In this document: positions 1 to 64,000 of the stretch, piece by piece
Layout: each line of letters opens with the position of its first letter
Position numbering within the stretch: position 1 is the first letter of the stretch
NCBI GenBank assembly: GCA_964017185.1
Contig: OZ024882.1
Span: 38,240,488 to 38,304,487, forward strand
Length of the DNA: 64,000 nucleotides
Direction: 5' to 3'
Origin: Rugalucina vietnamica
Taxonomy: Eukaryota > Mollusca > Bivalvia > Lucinida > Lucinidae
Notes under the pieces: generated by a model
The model's input: only the letters and a program-made list of their open reading frames with translations
What the model was told of the DNA's origin: nothing
The model's database searches: none
Position numbers and translations under genes: made by a program

Positions 1-580
1 CCATTGTTGTCAGTGACAATGGTGGCTTTATCTAATAGTAGAATGACAAACATCAGTTCGAAGCTACGCATGCGAAATATCAAAGTGAGGGGTACCGTTA
101 CATCACCGGCGATAAAATGACATTGGACGAATGTTTTGAACCATCATTTCTTTCTCTATAGCCAGTATAATACAAAACTAAGCAATTAAAACGGTCAAAA
201 CTTTAAAATTTCTTAGTTACTGCTTAGAACTTTTGTTGAGTGTATTACATCGAGTGTGTTGAAAACAGAATTTTCACGAGTGAGAATGTCGATGTTTTCA
301 ATACTTTTTATTTTATATAATACACGGGCAATGTTCCCATCGAAGAAACGGGTGGTGAAAATGTAAGATACAGTTTCTACATGTGCATCCAATCCAAGAA
401 ACCGATCTTCCGTTCTGATGTGTATTGTCTGAGTTATTCATAGCCGTCCAAAGACATGCTCAAAGAGGAAAACAATAGCACAATTTTAATTGGGTTTGAA
501 CCCCAATTCTAAATTACCACAGATAACTCACACATATAAGAAATAAAAAGATGAAATTATCCCCCTTTCAATAAAACATA
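1..580. other. Unrecognised sequence with a decayed MITE scrap
   Basis: No gene is seen. Positions about 235-372 are a degraded copy of the beta hairpin MITE described at 652-1199: the stretches around GTTGAAAAC, TTTTCACGAGTG and TACACGGGCA are recognisable in the right order. The rest has no match elsewhere in the window. Confidence 0.5.
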
Positions 581-651
581 TATAGAGGATATTCAAGTTT
601 TTGGAGTGAATATGAGTTTTATTTCATTGAGTGAAGTGAAAAAATTTTTTA

Positions 652-1199
652 TTTTATACTTTACAGTGAAACCCAATGTATATCAAAAACTTGATAAAAT
701 TGGTATTTTCATTGATATGAAATTTCACTGATATCAAATCTCACTGATATCAAAAGTCACTAGTGACTGATATCAGCCTATCAGATTTTTTGGATTACTT
801 CTGACGTTTCCATTTACTTGACGTCATTAAATGTGTCTCACTTCAGAAATACAAACGCCTATAACTCCGTTATTTATGAACAAAAACATAAAGTGTGGGT
901 ATTCATTTTCTTAGTTAGAACATAAGGAACAATGTGGTACCAAAATTATTCGTGTTTTCAAAAATTTTTTGATTTCGCATTTTCACCGCCTACCTTGTGC
1001 ATTGGAAAATGCCTGTGCATTGTATAAAATAAAAAGAAAATTAGCTTTTTTTCGGTGAATACCAAATATATTTCATCGAGTGAGTTGAAAACATTATAAT
1101 TTTCACTCGTGCTGCGCACTCGTGAAAATTCTGATGTTTTCAACTCACTCGATGAAATATATTTGGTATTCACCTCAAAAAAAGCAAATATCCTCTATA
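652..1199 (-). mobile_element. Beta hairpin MITE, copy 1
   Basis: This is a copy of the most abundant MITE here. Read on the minus strand it starts TATAGAGGATATTTGC and forms a long stem (arms of about 60-70 nt) capped by CGAGTGCGCAGCACGAG. It then carries a conserved middle and ends with a module of GATATCA/CACTAGTGAC palindromes finishing at CACTGTAAAGTATAAAAT. It interrupts the gamma element at a TA-containing site. Other copies lie at 13896, 16936, 31011, 37256, 37824 and 58146. Translations of the hairpin give similar short peptides on both strands, as expected for a palindrome, so they are not genes. Confidence 0.85.
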
Positions 1200-1535
1200 T
1201 ATTTCATGAGTGCCGAAGGCACGAATGAAATATGTAATTTTTCACTTCACGAGATGAAATAAAACTCATATTCACGACAAAAACTTGAATTTTCTTTTTA
1301 TGATATTGCATGTAGTCATTGTAACGTTGCGCGCTAAAGCATATGACGTCAAAATCTTAAATGACGTCATTACGTCACGTCATTACGTCGCTATTGTGTG
1401 TGAACGTTCATTGCGTCAACAATAGCATAGATTATAAAATTTAGTTATGTATAAATTAGAAATGAAACGGTGGAATCGTAATTTGCGTATTCCCAAATCT
1501 TATATTTTCACATGTGAAAATATAATTTTTTTTTA

Positions 1536-2071
1536 TAATGCAACAGCCCTACATATCGGCCTAATAAAGGGGGGTTCATAAATAGAAGCTTTATTCAGCT
1601 ACTGACCGAATAAAGGCCTTCTCTACTGACTAAATAAAGACCGCGTTGCAACTTTGTTTAACGCAACAAAAAGACGCGCGCCGGTGACGTCAAATTTAGT
1701 CACGTTTTGTGACGTCAATTTCCGCCATTGTTATGCAACGTTACGTAGATGAAACAATGGACAAGAAAAATTTGAATTATCAACAAAATCTACTGCAATG
1801 GTGGCGAATTTTGAGGAGTCGTTCTGCGGAGTGATTGCTGAGCTGTTGACTAAATAAACAAAATGGTGGAAAGCAGATCTCCTGACATCGGGTGAGTTTC
1901 TTCGCTTTCGTTGCATTATAAAGTGAATAACTACCCCGTGACCAAAAATAAACCGATTTATCACGCTCGGACCGTAAGCAGATGAAAGGGCTCGCTGAAA
2001 GCTCGCCCTTTCATCTGCTTACTAATCCTCACGTGATAAATCGGTTTATTTTTGGTCACGGGGTAGTTAAC
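1536..2071 (+). mobile_element. Delta hairpin MITE with TA target duplication
   Basis: The element is flanked by TA on both sides (1534-1535, 2072-2073) and sits inside the gamma copy, which resumes at CATATTTTCACATG. The 3' third is a very strong palindrome: arms near 1927-1965 and 2026-2069, with an inner stem of about 16 bp (AAGCAGATGAAAGGGC and its complement) around 1976-2020. The 5' part holds two TGACGTCA sites and a short ATG exon with a splice-donor consensus, listed separately. Only this copy is present in the window. Confidence 0.7.
1685..1897 (+). promoter_or_regulatory. Promoter and first-exon-like block of delta MITE
   Basis: Perfect TGACGTCA palindromes lie at 1685-1692 and 1710-1717. 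Downstream, ATG at 1863 in the context AACAAAATGG opens MVESRSPDIG and runs without a stop into GGGTGAGTTT, where GTGAGT at 1892-1897 is a consensus 5' splice site. The order CRE sites, ATG, short exon, donor is seen directly. That it works as a promoter and exon is inference. It could be the remnant of the parent transposase gene's start or a captured host first exon. Confidence 0.45.
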
Positions 2072-2165
2072 TACATATTTTCACATGTGAAAATATAACT
2101 TTTTCAAATATTGGTTATATTTAATACATATTTCTCTATATTTCTTCACTTGCCATATAATAAAT

Positions 2166-3982
2166 AGGTATTATGTCGAGCGTATTTGTAGTGCAACTTA
2201 TTGTAATTTCTTTTTCGTGAATTTTATAGAGTGCGCAGCTAACATCATTTCTTGAAGATTTTAAGATTAAAAATGTGCTCATCCGGAGTGCATTTTTTTT
2301 CATGTTAGCACTATTCTAGTCGACAAAAATGTCTCATTCAAGTTGGTTGAAACAATTTTATTTGTCCATTAATACATATACGTATATGTTACAAGCATAT
2401 TATATTGAGCATTTGGATTAGAAAGCAAGCTGTAATAGCTTATATATATCCTCTCCAAAGTTCAAGTTTGATCAAAATGAACATCAGCGTTTTGCATTTT
2501 GTACCCTGATATGTAATCTATCTGGATCATACAGCACCAAACAGGAAAGCATTCTCTGAACCTCTCTAGGCGGTGTATTGTTGCTTTCTTTTTTGTTCAG
2601 TATAAATTTTATGTATTATATGCTTTACACTGTACTTGCAACTTTCCATAACTTGCGCTCTTTATAGTCTATTCAAAAGATATACATAGGTATACTTCAT
2701 ACTGAATTAATTTTGATGGTTTAGTAGGATTGCTGCCATAGATAAAACAAGAAAACATTTTTATAATACTACCAAATTGTTCTAGGAACGTGTCATGGCG
2801 ATGCTTAAATCTTGATATTCATTTTTCATGTAGGACATATTTTCTGGCAACTCTTGAAAAGAAAGCTGCTAGGAGTTTTCTCTCAACGTGATGCTATATA
2901 AACAGGACAGTAGATAATTATTAGGAGGACATCGTGCATAACATCTGATCAATTATTTATTTCCGTAGACTGACTGTATTGGTGATGCAGCCTATTTCAT
3001 CATAATTGGACATTGCAGGAAATAGGATTTTCGGCATTAGGTAATACGTTCCAGTTTTAGAACATGATTTGTTTACCTTGCGACTGTCCAGCCATGCTCG
3101 ACTTCTGTGCAATACGTGATACCCACCCAAACAGGTTACAGTAGGTATAAATAACGTTTTAGACACATGAAACAATGTTAAGAGATTTGGTTGTAGGCTT
3201 AACTTTAAAATTGTAGGATGAGGACTTAACCGAACTGAAATCAGCAACGTTTTATAGAAGACAGACATTGAACAACATTTTAAGTGTTTATTTTATACTT
3301 ATACTTTATACTTAATCCCATGGCCAATCAAAGTCAAACTGAAAATAGAAATGAAGATCTTTAATAATCGTCAGAGTCACATGACCAAAATAACCATCAC
3401 GCCCATACATGTATCAGATGATATATTTAAAAATCGTCTACAGTATCGACAGTCCTGTTATCGTTAACCTTGGGACGACGTATCGTGGAAGCAAGCTCTA
3501 CAAAGATTATTTAAATGATATGTTGTAATGACCTAGATCTATTTTACGACCGCTTTAGTATTTACATTGGATAAACTGGGACAAACTCAAACTAAAGGAT
3601 ATTTTGTGCCAGGCAAAAGCTTTGAGCGTTTACACGTCCATTTGACCTCTGGCTTCTGTCAGTGCAAGAAAAAATGCCTCAAAACGGAAAAAATGCACGT
3701 AATCGCGTAACCCAAAACGTAATTATTCGTTAACGTCAATGTCTCATGGTGGGCATCCAAAGTCAGTTGATTTGGGCATGGAAAGTCAGTCAGTGAACGA
3801 ACAAATTAAGTTAGGGATCAAACTTTTAATCTGCAATTTCTAAAGCACTGCTCGTTAAATGAAACATTTCTATCATAAAGGTAATTCATTTTGTAAGCCT
3901 TATGTGCTTGAAGATTCAAGCTACTCTCCTTGCCCTAAAAAGACCACTTAAAACTGTAAGAAATTAAACCCATTTAGGCTTG
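2166..3982. other. 1.8 kb without recognisable features
   Basis: This stretch has no match elsewhere in the window and no recognised coding or RNA gene. The longest frame, 103 codons on the minus strand at 2957-3268, has no domain I recognise. It may be low-copy intergenic or intronic DNA, or an old unrecognised repeat. Confidence 0.5.
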
Positions 3983-6900
3983 TAGTCCATGTCGAATGGG
4001 AATCTCGTGCGATTTTTTTGACGATTTATGACGACCTATATAAAACTTATCTTTGGGGTGTATGGATAACATTAAACCTGTTCGTCGCACTTACATCCGC
4101 GCCAGTCGATTTATGACGTCATCAATATGGCGGCTATCTGCATATATATGAATTATTCGTATTTCCATCAAAATCAATTGAAAACATCTCAGTATTACTT
4201 ATTTTTCAAAGGAAATGTATGAAATGCATCTGTTTATACACACAATAGACGAATTAAGTCGATGGGATATTGCTTTATCCGGTCGTAAGTCCGTTCGCGC
4301 ATACGTTGGACATACGTTTTTTTTCTTCTAAAACCGCCCACAACCTAGGTACCCCGAGAGCAAATTTGAACTACCTTGTACCCCCAAGGACAATTTTTAT
4401 GGGTGCCAAATCATTCATTGAAACCAAAGAAATGCAAAGAATTTTTGTCCTCAAAGATAAACTCATTTACACTATGAAAAATTGCATGGTTTCCATGGCA
4501 ACCATTAACATGTTTCTTAAGCACGGGGATGTACATAGAAAATTGATCATATCTTCACTGTTTTTTATCTTATTCTACTGAACATGGTCTCATTTTAAAG
4601 CATGGTCATAGCCCTTTCTCTCGATGATAAGTATGCACAGTATCTTATTTGCATATACATTAATTTTAATGAAAAATGGCAAAAAATCTTTAAAAATCCA
4701 TATATTAACTAATTTCAGGCCCAAACTGTCATTGTGACAGTTTGTTATTGAACCAGTAATATCATCTGACAAATCTATTGATGATCTGGTCCTATATGAA
4801 AATTGTTTCATTTGCATATTCATGAAAATTAATAAAAAATTCAAAAATTGAGGAAAAATGAGGGAAAACATATCCATTGCAAGGTACTGCATATGTTATA
4901 AGACCTATCTTGCATCCCTGGGACAAAGTCTTAAGGCTGTAAGTGTTGTCAAAGGGACCTTCGTGATGCCATAAAATATTGTCATCAGCAATGAAAAAAA
5001 CTTTTGCATGATGTGAAATTACATAGTTTCCACACCGCTCCTCATGCGATTCTAAAGAACACGATGTACTTACAAAAACTTGTATCCCACCAATAGAATG
5101 CCCTAGAATACTATAATTGGTCCGATAGTGATGCGTGTACTTAACAGTTTAACCTTGATGCCTTATATTTAAATTATTGAATTTACTTATTCATGAAAAT
5201 TAATAAAAAATAGCATAATAAATGAAGAAGAATTGTGGAAAGATAGGGGTATACGTACAAAATCGCTTGTACCAGAGCTGTTTATCAACCCAGGATGCTG
5301 AAAGAGGTACCAAATGAATACTATGTTCTATGGTCCTGAACTATGATATAAGAATAATCTAATTTTCAATTTCATTAATTTTAATGAAAACCAAAGAAAT
5401 TTCAGAGAAAAGAATATGTAAACATTAATAAATAAACCTACAAAATGACTTGTATCTCGGCAATCATAAGCCATACAGTGCTGAAAAGGGCATCAAATGG
5501 TGTCCAGGGCAATATTATACTATCCTGTACTACAAGTTATGAGTCATTTGGTTTTTAGTTTTAAGAATATTAACAAAACCTTTTAAATTTAGAGAAAAAA
5601 TACGGAATAATTAAGGGTGTATACGTATAAACACGCATGTATCTCGGCTACTGAAAGACCTAGAGAGCTATAATTGGCGTCAAATGATTACTAGGACAAT
5701 GTTCTATAACCATATAATCCGCTACTTTTGCTGTATGGATATTACTGAGACCTTCATAAATAAAACTCAACGAAAAATGAACGGGTACACCAAACAAAAT
5801 CGTTCATATCTCAGCTGCCAACATCCTTAGAGTATTGAAAATGGTACCAACAGAATGTCAGGAGCATGCACAACTGCCATGTAGTCCGATAGCTTGAACA
5901 CGTTATTAATTTTTCTGAACGTTACGTAAAATTTCGAAAAATTGTGAAAATAACAGAAACTTGAAGGATGTGCTTCACCAAAATTAACTAAATCTTGCGC
6001 TTGCCAGAAAACAAGATTTATATATCTGAGCACACGGCGATAAAACATTGTCCTAACAATAAATTGGTGACATTTTGAGTTCTCTTCGGCTATTGGCCAC
6101 TGAGATATAAGCGATTTTGTTGATGGACCCCTTCATTTTTTACTGATTTTACTCTTATTTATTTTAAGATCTTTAATATCCTTACAACAAAAAATAACTG
6201 AACCTTGAGTAGCCGAAACCGTGGCATGGCCCATATACTTTCTCATCCATATGTTCACTGCTCTTAAAAGATCTCAGTTTTACTTTTTTTTACTTTATAT
6301 ACCCTATTATATTGTTACAGAACATAGTCATAGCAATCATCCATTAAGAATTATAGCTCCCTAAGGCTTTCAGTAGCCAAGATACGTGCGTTTTTTTTTT
6401 TACCTATGCCCCTTATTTTTTCGTATTGTTTTCTCTAAATTCAAAAGGTTTTGTTAATATTCTAAACCCTTAAAAACAAATGACCCACAATTTGTAGTAC
6501 ACCAAGTGATGGTATAATAATGCCCTAAACACCATTTGATGTCATTTTCAGCACCATATGACTTTTGATTGCCGATATACAAGTCCTTTTGTAGGTTTAC
6601 TCATTTAATTTTTTCTCTCTCTCAAATTTCCTAAGTTTTCATTAAAATTCATAAACTGGAAAATTGTTTTCATCATTATTCTCATACCATACTTTAGGGT
6701 CATAGTGCAATGTCATAGCATTCATTTGATACCCTTTTCATCATCCTGGGTTGATTAACAGCTCTTGTACAAGCGATTTTGTACATATACCCTCTATTTT
6801 TTCGACATTTTTCTCCATTTTTATGTTTGTTTTATTAATTTTCATGAATAAGTAAAGCCAGTGATTTAATATCAGGTAGCAAGGTTAAATTGTTAGATTC

Positions 6901-7037
6901 ATGCATCACTATCAGACCATTTATAGTATTCTAGAGCATTCTATCGATGGGATATAAGTATTTTTGTAAGTACATCCTATTCTTTAGAATCGCTTGAGGG
7001 GTGGTGTGGAAACTATGTAATTTTACATCATGCAAAT

Positions 7038-7038
<1 letters not shown>

Positions 7039-7075
<37 letters not shown>
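7039..7075 (+). repeat. Poly-T run in copy A
   Basis: About 37 consecutive T. The matching run in copy B is about 31 A at 20640-20669, and this explains much of the length difference between the two copies. Confidence 0.9.
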
Positions 7076-7607
7076 CATTGGTGAGGACATTATTTTATGG
7101 CATCACGGTGGTCACTCTCACACTACTGACAGTCTTTAGCCGCAATTTGTCCCAGGAATGGGATGCAAGATAGATTAGATCTTATAACCTAATACGTTAC
7201 AATGGGTATAGTTTTTCCCTCTCCTCACTTTTTGAAGTTTTATTAATATTCATGAATATGCAAATGAGATAATTTTCATACAGGACCAGGTCGTCAATAA
7301 ATTCGCCGTATGATATTACTGGCTCAATAACAAAGTGTCACAACTACAGTTTGGGTCTGAAATTAGTTCATTTATGGATTTTTAAAGATTTCTGTCATTT
7401 TTCATGTTTTCATGAAAATTGATGAATATGCTTATTATATAATTTGCATTACTACCATAAGAAAAAAGGCTATGTCTAAGCTTTAAAATAAGACCACGTT
7501 CAATAGTCTAGGATAAGTTACAGTGGAGATATGGTCAATTTTGTATGTACACCCCCATCCTCAAAAATCTCGTTAATGGTTGCCATGGAAACCGTGCCAT
7601 ATTTCAT

Positions 7608-8478
7608 TAAGCATTAATCGACCATCAAGCATCAATGAGGATGCAATCGACAGACTTCCACAGATAGAGTGCAATGTTCTGTTAGATGAATTTCCTACCG
7701 TTACGGAAACAAGAAAAGCAGTTCAACAACTATCATCTGGCAAAGCCCCAGGTGCAGATGCAATTCCTGCCGAGGTTTACAAGGCTGGGGGCTACCCATG
7801 GCAGAGAAACTGACAGAGTTGTTTCACTGTATGTGGAGAAAGGAGGCTATCCCACAAGAATTTAAGGATGCATCCATAATCCACCTATACAAGCGGAAAG
7901 GAAATCCTCAAGTCTGTGACAATCACAGAGGCATCTCCCTCCTATCAATTGCTGGGAAGATACTTGCAAAAATTCTGTTGAATCGTCTGAATGTTCATCT
8001 TGATCAGACGGGACTTATCCCAGAAAGTCAATGTGGATTCAGAAAAGACAGAGGGACAATAGACATGATCTTCACAGCAAGACAGCTTCAGGAGAAATGC
8101 CAAGAACAGAATGTAGATCTATACATGACGTTTGTTGAACTCACCAAAGCTTTTGACACTGTTAGTCGTGATGGACTCTGGAAAATCATGGCAAAGTTTG
8201 GCTGTCCACCCAGATTCATAGCAATGGTGCGGCAGTTTCATGATGGCATGCAGGTACGTGTGCAAAATGATGGAGAGTTCTCTGAACCATTTGAAGTAAC
8301 AAATGGGGTCAAACAAGGCTGTGTTCTGGCACCAACACTGTTCAGCATGATGTTTTCTGCCATGCTTATGGATGCTTTTCAGGACAGTGACACTGGTTTT
8401 CCAATCAGGTTTTTGATGGCAACATATTCAACCTCAGAAGGTTGCAAGCCAAAACTAAGGTCCAGACTGATGTGCTAG
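7608..8478 (+). pseudogene. LINE reverse transcriptase, N-terminal part (copy A)
   Basis: Encodes a pre-RT linker (SSGKAPGADAIPAEVYKAGG), then, after a one-base shift near 7790, a long RT segment with SLLSIAGKILAKILLNRL, GFRKDRGTIDMIF, TKAFDTVSRDGLWKIM and GVKQGCVLAPTLFSMMFSAM. These are standard RT motifs 1 to 5. In motif A the usual catalytic aspartate appears as glutamate (FVELTKAFD where relatives have FVDLTKAFD). A second shift in a T-run near 8415-8420 moves the reading to the next frame. Copy B shares both shifts. The copy is therefore a dead, 5'-truncated LINE ORF2. Confidence 0.9.
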
Positions 8479-9458
8479 ATGAGCTCCTCTATGCAGATGA
8501 TATGGATAAGAATGCCAGCACAGAGGCAAAAATGCAAAAGGCCATGGATCAAGTCTCACAGTCATGTGATAACTATGATCTCACAATCAGCACAAAAAAG
8601 ACAGAGGTCGTACACCAACCAGCGCCCGGAAAGCCATATAATGAACCAACCATCACTGTGAATGGGCAAAAACTGAAAGTTGTTGACAAGTTCACCTACC
8701 TGGGAAGCACTCTCTCCAGAGCAGTGCATATTGATGATGAGATCACTGCCAGAATTGCAAAGGCTAGTGTGGCATTCGGACGACTCCGTGCAAATGTCTG
8801 GGAGCGAAATGGAATCAAGCTTGACACCAAGCTGAAAGTCTACAAGGCTGTGGTACTGCCAATCCTCTTGTATGCATGTGAGACCTGGACAGTATACCAA
8901 CGCCATGCAAAGAGACTTAACCATTTCCACTTAAGCTGTTTGAGAAAGTTGTTAAAAATCAAGTGGCAGGACAAGATTCCAGACACAGAGGTCCTGACGA
9001 AAGCAGGGATGCAAAGCATGCATACAGTCTTAAAGCTAGCACAGCTAAGATGGACTGGCCATGTTATAAGAATGCCTGATGCGCGACTTCCAAAGAAAGT
9101 TTTCTATGGAGAACTACAGGAGGGAAAGCGCTCTCAAGGTGGCCAGAAGAAACGCTACAAAGACACCCTCAAAGCATCTCTGAAGGATTTCGAAATACCA
9201 ATGGGGTCCTGGGAACAGACTGCACAGGAGCGATCAAAGTGGCGAGGTCTCATCAACAAAGGAGCAGCTCTTTATGAAAAGAAGAGAATCTGTGAAGCTG
9301 AAAGAAAGCGAAGAGAGCGCAAAGCCAAAACAAATGTGCCACCATCAGACTCTATGACATTGACTTGCTCTACTTGCAACCGACAGTTTAGAGCCAGAAT
9401 TGGCCTAGTCAGCCATCAAAGAACTCACCAACACACATCAGCACTATTCAAGAAATAA
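8442..9458 (+). pseudogene. LINE reverse transcriptase, C-terminal part with C2H2 finger (copy A)
   Basis: A 338-codon open frame continues the RT. It begins with the palm motif LLYADDM (catalytic YADD), then LTISTKKTEVV, FTYLGSTLS and VLPILLYACETWT. This is followed by HFHLSCLRKLLKIKWQDKIP, the region before LRWTGHVIRM, and a lysine/arginine-rich linker. It ends in one C-x2-C-x12-H-x3-H zinc finger near residues 310-330, the usual nucleic-acid-binding tail of this LINE type. The ATG at 8442 lies inside the old ORF and is not a true start. The stop at 9456-9458 is probably the natural ORF2 stop. Confidence 0.9.
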
Positions 9459-10019
9459 TGATGGTCTTTCTCATTAGTGAGAGACGAACTATCAGGCCAT
9501 ATTTCATAGTGCAATTGAGCCTTTATCTTTGGGGACACGAATTATTTGTATTTCTAGGGTCCCAATAAATGATATGGCACCCATGAAAAATTGTCTTGGG
9601 GGATGCAAGGTAGGTCAAATTATCTACTGATGTACTATGTATAGTTTAGCGCTTTGTATGCAGATTTTGTCGTAACGTGGCTCATATTCTCAGTGCTACG
9701 CTCCTTGTGAGAGATATTTTTGTGCTAAAATAGCTTTGATAAATACAATTGGTAAAATCCATCCATTTAAAATCAGCGAGAAGCTGGAAATCAATTTTTA
9801 TCTAGCAAGCATAGTATGAAAATGGTTGATCAAAACGCATATTACGAGTGCGCTGGTCACCATTTTGATGACGTCATAGTTCAGCCCATATGCGGGTCTC
9901 AGGGCGACGAACTGGTTTAAATTGTTGCATATGCCCCAAAGTTTGATTTAAGGTAGGTCGTCATAAATCGTCATGAAATTCCCACGGGACGACTTTTTTG
10001 GCCCATTCGACATTGACTA

Positions 10020-11579
10020 TTGCTGGCATTAGAAATTATTACAATTGATGACTAACGCGCAACTTTGCATTTTTTTTCCTGAATTGGCGAAATTGAGTTC
10101 TTTTTATGGAATCAGTTCTTATGAAACTTTTATCACTTTAATTTTAGGGTAGTATGGTTTTAAGAAATAAAAACACAAGTAGGCAATGATCAGGAAAAGG
10201 CGCAATCAGAAAGAAATACACACTCTAAAAACCGAGGTGTGAAAAACTAAATTGACAATAAGGTACTTATACTTAGAAAACAAATCGTAAGCCGAGTGAG
10301 CAGCTAATCCCAACCGGCGGTCACCATCCAAAAATGGAAAATTTACTACATCAAAATCAAAATCAAAATCATCGTGTGTTTAAGACATCGTGTGTTTAAG
10401 ACAATGAAAATCATCGCGTGTTTAAGACAGTGAAAAGATGTGTTTAAGTGATGCGTGGGAAAATTGGTGGCACATGAAAGTGCCATAGAAATGCTTCTCC
10501 ACCAAATAAATCAAATCTTGATTTATTATCGGTAGGCCCAAAATTGCATACTCAAATGTTTGAACCCTAACTTTTTTTGCCCTGTATTGTTTGAGTATAA
10601 TTCGTATCTACATTAGCGTAAATAAGTATGTAATGTTGGTGTTCACATGAAATTCTATATGCCAATTGGGCCTCTCAGGAGGCTAAGATAACAGTAAACC
10701 GCCAAACACTGTCTGGTCATAAGGATCATCTTAATGGAGATATACATTTTACATCACGTCTGATTTTATATCATATCGTAGGGATTGTCCATGAAATTTA
10801 CTTTACCATCATTGTCTCCCTAACGCTGATTATCAAGTATCTGGTATTTTTTCAGCGGAAATAACAGTTTCTGGATTTTTTTTAGCGGAAATAACACTTT
10901 GTACAGATAGGTGGTAGTGGTAGTGGTTATGTTTGGTATGTACTTGGTTGCGGTCTTTATTGTTTGGATGGACAATATATTTGCCAACAGGGAGCCTTTA
11001 ATGTAGGGTTGACTGATTAAAAATCACTGACTGATTAAAAAAAGATAATATATGTCATTTAAAGGCAGAAAAAATAATGGATCATTCTAGGTGTGAGTCA
11101 GGCATTTTTCACTATTTTATGCAAAAGCTTTAATGTATGGAGCTGTCATTGAGCTTCAGAATCATAAGAGAGTAGAAACTGTTCCTTGCAATCAGTAACA
11201 CAGACATGTCGTTAGAACTAATGGTACTGGTAATATTTCACTAACCATTTCTGTGGGTCACATATTTTTGGCTTGCTTGGTAAAGCAATGTACTTTGTAT
11301 CAGTATCAAGGGCGGTATGTTTCCATGGTCTTTTCCATGTCAAATTCGTATCATATCCTAGTTTGCTTCGCTCAACCGGTGCGGCATTTAAGAAAATTAT
11401 GGAAGATGTACCGTTTAATCAGGCACGGCACATACACGGCAGGGCATCACGAGAACTGCCGCGAAATCTCGTAAACGTAATTTTGTTCCCTTGCCACATC
11501 CGGGACCAGTCGTGATAGTGACCTCGTCAAAAATCTCATAATTCAAGTTAAGTACTTTCGCCTATTTTATTTATTTATT

Positions 11580-11580
<1 letters not shown>
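10020..11580. other. Mostly unrecognised DNA with small repeats
   Basis: Positions about 10190-10320 match 27180-27290 and 42165-42300 (phrases CAATGATCAGG, GCGCAATCAGAAAGAAAT, AGTGAGCAGCTA), so this is a piece of a dispersed repeat. A short tandem phrase CATCGTGTGTTTAAGACA recurs at 10370-10440. The rest, including small open frames at 11253-11515, shows no known domain. Confidence 0.5.

Positions 11581-11628
<48 letters not shown>
11570..11628 (+). repeat. TATTT tract and poly-T run
   Basis: A short (TTTA)n stretch followed by about 45 T. It precedes the minisatellite at 11655. Confidence 0.9.
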
Positions 11629-11654
11629 TAGAAAAATGAGAAAATTAAACTAAG

Positions 11655-11812
11655 AATTATTTCGGCAATGTTATCACAGAGAGATAACGGCAATTTTATT
11701 TCGGCAATGATTATTTCGGCAATGTTATTCGGCAATGTTTCGGCAATTTTATTTCGGCAATGATTATTTCGGCAATGTTATTCTGCAATTATTTCGGCAA
11801 TGTTATCATACA
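11655..11812 (+). repeat. TATTTCGGCAATG minisatellite
   Basis: About ten imperfect copies of a 12-14 bp unit, TATTTCGGCAATG, some with GATTATTTCGGCAATG or a dropped TATT. It contains a small palindrome, TTATCACAGAGAGATAA. It stops where the beta MITE end begins. Confidence 0.85.
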
Positions 11813-12352
11813 TAGAGGATATTTGCTTTTTTGAGGTGAATACCAATTCTTGCATAGATATCTATGTTTGAGGCCGTTTTCGATTGGTCGAAAGCCGTGT
11901 TCAAACTGCAAAACCCATGTTCAAATCATGAAATTCACGTGCCGTTTGAACATGGGTTTTGGGCGACGTCATTGGTCAATGCGACGTGACGTCATGTGTT
12001 TCGTAGAAAAAAAATGGCCGACGTTGAAGAAGCTCCGCTGTTTTCGATGAGTTTTTACGTTGAAATGTTATTTTCAAGAGATTTTAAGTGGATTAAAGTG
12101 AAAATGCAAGAATAGCGATCAACCATGGTTTGTTTCAGTGTTCAAACATTCGCTGGATCACTCGGAAGGTGTTTGAACACGCGGCCTGCGGCCTTGTGTT
12201 CAAACACCTTCCTCGTGATCCATCGAATGTTTGAACACTGAAAACCATGGTTGATCCCTATAATATATTTCATCGAGTGAGTTGAAAACATCAGAATTTT
12301 CACGAGTGCGCAGCACGAGTGAAAATTTTTGTTTTCAACTCACGAGATGAAA
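11812..12352 (+). mobile_element. Beta MITE left module, split by epsilon MITE
   Basis: Beta sequence runs to ACCAA at 11846, is interrupted by the epsilon element (11847-12260), and resumes at ATATATTTCATCGAG through the CGAGTGCGCAGCACGAG hairpin to 12352. The remaining beta body is missing; a gamma fragment follows directly. Confidence 0.75.
11847..12260 (-). mobile_element. Epsilon MITE, copy 1
   Basis: On the minus strand the element starts TAGGGATCAACCATGG and ends TATGCAAGAA. It contains a long stem capped by a CCGCAGG-type GC core, with arms built from GTTCAAACATTCG and GTGTTTGAACAC, and a promoter-like block with TGACGTCA at 11987-11994. Two further copies are at 31812 and 44774. It lacks ordinary terminal inverted repeats; both ends instead carry small palindromes. 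In this copy the exon ATG (12014) is kept but the donor reads ATGAGT. Confidence 0.8.
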
Positions 12353-12608
12353 TATAGAGGATATTCAAGTTTTAGGAGTGAATATGAGTTTTATTTCATC
12401 GAGTGAAGTGAATAGATTTTATATTTCATGAGTGCCGAACGACAAAAACTTGAATTTTTCTTTTTATTATATTGCATGTAGTCATTGTAACGTTGCGCGC
12501 TACAGCATATGACGTCAAAATCTTAAATGACGTCATTACGTCACGTCATTACGTCGCTATTGTGTGTGAACGCTCATTGCGTCAACAATAGCATAGATTA
12601 TAAAATTT
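12353..12608 (+). mobile_element. Gamma MITE fragment
   Basis: TATAGAGGATATTCAAG start and the CRE block (TGACGTCA at 12510-12517 and 12528-12535) match 581-1440 and 30520-30830, with the hairpin apex partly deleted. Confidence 0.75.
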
Positions 12609-12610
12609 AG

Positions 12611-12745
12611 ATATAGGCTGATATCAGTCACCAGTGACTTTTGATATCAGTGAGATTTGATATCAGTGAAATTTCATATCAATGAAAATACCAATTTTAT
12701 CAAGTTTTGATATACATTGGTTTTCACTGTAAAGTATAAAATAAA
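12611..12745 (+). mobile_element. Solo alpha module of the beta family
   Basis: TATAGGCTGATATCAGTC through TTTTCACTGTAAAG. It is the right-hand module of beta elements, here detached from a beta body. It is made of repeated GATATCAGTGA words that can pair with each other. Confidence 0.7.
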
Positions 12746-12866
12746 TGTAAATATGATTCGCTTTTCTACCTAAGCATAAACCAACTCTGAAAAGCTCTTT
12801 GCTTCGAGATGAGGACCGTAGACAAATCGGACCTTGTTCGATATTGTTTGAGTTTGATGTCAAAAC

Positions 12867-12868
<2 letters not shown>

Positions 12869-12915
<47 letters not shown>

Positions 12916-12942
12916 AAAAAAAGGAAAGAAAAGAAAAAAAAA
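12869..12942 (+). repeat. Interrupted poly-A run
   Basis: About 70 bases of A with rare G. Lysine-only and phenylalanine-only open frames across it are composition artefacts. Confidence 0.9.
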
Positions 12943-12959
12943 TACGATTTTCAACCGAC

Positions 12960-13640
12960 TGTACGTTTCTGAATGTTATTTATCTGATTCAATGTAAACG
13001 TTGTAACATGCAATATGTTGGTCAAACTTACCAAAAAGTTTCCAAACGCATGAATAGTAATAGATTTAACATAAAACATGATTGTGAAATTAACATGATT
13101 ATCATTTAATCATTTTAACATGATTGTGAAAGCTATGCATCAAACGTTGCTTTACATTTCAACTCAGATTCACATTCTATCGCAGATTTCAATTTCCTTC
13201 CCATTGATGTTGTTAATGATGAAATGAATCGCATGTGTAAGGAAACTTATTGGATACATAAGCTTGTACCCAAAAGGCATGAATTCCAAATTGTTGTACA
13301 CTGTTGAGTAGCAGTTAGGCAGCTATTGTTTGTTCCTATTACTTTTTAGTGTAACGACTTTATAGGAGCATTTGTATCGAACGATCCAATAGTTTTGTCT
13401 CTATAAGAATTTTAATTTTTGCTTAACTGCTGCGTTTACAATTACGGGGCTGTTTTTGCTCCTGTCACATTGTATATTTTTCCGTTAGTTTCTCACAACG
13501 TATCTGACGTGGCGCGCTGTCACACATTGCGTTTTACGATGCGCGACGTCATATACTTGTTTACTATATCCCTGATGGCGAAACGTTGGATAAAGTGATA
13601 AATGTAATTAAAACTGGACTTAAGTTCGTGTTGGTGTTGT
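12960..13640 (+). mobile_element. Fossil Penelope-like element fragment with GIY-YIG region
   Basis: From about 12975 the sequence encodes VIYLIQCKRCNMQYVGQT followed by segments such as ALHFNSDSHSIADFNFLPI and ETYWIHKL. This order (Y-V-G core, H-F, then WIHKL) is typical of the C-terminal GIY-YIG endonuclease of Penelope-like retroelements. It is broken and lacks the reverse transcriptase. Near 13570 CCTGATGGCGAAACG, with a T/A-rich tail, resembles the 3' ends of such elements, where a hammerhead-ribozyme-like core is often found. It is an old fossil of uncertain limits. Confidence 0.65.
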
Positions 13641-14095
13641 TTCATTTATCAACTATGTCAAAACCAACAAATTTTACACTTTTCTCCGTAGGACACATGT
13701 TTTGGGTGCATATATATGAGTGCATATACACGTGTACATCACTCAAATGCGAAAACTCAAATGCGGAACCATTACCAAGTTCAAATTTTTGAGGGATTAT
13801 CCCAAAATTTTCTGTCGCAGTAGTTCCATCGCCATAGCGGTAGGTCCAGAACATGTTCTGTGACTGTTTCTATAGATGTCAATGGTTTATTTGGATATAG
13901 AGGATATTTGCTTTTTTGAGGTGAATGCCAAATATATTTCATCGAGTGAGTTGAAAACATCAGAATTTTCACGAGTGCGCAGCACGAGTGAAAATTTTTA
14001 TGTTTTCAACTCACGAGACGAAATATATTTGGTATTCACCGAAAAAAGGCAAATTTTCTTTTTATTTTATACAATACACAGGCATTTTCCAATTC

Positions 14096-15420
14096 CGCTT
14101 GGCGATGACGTCATCGATACATTACCTGTGAACTCACGGGTACAAAGTCAATAAATACACAGACCCAATACATATAATTGTGCTGGTAAATAATAACTAA
14201 ATATGTCTAAAATTGTTAATACAAGTTGAAATCAACGCTGAATTAAATAAAATAAATTTAACTCTGAAAAAGTATTATCCGCCATCTGTCTATAAAGTTA
14301 TTCTGGTAAGATTTGTTTTAAACTCGGAAAACTGAATGATCCACAGAGGAGTTACATGTAATTGGATAACTTTATCCAATGTATATTCACTTATTATATC
14401 CAGCTCACATTTTTCTAGATTTGTTTTTATCTAACGGCAGCTTAGATTTCACGATGTTATTTTGTAATTATGATTATCACATACGTAGACATATATTTCC
14501 AGCGATAACCCCAAATTTGCATATGTGATAATGTGTTTCCCGCCCGCAGGTTATCAGCACAGCGGGCTGATAACCGGAAATCATGCATTTTGAATGGATA
14601 GAGGTTATCATGCCCGCATGTGACGTCGCGCGACGGAATATGTGACGTCAAGCGAAGTGACGTTACGTCATTTTAACAGCGCCATTTTCTTTTTCTACAG
14701 AGAAATCGACGAGTTTTTCATAAGATTCTTTGAATAGAAGATTTTCAAGATGTGATAAACAGATTATAACACGGGCATTTTGGTCATCGCCCTTAGTATC
14801 AACCCTCGACCATTATCAGCCCTCGAGCTAAAGCTCTCGGGCTCGATAATGGAGTCTCGGGTTGATACTGCGGGCGATAACCAAAATGCCCATGTGATAA
14901 TCTCTAATTATTTAATATTAATTTAATATGAAAATAGATAGAAATGTACAATAACCGTGCCGTTGAAGTTGTCATGTGAGCATGTTCGGTATGTTATTCA
15001 AAATCTTAAATATGTCTCCTCCAAAAACAGATCCTACAAAATGACAGCAGATAATTGTCATAAAATTTTAATGTAATTTGAGGCTGAAGTGCCTGAAAAT
15101 ATGTGCATATTAAATAAAGAGAGATCAAAGCCGCCCGCGCTTGCCGAAAAATCAAAATATTTTACTATAAATAAACACGGAAATATTGCGCTATTCACGA
15201 TATTTTCCTTCCAAATTCTAATCTAAATATATGCATTCTTGAAACAATCTTTCCTCATTACACAGCAAAACTTTTTTTAAGATTTGGGCGTTTTGGGTCA
15301 TTTGTGCAAATAAAATATAACGTATACTGGGTTTTAATAAAGCCGCCATTACTGATTTGTACCCGTGAGAGTGACCCGGATGCTGGCTGATGACATCACG
15401 CCATCTTTTCCGATAATCGG
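14096..15420 (+). mobile_element. Zeta insertion with 5-bp target duplication
   Basis: Bounded by AATTC direct repeats (14091-14095 and 15421-15425). The two ends show imperfect inverted similarity (GATGACGTCATC against GTGATGTCATCAGC, and a shared ACGGGTACAAA). No transposase is seen. It contains the eta palindromic element. Class II origin is likely; the family is unknown. Confidence 0.55.
14465..14910 (+). mobile_element. Eta hairpin element
   Basis: Ends are inverted (TAATTATGATTATCACAT and the complement of TAATTAGAGATTATCACAT). Inside are GATAACC-rich palindromes, one capped around GAGCTAAAGCTC, and a cluster of TGACGTCG, TGACGTCA (14643-14650) and TGACGTTACGTCA. The architecture matches the other hairpin MITEs. 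It is nested in zeta, which is nested in beta. Confidence 0.65.
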
Positions 15421-15785
15421 AATTCACAAGGCAGGCGGTGAAAATGCAAAAAACAAATTTTTTTGAAAACATAAGTAATTTTGGTACCACATTGTTCCTT
15501 ACGTTCTAACTAAGAAAATGAATACCCACACTTTATGTTTTCGTTCATAAATAACAGAGTTATAGGCGTTTGAATTTCTTAAGTGAGACTTATCTAATGA
15601 CGTCAAGTAAATGGAAACGTCAGAAGTAATCCAAAAAATCTGACGTCATTACAGTGAAGATTATCAGTCACTAGTGACTTTTGATATCAGTGAGATTTGA
15701 AATCAGTGAAATTTCATATCAATGAAAATACCAATTTTATCGAGTTTTGATATACATTGGTTTTCACTGACAAGTATAAAATAAA

Positions 15786-16935
15786 CTTTCATACTTTACC
15801 CCTAGGGAGTATCAGTATGAAGGGGATTATTCTCCGGCAAATGGAACAGGGGTAATCAGTTGCTCAAAAATCTGTATTACGGAAAGTTTCTATGAGACTT
15901 TGTGGACAATGGTGTTTTTTCCCGAAAAATTCACGTTTGGTGCACTTGCATATCTGTTCTTTACAAATGTAATGAGACATCACTGACGAACATGTATTTG
16001 ACGTGATTATTCGAATGTACCATGATAACGAAAAGATTTGAGTGATGTGAGTATGTTACAATTACTGCAATTACAATATTCTTTGATTTTTTTTTTTTTT
16101 TTTTTAGAACAGCGAGAAGCTGAACCGATGCTCTTCATCTTTAAAAACTCAGATTTGATCGGTTATGACCGTTACACTTGATTAAACCACACGGACATAC
16201 AGTAGAACACCCTGTAACAATGATCAATAAAGTCAATTTTGAACCAAAACCACTATTTTGTTTCCAAAACACCGCAATGTGATCAGTTGGTGACATTAGG
16301 CTATGTTATTGGACGCTTAACGTCACCAACGCCAATCGAAAAAATTCGTTAGAAACCAGTAAATATTTATCCTACTTGCCTTTTATTCAATAAAAAAAGA
16401 TTACTTCTGTGAAGATTATGACTTTTGAATTTCAGACGTCAATAAAACGTCCATAATCACGTCAAAATCCAACATCCTATATCTTACTGAGGCGGTTCCA
16501 TTATGTTCTTCATTTTTTTTATTTAAAATGATCAATTGCCAAACTTATGATTACAGTGCACAAATCGAGTGTTTGCTCAGCGCAGATTATCCGTTTTGCT
16601 CCTTTACATAACGTCATATTCTGTACAATGAACGTCAAAACAAACGCCCTGGTGACCCATTTCTACGGTACCCAAATGGCACAACATCGAATAATTTAAA
16701 TGATTATTAATGAAATTAATTGCTTATTCTTCGTCATTGTAAACTTCAGCATTCCGTTAACTATTTTAACAAAACATGGGACGGCACCTAAGTATGCAAT
16801 GCTGCTAGTCTTTATTGCACATTATCAAGTCGACGTGAGGTATACTCGCATGCAAAGGATTTGGCATCTTTACCTTCGCTTCAATGTTTTCGTGTTTCAC
16901 GTTTTTTGACGTTTTGTCGTTAACATTGTCAATAA
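15786..16935. other. 1.1 kb unrecognised sequence
   Basis: No coding or RNA gene recognised. A poly-T run lies at about 16089-16105. The frame at 16700-16909 is short and has no domain. Confidence 0.5.
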
Positions 16936-17452
16936 ATAGAGGATAAATGCTTTTTTGAGGAGAATACCAAATATATTTCATCGAGGGAGTTGAAAACAGA
17001 ATTTTTACGAGTGGCACGAGTGAAAATTGTTATGTTTTCAACTCTCGAGATGAAATATACTTGATATTCGCCGGAAAAAAAAAGCAAATTTTCTTTTTAT
17101 TTTTTGCAATACACGGGCATTTTCCAATTCACAAGGCAGGCGGTGAAAATGCAAAAACCAAAAATTTTTGAATTTTGGTACCACATTGTTCCTTACGTTC
17201 TATGAAAATGAATACACACGCTTTATGTTTCCGTTCATAAATAACGGAGTAATAGGCGTGAGACAAATTTCTGAAGTGAGACACATTTAATGACGTCAAT
17301 TAAATGGAAACGTCAGAAGTAATCCAAAATCTATAGGCTGATATCGGTCACTAGTGACTTTTGATATCAGTGAGATTTGATATCAGTGAAATTTCATAAC
17401 AATGAAAATACCAATTTTATCAAGTTTTGATATACATTGGTTTTCACTGTTA
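16936..17452 (+). mobile_element. Beta MITE, copy 4 (uninterrupted)
   Basis: Runs from AAATAGAGGAT through the hairpin, the middle and the alpha module to TTTTCACTGT, with no insertion. TGACGTCA is at 17291-17298. It serves as the empty-site reference for the insertions in copies 3, 7 and 9. Confidence 0.85.
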
Positions 17453-17695
17453 AAATGACGTTTTCTCGTTTCATCACATGCGAAAAGCAGTCAGTAAGTC
17501 ATTTCTAATAAGTTTTTTTTTTCAAAACTTCAAATACATACGGAACAGCTGAAACAACCCAGTTTAAATTGGTAAAATTGCAGTAATTGTCTCTGGCTCC
17601 ATGTTGCCAGATTTATAGGCCACTGGTGAGGCTTGAGTAGCCGAAAATGCCATTAGTGTCTACTTGCAATATCATTGCCCAGTACGTCGTTGCTG
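17453..17695. other. Short unrecognised flank of copy B
   Basis: No gene. The phrase CTTGAGTAGCCGAAA at about 17622 also occurs inside the 6-kb element, so part of this may be an old copy into which copy B inserted. Confidence 0.4.
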
Positions 17696-18254
17696 TAGTC
17701 AATGTCGAATGGGCCAAAAAAGTCGTCCCGTGGGAATTTCATGACGATTTATGACGACCTACCTTAAATCAAACTTTGGGGCATATGCAACAATTTAAAC
17801 CAGTTCGTCGCCCTGAGACCCGCATATGGGCTGAACTATGACGTCATCAAAATGGTGACCAGCGCACTCGTAATATGCGTTTTGATCAACCATTTTCATA
17901 CTATGCTTGCTAGATAAAAAATGATTTCCAGCTTCTCGCTGATTCTAAATGGATGGATTTTACCAATTGTATTTATCAAAGCTATTTTAGCACAAAAATA
18001 TCTCTCACAAGGAGCGTAGCACTGAGAATATGAGCCACGTTACGACAAAATCTGCATACAAAGCGCTAAACTATACATAGTACATCAGTAGATAATTTGA
18101 CCTACCTTGCATCCCCCAAGACAATTTTTCATGGGTGCCATATCATTTATTGGGACCCTAGAAATACAAATAATTCGTGTCCCCAAAGATAAACTCAATT
18201 GCACTATGAAATATGGCCTGATAGTTCGTCTCTCACTAATGAGAAAGACCATCA

Positions 18255-19271
18255 TTATTTCTTGAATAGTGCTGATGTGTGTTGGTGAGTTCTTTGATGG
18301 CTGACTAGGCCAATTCTGGCTCTAAACTGTCGGTTGCAAGTAGAGCAAGTCAATGTCATAGAGTCTGATGGTGGCACATTTGTTTTGGCTTTGCGCTCTC
18401 TTCGCTTTCTTTCAGCTTCACAGATTCTCTTCTTTTCATAAAGAGCTGCTCCTTTGTTGATGAGACCTCGCCACTTTGATCGCTCCTGTGCAGTCTGTTC
18501 CCAGGACCCCATTGGTATTTCGAAATCCTTCAGAGAGGCTTTGAGGGTGTCTTTGTAGCGTTTCTTCTGGCCACCTTGAGAGCGCTTTCCCTCCTGTAGT
18601 TCTCCATAGAAAACTTTCTTTGGAAGTCGCGCATCAGGCATTCTTATAACATGGCCAGTCCATCTTAGCTGTGCTAGCTTTAAGACTGTATGCATGCTTT
18701 GCATCCCTGCTTTCGTCAGGACCTCTGTGTCTGGAATCTTGTCCTGCCACTTGATTTTTAACAACTTTCTCAAACAGCTTAAGTGGAAATGGTTAAGTCT
18801 CTTTGCATGGCGTTGGTATACTGTCCAGGTCTCACATGCATACAAGAGGGTTGGCAGTACCACAGCCTTGTAGACTTTCAGCTTGGTGTCAAGCTTGATT
18901 CCATTTCGCTCCCAGACATTTGCACGGAGTCGTCCGAATGCCACACTAGCCTTTGCAATTCTGGCAGTGATCTCATCATCAATATGCACTGCTCTGGAGA
19001 GAGTGCTTCCCAGGTAGGTGAACTTGTCAACAACTTTCAGTTTTTGCCCATTCACAGTGATGGTTGGTTCATTATATGGCTTTCCGGGCGCTGGTTGGTG
19101 TACGACCTCTGTCTTTTTTGTGCTGATTGTGAGATCATAGTTATCACATGACTGTGAGACTTGATCCATGGCTTTTTGCATTTTTGCCTCTGTGCTGGCA
19201 TTCTTATCCATATCATCTGCATAGAGGAGCTCATCTAGCACATCAGTCTGGACCTTAGTTTTGGCTTGCAA
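18255..19271 (-). pseudogene. LINE reverse transcriptase, C-terminal part with C2H2 finger (copy B)
   Basis: A 338-codon frame with the YADD palm motif and a terminal C-x2-C-x12-H-x3-H finger, matching copy A residue for residue except for one visible change (VLPTLLYACE for VLPILLYACE). The frame's own ATG is internal to the original ORF2. Confidence 0.9.
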
Positions 19272-20105
19272 CCTTCTGAGGTTGAATATGTTGCCATCAA
19301 AAACCTGATTGGAAAACCAGTGTCACTGTCCTGAAAAGCATCCATAAGCATGGCAGAAAACATCATGCTGAACAGTGTTGGTGCCAGAACACAGCCTTGT
19401 TTGACCCCATTTGTTACTTCAAATGGTTCAGAGAACTCTCCATCATTTTGCACACGTGCCTGCATGCCATCATGAAACTGCCGCACCATTGCTATGAATC
19501 TGGGTGGACAGCCAAACTTTGCCATGATTTTCCAGAGTCCATCACGACTAACAGTGTCAAAAGCTTTGGTGAGTTCAACAAACGTCATGTATAGATCTAC
19601 ATTCTGTTCTTGGCATTTCTCCTGAAGCTGTCTTGCTGTGAAGATCATGTCTATTGTCCCTCTGTCTTTTCTGAATCCACATTGACTTTCTGGGATAAGT
19701 CCCGTCTGATCAAGATGAACATTCAGACGATTCAACAGAATTTTTGCAAGTATCTTCCCAGCAATTGATAGGAGGGAGATGCCTCTGTGATTGTCACAGA
19801 CTTGAGGATTTCCTTTCCGCTTGTATAGGTGGATTATGGATGCATCCTTAAATTCTTGTGGGATGGCCTCCTTTCTCCACATACAGTGAAACAACTCTGT
19901 CAGTTTCTCTGCCATGGGTAGCCCCCAGCCTTGTAAACCTCGGCAGGAATTGCATCTGCACCTGGGGCTTTGCCAGATGATAGTTGTTGAACTGCTTTTC
20001 TTGTTTCCGTAACGGTAGGAAATTCATCTAACAGAACATTGCACTCTATCTGTGGAAGTCTGTCGATTGCATCCTCATTGATGCTTGATGGTCGATTAAT
20101 GCTTA
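19235..20105 (-). pseudogene. LINE reverse transcriptase, N-terminal part (copy B)
   Basis: Linker plus RT motifs as in copy A, with the same frameshift near the KAGG/LPMAEK junction, the same shift in the T-run before the palm, and the same FVELTKAFD replacement. One residue differs (HDGMQARVQ for HDGMQVRVQ). Shared breaks show that both copies descend from one already-dead insert. Confidence 0.9.
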
Positions 20106-20637
20106 ATGAAATATGGCACGGTTTCCATGGCAACCATTAACGAGATTTTTGAGGATGGGGGTGTACATACAAAATTGGCCATATCTCCACTGTAACTTAT
20201 CCTAGACTATTGAACGTGGTCTTATTTTAAAGCTTAGACATAGCCTTTTTTCTTATGGTAGTAATGCAAATTATATAATAAGCATATTCATCAATTTTCA
20301 TGAAAACATGAAAAATGACAGAAATCTTTAAAAATCCATAAATGAACTAATTTCAGACCCAAACTGTAGTTGTGACACTTTGTTATTGAGCCAGTAATAT
20401 CATACGGCGAATTTATTGACGACCTGGTCCTGTATGAAAATTATCTCATTTGCATATTCATGAATATTAATAAAACTTCAAAAAGTGAGGAGAGGGAAAA
20501 ACTATACCCATTGTAACGTATTAGGTTATAAGATCTAATCTATCTTGCATCCCATTCCTGGGACAAATTGCGGCTAAAGACTGTCAGTAGTGTGAGAGTG
20601 ACCACCGTGATGCCATAAAATAATGTCCTCACCAATG

Positions 20638-20670
<33 letters not shown>

Positions 20671-23600
20671 ATTTGCATGATGTAAAATTACATAGTTTCC
20701 ACACCACCCCTCAAGCGATTCTAAAGAATAGGATGTACTTACAAAAATACTTATATCCCATCGATAGAATGCTCTAGAATACTATAAATGGTCTGATAGT
20801 GATGCATGAATCTAACAATTTAACCTTGCTACCTGATATTAAATCACTGGCTTTACTTATTCATGAAAATTAATAAAACAAACATAAAAATGGAGAAAAA
20901 TGTCGAAAAAATAGAGGGTATATGTACAAAATCGCCTGTACAAGAGCTGTTAATCAACCCAGGATGATGAAAAGGGTATCAAATGAATGCTATGACATTG
21001 CACTATGACCCTAAAGTATGGTATGAGAATAATGATGAAAACAATTTTCCAGTTTATGAATTTTAATGAAAACTTAGGAAATTTGAGAGAGAGAAAAAAA
21101 TAAATGAGTAAACCTACAAAAGGACTTGTATATCGGCAATCAAAAGTCATATGGTGCTGAAAATGACATCAAATGGTGTTTAGGGCATTATTATACCATC
21201 ACTTGGTGTACTACAAATTGTGGGTCATTTGTTTTTAAGGGTTTAGAATATTAACAAAACCTTTTGAATTTAGAGAAAACAATACGAAAAAATAAGGGGC
21301 ATACGTAAAAAAAACGCACGTATCTTGGCTACTGAAAGCCCTAGGGAGCTATAATTCTTAATGGATGATTGCTATGACTATGTTCTGTAACAATATAATA
21401 GGGTATATAAAGTAAAAAAGTAAAACTGAGATCTTTTAAGAGCAGTGAACATATGGATGAGAAAGTATATGGGCCATGCCGCGGTTTCGGCTACTCAAGG
21501 TTCAGTTATTTTTTGTTGTAAGGATATTAAAGATCTTAAAATAAATAAGAGTAAAATCAGTAAAAAATGAAGGGGTCCATCAACAAAATCGCTTATATCT
21601 CAGTGGCCAATAGCCGAAGAGAACTCAAAATGTCACCAATTTATTGTTAGGACAATGTTTTATCGCTGTGTGCTCAGATATATAAATCTTGTTTTCTGGC
21701 AAGCGCAAGATTTAGTTAATTTTGGTGAAGCACATCCTTCAAGTTTCTGTTATTTTCACAATTTTTCGAAATTTTACGTAACGTTCAGAAAAATTAATAA
21801 CGTGTTCAAGCTGTCGGACTACATGGCAGTAGTGCATGCTCCTGTCATTCTGTTGGTACCATTTTCAATACTCTAAGGATGTTGGCAGCTGAGATATGAA
21901 CGATTTTGTTTGGTGTACCCGTTCATTTTTCGTTGAGTTTTATTTATGAAGGTCTCAGTAATATCCATACAGCAAAAGTAGCGGATTATATGGTTATAGA
22001 ACATTGTCCTAGTAATCATTGGACGCCAATTATAGCTCTCTAGGTCTTTCAGTAGCCGAGATACATGCGTGTTTATACGTATACACCCTTAATTATTCCG
22101 TATTTTTTCTCTAAATTTAAAAGGTTTTGTTAATATTCTTAAAACTAAAAACCAAATGACTCATAACTTGTAGTACAGGATAGTATAATATTGCCCTGGA
22201 CACCATTTGATGCCCTTTTCAGCACTGTATGGCTTATGATTGCCGAGATACAAGTCATTTTGTAGGTTTATTTATTAATGTTTACATATTCTTTTCTCTG
22301 AAATTTCTTTGGTTTTCATTAAAATTAATGAAATTGAAAATTAGATTATTCTTATATCATAGTTCAGGACCATAGAACATAGTATTCATTTGGTACCTCT
22401 TTCAGCATCCTGGGTTGATAAACAGCTCTGGTACAAGCGATTTTGTACGTATACCCCTATCTTTCCACAATTCTTCTTCATTTATTATGCTATTTTTTAT
22501 TAATTTTCATGAATAAGTAAATTCAATAATTTAAATATAAGGCATCAAGGTTAAACTGTTAAGTACACGCATCACTATCGGACCAATTATAGTATTCTAG
22601 GGCATTCTATTGGTGGGATACAAGTTTTTGTAAGTACATCGTGTTCTTTAGAATCGCATGAGGAGCGGTGTGGAAACTATGTAATTTCACATCATGCAAA
22701 AGTTTTTTTCATTGCTGATGACAATATTTTATGGCATCACGAAGGTCCCTTTGACAACACTTACAGCCTTAAGACTTTGTCCCAGGGATGCAAGATAGGT
22801 CGTATAACATATGCAGTACCTTGCAATGGATATGTTTTCCCTCATTTTTCCTCAATTTTTGAATTTTTTATTAATTTTCATGAATATGCAAATGAAACAA
22901 TTTTCATATAGGACCAGATCATCAATAGATTTGTCAGATGATATTACTGGTTCAATAACAAACTGTCACAATGACAGTTTGGGCCTGAAATTAGTTAATA
23001 TATGGATTTTTAAAGATTTTTTGCCATTTTTCATTAAAATTAATGTATATGCAAATAAGATACTTTGCATACTTATCATCGAGAGAAAGGGCTATGACCA
23101 TGCTTTAAAATGAGACCATGTTCAGTAGAATAAGATAAAAAACAGTGAAGATATGATCAATTTTCTATGTACATCCCCGTGCTTAAGAAACATGTTAATG
23201 GTTGCCATGGAAACCATGCAATTTTTCATAGTGTAATTGAGTTTATCTTTGAGGACAAACATTCTTTGCATTTCTTTGGTTTCAATGAATGATTTGGCAC
23301 CCATAAAAATTGTCCTTGGGGGTACAAGGTAGTTCAAATTTGCTCTCGGGGTACCTAGGTTGTGGGCGGTTTTAGAAGAAAAAAACGTATGTCCAACGTA
23401 TGCGCGAACGGACGTACGGCCGGATAAAGCAATATCCCATCGACTTAATTCGTCTATTGTGTGTATAAACAGATGCATTTCATACATTTCCTTTGAAAAA
23501 TAAGTAATACTGAGATGTTTTCAATTGATTTTGATGGAAATACGAATAATTCATATATATGCAGATAGCCGCCATATTGATGACGTCATAAATCGACTGG

Positions 23601-23721
23601 CGCGGATGTAAGTGCGACGAACAGGTTTAATGTTATCCATACACCCCAAAGATAAGTTTTATATAGGTCGTCATAAATCGTCAAAAAAATCGCACGAGAT
23701 TCCCATTCGACATGGACTATT

Positions 23722-24005
23722 GACCCATGACATCAATGTATTTATCATATATGGTATAACTGGTGCAATAACAAGTTGTCATAATGATAGCTTCGGCCTG
23801 AAATTTGTTTATTTACGGATTTTAAAATCATTTATAAGCCATTTTTAATGTTTACAACTTTTCATTAAAATTTATGAATTTGCAAATTTGATAATTTGCA
23901 TTACTTACCAAAAAACCAAAAGGCTATATTTATCCTTTACAGTGAGACCAGGTGCAGTGATCTAGGACTTGTTACAGTGGAAATATGATCACTTTTGTAG
24001 GTACA
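23722..24005 (+). mobile_element. Old diverged fragment of the 6-kb element family
   Basis: The order of phrases (a TATTACTGGTTCAATAAC-like word, then TTCGGCCTGAAATT, then TTTGCATTACTTA, then GATATGATCA) follows the inner arm at 22945-23180, but with much lower identity. It abuts copy B and looks like an older relative that copy B may have landed in. Confidence 0.5.
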
Positions 24006-24329
24006 AGTAGAAAAGCCCACATTCCTGCCCCCTCCACACACCCACCTCAACCTTTTGCTTTTTGAGATTTTTGTTTATTCATTGAAGACCTTCTAATCAT
24101 TATCAAATGTTATTTTTATTATTTTGTAACAGTTTGGACTCCTAAACATATACCTATTTGCAGCATTTGATATTTTTCTTAATTTTGGCGGCCATCTTGG
24201 AAATATGCAAATTAGATGGTGAAGGAGCCATTTCTCAGCTTGCCAACATTGGTTTTTGGATTCAGCATACCCGAATACCCCTAAAAATGATCTCAAACCC
24301 TTTTCCTCACAAAATGCCTGTACCTTCAT

Positions 24330-24960
24330 AACGAACCGTCTTTTCTCATTTTCTGTCTTAACTACATGGAAATATTCCGTCTACCACTATTCATGTATGA
24401 CTAAGACCAGAGGAGGCTCACCTGATCTTGACAGTTTTCAGTTCAGAAAACTCATTACACGTTACACAAGTAAAGGTTATAACTTAAATGTTATGCGACA
24501 GTCTGCATGCTAAGTGTTTAACCCAATCATGGTTTGATAACTATGCTGCCTTCTTTATTTGAACGCAGGCGGGTCGGGCGTTAGACTGATGACTGATGAT
24601 GGCCCCGAAATAAAGCTATTCATTTTAGTTGGTTGAGGCCAGAGCTTCTTGTCTGTTGCTTGGCTCACAGGGGTTTAACTGGTGTTTTTCTTTTGCTCCG
24701 GATTTCAGTCAGTTATACGGCGCCTAGGGATCTCCATCGTCTGACAGCTAATTGAATATATGACTAATAATGAGTCCTCGTTTTTGATTCATCATGGTGG
24801 TTATCATGCTTTATTTGTTTGTCCTTGATGATTCATTGACTAGTTAGAGATTCATCATGAGGGCCGAACAACTAACTAAATGTTGTGAACTACTGCAGAA
24901 TATGAGGGTGAGGTTAATCGATTTAACCCACCACCCCCAGCAATTTATAATATATATAGT
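24330..24960 (+). repeat. R repeat, copy 1
   Basis: Matches 29385-29875 and 42440-43035 in reverse orientation (phrases ATGCGACAGTCTGCATGC, GGCCCCGAAATAAAGC, GGATCTCCATCGTC). The stretch before GCATGC encodes TRYTSKGYNLNVMRQSAC, which keeps a similar reading in the other copies. It may be a coding remnant of an unidentified element. The inward orientation of copies 1 and 2 makes them look like long terminal inverted repeats of a 5.5-kb composite. Confidence 0.6.
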
Positions 24961-25260
24961 GGCACTGCCGAACATACAGTGGTGTCAACTTTGTCACATT
25001 TCATGTGATTTTTGTGTATTTGTGTATTTTTGCATTGTTTTTTATTTATTTTGTTTATTTACCTATTTTCATTTTTTTCCAGTTTTTACCTGTAAATACA
25101 TATTGACTCTGAAGAAGGCGAAAGCCGAAAGCGCGCTTAGTTTGATTTATTCTTGCACTGTTAATTGTTTAATCCCCCTATATACTTATTTCAATCATTT
25201 TCGAATCCTTTCTTAGGATCCAGTGCCACCGGGAAGATTTTTGTTTGATGTCTGTCCTAT
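24961..25260 (+). mobile_element. Possible Penelope-like 3' end with hammerhead-like core
   Basis: CTGAAGAAGGCGAAAGCC followed at once by GAAAGCG (from about 25111) has the order CUGANGA, short GGC/GCC stem with a GAAA loop, then GAAA that defines a hammerhead catalytic core, with one extra A before stem II. I could not find the other two helices. T-rich sequence lies on both sides. The repeat family containing it is unknown. Confidence 0.3.
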
Positions 25261-25267
25261 TTCTCCC

Positions 25268-25289
25268 AATATATATATATATATATATG
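25268..25289 (+). repeat. AT microsatellite
   Basis: About 11 AT dinucleotides within a sequence that matches the 42400-42440 repeat. Confidence 0.85.
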
Positions 25290-25399
25290 ATCTTTCCAAG
25301 GCGATAGTTCTGTTGTGGTTCTATTTGTTTTGTGTTTTGGAGTCAAATTTCTGTGCTGTTTGAACCTTATGTTCGTTTTCATAGTTTTAGTTAAAGACA

Positions 25400-26085
25400 G
25401 GGCTGGGGTATAAAAGGCCACACAGGTATACCTGTGCCATTCTTTCTCTGACTGTTGAAGGGTTAACATCAATTCTGTGATTCTGATTGGTTTTCAACTG
25501 AGGGCCACTGTGACATCACAAAATGATTGACAGGTCTTACCTGTCTGCAACTAGCCTTATTATCTCTTATTATGTAACAGAAGGCACACCTCATAATTGG
25601 TTACAATAGACAATCAAAACTGTCTTGTCATGAAGAATTTATTTCTTGGTTTTCTTCAAATAATTACTAACACTGTTTCAATAAATAAATAAATAAATAA
25701 ATAAATAGTGTGATTTCTATCTGTCAGACATTAAAATTAAAGTGGAAATATGAACTTATATACTTGAAAGGGAGGGATATTAAAAAATCATAAATAAACA
25801 CTGAAATACAAAATAGTGATTCTGTTTACCATGTACAAAACTAGATTTTACTTCAGTAGTATATAATGGTTATGAGAAGCAAAACAGAAAAAAAAATATA
25901 GGAACTTGTATTCTTGAAATGCATAAGCATTAAAAATCATCATAAATTAACATTTTAATGATAAATAAATACAAATATGGGATTCTGTTTAACATGCACA
26001 AACTGGATTTTACTATACAATATACTATTAAATGTTTAAAAATAACTGACTCAAAAAAATAAAAAATAAAATAAAATAAATAAAT
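25400..26085. other. Unrecognised AT-rich sequence
   Basis: No gene. (AATA)n tracts occur at 25683-25706 and 26060-26090. Three short blocks around 25740, 25860 and 25960 share phrases (GATTCTGTTTA, ATGCACAAACTGGATTTTACT), suggesting an old tandem unit of about 125 bp. Confidence 0.45.
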
Positions 26086-26091
26086 AAATAG

Positions 26092-26165
26092 ATAGTGACA
26101 AGTGAGTGACAAGTGACAAAGTTTATTCAGATGATATAGGCCTCCGGCCCAAAACATATATACAA
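26092..26165 (-). mobile_element. 3' end of a CR1-like LINE
   Basis: On the minus strand: TTTTGGGCCGGAGGCCTATA, then TCTGAATAAACTTTGTCAC, and a GTCACTTGTCACT tandem tail. A GGCC palindrome followed by AATAAA-like sequence and a short tandem tail is typical of CR1-group LINE 3' ends. The body is missing. Confidence 0.6.
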
Positions 26166-26329
26166 GAACATATAAACTGACATTAGCGCCATTTGTAAAA
26201 TAAAAATAAAATAAATAAAAAAAGAAAAATGTTTTAGATTAGTATTAAATTTGTTTCTAATCCTGTCTTATGCAGCTATAATGGTATTATTGGTAAATGA
26301 ATTGTGGCTGTTTATTACAATCAATTATG

Positions 26330-27280
26330 ACCTGTGATCCTTATCAGTTTTATGATCCCTACAGGTAGCCAGCTTACCTGGTGTAAGCCACGCCCACTGC
26401 TACTGTCTGGCTACCTGTTCTCTTTGATGCTGGGAACCAGACCCCGCGGCATGAAAACCCTGTCTTTAAGTTCGGTTGACTGTGTGGCCGCCTATTGGGA
26501 AGTAGCTGCTCACTCAGGTAAGGATATGTTCTCTATGTATTCGTACCTATTCCACAGTTTTTAGAGCATTTTTCAGTTAATTTAGCTAGATCCGCCAAAA
26601 CTGATAATAGCTCTGTCCAATCTGGTGAACAATCCGATTTCTCCCATAAAATCATTAAATCAAATGTCTAACAACAAAATAACATCATTTAAATCGCCTA
26701 GCACTGACTATCAACCTACCTGTATTGGGGATATTTTCCCCTACCCCCTCTTTCAGACCAGTGAATTTTCGTAAAATATGCCTAAAGTCTGGACCCCCAT
26801 GCATATTCTATGCAAAAGGAAGCCCCATAAATCTCATGCAAATACTTAGAGAATCGACCCAGGATCATAATGAGCAGTGCACAAATATGTGCCATCCATC
26901 TACTTTTTTCGCTATTTGTGAACAAAGATAACTCCTGCAAAGTCGACAGTGAAGAACGTCACCAGCTATGACCGGCGAACGATCCGGGATCCTTAAATAA
27001 TCATCCCGGTTTTTACCAGTCTAAAAATAGAAAAAAGAATTTTTCACATGTTTGAGGCATAGTTTATCCGATTTGGGGAAAGATGTCGGCAAATTATTGA
27101 AAATGGATAATTTACAGCCCAATTTCATGCCCTACCCCTTAATATCAAAAGTACGAAACTGTGAATGGAACCTAATTGTCAATTTAGTTTTTCCCGCCTC
27201 GGTATTTAGAATTTGAATTTCTTTCTGACTGCGCCTTTTCCTGATCATTGCCTACTTGTACCTTTTTACTTGAAGGGGAG
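26330..27280 (+). other. Sequence with partial repeat homology
   Basis: 26440-26540 and 27180-27280 match the reverse of 42165-42330, and 27180-27280 also matches 10190-10320. The part between has no match seen here. No recognised domain in the short frames. Confidence 0.45.
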
Positions 27281-28318
27281 CTAATAACCCCTACCATGGG
27301 ATGTGTCTCTATGGACCCAAGGAGCACGGGTGACAAGATTAAGATTGCTTCACACAATACAAAAGCTCTAAGGTTTTAGAAGAAGCTTTTTGTATACTTT
27401 ATCCGTTGTAGGTATATGGGAGCTAATGTTTCCTCGGGATGGGGTCATTTTCAACCCCAGTGGCAACATTTGCTGGATCTATGTATCGTAAAGCACCATA
27501 CAATATCGTTGCATACTTAATATAATAGCTTTGAGCCTTGCAGCTCCAGAGAAGAAAATTTGTTCCTATAATAAGCATATGAATGACATATAATGAGGCC
27601 CCTGTGGCATAGTCTGAATGAACTGCAGGGGCGTGGTTGGCAGGGCTTATAAATAGGATTCTTTAACATTGCCTCACACAAAATATAGAAGCTCTAGGCG
27701 TCCTGGTTTCTGAGAAGGTTTTTGTGTGTTTTACCATTGTCAGAATATAGGAGTCTATATAACCTCAGGATGGGGCCAAATTTGACCCCATGGGCTTGAT
27801 TGTGTCTTATTTTTGCTGCATACTTGATATCCCTGCTTTGGGTATTGTTGTTTCAGAGAAGAAGATTTTTTTGATGTTTTTTTTTCTTATTATAAGCCTA
27901 TCGCAGACCCAAGGGGCATGGTTGGCAGGATTTATATCGGGAACTACTATCCACTGCTATACACAAAATATAAAAGCCCTGGACTGTGATTTCAGAGAGG
28001 AAGATTTTTATGACTTTCCTGTTGTAATTCTAGCGGGGCTAATTACCCTCGGTGCTTAGTCAGTTTGGACCCAGGGGCATGATTGGCCAGATTTATGTAG
28101 GGTACCACTAAACAGTGTAACATACTGAATATACAAGCTCTAGCTTCAGTGGTTTTAGAGAAGACTTTTCCCATTATTAGCCTATATGGCAGATATTTAT
28201 TTATAGAAGCTCTGGGTCTCGTGTTTTCCCAATGTAAGTCTATGACGGACGACGATGGATCATGGAGTCTTGCTATCTTATAAGCTCACTTGATAAGCCT
28301 TTGGCTCAGGTAAGCTAA
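27281..28318 (-). repeat. Modular ~180-bp array ending in an AGCTCACC-type terminus
   Basis: Degenerate units share the words CCATTGTAAGTCTATGG, TTTCAGAGAAGAAGATTTTT and GGGGCATGATTGGCAGGATT. On the plus strand the units translate to a recurring FREEDF motif (for example near 27970-28020). The array ends at GGCTCAGGTAAGCTAAAA, the complement of a TTTTAGCTTACCTGAGCC terminus. The inverted counterpart is 41074-42160. Confidence 0.65.
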
Positions 28319-28477
28319 AAAGGCTTTATAGTTTTAAAGAGGAGCATGATAAACAAACGATTTTTTCATTTCAATTCAACTGTCTTAAATGGGTGGGGTA
28401 AATAAACACCATGAATGGAAAATATCCATATTTCTTTTACTAAGGTGGTCATTACTTGTAAAAATAAATAAAATATA

Positions 28478-28675
28478 AAATTTTGATCCTTTGGAAGCAA
28501 TGAAAATGTTCAAAGGGAGGAAGTATGGGCCATATTGCGAAATTTCGGGTACTGAACCATCATCAGTGACCCTTTCTAAAACCGGCGACGATATAAGACT
28601 TGTAAAGAACTTATATAAATCCTACATAGAAAGATTAGATCCTTTGGAAGCAGTAAACCATTTAAAAGGTTAAGT
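28478..28675 (+). pseudogene. Coding-looking segment with LEAxxxxKG repeat
   Basis: An open stretch reads DPLEAMKMFKGRKYGPYCEI, then a middle part with LVKNLYKSYIERL, then DPLEAVNHLKG and a stop. A second segment at 28975-29110 repeats the theme with a CxxC-like GPNCTICGNKPS. The repeated frame-keeping suggests decayed exons of one protein, domestic or mobile. I recognise no family. The CT/A-rich flank before 28478 is compatible with an intron end, but no clear acceptor can be chosen. Confidence 0.4.
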
Positions 28676-28974
28676 ACAGTGTTACAACCCTCATCAATTC
28701 ATCTATGACCCTGAAAAACTGGCAACGAAAGCCAGGATTACAAAATTTTTTACATCATCATAAAGACTCATATTTCCAAAGGGGCCAGATCATATAAATA
28801 GTGTTAAGAAGATGTAACTTAACATATATGTTTGAAATAATTCAGATATTCTTATCGATCCCAAATGATCTAAAGAAAAATATAATCTGCACTATAGATG
28901 AAATACGGGGTGACTTTTAAGGGCGCCACATGGCACCACACCAGTTGCAGTAATACCAAAGAAAATGCAATTAT

Positions 28975-29111
28975 TTGATCTTTTGGAAGCAGTAAAACAT
29001 TTAAAGGGTGAAGGTGGGCATGGGCCAAATTGTACAATTTGTGGTAACAAACCTTCATCTGACCCTTTACAAGCATTCTTCAAGCAAAATATCAAATTGA
29101 ATGCTGAGTGA
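28975..29111 (+). pseudogene. Second LEAxxxxKG coding-looking segment
   Basis: Reads FDLLEAVKHLKGEGGHGPNC, then TICGNKPSSDPL and AFFKQNIKLNAE before a stop. The phrase LEAVKHLKG matches LEAVNHLKG of the previous segment, and GHGPNCTICGNKPSS aligns with KYGPYCEISGTEPSS. Here the two cysteines are spaced C-x2-C as in a zinc knuckle; in the other copy the second is serine. Part of this stretch is also found, reversed, near 40985-41060. Confidence 0.4.
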
Positions 29112-29384
29112 AATTTACATTAAATATGACATATCACATACGTTTTTTCTGATACAAATTTAAGATATTTAGTGTTAAGGATGGGTAAAGTGACTTGAAA
29201 GCATGCATTTATAATACATTTTATCTATTTTATACATTTTGTGTAAAAATAGCTAAGTAGAAGCAAGTTGTGATAACTTAATTAAGTTCAACGTTTATTT
29301 TTGATGAAAGGGTTTGTTTACCCCACCCACTTTTAAGGCACTTTTATCTGAATTCAAGTAATATAAAATTACTGGGGGGCGTAA

Positions 29385-29875
29385 ATCGGTTTTACAGGCG
29401 CCTAACCTCACCCTCATCTTCTGCAGTGGTTTACAACATTTAGTAAGTTGTTCGGTCCTCGTGGTGAATCTCTAATCTCAATCTCAATCTCAATGAATTA
29501 TCAAGGACAAACGAATAAATCATGACAACCACTGATGAATCAAAAATGAGGACTCAGCAGATTCAGTAAGCTGTCCGACGATGGAGATCCCTGGGCGCCG
29601 AATAACTTACTGAAACCCGTAGCAAAAGAAAACACCATTTGAACCCCGATGGGCGAGGCAACAGACAAGAAGCTCCGGCCCAAACCAACTAAAATGAATA
29701 GCTTTATGTCGGGACCATTTTAGAGTCTGACGCCTGATCCACCGGTGTGCAATTTAAGAAGGCAGCATAGCCATCATCCATGATTGGGTCAAAACCTAAG
29801 CATGCAGACTGTCGCATAACATTCAAGTTATAACCTATACGTCTGTAACGTGTTATGATTTTTTTGAACTGAAAA
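29385..29875 (-). repeat. R repeat, copy 2
   Basis: Reverse-complement copy of 24330-24960. Together with copy 1 it brackets 24330-29875 as inward-facing ends. It includes a short (TCTCAA)n expansion near 29473. Confidence 0.6.
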
Positions 29876-30519
29876 GAAAAAATCGTTCCTTCCTATATGT
29901 TTCTTAAATATCATAAAATTCTGGTTCCGAAATGCACTCACGTAAAAGCGTCTTCAGCCCAACATTAAATTTACTATATACTACAAGTAAGGTTTAAATG
30001 GCATACCTTTTAATTGAGCATCGCTGTATAAGGTATCCTTATAGACCAGGTACAAGTTAACAATGTTGGCATCTCACAATTAGAAATATATCACAATTAG
30101 AAATATATGGAGTGATATGCATTTTTCATGTTTTGTTTTCTTCCACGAACTTAAGATGCACCACAAATATGAAGCACGTACTTTTCCCATAATTGTCCAA
30201 ATGCCTTGCTTTAATAACCAATAGTGACTTGGTAGTGTTATCTACAAATGTCCATTATATTTTCAGGAGAACATCATGTTGAAATTTCAAGAGTGTTATA
30301 TCGCATTGAAAATACAACCAATATTGCTGATCAAACAAACGAAATAAACAAGAAATAAAACAACATTTGTTAAGTCCTACAAAATCCTTTAAAATTGTTA
30401 TTACATGTGCTGATTAGAAAGCCATTAGGGATACTTTGTTCTGTAATCATTTCCCGCCGAGCAGTTAGATTTGAGCCACACGATGAGAATGTCAAATCAT
30501 CATAAATGCACACTTAGAT
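29876..30519. other. Unrecognised sequence
   Basis: No gene, no repeat match found within the window, apart from an 18-bp local duplication of ATCACAATTAGAAATATA at 30075-30110. Confidence 0.5.
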
Positions 30520-31010
30520 ATATAGAGGATATTCAAGTTTTTGGAGTGAATATGAGTTTTATTTCATTGAGTGAAGTGAAAAAAATTTATATTTCATGAG
30601 TGCCGAAGGCACGAATGAAATATATAATTTTTCACTTCACGAGATGAAATAAAAGTCATATTCACGACAAAAACTTGAATTTTCTTTTTATTATATAGCA
30701 TGTAGTCATTGTAACGTTGCGCGCTAAAGCATATGACGTCAAAGTCTTAAATGACGTCATTACGTCGCTATTGTGTATGAACGTTCATTGCGTCAACAAT
30801 AGCATAGATTGTAAAATTTAGTTGTATACATGTATAAATTAGAAATGAAACGGTGGAATCGTAATTTGCGTATTCACAAATCTTATATTTTCACATGTGA
30901 AAATATAACTTTTAAATATTTTCACATGTGAAAATATAACTTTTTTCAAATATTGTTTATATTTAATACATATTTCTCTATATTTCATCACTTGCCATAT
31001 AATAAATATA
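30520..31010 (+). mobile_element. Gamma MITE, copy 2 (uninterrupted)
   Basis: Starts TATAGAGGATATTCAAG, with the GTGCCGAAGGCAC-capped stem and TGACGTCA at 30744-30751 and 30762-30769. A TTTTCACATGTGAAAATATAAC palindrome is tandemly doubled at 30890-30950. It ends at the TTGCCATATAATAAATA phrase seen at 2150-2165. A beta element follows immediately. Confidence 0.8.
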
Positions 31011-31574
31011 TTTATTTTATACTTTACAGTGAACCCCAATGTATATCAAAACTTGATAAAATTGGTATTTTCATTGATATGAAATTTCACTGATATCAAA
31101 TCTCACTGATATCAAAAGTCACTAGTGACTGATATCAGCCTATATCGTCACTGTAATGACGTCAGATTTTTTGGATTACTTCTGACGTTTCCATTTACTT
31201 GACGTCATTAAATGTGCCTCACTTCAGAAATTCAAACGCCTATAACTCCGTTATTTATGAAGGAAAACATAAAGTGTGGGTATTCATTTTCTTAGTTAGA
31301 ACGTAAGGAACAATGTGGTACCAAAATTATTTGTGTTTTCAAAAATTTTTGGTTTTTGCATTTATACCGCCTGCCTTGTGATTTGGAAAATGCCCGTGTA
31401 CTGTATAAAATAAAAAGAAAATTTGCTTTTTTTTTCGGTGAATACCAAATATATTTCATCTTGTGAGTTGAAAACATAATAATTTTCACTCGTGCTGCGC
31501 ACTCGTGAAAATTTTGATGTCAGTTTCAACTCACTCGATGAAATATATTTGGTATTCACCTCAAAAAAGCAAAT

Positions 31575-31578
<4 letters not shown>
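31011..31578 (-). mobile_element. Beta MITE, copy 5
   Basis: Complete minus-strand copy from the alpha module to the GCAAATATCCTC end. TGACGTCA is at 31157 and 31200. Its last bases pass straight into the (CT)n(AT)n microsatellite. Confidence 0.85.

Positions 31579-31670
<92 letters not shown>
31577..31670 (+). repeat. Compound (CT)n(TA)n microsatellite
   Basis: About 21 CT followed by about 25 TA. In other beta copies the same position reads CCTCTATATA, so the microsatellite appears to have grown from the MITE end. Confidence 0.95.
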
Positions 31671-31673
<3 letters not shown>

Positions 31674-31811
31674 TGCTGTCTGATCTTGGAGTTTACTTCA
31701 GAAAACATGTTTAAACGCAGGATCATACATTTATTTATATGCTCGGTGTGAAGCTTTGTGGCTGCCACCAGTAGTAGCTTACCCCACTGTATTCATTAGT
31801 ATTCATTAGTA

Positions 31812-32238
31812 TAGTGATCAACCATGGTTTTCAGTGTTCAAACATTCGATGGATCACGAGGAAGGCGTTTGAACACAAGGCCGCAGGCCGCGTGTTCAAA
31901 CCCCTTCCGAGTGAACCAGCGAATGTTTGTACACTGAAACAAACCATGGTTGATCGCTGTTCTTGCATTTTCTCTCTAATCCACTTAAAATCTCTTGAAA
32001 ATAACATTAACAACGCAAAAACTCACCGAAAACCGCGGAGCTTCTTCAGCGTCGGCCATTTTGTTTAGAACGAAACGCATGACGTCACGTCGCATTGTCC
32101 AATGACGTCGGCCAAAACCCATGTTCAAACGGCACGTGAATTTCATGATTTGAACATGGGTTTTTGCTGTTTGAACACGGCTTTCGACCAATCGAAAACG
32201 GCTTCAAACAGCTATGTGCATAGATTTCTATGCAAGAA
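31812..32238 (+). mobile_element. Epsilon MITE, copy 2, with TA target duplication
   Basis: A 427-bp element flanked by TA (31810-31811, 32239-32240). The duplicate at 52263-53350 has the uninserted site with a single TA (52406-52407), so ends and target are certain. The start TAGTGATCAACC and end TATGCAAGAA are not inverted repeats of each other. The left half is a long palindrome of TTCAAACATTCG/GTGTTTGAACAC arms around a GGCCGCAGGCC core. Confidence 0.9.
32021..32087 (-). promoter_or_regulatory. Promoter and first-exon-like block of epsilon MITE
   Basis: On the minus strand: ATTGG-type CCAAT words, TGACGTCA (32080-32087), then ATG at 32059-32057 in context CAAAATGGCC, an 11-codon open exon MADAEEAPRFS, and a consensus donor TCG|GTGAGT (32026-32021). 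The same block in copy 1 keeps the ATG but has lost the donor; in copy 3 both have changed. Seen directly: the signals and their order. Inferred: that they once formed the start of a spliced gene. Confidence 0.5.
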
Positions 32239-32626
32239 TATTCATTAGACCATGTACAATTCATATGTACTGTACATTATTATACGTACTTTGAAGTGAA
32301 AATAAAACTTATATAAAAATTAAACAAGTGAACAAAAATTGCATAGGTCATATCTATAATAAACAACTATCTACCTGGCACACAGATGTAACCAACGTTG
32401 AAGCTGCGAGTCTTCGAGAGAACTGGCTCACAAGGGACAACAGGCATCGGGCTCTTACGAAAAGTTTTCCCACGTGCCATCCCGTCTCTCAATAAAGGAA
32501 AGGTGAAAAAGAACGAATAGTGATACTGTTTTGCAACCCGAACAAATCACGCTTGGTATTGTCAAACGTTAATGCATGGAAATCATAGCATTTCTCACTG
32601 AGGGCGGTTTGCTTTTTAGCTCACCT

Positions 32627-33190
32627 GACCAAGGTCATTTACATATTGAATTTAAAACCTAATTTTACCAATCAAAGTTAATTTTAAGTGTAGTATCCTT
32701 AGATCTACAAGTCGTCCGCCGCCTCCGGGTACCATTCTCTCCAGCTTTGTCCGTAGAGTTTACGACCGACACAATAAATGAAGTGAACGGAACGAAAGCC
32801 CGGTTGTCGGACTACCTTAGAAAGAAACATCCAACATTTATAGTATGAAACATGAAAAACTCTTTCTTTCTGAAAGTGCAAGACCCAAAGCTTGAATATC
32901 TAGCATGCAGCAATGATATACGGTGTTTCACATAGATCCTTCCAATGATGCCCCTGGTGTTCAAATGTCCCCACCCAGGAGACATTATCTCCCATATACC
33001 TACAATGGGAATCCCATATAAAAAATTGCTTCTCGGAAACCCTGAGTCCCAGAGCTTTTATATTTTGTGTGTAGTAATGTAATCCTCTTCTGTATAAATC
33101 CTGTTACTTGTGTCCATACAGGCCATACTTCCCCACAAACTAAGCTGTCCAGATGAGGTGAGCGTTTACAGGATCATTGGTCCTCTGGTT
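32627..33190 (+). mobile_element. AGCTCACCTG-bounded repeat, copy 1
   Basis: Left end TTTTTAGCTCACCTGA, right end GATGAGGTGAGCGTTTACAG followed by GGATCATTGGTCC. The two ends are inverted with respect to each other (AGCTCACCT against AGGTGAGC). The body contains modular words shared with the ~180-bp arrays. This type of repeat is common in bivalve sequences as I remember them. No ORF. Confidence 0.6.
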
Positions 33191-33547
33191 ATATATAACA
33201 CAACAAAACCGTTGAAGTATCAAAACTAAATGATCTTTGGTAAAGGTCATATTGGCCAAGACAACAAATACCCTTGGCCTTGAGTCCCCAATGCCTCATA
33301 TCAACTCTCACTAAAATCAGTCCACCGTTTCCGCGAGTTTTTGAGGTTTTTACCATTATATTGACACGGCAGTCATCTTGGTCATGTGGCATGGACCACT
33401 TATACAAACTTTGATATCCCTTCTTAAGGATACTCCATCTTAAGATTGGGTTTGGCTTTGATTGGCTCTGTGGTTTCAGAGGAGAAGAAAGTTTAGATTT
33501 TTAATTGTAAACGACCTATGGCGTAGCCCGTATGGACCACAGGCTTA
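33191..33547. other. Unrecognised sequence
   Basis: No gene or window repeat recognised between the AGCTCACC element and the transposon that begins at 33548. Confidence 0.5.
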
Positions 33548-34080
33548 GGGACTGGTCATCATTTATAGCCAGGGGGAGTGGAGGAAATAAAGGGGGGATT
33601 TGAAAAAATTTTCACTCGGAAAGGGGGGGCATCCAATAATTTTAGTTTGATTGAGGGGTGGGGGGGCTTTAGAAAAATAATGATAAAAGTCGTTTGGGGG
33701 GCCCTGAAAATTGTCAGTTGGAAGAAAAAAAAAGAAAAAGAAAAAACAAAACAGAAAAAAAAAAAACAAAAAAAAAAAAAAAACAGGATAGGAGTAATAA
33801 ATCAAAACTTTATTAAAACTTTGATTCTATTGTTTTGTTTTGTTTCATTTGACCCTCATCACGAATTAATCTGCCCTCGGAGCTTCTAAGCCGGTCCGAC
33901 AAACCAGGCTTTACAGCTACAGAAGATAAGAAGAGGCTTGAATTTTTTAATTTTGAAAGTAGAGACATTGTACAATCATAACATGACCCTAGATATTGAA
34001 CCATTATAAAACTTTAATGTGAGGATATTGTCCAAACATCTAACTTGATACTCAATCAATCACTATATTTTACTTCAAGT

Positions 34081-34275
34081 TCATTTTAAATCAATCTCTT
34101 CGTCACTGTCTTGATTTGAGCTTTCACTCTTTTCACTCTCAAACTCTTCTTCGTCTTCCTCTTCTTCGTCATCTTCTTCCTTTTCTTCTTCTTCCTCTTT
34201 TACTGCAGACGTACTTGGTATCGGTTTAAAATATTTAAGAACACTATTTTCAGTCTTAATTTTCTTGCGAACCAC
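34081..34275 (-). CDS. Small acidic ORF inside the TIR transposon
   Basis: A 64-codon frame: MVRKKIKTENSVLKYFKPIP, then STSA, followed by about 35 residues that are mostly Glu, Asp and Ser. The start resembles the short basic S-x-L-x-x-F-F-like leader found before BED or TTF-type fingers in some transposases. The acidic tail is low complexity. The start is the first ATG; upstream is cut by the AGCTCACC insertion. It could be a transposase N-terminal exon or a chance frame in a (GAA)n-like tract. Confidence 0.35.
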   Translation of the reverse strand: MVRKKIKTENSVLKYFKPIPSTSAVKEEEEEKEEDDEEEEDEEEFESEKSESSNQDSDEEIDLK

Positions 34276-34285
34276 TCTGTCTTTT

Positions 34286-35382
34286 TAGCTCACCTGAGCC
34301 GAAAGCTCAAAGGTGAGCTTATAGGATAGGTAGGTATCCGTTGTCCGTCCGTCGTCCGCAATTTCAAATGACATCTCCTCTGAAGCTGTGTGGCCAAAAC
34401 TTTTGATATTTGGCATAAAGCATCCACAGGAGGGGGGAGGGGACCAAAAATGTTGTTTTTTGTTCAGATCGGATAAGAACTCTGGTTGCCATGGCAACTT
34501 ATACGTCCCATAGACTTATAATGGAAAAAAGTGGAAATTGCAAATTTTTGCTTTCTCATTGGAGATATTTGAGTTTTATTTTTAGAGAAATGATTATTGA
34601 GTAGTGCTCTACGTTTCAGACGACCTTCATCCTGATCGCTTATTTTGATTGGTTGCTGGGACCCCAAAAAGGACATATTTTCGAAAAAATCTTTAAAAAT
34701 CTTCTCCTCAGAAACTGTTTGCTTTATGAAGCTGATACTTTGCATACATGTTCCTGGCATTAGCCTCTACAAAAAATGTTTTTTGTTCCAGTCAGATAAG
34801 AACTCTGGTTGCTATGGTAACTTTCAGTTTTCCATAGACTTATAATGGGAAAAGTGAAAATTTGCTATTTCTGCAGTCTCATTTTTGTTTTTAGAGAAAT
34901 GTTTATTGAGTAATGCACTATGTTTCAGATTACCTTCATCCTGATCGCTTATTTTGATTGGTTGCTGGGGCCCCAAAAAGGGCAAATTTTCGAAAGAAAT
35001 CTTTAAAAATCTTCTTCTCAGAAACTGTTTGCTTTATGAAGCTGATATTGCATACGTGTTTCTGGCATTAGCCTCTACAAAAATGTTTTTTGTTCCAGTC
35101 AGATAAGAACTCTGGTTGCTATGGCTACTTTCAGTTGTCATAGACTTATAATGGGGAAAAGTGAAAATTTGCTATTTCTGCAGTCTCATTGGAGATTTTG
35201 CAGAAATGTTTTTTTAGTAGTCCTCTATGTTACTTTTGCCCTAATACCTTATTTTGATTGATTGCTGGGGCCCCCAAAAAGGTAAATTTTCATTAATTAT
35301 TTGAGTATTAGAGGTCAAGTTTACTTTTTACATAGACCAACATGATCTTAGCTTAGGTGAACGATTTCAGGACCATTCTGGT
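34286..35382 (+). mobile_element. AGCTCACCTG-bounded repeat, copy 2
   Basis: The left end AGCTCACCTGAGC-CGAAA-GCTCAAAGGTGAGCT is itself a hairpin. The right end is TTAGGTGAACGATTTCAGGA followed by a GGACCATTCTGGTT word. The body is three to four diverged tandem units of about 270-300 bp (recurring TTCATCCTGATCGC, GGTTGCTGGGGCCCCAAAAA and AAGAACTCTGGTTGC). No coding capacity seen. Confidence 0.65.
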
Positions 35383-35599
35383 TTGATGTTTTGTCTTGCT
35401 TTTAAAACCTCATATTAAATGGGCTGTTTTATGGAGAGTGTGTGTGTTTTATATGGAGTGGACATTATGGGGGGGGGGGCTTTAAAATACAATGCGGGGC
35501 ATTGTCAAAGGGGGGGGGACTTTAAAAAAAAACATAAAGGGTGAGATTTCCTCCACTCCCCCCCCCCCCCCCTGGTCATAAATAATGACCGGTCCCTTA

Positions 35600-36573
35600 G
35601 GACACATTCAGCCATGCTTGACTCTAAGTTTTGTATTGTAGATTGCCGTTTTCTTAATGCAATCACGTCGGATACAATTAAAACGAGATTTTCAACTGGA
35701 AATATACCTAGTGCATATGAAACGGTAAATAATCAGAATATCGTGTTCAGCAACATGCTACTGGATTTAGCTTCCTTGTATTGTTGTGACAAAGAGTTGT
35801 AGTAGTCACCTCGGTCGTCCGTGATCTCGCATTCTCGTCCCCGTGCCCGTCACACTGCGTTAAAGTTTTTCAGAAGTCCGTAATTTGACCGTGGTGACCA
35901 GAAAGCATTCATACTCGGACCATAGGTACCCTGACTGTAGGATTGGCTTTTAATCTATGTCATCAGACCTACGGATCCATGTCCCTTGAATTTAAATGTG
36001 TATTATGTTTGGATTCAAAGTAACCTACCTAATTATTCTTTTATACGAGGAGCGTTCATAAAGTTCGCGGAAAGGTGCTGCCAAATTGTTGATTTAATGG
36101 AAAATTCACGCTCTGTGGATATGCTGTAAACTCTGAGTGTTTAAATTAACATATACACAAAATTTGAATAAAATCGGCTAAAAATTAAGCATTAAATCAT
36201 GTGCGTATCTAGGGTTACAGCAATAACACCGTTACAACAGTACAACGTCGTAACAATGTCATGCTATACGGGTATGCATCCTTCCCGCTGTTTGCTAGCT
36301 CTTATGCATTTTGGAGTCTATCTGGCATACGGCATCTAATTGTCAATTGTTTGTGTATAATGTGGTGAATTGTGCTGAAACTACAGCTCGATATATTGTG
36401 TATGTCATGAATTCTACTCTTTTCTATCACGACGATCATTTTCTACATTATGACGTTATTTGACGTTACGCTCCTTGAATCGACATTAACGCTTTTCTGG
36501 CCATCTATAAATCACGCATACTAATTGTAGATTGCCGTTTTCTTAATTTATTATCGTCCTATTCCTGCTCCTA
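35600..36573. other. Unrecognised flank with a mariner-like end
   Basis: No gene. At 36041 TACGAGGAGCGTTCATAAAG, preceded by TA and followed by TTCGCGG, resembles a mariner-type left TIR. No matching right end or transposase was found, so only a truncated copy can be present. A word TTGTAGATTGCCGTTTTCTT occurs at both 35635 and 36524. Confidence 0.4.
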
Positions 36574-37066
36574 GCAGTGCTTCATTCTTTTAATATCCGT
36601 TCAAAACACATAATTAATTTATTGAAGACCGTTGTATCCCGCGCATTTTAGGCATGCTCACTAAACAATATGGCCGTTTTACGCCTAAATGACGTCACAC
36701 GCTTAAATTAACCGCCAATATATTGAATTTTACTCACACAAACTTTAGTGAAAATAGCACGGTACAATTTCATATGCAACGTCATTATTAAACATCGACT
36801 TTTTGTAAAATATTTTCAAAGCACTGTTTCATTCTTTTAATATCCGTTCAAAACACATAATTAATTTATTGAAGACCGTTGTATCCCGCGCATTTTAGGC
36901 ATGCTCACTAAACAATATGGCCGTTTTACGCCTAAATGACGTCACACGCTTACATTAACCGCCAATATATTGAATTTTACTCACACAAAGTTTGGTGAAA
37001 ATAGCACGGTACAATTTCATATGCAACGTCATTATTTAACATCGACTTTTTGTAAATATTTTCAAA
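36574..37066 (+). repeat. 247-bp two-copy tandem duplication
   Basis: Units 36574-36820 and 36821-37066 are nearly identical. Each holds a CAATATGGCC word, a TGACGTCA (36690, 36937) and CGCATTTTAGGCATGC. The duplication must be recent given how few differences are visible. Confidence 0.9.
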
Positions 37067-37255
37067 AGTGTAACACCCCAGCCGGTATCTTGGCCCCCAC
37101 CAAGATGTATACTGTTTTGGTCTTTAAAATCTCATAAGCTGGTTGAAATGTTGTCAAATATTCAGAAAAACAGAAGTGTTTATGTGTTTTCGGCAAAAAA
37201 AATATCCATTTTTTGACTGGGAATAGGGGGTGAGATTTTAAAGACCAAAACATTA
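37067..37255 (-). repeat. GGGGGCCAAGATA-associated unit
   Basis: GGTATCTTGGCCCCCACC at 37081-37102 and the phrase AAACAGAAGTGTTTATG relate this to the palindrome units at 38740-39520. Confidence 0.55.
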
Positions 37256-37823
37256 TTTATTTTATACTTTACAGTGAAAACCAATGTATATCAAAACTTG
37301 ATAAAATTGGTATTTTCATTGATATGAAATTTCACTGATATCAAATCTCACTGATATCAAAAGTCACTAGTGACTGATATCAGCCTATATCTTCACTGTA
37401 ATGACGTCAGAATTTTTGGATTACTTCTGACGTTTCCATTTACTTGACGTCATTAAATATGTCTCACTTCACAAATTCAAACGCCTATAACTCCGTTATT
37501 TATGAACGAAAACATAAAGTGTGGGTATTCATTTTCTTAGTTAGAACGTAAGGAACAATGTGGTACCAAAATTATTCGTGTTTTCAAAAAATTTTTGGTT
37601 TTCGCATTTTCACCACCTGCTTTGTGAATAGGAAAATGCCCGTGTATTGTATAAAATAAAAAGAAAATTTGCTTTTTTTCGGCGAATACCAAATATATTT
37701 CATCTCGTGAGTTGAAAACATCAAAATTTTCACTCGTGCTGCGCACTCGTGAAAATTCTGATATTTTCAACTCACTCGATGAAATATATTTGGTATTCAC
37801 CTCAAAAAAGCAAATATCCTCTA
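37256..37823 (-). mobile_element. Beta MITE, copy 6
   Basis: Complete minus-strand copy with alpha module, middle, and CGAGTGCGCAGCACGAG-capped hairpin. TGACGTCA at 37402 and 37445. It is followed head-to-tail by copy 7. Confidence 0.85.
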
Positions 37824-38729
37824 TTTATTTCATACTTTACAGTGAAAACCAATGTATATCAAAACTTGATAAAATTGGTATTTTCATTGATATGAAATTT
37901 CACTGATATCAAATCTCACTGATATCAAAAGTCACTAGTGACTGATATCAGCCTATATCTTCACCGTAGATTTTGTTTGTTTGTTTGTTTGAGTTGATGC
38001 TTTACGTCCCAGTCAACAGCCAAGGTCATGTCGGGACGCTGCCTCCACTTTATGGGACTTTTACCCAAAATGAGGATGTCATGACATCCAACAAGTGCTT
38101 GAAATATAACAACCATCCAACCAAGCCATAAAGGCTTATTGGTGCAGATGATTTGACTTGAAACCACTTTTCCTGGCGAGCTCAGACCTGAGCAGTTAAC
38201 CAGTAATCAGGTAGTCAGTCAACAGTGAAACAAGCTTTGCCTGGAGGCACAAGCAGCCCATCTATTTCTCCAGGCCCCAATGGGCGGGGGCCCAATAGAT
38301 TTTGGATTACTTCTGACGTTTCCATTTACTTTCAACGTCATTAAATGTGTCTCACTTCAGAAATTCAAACGCCTATAACTCCGTTATTTATGAACGAAAA
38401 CATAAAGTGTGGGTTTTCATTTTCTTAGTAAACTTGACCTCTAATACTCAAATGATGAGGTAAGGTACCAAAATTATTTGTGTTTTCAAAAATTTTTGTT
38501 TTTCGCATTTTCACTGCATGCCTTGTACATTAGAAAATGCCAGTGTATTGTATAAAATAAAAAGAAAATTTGCTTTTTTTTTCGGTGAATACCAAATATA
38601 TTTCATCTCGTGAGTTGAAAACATAAAAATGTTCACTCGTGCTGCGCACTCGTGAAAATATTGATGTTTTCAACTCACACGATGAAATATATTTGGTATT
38701 CACCTCAAAAAAGCAAATATCCTCTATAT
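37824..38729 (-). mobile_element. Beta MITE, copy 7, with SINE insertion and a patch
   Basis: Same orientation as copy 6 and directly adjacent. A 321-bp retroposon sits at 37975-38295. Near 38427-38452 the expected bases are replaced by sequence identical to the complement of about 35298-35323. Confidence 0.8.
37975..38295 (-). mobile_element. SINE-like retroposon with (CAAA)n tail
   Basis: Flanked by perfect TAGATTTT duplications (37967-37974, 38296-38303). On the minus strand it ends TGACTGGGACGTAAAGCATC and a CAAACAAACAAA tail, a tail style shared with mollusc tRNA-SINEs and their partner LINEs. A tRNA-like head was not recognised, so it may be 5'-truncated or a different SINE family. Confidence 0.7.
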
Positions 38730-38737
38730 ATCTGGGT

Positions 38738-38798
38738 GGGGGGCCAAGATACCGCTGCGGTATCTTGGCCCCCACCCCCTAATCCTTGAAAAAAATTG

Positions 38799-38834
<36 letters not shown>

Positions 38835-39525
38835 AAAACTCATAAACACTTCTGTTTTTCTGATTGTTTAAACTTAATTTATTTTATTTTACTTCAATTA
38901 CACAGAAAGCTCATTGAACTTATATACGCGTTCTTGAAGGCGCAGATGTTGGCGTTATGTGGTCCTGATTGTTTGACAACAGTTTTACCAGCTGATGAGG
39001 TTTTTAAGATCAAAACTGTATACATATCTGGGTGGGGGACCAGATATACCGGCCGGGGTATCTTGGCCCCCACCCCTTTTCCTAGCCCAAAATGGAGAAG
39101 AAAGAAAAAATGCCGAAAACACATTAAAACTTTTTTTCCCGTTATTTGACAACAGTTCTACCAGCTAATGCCATGTATATGATCAAAACAGTATATAATC
39201 ATAGCGTGTCATAGGGATAATGTTTGAATTACTATATAATTCTATACTTTCTATACAGTATTAAGATGAAAGACAAGTTTTTTTTATCCTATCAGTCAAT
39301 TTCAGGTGAGGGCCAAGATACCACGGCCATGGTATCTTGGCCCCCACCCCCTTATATACTTGATCAAAGGGATAATATGTTTGAATATATATAATCCAAT
39401 TTGCTATATAATTCTATACTTTCATTAGTGTTGCAAAAAATTACAATTTGTATACAGGACAAGATTTTATCCTATCAGTCAAGTGGGGGCTAAGATGCCC
39501 TGGCCAGAGTATCTTGGCCCAAAGC
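38738..39525 (+). repeat. Units with GGGGGCCAAGATACC palindromes
   Basis: Four palindromes of the form GTGGGGGCCAAGATACC / GGTATCTTGGCCCCCAC occur near 38740, 39031, 39304 and 39482, separated by AT-rich spacers that resemble one another (CTATATAATTCTATACTTTC, ATCCTATCAGTCAA). Each can fold into a stem of about 17 bp with a tiny loop. A poly-T run is at 38800-38830. Confidence 0.75.
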
Positions 39526-40335
39526 CTCTTGCATAGTTGGACTTAGTATAATGGATAACATATTTGAATATAATCCAAATTGCCGCTATTATTTTTATAT
39601 CATCAATAGTGTATTTGAAACAATATCCAATTACTGTATAGGCAAGAAATTTTCTAACTCATAAGTCATTTATAGAATTTCATCATTAATACAGTCCCTG
39701 AGGGGTCATTCGTGTGCACGAGAGGTCCAAAGAAAATGTTTCCATAAATGGTTAGAGACATATCTGAGGTGCAAGAAAATCGAGGGTGATCGGCTGAAAT
39801 CATGGTGCGGTCCGAAAAATCCAAGATGGCCGCCAAGATGGCGGCCGATTTTCTTGAAAATGACTGTATACATAGAATTAGCTACCACAACATGCTTTTA
39901 TTTGGTTTTTGGACTCAAAATGATTATATTAGAAGAAAATAGATACAAATAGAATGTTTCATGTCATTTTATAATGGCTAAACATCAAAAATATTTTTCA
40001 GGGACCTGAAAACCATACAAAATTGGTCAAATTTTGATGACAATATGAGGATGGGGTACAACTGTTTCCTTCACTGTCACTCATTATCGATAAAATGCTT
40101 AGAAAACACCATTTAAACATTAATTAGTCATTAGGCTAAATGACTAAGTTCTTTAAAAGGCTTTATTCTGACCCTGATGTCTGATAAAAGTGCCTCAAAA
40201 GTGGGTGGGGTAAACAGACCTTTTCGATAAAAATAACCATTTAACTTAATTAAGTTGTCACAACTTGCTTCTTCTTAGTTATTTTGACATAAAATGTTTA
40301 TAATAGGTAAAAAGTGATACAAACATGCTCTATGC
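39526..40335 (+). repeat. Left arm of a long inverted repeat
   Basis: From about 39690 (CCCTGAGGGGTCATTCGTG) to 40330 this matches the complement of 43600-44255. It contains CCAAGATGGCCGCC followed by AAGATGGCGGCC at 39822-39846, and GTGGGTGGGGTAAAC near 40200. No coding sequence recognised. Confidence 0.75.
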
Positions 40336-40365
40336 AATTTAACACAATTTTGGTAAGAGAAATCC

Positions 40366-41070
40366 AAGATGGCCACCAAGATGGCAGCCGATTTTCTTGC
40401 AAATGGCTGTATACATCAAATTAGCAATCACAACATGATTTTTCTTGGTTTTTGGACTAAAAATAATTATATAAGAAGAGAAGAGATACAAACAAAAGGT
40501 TTCATGTCAGTTTATCATGGCTAAACATCAAAAATATTTTCAGGGGCTTGAACACTACACAACATTTGTCAAATTTTGATGAAAATATGAAGAAGTTGTA
40601 CAACTGTTAGCTTCACTATTACTCATTAATGATATAATGCTTTATTATGTTTAGAAAACACCTTTTAAACTTTGCTTAGACAGTACTTAACCTATATGAT
40701 TACTTTCTTTGAATGGATTTATTCTGATCTTGAATTCAGATAAGAGTGCCTTAAAAGTGGGTAGGGTAAACAAATCCTTTCATCAAAAATAAACTTTGAA
40801 CTTAATTAAGTTATCACAAATTGCTTCTACTTAGCTATTTGTACACAAAATATATAAAATGGATAAAAAGTATTACGTATAAATGCATGCTTTCAAGCCA
40901 CTTTACCCGTCCTTAACACTAAATATCTTAAATTTGTATCAGAAAAACGTACGTGATTTGTCCTATTTAATGTAAATTTCACTCAGTATTCAATTTGATA
41001 TTTTGCTTGAAGAATGCTTGTAAAGGGTCAGATGAAGGTTTGTTACCCCAAATTGTACAATTGTAAAGCC
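40366..41070 (+). repeat. Second, diverged copy of the arm
   Basis: A direct, more diverged repeat of 39815-40325 (CCAAGATGGCCACC, GATTTTCTTGCAAATGGC, AAAAGTGGGTAGGGTAAAC). Its right part also matches the complement of 28980-29370. Confidence 0.7.
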
Positions 41071-41073
41071 ATT

Positions 41074-42160
41074 TTAGCTTACCTGAGCCAAAGGCTTATC
41101 AAGTGAGCTTATAAGATAGCAAGACTCCATGATCCATCGTCGTCCGTCATAGACTTACATTGGGAAAACACAAGACCCATAGCTTCAATATTGTGTATGT
41201 AGCAATGTTTGGTAGTTCAAACAAATAAATATCTGCCATATTGGCTTATAATGGGAAAAATCTTCTCCAAAACCACTGAAGCTAGAGCTTGTCTATTCAG
41301 TATGTTACACTGTTTAGTGGTACCCTATATAAATCTTGCCAATCATGCCCCTGGGTCCACCGAGGGTCATTAGCCCCCATAGACTTACAGTAGGAAAGCC
41401 ATAAAAATCTTCCTCTCTGAAATCACAAAGTCCAGGGCTTTTATATTTTGTGTATAGCAGTGGATAGTAGTTCCCTTTATAAATCCTGCCAACTATGTCC
41501 CTTGGGTCTGTGATAGGCTTATAATAAGAAAAAGCATGAAAAAATCTTATTCTCTGAAACCGCAATACCCAAAGCAGGGATATCAAGTATGCAGCAAAAA
41601 TGAGACACAATCAAGCACATTGGGTCAAATTTGGCCCCATCCTGAGGTTATATATACTCCCATATTCTTACAATGGTTAAACACACAAAAACCTTCTCAG
41701 AAACCAGGACGCCTAGAGCTTTTATATTTTGTGTGAGGCAATGTTAAAGAATCCTATTTATAAGCCCTGCCAACCACGCCCCTGCAGTCCATTCAGACTA
41801 TGCCACAGGGGCCTCATTATCTGTCATTCATATGCTTATTATAGGAACCACAATCTTCTTCTCTGGAACTGCAAGGCTCAAAGCTATTATATTAAGTATA
41901 CAACCATCCTGTATGATGCTTTACGATACATAGATCCAGCAAATGTTGCCACTGGGTTTGAAAAAGACCCCACCTCGAGGGGACATTAGCTCCCATATAC
42001 CTACAACGAATAAAGTATACAAAAGCTTCTTCTAAAGCCATGAGCCTTAGAGCTTTTATATTGTTTTAGCAATCTTAAGCTCTTTGTTTATCTTGTCACC
42101 CGTGCTCCTTGGGCCCATAAGGTCACATCCCATGGTAGGGGTCATTAGCTCCCTTTAAAA
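41074..42160 (+). repeat. AGCTTACC-ended modular array, inverted pair of 27281-28318
   Basis: Starts TTTTAGCTTACCTGAGCC and continues as ~180-bp units (AGACTTACATTGGGAAAAC, ATCTTCTTCTCTG). It is the inverted counterpart of the array at 27281-28318, unit by unit. On the minus strand the units read CDFREEDFYGFP and similar. Confidence 0.7.
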
Positions 42161-43040
42161 AGGTACAAGTAGGTAATGATCAGGGCGCAATCAGAAAGAA
42201 ATTCAAAATTCTAAATACCAAGGCGGGAAAAAACTAAATTGACAATTCGGTACGAATACAAAGAGAACATATCCTTAACTGAGTGAGCAGCTATTTCCCA
42301 ATAGGCGGCCACACAGTTAACCGAACTTAACTAAAACTATGAAAACGTACAAAAGGTTCTAACAGCACAGAAATTTGACTACAAAACACAAAATAAATAG
42401 AACCACAACAGAAGTATAGCCTTGGAAAGATCAGATATATAAAATTCCTTGGGGGGGGGGGGGCGGGAGAGGGGTTTAAATCGATTTTATAGAGCTCTAA
42501 CCTCACCCTCATATTCTGCAGTAGTTCACAACATTTAGTTAGTTGTTTGGCCCTCACAGTGAATTTCTAACTAGTCAATGAATCATCAAGGACAAACAAA
42601 TAAATCATAATAACCACCATGATGAATAAAAGACGAGGACCCATATATTCAGTTAGCTGTGAGACGATGGGGATCCCTAGGCGCCATATAACTTACTGAA
42701 ATCTGGAACAAAAGAAAAACACCACTTAAACCCCTGTGGGCCAAGCAACAGACAAGAAGCTCTGGCCCCAACCAACTAAAATGAATAGCTTTATGTCGGG
42801 GCCATCATCAGTCATCAGAGTCTGACGCCCAACCCACCAGCATGCAAATAAAGAAGGTGGCATAGTTATCAAACCATGATTGGGTTAAAAACTTAGCATG
42901 CAGACTGTCGTATAACATTTAAGTTATAACATTTACTTGTGTAACGTGTAATGATTTTTCTGAACTGAAAACTGTCAAGATCAGGTGAGCCTCCTCTGGT
43001 CTTACTCATACATGAATAGTTGTAGACGGAATATTTCCAT
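42161..43040 (-). repeat. R repeat, copy 3, with flanking fragment
   Basis: 42165-42330 matches 10190-10320 and 26440-27290; 42440-43035 matches R copies 1 and 2. A G run of about 12 lies at 42451-42462. Confidence 0.65.
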
Positions 43041-43360
43041 GTCCAGCGGTGCACCGATAGACCTCTCCACACGGAAGTGGAGTGAGGTCACAAAATGTAT
43101 CGGAATGCAGGTCAGCCAGCTGATCTAGAATAGTGGGTGACAGTAAAGTAAAAGGCCCTGCTCATTGTTTTGTATTATGTCATCACAATTTGACAGTTTC
43201 CTGACATTTTTCTGGTCTGTATCATAGTTTGGTGTTTTGTGAGGCAAAGATGGCATATAAAGCATGTATTTATCCTATCTTCCTTACTATTAAAAATATA
43301 GTATCCAAAATACTAAGCAGACGCAAGTTGTAATATCTAGCTGAAATTAAATAGTCATTG
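43041..43360. other. Unrecognised sequence with a small palindrome
   Basis: A stem-loop is formed by GACCTCTCCAC and GTGGAGTGAGGTC near 43058-43090, flanked by CGATA/TATCG. Otherwise nothing recognised. Confidence 0.4.
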
Positions 43361-44255
43361 TTTGTAAAAAGGTGTGCTTACCCCACCCACTTTTAAGGCA
43401 AAGCAAAACCAGAATAGATGTATTCAAAGACCTTAATTATTAAGGCATCTTTACCATTTAATTTTGAGAAAGCTTTGATCAAGCAAAAGATGAAATTAAA
43501 GGAAAATGTTGCACACATTTGTCATATTTTCATTAAAATGTGACACATTTTGGACATTATTCTGATCCTGGTCTAAGATGTTTGGCGTAAAGTTCGGGTA
43601 AAATTGCATGAACACATGTATTTGTATCACTTTTTATCTATTTTAAATATTTTATGTCAAAATAACTAATTAGAAGCAAGTTGTGACAACTTAATTAAGC
43701 TAAATGGTTATTTTTGTCGAAAGGGTCTGTTTACCCCACCCACTTTTGAGGCACTTTTATCAGACATCAGGGTCAGAATAAAGCCATTTGAAGAACTTAA
43801 TGATTTAGCCTAACGACTAATTAAAGTTTAAATGGTGTTTTCTAAGCATTATATCAATTTTGAGTGACAGTGAAGGAAACAGTTGTACCCCATTCTCATA
43901 TTTTCATCAAAATTTGACCAATTTTCTATGGTTTTCAGGCCCCTGAAAAATATTTTTGATGTTTAGCCATTACAAAATGGCATGAAACATTCTATTTGTA
44001 TCTATTCTTTTCTAATATAATGATTTTGATTCCAAAAATGAAATAAAAGCATGTTGTGGTAGCTAATTTTATGTATACAGTCATTTTCAAGAAAATCGGC
44101 CGCCATCTTGGCGGCCATCTTGGATTTCTCGGACCGCACCATGATTTCAGCCGATCACCCTCAATTTTCTTGCACCTCAGATATGTCTAACTATTTATGG
44201 AAAAATTTCCTCTGGACCTCTCGTGCACACGAATGACCCCTCAGGGACTGGAGTA
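43361..44255 (-). repeat. Right arm of the long inverted repeat
   Basis: Complement of 39690-40330 with high similarity between 43600 and 44255. It contains CGGCCGCCATCTTGGCGGCC near 44098 and ends at CCCTCAGGGACTG, the mirror of 39696. The first part (43361-43600) is a further diverged piece of the same unit. Confidence 0.75.
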
Positions 44256-44535
44256 CATATATATATAGTCGAAATTGCTATATGATTCTCAACTTTCATT
44301 AGTATTAACAAATGGCCATTAATATGCACAATTGTTTTATTTCAGGTGGGGGCCAAGATACCCGCGGGCAGCTTGATCCCCGGGGGCCAAGATATCCCAG
44401 CCTGTTTATCTTGGCTCCCGGGGGTCAAGATACCCAGGGTGGGGGCCAAGATATCCCCGGAAATTTTGGCCCGCGATACTGCCCGCGGGTATCTTAGCCC
44501 CCCGGGGGCCAAGCTGCCGAGGGGCCAAGATAAAA
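44256..44535 (+). repeat. Clustered GGGGGCCAAGATA palindromes
   Basis: At least five GGGGGCCAAGATA-type words in both orientations. An outer pair (CCAAGATACCCGCGGGCAG near 44352 and CTGCCCGCGGGTATCTTAG near 44483) encloses inner CCCGGGGGCCAAGATA pairs. The preceding AT-rich spacer matches the 39390-39470 spacer, so this is the mirrored end of the inverted region. Confidence 0.75.
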
Positions 44536-44773
44536 TGATACACCGGTAATCGTGATGCATGGTTTCCATAGCAACCGTTGTTAAATAGTAGTCATGCCCG
44601 AGCAGCAAAATTGTACAAATTATGTTTGTCTATCTAACTGTACGAGTTTATTTAAGCTAATTATTTATAAAATGAGGACATGACGGCACTTTTCCGAGAA
44701 CTTCGTACTGTCAATGGACAAAGTAGTCGTGGTTTTACCATATATGGGTACGGTGGCCTTGTGACCTTGAATA

Positions 44774-45198
44774 TAGGGATCAACCATGGTTTTCAGTGTT
44801 CAAACATTCGATGGATCACGAAGAAGGTGTTTGAACACAAGGCCGCAGGCCGCGTGTTCAAACACCTTCCGAGTGATCCAGCGAATGTTTGAACACTGAA
44901 ACAAACCATGGTTGATCGCTATTCTTGCATTTTCACTCCAATCCACTTAAAATCTCTTGAAAATAACATTAACAACGTAAAAACGCACCGAAAACCGCGG
45001 AGCTTCTTCAACGTCGGCAATTTTGTTTCTATGAAATACATGACGTCACGTCACTTTGACCAATGACGTCGGCCAAAACCCATGTTCAAACGGCACGTGA
45101 ATTTCATGATTTGAACATGGGTTTTGCGGTTTGAACACGGCTTTCGACCAATCAAAAACGGCTTCAAATAGCTATGCGCATAGATAGCTATGCAAGAA
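44774..45198 (+). mobile_element. Epsilon MITE, copy 3
   Basis: 425 bp, flanked by TA (44772-44773, 45199-45200). The long stem with the GGCCGCAGGCC core is well preserved. In the promoter/exon block TGACGTCA (45041-45048) remains but the ATG and the donor have both changed. Confidence 0.88.
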
Positions 45199-45289
45199 TA
45201 CCTACATGTACTTACATTAGCAGAAACTTACATTAGCAGAATAGCTCTTGTCTGGATTGTGTATCCTCTTGTCCGCCATTTTGGTTCAC

Positions 45290-46460
45290 TTGAAAAAATC
45301 ATCATACAAGGTCAGGGTCCTATATTGACCACCGGGTTGGGGCCATATTTGACCCCAGGGGCATGATTGGCAGCATTTATGTAGAGCTCCACATGATATT
45401 GTTGCATATCAAATACACAAGCCTTGTGCCATGCGGGTGCAGAGATGAAGATTTTTTCATGTATTTCCATTGTAAGTCTATGGTAGATAATGAGATGCCT
45501 GGGGCGTGGCCCCTAGGGGCACCGTTGGCAGGATTTAAATGTGCAGGATTAAAGAGGAGTCCTATACATTGCTCCACAAAAAATATGAAAGCTCTGAGCC
45601 ATGTGGTTTGGGAGACAAATATTTCTTCATGTTTTTCCAATTGTAAGTCTATGGGAATTATTGAACCCCTAGGGTGCGGCCATTTTTGACCCGAGGGTCT
45701 TGATTCGCAGGACTTATGTAAAGCTTCAGATAACAATGTTGTATACTAAATATAGAAGCTTTGGCTCTCGTAGTTTCAGTGCTCTTGATCATTCGATCAT
45801 CTCACCGATGTGGGTTCGCGCCTCGCACGGGGCACGAATACATATGTGAGACAAGCCATGTTCTGCTTGCGGGTGTGTCAGGTGGTTTTTCCCCGGGTAC
45901 TCCGGTTTTCGCCCCACCTACCGATTGATTCGTCTCGATATGAGTGAAAAAGCTTGAAAGGGACGTAAAACTGAATAAATAATAATAATAATAGAGAAGA
46001 ATTTTTTTACATGTATTTACCATTATATGATGACGTTCCCGGGACAGGGCCTGTATCGATCCCAGGGGCACGGTTGGCAGGATTTATAAAGAACACCACT
46101 ATACATTGCTACACACAAAATATGTAAGTTCTGGGCCTTGTGGTTTCAAAGAAGAAGATTTGTTATGTTTGTTCCGTTGTAAGTCTATGGGAGATAATGA
46201 CCCCCCGGGAGAAGCCATTTCTGATCTCAGGGGCATGCTTGGCATAATTTATTTAAAGCTCCACATACCAATACTGCATACCAAATATAGAAGCTTTGGG
46301 TGTTGTGGTTTCAGAGAAGAAGATTTTTCATGTATTTTCCATTATAAGCCTATGGCAGATAGTGACGCCCCTGGGGCGGGGCCTGTATGGACCCCAGGGG
46401 CACGTTTAGCAGGATTTAGTAGAGGACCACTACTATGCACATTGCTACACATAAAATAAT
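45290..46460 (+). repeat. Modular ~180-bp array, third copy
   Basis: Five to six degenerate units in which ACCCCAGGGGCATGATTGGC, CCATTGTAAGTCTATGG and GTTTCAGAGAAGAAGATTTT recur. A SINE interrupts the array at 45778-45994. Plus-strand translations keep CGFREEDF- or CGFKEEDL-like motifs. Confidence 0.7.
45778..45994 (+). mobile_element. tRNA-SINE, 5'-truncated copy
   Basis: Lacks the A box; begins at AGTGCTCTTGATC and keeps the B box (GTGGGTTCGCGCC), the body TGTGAGACAAGCCATG, and the GGGACGTAAAACTGAATAAA tail with (ATA)n. It joins host sequence at a TTTCAG that occurs in both the SINE and the array. Confidence 0.85.
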
Positions 46461-46462
46461 CT

Positions 46463-46590
46463 TCACTGTAGATCTTTACTTGACGTCATTAAATGTGCCT
46501 CACTTCAGAAATTCAAACGCCTATAACTCCGTTATTTATGAACGAAAACGTAAAGTGTGGGTATTCATTTTCTCAGTTAGAATGTAAGCA
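46463..46590 (-). mobile_element. Beta MITE middle fragment
   Basis: TCTTCACTGTA, TGACGTCA (46481-46488), AACGCCTATAACTCCG and AAGTGTGGGTATTC match the beta middle. The ends are missing. Confidence 0.75.
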
Positions 46591-48339
46591 GACTAAAATT
46601 CTACAGCTTGCAATGTCGTTGAGAAATCAAAATAAAACCTGTGGACCGAATTCAACGAAACTTGGCATGTAACATCAGTGACCGGAGTACTTTAATGTGT
46701 TTATAATTTATGAACCTGGGATGACCTTGACCTATTTTCCGGCAAGGTCAACATAGGTCGCTGATGCATTTGAATGGGGAAAACTGTTATATTATCATTT
46801 GAAGATGAAAACTTGCAGTAAATGGGCAGTATGACTGACAATTAATGATTCTGAAAAAATGGACCCCCGGACAATATACATGTATATAACCATAATATTC
46901 AAATATCTTCTCCTCTGAAACCGCTTGGCCCATCAAAGTCAAATTTTATATGAATCATCTATAGAGCGGGGAACCAATGTGTATGCCACCCCGGGGGCAA
47001 TATACATGTATATTACCATAATCTTTTCCTCTGAAACCGCTTGGTCCATCAAAACCAAATTTTATTCGAAGCATTTATATGATAGCAGGACAAGTGTGTA
47101 TATAAATAATCCAGGTCACATGACCATATATGGTCACATGACCATACAAAACCTTTCAAAAATCTTCGTCTTCAGAACCGGTATTTATAAATCATGACCC
47201 TGTGATGACCTTGACCTTGTTTATGGCAAGGTCAGCATATGTCGCCTATGCATTTGAATGGGTAAAACTGTTAAAATGCCAAATTGAAGGAAAAATCTTG
47301 CTTGAAAAGTTCAGTGTGACTGAATATTGTTGGTTCTAAATGGACCCCAGGGGCTCATCTGCCCCCAGCCTGGGACAATATACATGTATGTTACTATAAT
47401 ATTCAAACATCTTCTACTCTGGAACCGCATGGCCGATCAAAGCCAAATTTTATGTGAAGCATCTATAGGAATAGTCCAGCAGATTTATGGGATATTTTGT
47501 CAGGACCCGGAAATAGGGTTCAAACTTTTTTTCTTGACTGATTCTTGTAGCCCTTCAAGAATCCGAGTGATGCCACCTTGGCATCATTGAACATTTTGAG
47601 AAATTCAAGATGGCGTCTAGAATGGCAGCCAAATACATGCTATCACTTGTTTTGCTATATCTAGGACTTGAATACTTGTTTCTATTTAGCATATTAGGCT
47701 GTTAAAACATACATTTGAAGTTGCATGATAAACCACATACCTAAAATGATTTTTTTTAAAATAAGCATGGCATCCAAGATGGCCGCCAAATAGAATTTTT
47801 GCACATAATATAACGCAATGCGCATTACTTGTATGTTTTGTCTTCATTTTATCCTGTAAGTTAATATTATTTTGTATTGTTATGTACAGATATGACTTCA
47901 GACCATTATGAACACTCTGAACATAAGATGGCATCCACTATGGCTGTTTCTGCATGATAACAGCCTTATGGGCTGGCTGGCATACATATTTTCTATTTAT
48001 TAAAGGTATTTCTAGACCATATCAAAAGCAGGATCCACAGCTATAAGTTTTTGTAGTGAAGTGGTTACGCAATCAACTTGTATGCCAGGGGTCCTGGGTA
48101 CAAGCCTAGGCTTTTCCAGTCTTTTGAATGAGACTTTGAACTGAGTTCTCGGCTCTAGATGACCTTGCTATTGATTGGGGCATAAAACAAAAGTCAACCA
48201 CCAAATACAGAAAGACGAATATTTTCCTATGACAGTGGCATTTATACTTTGAATATACACCTATCTTCAAGCTATATTCAACATTGTGAGGCTAAAATAA
48301 CATAGTTATTACATTTTAAAATAGCCAGTATGTTCAATT

Positions 48340-48640
48340 TTCACAAAAAGATCAAGGTTTAGCCTACCATATTACAAATTCCTATACAAAACATGATCAT
48401 CAGCAAATATGCGAACAGATGACCTGGTATTGTCCGGAATATCATGAAAATCAAGAACAAGACCGGTCCCAAGACTGATCCTTGAGTGATATGAGATAAG
48501 GCCGGGGCTAAATCTGAGGCTGGGCCATCCAACACTTTTTGATAGGCCTCAGAGAGCCATGAAGTGACCAACTTGTGAATAGATCGATTCTCTAATCCCG
48601 TAGTAGCGTAGCATTTACATTTTTCTAAAACCTCCTTAGA
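48340..48640 (-). pseudogene. Fragment of a CR1/jockey-type LINE reverse transcriptase
   Basis: Minus strand encodes VTSWLSEAYQKVLDGPASDL, then SHITQGSVLGPVLFLIF, the RT motif that precedes the palm. The continuing FADD-like region is present but in another frame (reading RIFADDHVLYRN), so the fragment is frameshifted. Only about 90 codons are left. This is a different LINE lineage from the one in the 6-kb element. Confidence 0.75.
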
Positions 48641-48661
48641 TGAACCATTAGATGTTCATCT

Positions 48662-49045
48662 GTGTTCATACTTCCATGAACAACATTGCGTCACGCGACG
48701 TGACGTAATCCAAACTTGACGTCAAAAAACATGAATCTCGCCAATCTGATTGGACGTTGTAAACGTCGACGCCGATCCGCTGTTTGAACACACATTGTGT
48801 GTAGATTTTCTGTTTGCTGGTAAATGTAACCGCCTTGGTGATTTTTCAACAAGAGATAGAGAGAAATGAATGTAAATATAAGCAATAAGTTTAATTTTTC
48901 TGTTGTTCATGGAGCTATGAACCGCAGTGGGTCGCTAGCAAAGCTTACATGAACCCCTTCGGGGTTCATTCACTTTGCACGCGACCCACTGCGGTTCATA
49001 GCTCCATGAACACCAGAAAAATGAAATTCATTTCTTAAGAGAACA
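48662..49045 (+). mobile_element. Theta hairpin element, left member of an inverted pair
   Basis: Starts GTGTTCATACTTCCATGAAC. It has TGACGTCA at 48717-48724, an ATG-started short frame, and a strong stem of GTTCATGGAGCTATGAACCG with an inner AACCCCTTCGGGGTT hairpin and GACCCACTGCGG arms. It is mirrored by 49159-49572. Confidence 0.75.
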
Positions 49046-49158
49046 TGTTCTTTTAAATTATAATCATCATATATATCATGGCGGCAACCTTGGATGTCAT
49101 TTTCCTCCATTTATATTAGTGATATGGAGTCATAACTAAAATCAAAGGACTTCATTTA

Positions 49159-49572
49159 AGAAATGAATTTCATTTTTCTGGTGTTCATGGAGCTATGAAT
49201 CGGAGTGGGTCGCGTGCTAGCGACCCACTGCGGTTCATTTTTTTTTTAACCGCAGTGGGTCGCTAGCAAAGTTTACATGAACCCCGAAGGGGTTCATTCA
49301 CTTTGCACACGACCCACTGCGGTTCATAGCTCCATGAACATCAGAAAAATTAAACTCATTGCTTATATTTATATTAATTTCACTCTATCGCTTGTTGAAA
49401 AATCATCAAGGCGATCACATTTACAAGGAAATAGATCATTTACACACAGTGTGTATTCAAACAGCGGAACGGCGTCGACGTTTACAACGTCCAATCAGAT
49501 TGGCGAAAGCATTGTATTTTGACGTCAAGTTTGACGTCGCGTGACACGGTGTTGTTCATGGAAGTATGAACA
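49159..49572 (-). mobile_element. Theta hairpin element, right member
   Basis: Reverse copy of 48662-49045 with an extra internal palindrome GACCCACTGCGGTTCAT / AACCGCAGTGGGTC at about 49220-49262. TGACGTCA is at 49520-49527. It ends in TTCATGGAAGTATGAACAC. The 113-bp spacer between the two members contains a CATGGCGGC word. Confidence 0.75.
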
Positions 49573-50115
49573 CATGAACACATAATTTCTAATCAATACC
49601 ACCTAATATACAGATAAGTGTAATGTTTTCAGTATTTAAAGTGAACCAACTGAGATAACGCTTATAATTGTCATTAAATATTGCATTCTGGCAGCCATCT
49701 TGGAAGCATTCTGGATACACTTGACCATACTAGCAGGAAATGGTCTTTGACATTCAGTTTATAAAATTATGCCAAATATTTGTAAATAAAATATGCCCTG
49801 AGTGAAAATAGAAGCTTTTTTATGAGCAGCCCATATATTAAGCCGCCATCTTGGACGCCATCTTGATTTTCTCAAAATGCTCAATGATGCCAAGGTGGAA
49901 TCAGTCAGATTCTTAAATGGTAACATCTAAGCAACAAGAATCAGCCAAGAAAAAAAGTTTGAACCACATTTCCGGGTCAAGCTGAATATCTGCAGGACTA
50001 GAAGGGGGAACCTAGGTCACATGACCAAGATGGCCGCCATACCCATATATGATAAAAACCCCTACAAAAATCTTTTTTCTCCAGAACCGGTGGACCAATT
50101 TCAACTAGAACTAGG

Positions 50116-50360
50116 CGGGCCCCGTGGCCGAGTGGTTAAGGTCGCTGACTTCAGTGCTCTTGATCATTCGATCATCTCACCGATGTGGGTTCGCGCCTCG
50201 CACGGGGCACGAATTCATATGTGAGACAAGCCATGTTCTGCTTGCGGGTGTGTCAGGTGGTTTTTCCCCGGGTACTCCGGTTTTCGCCCCACCTACCGAT
50301 TGATTCGTCTCGATATGAGTGAAAAAGCTTGAAAGGGACGTAAAACTGAATAAAAAAAAA
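50116..50360 (+). mobile_element. tRNA-SINE, full-length copy
   Basis: The tRNA-like head has A box TGGCCGAGTGGTTAAGG and B box GGGTTCGCGCC, followed by the family body, GAAAGGGACGTAAAACTGAA and a short A tail. Host sequence TTCAACTA is repeated on both sides; the uninserted version ATTTTCAACTAAACTTGGC is at 50568. The head is closest to a Ser/Leu-type tRNA by its A box. Confidence 0.9.
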
Positions 50361-50808
50361 ATTCAACTAAACTTGGCATGAAGCATCGATGCCTACACTG
50401 TATATTTAAATCTCGATCCTGTGATGACCTTGACCTATTTTAAAGCAAGATGTGAAGCATCTATAGGAAGGGGGAACCTAGGTCACATGACCAAGATGGC
50501 CGCCATACCCATATATGATAAAAACCCTACAAAAATCTTTTTCTCCATAACCGGTGGACCATTTTCAACTAAACTTGGCATGAAGCATCGATGCCTACAC
50601 TGTATATAAATCTCGATCCTGTGATGACCTTGACCTATTTTAAAGCAAGGTCAACATGGGTCCCTATGCATTTGAATGGGGAAAACTACTAACATGTTCT
50701 TTCATCTGCCCCTGCACTGGGGCTAAAAACCATAATATTCAATTATGTTTATTGGTATATATAGCAGATCTCAGGTGAGCGTTTATAGGACCACTGGTCC
50801 TCTGGTTT

Positions 50809-51160
50809 GATTAGCGTGTTTTAGGCCAAATGACAACTGGATTGCTTAGGTGTAATTATTTAAAATCCTGTTGGTAGTAACTATGAGATTTGTCAGAAGA
50901 AAAGAAGTACCATACAAGTTTTTAAGTAAGCGCATTACGAAAAACTTTCCCATGCATTTTACAGTGATTTTTTGAAAATTTCAGTAGGAAAAAAATATTT
51001 TTTCTTACTTTTGCTCCACACATAGATTGTGGGTACACGTTAGAACCGCTCCAACGAGTACCCTTAATCCATGTTTTTGAGCGAAAATAAGAAAATATGT
51101 ATATACCCCTGCAAACCCCAGTTTTGCTGGGTCAAGTGTATTAATGGGGACCCTTCTCTT
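50809..51160. repeat. Lambda repeat
   Basis: 50990-51130 shares GTGGGTACACGTTAGAACCG and TATACCCCTGCAAACCCCAG with 62206-62345, and shares TTTTTGCTCC / GAGCAAAAATA arms with 58000-58110. The two arms can pair. No coding sequence. Confidence 0.6.
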
Positions 51161-51491
51161 TTTTCAAACCATGCATTTAGTCCTTTTGAATATCCATAGA
51201 TAGGCCGACAAGTCCACAAATCGACAAATCAGTTTAGATAAATAGATATACACAAAGGTCGACAAGTCGACAGGTCGACAAGTCGACAAATCATGTATAT
51301 GAATGGAGGTGGAGATGTTGGTCAAACGGATCTTTGTTATTGCCATTAGCATGTGATAAGCCTTTAAGTTTCCAGGGGATATGCGGCTGTACATCTATAT
51401 ATGTCATTTATCTGTACTGCCAAAATTGAATTGTCGACCTGTCGACTTGTCGACCTACTGTCAACTACTACTACTGTCAACAACAAAGATC

Positions 51492-51556
51492 CGGTTAGGG
51501 CTAGGGTTAGGTTTAGGTTTAGGGTTAGGTTTAGGGCTGGGCTAGGGTTAGGGTTA
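51492..51556 (+). repeat. Telomere-like TTAGGG tract 1
   Basis: Mixed GGTTAGGG, GGTTTAGG and GGGCTAGG units. TTAGGG is the usual metazoan telomere repeat, so this is an interstitial telomere-like tract. Confidence 0.8.
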
Positions 51557-52047
51557 ACTGTTGACATACAGATTGGGACAATAATGACCATTAATGAGGA
51601 CCCTTCTCCCAATCTCATAGGTCGACAAGTCGACAAGTCGACAATTCAGTTCTGGCAGTACAGATAAATGACATATATAGATGTACAGCCGCATATCCAC
51701 TGGAAACTTAAAGGCTTATCACATGTCGATGTTGCCAGACAAAGCTATCTCGGAGGATTCTTTCTTTAGCTTGGGGGTCGGAGGGGAGGGCTTGCCCCCC
51801 AGGCGTCGTATGCGATCATGCTTCAGGTATATGATGATTATTATGTATTGACAGCTATATGTACCACATAGGCTCTTTTTCCCATCATGCACTTAGTCCT
51901 TGTAGTTCCGCTTGGACTATACCTACCTATCCATTTATATATTTTGGCAATATTGATTTGTCGACTTGTCGACTTGTCGACCAGCATGTGATAAGCCTGT
52001 CGACTTGTCGACCTGTCGACCTAGTGCTATTGTCAACAACAAAGATC

Positions 52048-52117
52048 CGGTTAGGTTTAGGGTTAGGGTTAGTGTGTGGTTAGGTTTAGGGCTGGGCTAG
52101 GGTTAGGGTTAGGGTTA
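52048..52117 (+). repeat. Telomere-like TTAGGG tract 2
   Basis: Same kind of tract, with four nearly clean GGGTTA units at the end and the same TTGACATACAGATTGGGAC flank as tract 1, so the two are duplicates. Confidence 0.8.
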
Positions 52118-52262
52118 AATGTTGACATACAGATTGGGACAATAATGACCATTAATGAGGAACCTTCTCCCAATCTCATAGGTCGACAAGTCGACAGGTT
52201 GACAAGTCGACAGGTCGACAAGTCGACAATTCAGTTTTGGCAGTACAGATAAATGACATAAT

Positions 52263-53350
52263 TATTGTTTGCTGTCTGATCTTGGAGTTTACTTCAGAAA
52301 ACATGTTTAAACGCAGAATCATACATTTATTTATATGCTCGGTGTGAAGCTTTGTGGCTGCCACCAGTAGTAGCTTACCCCACTGTATTCATTAGTATTC
52401 ATTAGTATTCATTAGACCATATACAATTCATATGTACTGTACATTATTATACGTACTTTGAAGTGAAAATAAAACTTATATAAAAATTAAACAAGTGAAC
52501 AAGTGAACAAAAATTGCATAGGTCATATCTATAATAAACAACTATCTACCTGTACTGTACATTATTATACGTACTTTGAAGTGAAAATAAAACTTATATA
52601 AAAATTAAACAAGTGAACAAGTGAACAAAAATTGCATAGGTCATATCTATAATAAACAACTATCTACCTGGCACACAGATGTAACCAACGTTGAAGCTGC
52701 GAGTCTTCGAGAGAACTGGCTCACAAGGGACAACAGGCATCGGGCTCTTACGAAAAGTTTTCCCACGTGCCATCCCGTCTCTCAATAAAGGAAAGGTGAA
52801 AAAGAACGAATAGTGATACTGTTTTGCAACCCGAACAAATCACGCTTGGTATTGTCAAACGTTAATGCATGGAAATCATAGCATTTCTCACTGAGGGCGG
52901 TTTGCTTTTTAGCTCACCTGACCAAGGTCATTTACATATTGAATTTAAAACCTAATTTTACCAATCAAAGTTAATTTTAAGTGTAGTATCCTTAGATCTA
53001 CAAGTCGTCCGCCGCCTCCGGGTACCATTCTCTCCAGCTTTGTCCGTAGAGTTCACGACCGACACAATAAATGAAGTGAACGGAACGAAAGCCCGGTTGT
53101 CGGACTACCTTAGAAAGAAACATCCAACATTTATAGTATGAAACATGAAAAACTCTTTCTTTCTGAAAGTGCAAGACCCAAAGCTTGAATATCTAGCATG
53201 CAGCAATGATATACGGTGTTTCACATAGATCCTTCCAATGATGCCCCTGGTGTTCAAATGTCCCCATCCCAGGAGACATTATCTCCCATATACCTACAAT
53301 GGGAATCCCATATAAAAAATTGCTTCTCGGAAACCCTGAGTCCCAGAGCT
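52263..53350 (+). repeat. Segmental duplicate 2 (pair of 31670-33075)
   Basis: Near-identical to 31670-33075 but without the epsilon element. It has a 117-bp internal tandem doubling (52434-52552 and 52553-52668). It holds the left end of another AGCTCACCTG element (52908). It ends where GTCCCAGAGCTTCTATATCG departs from copy 1. Confidence 0.85.
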
Positions 53351-53354
53351 TCTA

Positions 53355-53410
53355 TATCGTAAAAAGTTACGGGTCCCGTAAGAAATTACGGTACCCGTAA
53401 AAAGTTACGG
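53355..53410 (+). repeat. AAGTTACGG(G)-type palindromic repeat
   Basis: Three short copies of a GTAAAAAGTTACGG / GGTACCCGTAA type, with GGGTCCCG and GGTACC palindromes. Confidence 0.6.
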
Positions 53411-53429
53411 TTGATTTCAGTGTATCACA

Positions 53430-53512
53430 TGTGGGAAAAAAAAGTATTTAGTTAAATTGAAACGCATTACGATCAGTATAATATATATTTGAAGTAGGCA
53501 CAGAGATGAGAG

Positions 53513-53543
<31 letters not shown>

Positions 53544-53805
53544 GCTAAAAAAATGAAAATATTTTTTTGGAGAAAAGAAAGGGTATTTATTTAAATTGAA
53601 ACGCATTGTGATCAATATAATATATAATTAAAGTAGGCACAGAGAGGAGTGAAAAAAAAAAAAAAAAAAAAAAAAAAAAACGTTAAAAATGAAAATATAT
53701 ATATATTTTTTTTTTTGGGGGGGGGGGGGGGGGGAGAAAGGTATTTATTTAAATTGAAACGCATTGTAATATAATATGTAATCAAAGTAGGCACAGAGAA
53801 GAGTG

Positions 53806-53848
<43 letters not shown>

Positions 53849-53998
53849 GCTAAAAATGAAAATATTTTTTTTGGGAAAGGAAAGGGTGTTTATTTAAATT
53901 GAAACGCATATTGTGATGAATAAAATATACAATTTAAGTAGGCACAGTGCTGAGTGAAAAAAAAAATAAAACATAAAAAATAAAACACGCTAAAAATC
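53430..53998 (+). repeat. Minisatellite of ~140 bp with internal A tracts
   Basis: Four units, each with TATTTATTTAAATTGAAACG, CATTGTGATCAATATAATAT, AAGTAGGCACAGAG, a 25-42 base A run and CGCTAAAAATGAAAATATTT. One unit has an expanded G run (53717-53735). A-tract length varies most between units. Confidence 0.9.
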
Positions 53999-55200
53999 AA
54001 ACTATACCTAACTGGTCTGTTCTGAAATCTCATGTTATAAACATTAGCTACTTCAAATGGTTTAATTTTTCATATACCGTGATATCTGGTGATATATTAA
54101 TTTTACGAAGTGGGCGGTGATTTATGGTCAAGTATCGATTTTACACCTCGCTGCTCTATCCAATAAAAACGTTTTATTCTGCTGCCAGTTAACCAATAGG
54201 ATGAAGGAGAGATGCAAAACCGCAACAAGGGAAGTTGTTAAAGTACGGTGAAAATTACGCCTCTCGTTATAATTGATATGGAGGCCCGTCCCATTTGATA
54301 TCATACTTGTATGTGGGTTAAATAAAACTTTCAAGTCATACCACAATTTATCGATATCATAACCTACTTAACATTTAAAGATGCGAATGGTATAATGCCA
54401 TTTCTGGTTGCTAAACCAAACTGTCTAATTGGGACAGGTAATGCGGCATGTTTGACGTATTAAGCATGTACGAATCAAAGTATCTAATCGTTTCAATGCT
54501 TTAAAAGCGAAACTTTGTATACTATATAAATATGATTTTTCTAAATTTACAAGTGCAAAAGTTTAGCTAAAGATTATCTACATTTTGTTGTTGTTTTTTT
54601 TTTTCTGGCTTGGCCTTAAATTTTTAATGAAGTTGATAATTTCATATACATATTAATTTATATCCATGTTTAGTTTGTTAAACTTGTAACTTAGCCCCGT
54701 ATTCTTAACATTTTACATTAATTAATTGATAACGAATTCCAAGGGGAGCAAGCCAAATATCTGTAGTTATAAAAGCCGGATACTATAAACACTACCGGTC
54801 GTTTTTAACTTTAAGACGAAGTGGCTAAAATTTAAGGGGTTTCATAACACGACACGAGTTGCTCTCTAACATGTAGCGTCCAGCCTGGTTCAGAATGGTG
54901 CAGGTTGTGTCAAAAAAATGCAACGTTATAAAACAGATTCAATGATTTCTGTGCCGGACAATAACCTCGCATCGACACAATGAGATAGTCTACACAAACA
55001 CTCTTCTCCTAATCTTACACTACTTTCGTACGTATATTTGTAACTATTCTGTTTCACCATTTGATGTTAGATTTTAATCCAATGCATTTATCCATAAGAA
55101 GCACCATAGATGTATTAACATATGTATATAAATCCATGTAGCAGCAGTGCAACTGTTAACATCCATGATGTACATCCACACGCTTCTGTGTATATTATCT
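53999..55200. other. 1.2 kb unrecognised sequence
   Basis: No gene or RNA recognised. CCAAT words lie near 54158 and 54191. The minus-strand frames at 54128-54346 and 55074-55274 carry no known domain. Confidence 0.5.
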
Positions 55201-56627
55201 AAATGGCCCAGGATAATCTGTGCCTCCGGGTCTGTGCCATATGTCTCAAGTGTAAGATCAAACCAACTTGGCACAATATGATAATTTGATCATTATGGAT
55301 TGATGCTGTATGAGTTTCTCGAAATAAATCACACAGATGATTCGCAACGCGAGAAAACCGGTATTGTGTGTTTCCGACCAGATACGACACAATCGCCATG
55401 TACAGTCACAGAAGCAGCTAGGCTAGAGGCCTGAAATATTGGCTATAAGTAGAAGAAGAATTGAACTATCCTAGTAGCGAAAACAAAGGCGATGATCAGC
55501 TGTGCAGTTACGTTTAATCCTCACAGAGCTCACAGAAATAAATACGGCTTTTACATGCATTTGCAGATACCCGTAATTGTTTACGTTCATCTGAGAAAAT
55601 AATATACACGTTTACTAACGCTTGATCAGCATAATACGAAGCTTTGGCCAGTAAGGCCTATGAATAGTTTACACATGTATGCATACTGTATCTTATAATC
55701 CACATTAACGGAAATATTTAAAGCGTCTGACCATTTATTAGATCTACATGTACATGCATTTGCAGCTATCCGTAATCATTTTAGCGTTCATCTGGTAAAT
55801 TACATACACGTTAATATTACACTTGATTAGCATGCCACGACGAAACTATGACTAGTATAATGATAATAAGATCACACCTGGGAAATCAATATGCATGTAC
55901 ATGTTTATAAACAGTGCATGATACGAAACTATAACCAGTTACAGCAAGCTGTTCAGTTTTTTACATCCGTATAATCCTTTATGCACCGTACTTTTTGTGT
56001 TACGCACCGTATTTTTGACTTCTTTGTGGGTGTATAGTTTTACGCAGCCTTAATCGAGCGTAGGATGATCTCAGATACTTAAGACTTTGCAAGATTATGC
56101 TTTAAAGCTTCATTATCTCATAAAAAGTATCTCGGGCAACACCAGTACAACTTACATGTAAATTATAACACGTTAGTATCAGATATTTTGAAATGTCCGA
56201 CGTGTGTCCTTAGAATGATCACTAGAGCTGATCATTTCAAGAGACCGCCCAAAATCACTTAAGATCGGTCGAGATCCACTTCCAGTTCCAATGCTATGCG
56301 ATTGTCTAAATACTGATTTAGGGTCATTTCTTTGGCACCAATACACAAATTAAGAATAAGAATAAACGCATTGAATAACATTTACATAATTTGCATGCGC
56401 ACCTTTATCACAAAACTAATTATACGATTGCTTACGATTCAGTGGGACCGGCACTTTATCTGTGATTATCTCAATAATGTGAATAGTAAACTGGTCTTAC
56501 GAAGGCGATCGTAAGAGCAGTGGGACCGGGGCTTTACGATCCCCCCCCCCCCCCCCCCCATAAATATATATTTGTCGAATATTGGAAATACTCTATAGTT
56601 TTCACGATTGTCTGTGAAAACACACAT

Positions 56628-56678
<51 letters not shown>

Positions 56679-57000
56679 TTCCTGTGAATCAACTGAATTC
56701 CGTATATATCGAAATGCATACTGTCACGGTAAATAAAAGTCGATGGTCTTAGCGTATTATACGTAGGTCTTACTGTATTTTTCTGTACATTATAAACCTT
56801 AATAAGCTCACAGTAATATTTTAAGTTTGTCTTAGAGTATTCTGAGATATCTTAAAAGTTTTACATTTCCTGTAACTAGCCTAATTAGCATTATGACTGC
56901 CCTCCCCGCTGCCCCCGTCCACATCAAGTTTATCTGCCGAAGTTTGGAAAATACCCGCATAATATAGAAAACACATGTTTATTTATACACCATCATGATA
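55201..57000. repeat. Kappa composite, first copy
   Basis: Several blocks recur in 61840-63640 in a similar order: GGCACAATATGAT with GATCATTATG (55270; 61870; 63520), AATAAAAGTCGATGGTCT after a (TTTA)n tract (56735; 62838), and AATATTTTAAGTTTGTCT (56815; 63355). The (TTTA)n tract is 56626-56680; a C run of about 20 is at 56540-56559. No gene recognised. Confidence 0.6.
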
Positions 57001-57990
57001 ATAAGAAGCAATACCAGCCACTGCAACTTGCAAGTTTAGTTTCGCATTTATGCCTGAAATGCATTCCCTTCTCGTTAGAACAATGTATGTTCATTCTACA
57101 AGAGGCAGGACAACATTTTACGTCGCATCAATTTGTCCAAACAAGGACGAAAAAGAAAGGAAAGAATGAAGAAAAAGGACAGAAAGGGCAGAATATACGA
57201 AAGAAAGATAATTTACGAAGTAAAAATCAAGTTTATAGGTCAATGTCAACCGTTACGCCTTCATGAAGGCGATTCCTTTATTTTCACACACAAATATTTG
57301 ATAGTATGCAAAATGTGTCAGACAATGCACAGGTTTACAAATTAATCGCATTATTAGGTTGAGTTTTGACATGGGCAGCGATTGAATATTCACACCTTTC
57401 TTGACGATGTTGTTTTAAAGTGAAATATTGGAACCGTCTGATGTTGTTTTTGCGTTTCAGTGACACTAAAAACGGTGTTGAAAATATTTCATGACATTAC
57501 AACAGTCACACATTAGCGTATAACCCAAACGCGCGCCGGGCGTATGAAAAATCTCAACACGCTGAAGACTTTGGACGTATAAAAATTAATTTGTTCCTTT
57601 AACTCGCTTTAGCAGTCACACATATGCGCGTGACTCAACTGGGACAATTTACCTCAGTCAGCTAAGGGACGTTACCAAGGCGTTACCTGGAAAATTACCT
57701 GTGCAGATCAAATTTCGATTGTTTCCCATAGATTGCGATGTGCGCGATGTCCTATTTTGACACCTGAGGGACAATTACCTGTGTTTTACAGGTAACTTGT
57801 GGCTAAGGCCTGGGATAGATTTATGCAATTTGAGTTATATGAAATTGAAAGAAAAATAGCCCATCATAGTAATAGTAATAAGAAATGGATGTTTCAAGGG
57901 TTCTGACCAGATTAGACGTATTCCGTCTGTGCAGTCAAAAATGCATCATGAAAACATGTCGATGTAATGAATACTCCCTAAAATCCCAAA
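57001..57990. other. Unrecognised sequence
   Basis: No repeat match in the window. The frame at 57133-57345 is Lys/Arg-rich at its start and has no recognised domain. CGCGCGCC occurs at 57531. Confidence 0.5.
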
Positions 57991-58145
57991 ATTATTTAGT
58001 TAAAGTGGGGTATACAGGGTAACCTATTTTTTCATATTTTTGCTCCAAAGCGGTTCTAACGTGTATCCTTATTCCATGTTTCGAGCAAAAATATGAAACA
58101 TATCAAATATTTCCAGTGAAATGTTTCTATCATTACCGCTGAAAA
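57991..58145 (+). repeat. Lambda repeat, second copy
   Basis: GGGGTATACAGGG, then TCATATTTTTGCTC and its near-complement GAGCAAAAATATGA at about 58085. Related to 50990-51130 and 62206-62345. Confidence 0.6.
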
Positions 58146-59367
58146 AATAGAGGATATTTGCTTTTTTTCGGTGAATACCAAATATATTTTTTCTCGTGAG
58201 TTGAAAACATCAGAATTTTTATGTTTTCAACTCACGAGATAAAATATATTTGGTATTCACCGAAAACAAAAGCAAATTTTCTTTTTATTTTATACAATAC
58301 ACAGGCATTTTCCAATTCACAAGGCAGGCGGTGAAAATGCAAAAAACAAAAAATTTTGAAAACATAAGTAATTTTGGTACCACATTGTTCCTTACGTTCT
58401 AACTAAGAAAATGAATACCCATACTTTATGTTTTCGTGCATAAATAACGGAGTTATAGGCGTTTGAATCTCTGAAGTGAGACTTAAGGCAGGTACACACT
58501 CAGAGATTCGTCTCATGAAATTAATCTCTGAGATTTTTGTAACATGAAACACTGCTGTACACACACTGATACAAATCTCATGATACACCTCCTACCTGTT
58601 AATTTTTCTCCCGCCAAAATGATTCTATTGTGTATAAATAGTACCAAGGTCAATCAATATGCTGGTATTTTCCCGCCTTCTGTCAAAATGGTGCTTACAG
58701 AAGAAGATGAAGTTATCATTGCATTATGTTTATAAATTATTATGGCTGTTGCCATGCAAAACTTGGAAGGACGACAGGTGATGCGAAGTTCCACAGGTTT
58801 TCTTCTTCGCGCCATAATTCTATTAGTTTTTCAATATCTGTGTTTGAAAAAACGTTGTCTGCCATGCTTTATGTGTGAAGGAAAGGGATTGTTCTGTGTT
58901 TACACCTGATAATGTTATTTCGTCTGCATGAGTTTATCTTCCAGCATCAGTAGGTCAACAGGTAACATTCCTTCCAGGAAATGCAGTGTTCTGATTGGCT
59001 AATACACTAATACAAATCTTAGCAAATAGAGCAGTGTCCTAAACCAAATACAGTTTCATGAAACTCGAAAAAGTTTCATGATACATGTATTAGGGGTGTA
59101 CACACTATAAGATTTGTATCAGATACAAAAATCTTTAAGATTAATCTCTGAGTGTGTACCGAGCTTTATCTAATGACGTCAAGTAAATGGAAACGTCAGA
59201 AGTAATCCAAAAAATCTGACGTCATTACAGTGAAGATATAGGCTGATATCAGTCACTAGTGACTTTTGATATCAGTGAGATTTGATATCAGTGAAATTTC
59301 ATATCAATGAAAATACCAATTTTATCAAGTTTTGATATACATTGGTTTTCACTGTCAAGTATAAAAC
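58146..59367 (+). mobile_element. Beta MITE, copy 9, with Harbinger-like insertion
   Basis: Beta runs from AATAGAGGATATTTGC through a hairpin that has lost its GC apex to GTGAGACTTA, is interrupted at 58486-59165, and resumes at TATCTAATGACGTCAAG to end with the alpha module. TGACGTCA at 59174 and 59217. Confidence 0.85.
58486..59165 (+). mobile_element. PIF/Harbinger-like non-autonomous element
   Basis: TTA target duplication (58483-58485, 59166-59168). Inverted ends AGGCAGGTACACACTCAGAG and the complement of AGCTCGGTACACACTCAGAG. The empty site GAGACTTATCTAATG is in beta copy 3 at 15585-15600. GGTACACAC-type ends and a TTA target are characteristic of PIF/Harbinger. A short ATG frame (58687, MVLTEEDEVIIALCL then stop) may be the relic of a coding exon. 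Confidence 0.8.
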
Positions 59368-59858
59368 GAATCTCTATATTTTCGCAATGGGTAAACTATA
59401 TTTGAATTCTTGAAATTAGAAAAGATAATTATTTTTCATAAAATTTACCACGCATGTGCATGCTCCTTAGAATTGCAGGAGCGGACTTTGCTGTCGGTCT
59501 GTGTGCTTTTTGGTAATTAAAATACAGTAGAAGGGAGCTCCATATCGAGCGGTCCTGGGTTCGAAACCCTCATGGGGCACTGTGTTTTGTCCTTGAGCAC
59601 GACGCATTAATTCCCTAGAGTAACGTTGTGTGCATGAGAAGAAAGAAAGAAAACAAAACATGATGCAATCCTGCAATTTATTTTTTATGATCAGGCACGA
59701 ATCGCACAATAGAGGTTCAAATTGCCTGCGGGGATTCAGTGTGCAGGCTAATCTTAAGAGTTCAGAGAGTGAATAGGGACCGGTCCGATGGCCTATTGTC
59801 GTTAATTTTAGTTGTGAATTGTCACTTGACAAAACTGAAGCGTCTATCACCTCGATGC
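59368..59858. other. Sequence with a possible SINE scrap
   Basis: GTCCTGGGTTCGAAACCCTC at 59551 looks like a Pol III B box, followed by GTGTTTTGTCCTTGAGCACG, a phrase resembling SINE central domains. No A box or clear ends found. The minus-strand 127-codon frame crossing it is not convincing as a gene. Confidence 0.4.
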
Positions 59859-59867
59859 AGTTATTGA

Positions 59868-60879
59868 CACAGGCGCTCGACGACTGGACTCATTTTTTTT
59901 TTTTTTTTGCATTTTCACCCGTTTGGAGACCCTTACGATATGTTCATGCAATTATTATACCTTTAAAACCTTTTCTATCAATCCTCAATCAACCCTCGTC
60001 TATGGGCTACTATATAGACAAGGTCGGAAACGCGGTGTCCTAGTTTAATTGGGGTCATGGGATTCCCCGCATCTCAAACTCATACTTCACCCTTTACCGT
60101 TATTTCAATGCTGGCTGTCAACACATGAGTGTCTTTGTAAAAGGTGTCGCCCATTGCCTTCATTCAAAATAAGCACAACCGCCCGTAAAAACTAACAATT
60201 AAAGCATTCTACAGAATTGGAGGACATCCCGAATGAAATCGGCAATCTAGCCTAGACATTACTATAAATACACTGGTCACACGACGTGTTACGCCAGCGC
60301 GTGATATGTGTTACTTTGGTTTTCATAGGTTGCTTGATTTAATATCCAGTCAAAACACTTTGTGATCTAGTGTCATGGTAACAATGCAATACAATTATCC
60401 AGTAGGATTGATTCTTTCATACGATATTTACAGTGACTTTCCACTGATTTCTAGAAACGAAAGATCACCATACAAAAACATTCGGGATCCCATCCAAGTA
60501 GACAGGTGGTTGTATAAAATAAAAGTTTACGGGCGACTATGCTTATTTTTGACAAAGGCAATGGGTGAGACCTTTTACAAAGTCGCTCATAAGTAGACAC
60601 TCAGCATTGAAATAACGGTAAAGGGTGAAGTACGAGTTTGAGATGCGGGGAATCCCATGACCCCAGTTAAACTAGGACACCGCGTTTCCGACCTTGTCTA
60701 TATAGTAGCCCATAGACGAGGGTTGATTGAGGATTGATAGAAAAGCTTTTAAAGGTAAAATAATTGCATGAACATATCGTAAGGGTCTCAAAACGGGTGA
60801 AAATGCAAAAAAAAAAAAAAAAAAAAATGCAAAAAAAAAAAAAAAAAAAAAAAATGAGTCCAGTCGTCGAGCGCCTGTG
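59868..60879 (+). mobile_element. 1-kb TIR element with 8-bp target duplication
   Basis: Long inverted arms (about 59868-60170 and 60556-60879) starting CACAGGCGCTCGACGACTGG. GTTATTGA follows the same rule on both sides (59860-59867, 60880-60887), giving an 8-bp duplication that could be read as up to 11 bp. Eight-base duplications fit hAT-like elements, but the ends are not the standard hAT CAGRG type. Both arms contain a homopolymer that has changed length. The middle (60375-60596) holds a 73-codon frame with no known domain. Confidence 0.75.
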
Positions 60880-61260
60880 GTTATTGACACATATGTTGAT
60901 TTGCACAAACACAGTCTCATGTCTTAAAATGAATTGGAATTTGGACGCATTATTTTTCAGACTAAAAACTGTTTGTAATAAAAAAAAAAATCTATTTTTG
61001 TAGGGGCAAATTAGCTTCCTTCGTTTTGCTTTGTTATATTGCCAATAATATGTATGTACGTGTTTATGGAGCAGATATGGTGTGCAGGCTGATCGAAACA
61101 TGTTTTCTTATCCATATACTCAGATCTATATCCAAAGTCTTGGGTGCATCTAGTTTCTGTACTTGCGTAGAATATATAATGTTGGGCCTAGTCCTCTTTC
61201 ACAGCGATTTTTTTTTTTCTACATGTAGCTCTAAATAGATAATTTATTTTACGAAGAAAA
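60880..61260. other. Unrecognised sequence
   Basis: Nothing recognised beyond T and A runs at 60978-60990 and 61206-61217. Confidence 0.45.
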
Positions 61261-61261
61261 A

Positions 61262-61718
61262 CATACGCGAGTGCCGGATACGCGAGTGAGGCGAGTGCCG
61301 GATACGGTTGTAATACGTCCGAGACACGCTAAGTACGCGCTACAGGCGCGCATCGAAAATTCAACGCGTGTTTCACACACGCTTGGGGCACGCTACTGAA
61401 GCAACATCTCATAAATTCGGAACGCGCTTGTAACGTACACTGACATGCCTCAAACGCACAGCAAACGCGTTCAGAGTGTACTCAACGCGCCTGTAACGCG
61501 CGTGGAATGTATTCGAGACGTATAAGTCACACGCCCGAGACAAGCCGAGCTTCTATAAAAAATTTTGAGCATGTTATTTTTTTTTTTTTATTTTATTTTT
61601 TTTTAGTCCAAACATGCGCGAAACGCGCAGAGACTTTTAGCGACGTACAGCGACGCGCACCGGACGTACACCAAGTGTACCCAACGCGTTTGTAGCGAGT
61701 TTTGGACGTGAATCTATA
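61262..61718. repeat. CG-rich degenerate ACGCG repeat
   Basis: A dozen or more ACGCG words (for example CAACGCGCCTGTAACGCGCG near 61482) are scattered at spacings of about 12-30 bp, with companion words GAGACACGC and GACGTACA. A T-rich run (61576-61606) interrupts it. The composition differs sharply from the AT-rich surroundings. It is probably an old minisatellite; a CpG-island-like regulatory region is the alternative. Confidence 0.6.
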
Positions 61719-62507
61719 TCAATCTATAATTCCATAAAGCACCACTGTGAAATTTAACAATTATATACTTCCTCACACATATACATATATTTACTTTATG
61801 GCATCACCTGAATCTGGCAATCTGTTGTCATGCGTGTCTTATGTCTGAAGTCAAAGATCAAACGAATTCGGCACAATATGATCGTTTGATCATTATGAAC
61901 TGCAACTGCAGTGATTTACTTGAAATCGCCATAAACCACTCAATAGTTACCATATTGTCTCAGTTCCAGCCATGTCACAAAAAAAAACAACAACTGAAAA
62001 AGCCGACGACCGAGAAAAGGGCATACATTCAATACGGCTTATCCAGGAGTGTTTATACCTGTTCTGATCAGAGTCTTCCATTGCGAGGCGATTATTGTTT
62101 ATTATATAACAAAAACACGCCATGCAATATACAGAGATTGTTTTTTTTTTTTTTCAAAAGCAAAAATTGAAAACATTGGAAAATGTTTGACTTTTTTTTT
62201 AAACATTTCCACTCAAAACATTCTTCGTCGTGGGTACATGTTTGAACCGCCTCGGCGATTTTGGATCAAAAATAACAAAATTATGTATACCCCTGCAAAC
62301 CCCAGTTTTTTCTATATAAAAGTGAGATATAAGGGGGTATACGTTACTTGGACATGTTTTCCTGATGGCCGGGTGAGTCATGCGAGAAAGTCATATATTA
62401 ATTGATTCTGTGGCCGATTTATCAAACGTCGTGTACACTCATACAATTTTATGATCTTCGAAAATGGGGAGATTGTGCATGCTTTGAGACTATTGTCATG
62501 CGTTTTA

Positions 62508-62549
<42 letters not shown>

Positions 62550-62757
62550 CGATCAATAACATGGTTATCAAACTCATAGATGCACAAAAATACTTTTCAG
62601 AATTAATTGACTTTGAAGAAAATTTACAAAATACAAGTAGGTAGTTAGAACTGTTGGCTACTTACTATATGTGATGCTGACAGCGTCCCTTAAATTTTGG
62701 CGTTCGTCTGTTGAAATAATTATATGAGTATAATCGGTGGCAGCCATATTTATCTAT

Positions 62758-62804
<47 letters not shown>

Positions 62805-63045
62805 TTCTCTTGAAATCCATATACATTGAAATGCGTAAATAAAAGTCGATGGTCTGAGTGTATGTTAAGATGGATAATTCGTAGCCGAATGATTCGAGAA
62901 ATATGACAGGTAACATCGAAATGTATTTTTCTTTATTAAGATTAATACGTTTAACTCACTTGCCTGCATTTTAAATCAACAACAGAATTCTTTCATCGCA
63001 CAGCCATTTTATTTTCGTCCATCGATTAAAAGTTATACCATGGTT
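61719..63045. repeat. Kappa and lambda repeats, second region
   Basis: 61840-61985 is nearly identical to 63495-63640. 62206-62345 is a lambda copy. 62748-62862 is a (TTTA)n tract plus kappa block. A T run of about 39 is at 62511-62549. The palindrome GATCAAACGA...TCGTTTGATC at 61857-61898 is part of the kappa unit. No gene recognised. Confidence 0.6.
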
Positions 63046-63286
63046 TAAGGATTGACTGAGCGGTTAAGAGTGCTGTTTCTTAATCACTCGATCATCTCAC
63101 CGCTGTGTCTGGTGTGGGTTCGAGCCCCGCACTGGCCATATGTGAGACAAGCCAAGATCTGCTTGCAGGTGTTCCAGGTGGTTTTTTCTCGGGGTTCTCC
63201 CATTTTCGCCCACCTACTGATTGGCCCGTCTAATATGAGCTTGAATAATCTTGAAAGGGACGTAAAACTGAATAAGAATAAGAATC
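63046..63286 (+). mobile_element. tRNA-SINE, diverged full-length copy
   Basis: A box ACTGAGCGGTTAAGAG, B box GTGGGTTCGAGCCCC, body TGTGAGACAAGCC, GAAAGGGACGTAAAACTGAA tail and AATAAG repeats. It differs from the 50116 copy at many positions and includes a small insertion before the B box, so it is older or from another subfamily. Confidence 0.88.
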
Positions 63287-63329
63287 TATAAATATTTTGC
63301 TTATTGTCTGTAGTACAAATTGTAGTACA

Positions 63330-63731
63330 CTAAAAACTTAACTAAGCTCACGATAATATTTTAAGTTTGTCTGAGAGTATTCTCAGATATTAACTTTTAC
63401 ATTTCCTGTAACTACCTGGATATTAACAAGTGGCCGATTATTCGGTACATGCATAAGCAATTTTGTAGCTATCCGTAAGCATTTACGTGTCGTATGTCTG
63501 AAGTCGAAGATCAAACGAATCGACACAATATGATCGTTTGATCATTATGAACTGCAACTGCAGTGATTTACTTGAAATCGCCATAAACCACTCAATAGAT
63601 ACCATATTGTCTCAGTTCCAGCCATGTCACAAAAAAGACAATGCATCAGAAAACGGCATACATTCAATACGGTTTATCCAGGAAGACCGCATACTTATTC
63701 TGAACAAAGCCTCCCGTGTGCTTATTTAATA
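63330..63731 (+). repeat. Kappa blocks, third region
   Basis: 63333-63420 matches 56795-56880, and 63495-63640 matches 61840-61985. The end of this block is cut by the third copy of the 6-kb element. Confidence 0.65.
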
Positions 63732-64000
63732 TAGTCCATGTCGAATGGGAATCTCGTGCGATTTTTTTGACGATTTATGACGACCTATATAAAACTTATC
63801 TTTGGGGTGTATGGATAACATTAAACCTGTTCGTCGCACTTACATCCGCGCCAGTCGATTTATGACGTCATCAATATGGCGGCTATCTGCATATATATGA
63901 ATTATTCGTATTTCCATCAAAATCAATTGAAAACATCTCAGTATTACTTATTTTTCAAAGGAAATGTATGAAATGCATCTGTTTATACACACAATAGACG
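63732..64000 (+). mobile_element. 6-kb foldback/TIR element, copy C (cut by window end)
   Basis: Starts TAGTCCATGTCGAATGGG and by eye is identical to 3983-4251 and to the complement of 23451-23719 over all 269 bases available. TGACGTCA at 63863-63870. The orientation is that of copy A. Its left flank (TTTAATA) does not match those of A or B. Confidence 0.85.

Follow-up and report, generated by a model that had tools for sequence, protein, structure and literature searches.

CRE Octamers in the Window

The window, a 64-kb stretch of DNA analyzed here over its whole length, contains 33 exact copies of the CRE octamer TGACGTCA, where a second-order Markov model predicts 1.17. These values agree well with the original prediction of about 34 octamers against a chance expectation of about one. 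Based on the similarity of their flanks the 33 CREs sort into nine sequence contexts (F1–F9), with 11 in F1, six in F2, five in F4, three in F5, two each in F3, F8, and F9, and one each in F6 and F7. Scans of the window for tRNAs and Rfam families found nothing.

It had been set beforehand that the excess should be judged with each family counted once, and the excess persisted. When later copies of repeats were masked so that each remained approximately once, 13 CREs were left in 38.7 kb of the window, compared to a mean of 0.35 and a maximum of 3 in 60 shuffles; these 13 still include both F8 units and both F9 arms, and become nine if counted by family. The same treatment of a genome sample (17 × 10 kb, 170 kb) left 12 CREs in 128.6 kb, relative to a shuffle mean of 1.28 and a highest value of 4. 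In a family-once ranking of the 64 CG-centered palindromes, which excluded loci chosen because they contain a CRE (L001–L008), the CRE took first place. Genome-wide there are 92,384 copies of TGACGTCA and 16,471 of the reversed pattern, while the anagram palindrome TCACGTGA, with 19,024 copies, is 4.9 times rarer than the CRE. Given the family-once counts and the anagram control, neither chance nor CpG bias nor copy number can explain the excess completely. The CRE density of the window is ~6 times the genome mean and the window is therefore not typical.

Elements With a Terminal Hairpin

Five of the contexts (F1, F2, F3, F5, and F7) are elements that have in common a 3′-terminal hairpin of ~150 nt and a CTAT or CTAA end, without sequence likeness to one another. 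The best full copy of F1 (37256–37824, + strand) has CREs at 37402–37409 and 37445–37452 (both unstranded), situated 146 and 189 nt from its 5′ end, a hairpin on the + strand at 37668–37815 with a TC/TC internal loop at the tip, and the end CTCTAT. The remaining F1 CREs in the window are at 819, 15598, 15641, 17291, 31157, 31200, 46481, 59174, and 59217. F2 (30522–31008, − strand; 5′ end provisional) has CREs at 30752 and 30734, a hairpin at 30530–30679 and also ends in CTCTAT, and its other CREs are at 1344, 1362, 12510, and 12528. F3 (1532–2074, + strand), with CREs at 1685 and 1710 and a hairpin at 1926–2072, lies inside an F2 copy. F5 has three copies in the window, one of them inserted in a duplicated stretch (31808–32239, − strand; CRE 32080, hairpin 31810–31957) and the others at 11846–12262 (+ strand, CRE 11987) and 44772–45200 (− strand, CRE 45041). 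In F7 (14474–14907, + strand; hairpin 14758–14906, end CTCTAA) the CRE at 14643 is within a cluster of five half sites. The near-tip TC/TC loop is present in four of the five hairpins (F1, F2, F3, and F7); in F5 the loop is GC/TT.

These hairpin elements behave like non-autonomous rolling-circle elements in the broad sense. No target duplication was found in the 20 genome copies of F3 that were read, nor in F5, for which two window insertions compared with the uninterrupted repeats had a flank overlap of ≤3 bp and 18 further copies were read. F5 also forms exact head-to-tail tandems, with three joints in two arrays at which CTATA is followed directly by TTCTTGC. The 5′ ends begin with TT, not TC (TTTATAA in F3, TTCTTGC in F5, TTATCAC in F7), and extra Ts precede them in 8 of 21 F3 matches (one copy counted twice), 1 of 10 F7 copies and 1 of 20 F5 copies. 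The 3′ ends are CTAT in F1, F2, F3, and F5 and CTAA in F7 only, so they do not conform to CTRR. In F5 the base preceding the element is A in 19 of 20 copies, and of the bases after it the first varies and the second is T in 20 of 20. This N-T on the 3′ side recurs in F3 (20 of 21 matches, one copy counted twice) and F7 (9 of 9). A profile search of the genome with PF14214 (Helitron-like Rep) gave 150 scored matches among 409 candidates.

Other Carriers of the CRE

F4 is a 6-kb element with inverted ends (3983–10021, + strand), whose CREs at 4114 and 9869 are located 131 and 143 nt from its ends and are each followed, at five bases, by an ATGG that points inward. A second F4 copy spans 17694–23720 (CREs 17839 and 23581) and a partial copy starts at 63731 (CRE 63863). 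The candidate family F6 is an insertion with inverted ends (14096–15420, + strand) that splits an F1 copy, has AATT on either side, and has F7 nested within it; its left end carries the CRE at 14106 and its right end TGATGTCA. F8 comprises two 247-bp tandem units (36573–37066, + strand; CREs 36690 and 36937), and a similar context was found at L012:3871. F9 comprises two units facing each other (48647–49586, unstranded; CREs 48717 and 49520), with a hairpin at 48898–49022. The 3′ palindromes of the hairpin elements measure 125–150 nt.

The original prediction placed nearly all CREs in mobile elements, which fits the window; in the genome sample, however, 7 of 14 CREs are in contexts without a counterpart elsewhere in the analyzed sequence. 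Three of these seven contexts were searched genome-wide: one is single-copy DNA, another sits on the margin of an old repeat that has 18 diverged matches, five of them extending across the CRE, and the third is between repeat fragments, where none of 39 other matches covers the CRE. Some CREs, then, occur outside transposon families. The description of the families as unrelated is only partly right, as five of the nine share one element architecture of terminus and hairpin design.

Position and Surroundings of the CRE

In F1, F3, F5, and F7 the CRE lies 146–189 nt from the 5′ end, and at the two F4 ends it lies 131–143 nt inside, a rule that is broken by F2 (249 and 267 nt) and F9 (70 nt). Six families have 3–5 half sites per 80 bp relative to 0.108 expected, with a lone CRE by itself giving 2. 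Across 25 contexts, which include seven from L001–L008 and count F4 and F8 twice, non-palindromic TGACGT (15 vs. 2.4 expected) and ATGGC[GC] (10 vs. 3.6) are frequent near the CRE; TATAAA is not enriched (7 vs. 7.7), nor is CCAAT (14 vs. 11.0), which was dropped as a candidate for a common CRE partner. The direction of ATGGC relative to the CRE varies; besides a start codon, a YY1 site is retained only as a second possible reading of it. Of 28 F7 copies, 26 have the CRE intact, yet 32% of octamers do as well or better, and in F5 many CG octamers are as intact as the CRE. The CRE of F7 is thus retained no better than other octamers.

In two of the nine families an ATG precedes a splice donor. 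In F3 the candidate first exon (ATG, 29 nt) and its donor occupy 1863–1897 (+ strand), with GTGAGT at 1892–1897; in F5 they occupy 32059–32021 (− strand), where an exon of 33 nt starts with the ATG at 32059, 20 nt downstream of the CRE, and the donor is at 32026–32021. The donor is kept in 19 of 21 F3 pattern matches (GTGAGT; one copy counted twice) and 18 of 23 F5 matches (GGTGAGT), counts for which the search pattern itself requires the ATG. Among the three F5 copies of the window, the ATG is lost in one and the donor in two. In the 170-kb sample, with both strands counted, the ATG-then-donor pattern was seen a single time.

Interpretation

Because the CRE is far above chance and has a similar place in several kinds of element, it probably belongs to a built-in on-switch of short elements, most of which have an unusual hairpin end. 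The best reading, to which we give an even chance, is a CREB/ATF-type promoter kept in the 5′ leader of the element; the extra half sites and the similar CRE depth in several elements are as expected of a promoter. The CREs would be part of compact promoter-like modules borne by transposons. In the five families F1, F2, F3, F5, and F7, and perhaps in F9, the carrier would be a non-autonomous element moving like a rolling-circle transposon, with a CRE half-site cluster in its 5′ part, the ~150-nt 3′-terminal hairpin, the CTAT/CTAA end and, in F3 and F5, no target duplication. Alongside the observed enrichment, positions, clusters, hairpins, ends, tandem joints, Rep domains and pKID domain, this promoter reading predicts that the unmethylated CRE is bound by a CREB/ATF-type bZIP factor of the host, which would start transcription into the element, in whichever tissue, at first of the gene that its parent carried. 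Germ-cell or stress expression, as put forward in the original prediction, would be one possible outcome. The putative first-exon start and splice donor would remain after the CRE in F3 and F5, and the Helitron-like Rep proteins of the genome presumably move the hairpin elements.

The naming of CREB/ATF/CREM factors in the original prediction is supported as to CREB by one CREB-type pKID match in the genome. This single match covers only 19 of 41 profile positions and therefore gives no sign of CREM as a gene of its own. The proposal that families share a CRE strategy gains partial support from the family-once excess, which is specific to the CRE among CG-centered palindromes, although the families are not all independent.

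This dependence bears on the strongest alternative, to which we give about one chance in three: that a single rolling-circle ancestor, already equipped with a CRE cluster, gave rise to F1, F2, F3, F5, and F7, and that nothing but the functional features (CRE, hairpin layout and ends) can still be recognized. The CRE would then have been gained far fewer than eight times, and the idea is compatible with a promoter role. It is consistent with the TC/TC hairpin layout common to F1, F2, F3, and F7, with the same end and 3′ N-T in F3, F5, and F7, and with the similar CRE depth, but the CRE regions have no alignable sequence at the BLAST settings used, the loop of F5 differs, and the differently built F4, F6, and F8 also carry the CRE. 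Helitrons are known to capture host promoters and first exons, and the elements might instead have taken up promoters and first exons of host genes, the CRE coming along because host promoters use it. The ATG and donor of F3 and F5 and the CRE excess among sample contexts that do not belong to the window families would suit such capture; we consider it unlikely, as random capture accounts less well for a similar depth across families than a fixed component of the element does.

The same depth, 131–189 nt from the element end in F1, F3, F4 (both ends), F5, and F7, together with the F6 CRE 11 bp inside one end, could also suggest that the CRE is where a host factor needed for replication or transposition, rather than for transcription, docks. 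We regard this as more doubtful still, since transcription factors are known to use the octamer, and in F3 and F5 an ATG and donor accompany it; the CRE is not known to have such a role. That a few chance CREs were simply multiplied with their elements by copy number and sequence bias draws on the share of F1 and F2 (11 and 6 of 33 sites), but is very improbable given that the family-once counts are above all 60 shuffles in both window and sample, that the excess is not matched by other CG palindromes, and that half-site clusters are present.

If the CREs work, one host signaling factor would act on many transposon families simultaneously, and every insertion would bring a CREB-responsive start site, with the F3 and F5 donors able to feed downstream exons. 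How unlike short non-coding transposons share an expression route thereby becomes testable in a single genome, and the shared hairpin tip gives a structural way into a transposon group whose members were not linked by searching for similar sequence. We tentatively raise the further possibility, somewhat less probable than common descent itself, that a previously undescribed rolling-circle group, recognizable by structure alone (~150-nt hairpin, TC/TC tip loop, CTAT/CTAA, N-T target), has had a CREB-type promoter in its 5′ leader and with it has spread CRE start sites by the thousands through one animal genome, in two families together with a ready first exon and splice donor.

Comparison With Known Systems

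A precedent for a transposon that uses the CRE is found in mouse IAP LTR promoters, where this has been shown experimentally (PMC9729108), and like them the elements described here have a perfect TGACGTCA within a mobile element. IAP, however, is a mammalian LTR retrotransposon, whereas the carriers here are DNA elements of several builds known from sequence alone. Among titles and abstract openings in one open-licence library, no paper was found on a CRE in Helitron-like or mollusc elements.

As described in PMC4067079, canonical Helitrons have a 3′ hairpin of 16–20 nt. The hairpin elements resemble them in the lack of target duplication in F3 and F5, the 3′ hairpin, the CTAA end of F7 and the Rep domains in the genome, and differ in having a 5′ TT rather than TC, CTAT rather than CTRR in F1, F2, F3, and F5, a target that is not plain A^T, and a far larger hairpin. 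Helentron-associated interspersed elements (HINE; DINE-1, and Cg_HINE of the Pacific oyster) have short palindromes and a TT target, and the excerpts of their descriptions do not mention the CRE (PMC4067079; PMC7492417). Unlike the short palindrome of HINE, the hairpin here is ~150 nt, and N-T on the 3′ side takes the place of the TT target. Like HINE, however, the elements are short, non-coding and present in many copies, they have a 3′ palindrome and, in F3 and F5, no target duplication, and in F3 the number of Ts at the 5′ end varies.

Abundance of the CRE

The window contains 33 copies of the CRE, the perfect palindromic octamer TGACGTCA, versus 1.17 expected from a second-order Markov model of the window sequence, in agreement with the original prediction of about 34 where chance would give about one. 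Clustering of the 60-bp flanks resolved nine contexts within the window: the short elements with a 3'-terminal hairpin F1 (11 sites), F2 (six), F5 (three), F3 (two) and F7 (one), the 6-kb element F4 (five), the tandem unit F8 (two), the facing units of F9 (two) and the insertion F6 (one). To control for copy number, later copies of every repeat were masked; the 38.7 kb left held 13 CREs, in which the two F8 units and the two F9 arms are still counted separately, versus a mean of 0.35 and a maximum of 3 in 60 dinucleotide shuffles. A genome sample (10 kb from base 20,000,001 of each of 17 large contigs) had 14 CREs unmasked versus 2.31 expected, and 12 versus 1.28 (highest shuffle 4) in the 128.6 kb left after masking. 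The predicted excess therefore persists when repeats are counted about once, and the masked sets combined give 19 versus 1.9 (highest 5). In each set examined the CRE ranks first among 64 CG-centred palindromes. The whole genome (1.09 Gb) has 92,384 CREs, compared with 16,471 occurrences of the reversed pattern and 19,024 of the anagram palindrome TCACGTGA; CRE density in the window is about six times the genome mean. The most over-represented palindromic octamer of the sample is TACATGTA (42 versus 5.5). The doubly deaminated CRE form, TGATATCA, occurs 22 times in the window (3.2 expected), and 16-base repeats containing it lie inside F1 copies (e.g., 37314-37361).

The CRE also occurs outside the hairpin elements, since F4 and F6, both with inverted ends, are of different build and F8 is a tandem unit. 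In F4 (3983-10021 and 17694-23720), the long internal arms run in opposite orientations with about 78% likeness, and open frames match a reverse transcriptase (RVT_1). A tandem array carries the CRE as well, based on sixteen listed sites spaced about 1,005 bases apart at G000 C1:1020844-1035927. The excess also extends beyond the window's families, because seven of the 14 sample CREs lie in contexts found nowhere else in the sequence examined; such a spread would be expected if host promoters use the octamer. Three of these were searched against the genome: L020:4253 is single-copy DNA, L015:2021 lies at the edge of an old repeat and is spanned by five of 18 diverged matches, and L014:6522, between repeat fragments, is covered by none of 39 other scored matches. 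The expectation that nearly all CREs reside in mobile elements fits the window but may not extend to the sample.

CRE position and a putative promoter

The CRE lies at similar distances from the 5' end in F1 (146 and 189), F3 (153 and 178), F5 (about 151) and F7 (about 169), the F5 and F7 values being adjusted by 2 and 4 nt for element starts, and 131 and 143 inside the two F4 ends; the exceptions are F2 (249 and 267) and F9 (70). The six hairpin families have 3-5 half sites per 80 bp versus 0.108 expected, a lone CRE counting as two. In 25 CRE contexts, extra TGACGT (15 versus 2.4) and ATGGC[GC] (10 versus 3.6) were more frequent than expected, while CCAAT (14 versus 11.0) and TATAAA (7 versus 7.7) were near expectation.

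Two families have a candidate first exon. In F5, an ATG 20 nt past the CRE opens a 33-nt frame up to a splice donor, GGTGAGT, kept in 18 of the 23 copies found with a pattern demanding the ATG; among the three window copies, the ATG is gone from one and the donor from two. In F3, an ATG 145 nt past the second CRE opens 29 nt up to GTGAGT, which 19 of 21 matches retain; one copy contributes two of these matches and another copy went unmatched. The arrangement ATGG[CT], 15-45 nt, GTGAGT occurs once in the 170 kb of sample, both strands considered. F4 has ATGG five bases inside each CRE, directed inward. No ATG-plus-donor exon was seen in the other seven families.

The simplest reading of these sequence features is that the elements retain a CREB/ATF-type promoter, of which the CRE would form part in the 5' leader. 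A CREB-type factor is supported by a single partial pKID match in the genome (positions 5-23 of 41), which does not point to a separate CREM. Against the promoter reading, CRE retention is unexceptional in F7, where it is no better than that of other octamers, and in F5, where the CRE is kept in 21 of 21 copies but many other octamers are equally kept; the exon is limited to two of nine families; and some CREs lie outside transposons. Nor can a promoter role be assumed, because PMC1796609 found the CRE biased toward gene starts in vertebrates, a bias it did not find in the sea squirt, the fly or the worm.

Terminal hairpins and mode of movement

F1, F2, F3, F5, F7 and F9 each have a 125-150-nt hairpin, with folding energies of -48 to -68 kcal/mol and z-scores of -13 to -21 (each matched by 0 of 200 shuffles); in F1, F2, F3, F5 and F7 it is situated at the 3' end. 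A scan of all sequence examined, seeking a 2 x 2 mismatch near the hairpin tip, gave eight sequence clusters. The tip loop is TC/TC in F1, F2, F3 and a further family (L032:1406, contig C11) and GC/TT in F5, with other letters in three single cases; F7 was missed by the scan, yet folds with TC/TC. Stems of different families have no sequence likeness, so that the families are unrelated as predicted in this respect, but not in the 3' hairpin common to F1, F2, F3, F5 and F7. Such likeness of hairpin and tip loop between unlike stems suggests that a single group of Rep proteins recognizes these hairpins. The association of hairpin with CRE is not constant, as other sample hairpins have neither such a loop nor a nearby CRE, and no CRE was found in 620 bases read around the L032:1406 hairpin. 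Another hairpin, L032:2022, has TGACGTCA within the tip itself, and a tandem array at L025:6906-9879 consists of hairpin-forming units of about 53 bases.

First-look genome candidates numbered 2,723 for F1, 1,976 for F5, 885 for F3 and 781 for F7, the best 40 being scored per family. Apart from the window's own sequence and a neighbour at 95%, the 39 best F1 matches are 98-99% identical, and F1 copies within the window diverge more than this. Across 21 copies (20 genomic, one from the window), F3 runs from TTTATAAYGC to TTATTTACTAT, the window copy being altered at its 3' end, with unrelated flanks and no target duplication seen. F5 starts TTCTTGC and ends CTATA. Of 20 copies, 19 have A just before the element and all 20 have T as the second base after its end; this N-T flank also follows F7 (9 of 9) and F3 (20 of 21 matches, which include one copy twice). 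Compared with uninterrupted repeats, two window F5 insertions have flank overlaps of ≤3 bp, and in two F5 arrays three joints run CTATA directly into TTCTTGC. Inverted pairs exist for F3, F5 and F7. By analogy with known Helitron behaviour, the F3, F5 and F7 ends, the lack of target duplication in F3, the small F5 overlap and the F5 joints are probably marks of rolling-circle movement, and the hairpin elements would work like a rolling-circle element. The genome has Helitron-like Rep (150 scored matches of 409 candidates), many within open frames of >2,000 codons. Telomere-like GGTTAG repeats occur chromosome-internally at 51493-51556 and 52049-52117.

The hairpin elements were not classed as canonical Helitrons, as they lack the 5' TC (F3, F5 and F7) and A^T insertion (F5), and a CTRR end occurs in F7 alone (CTAA). 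They likewise differ from HINE, which, as described in PMC4067079 and PMC7492417, has another target and a palindrome much smaller than the hairpins described here.
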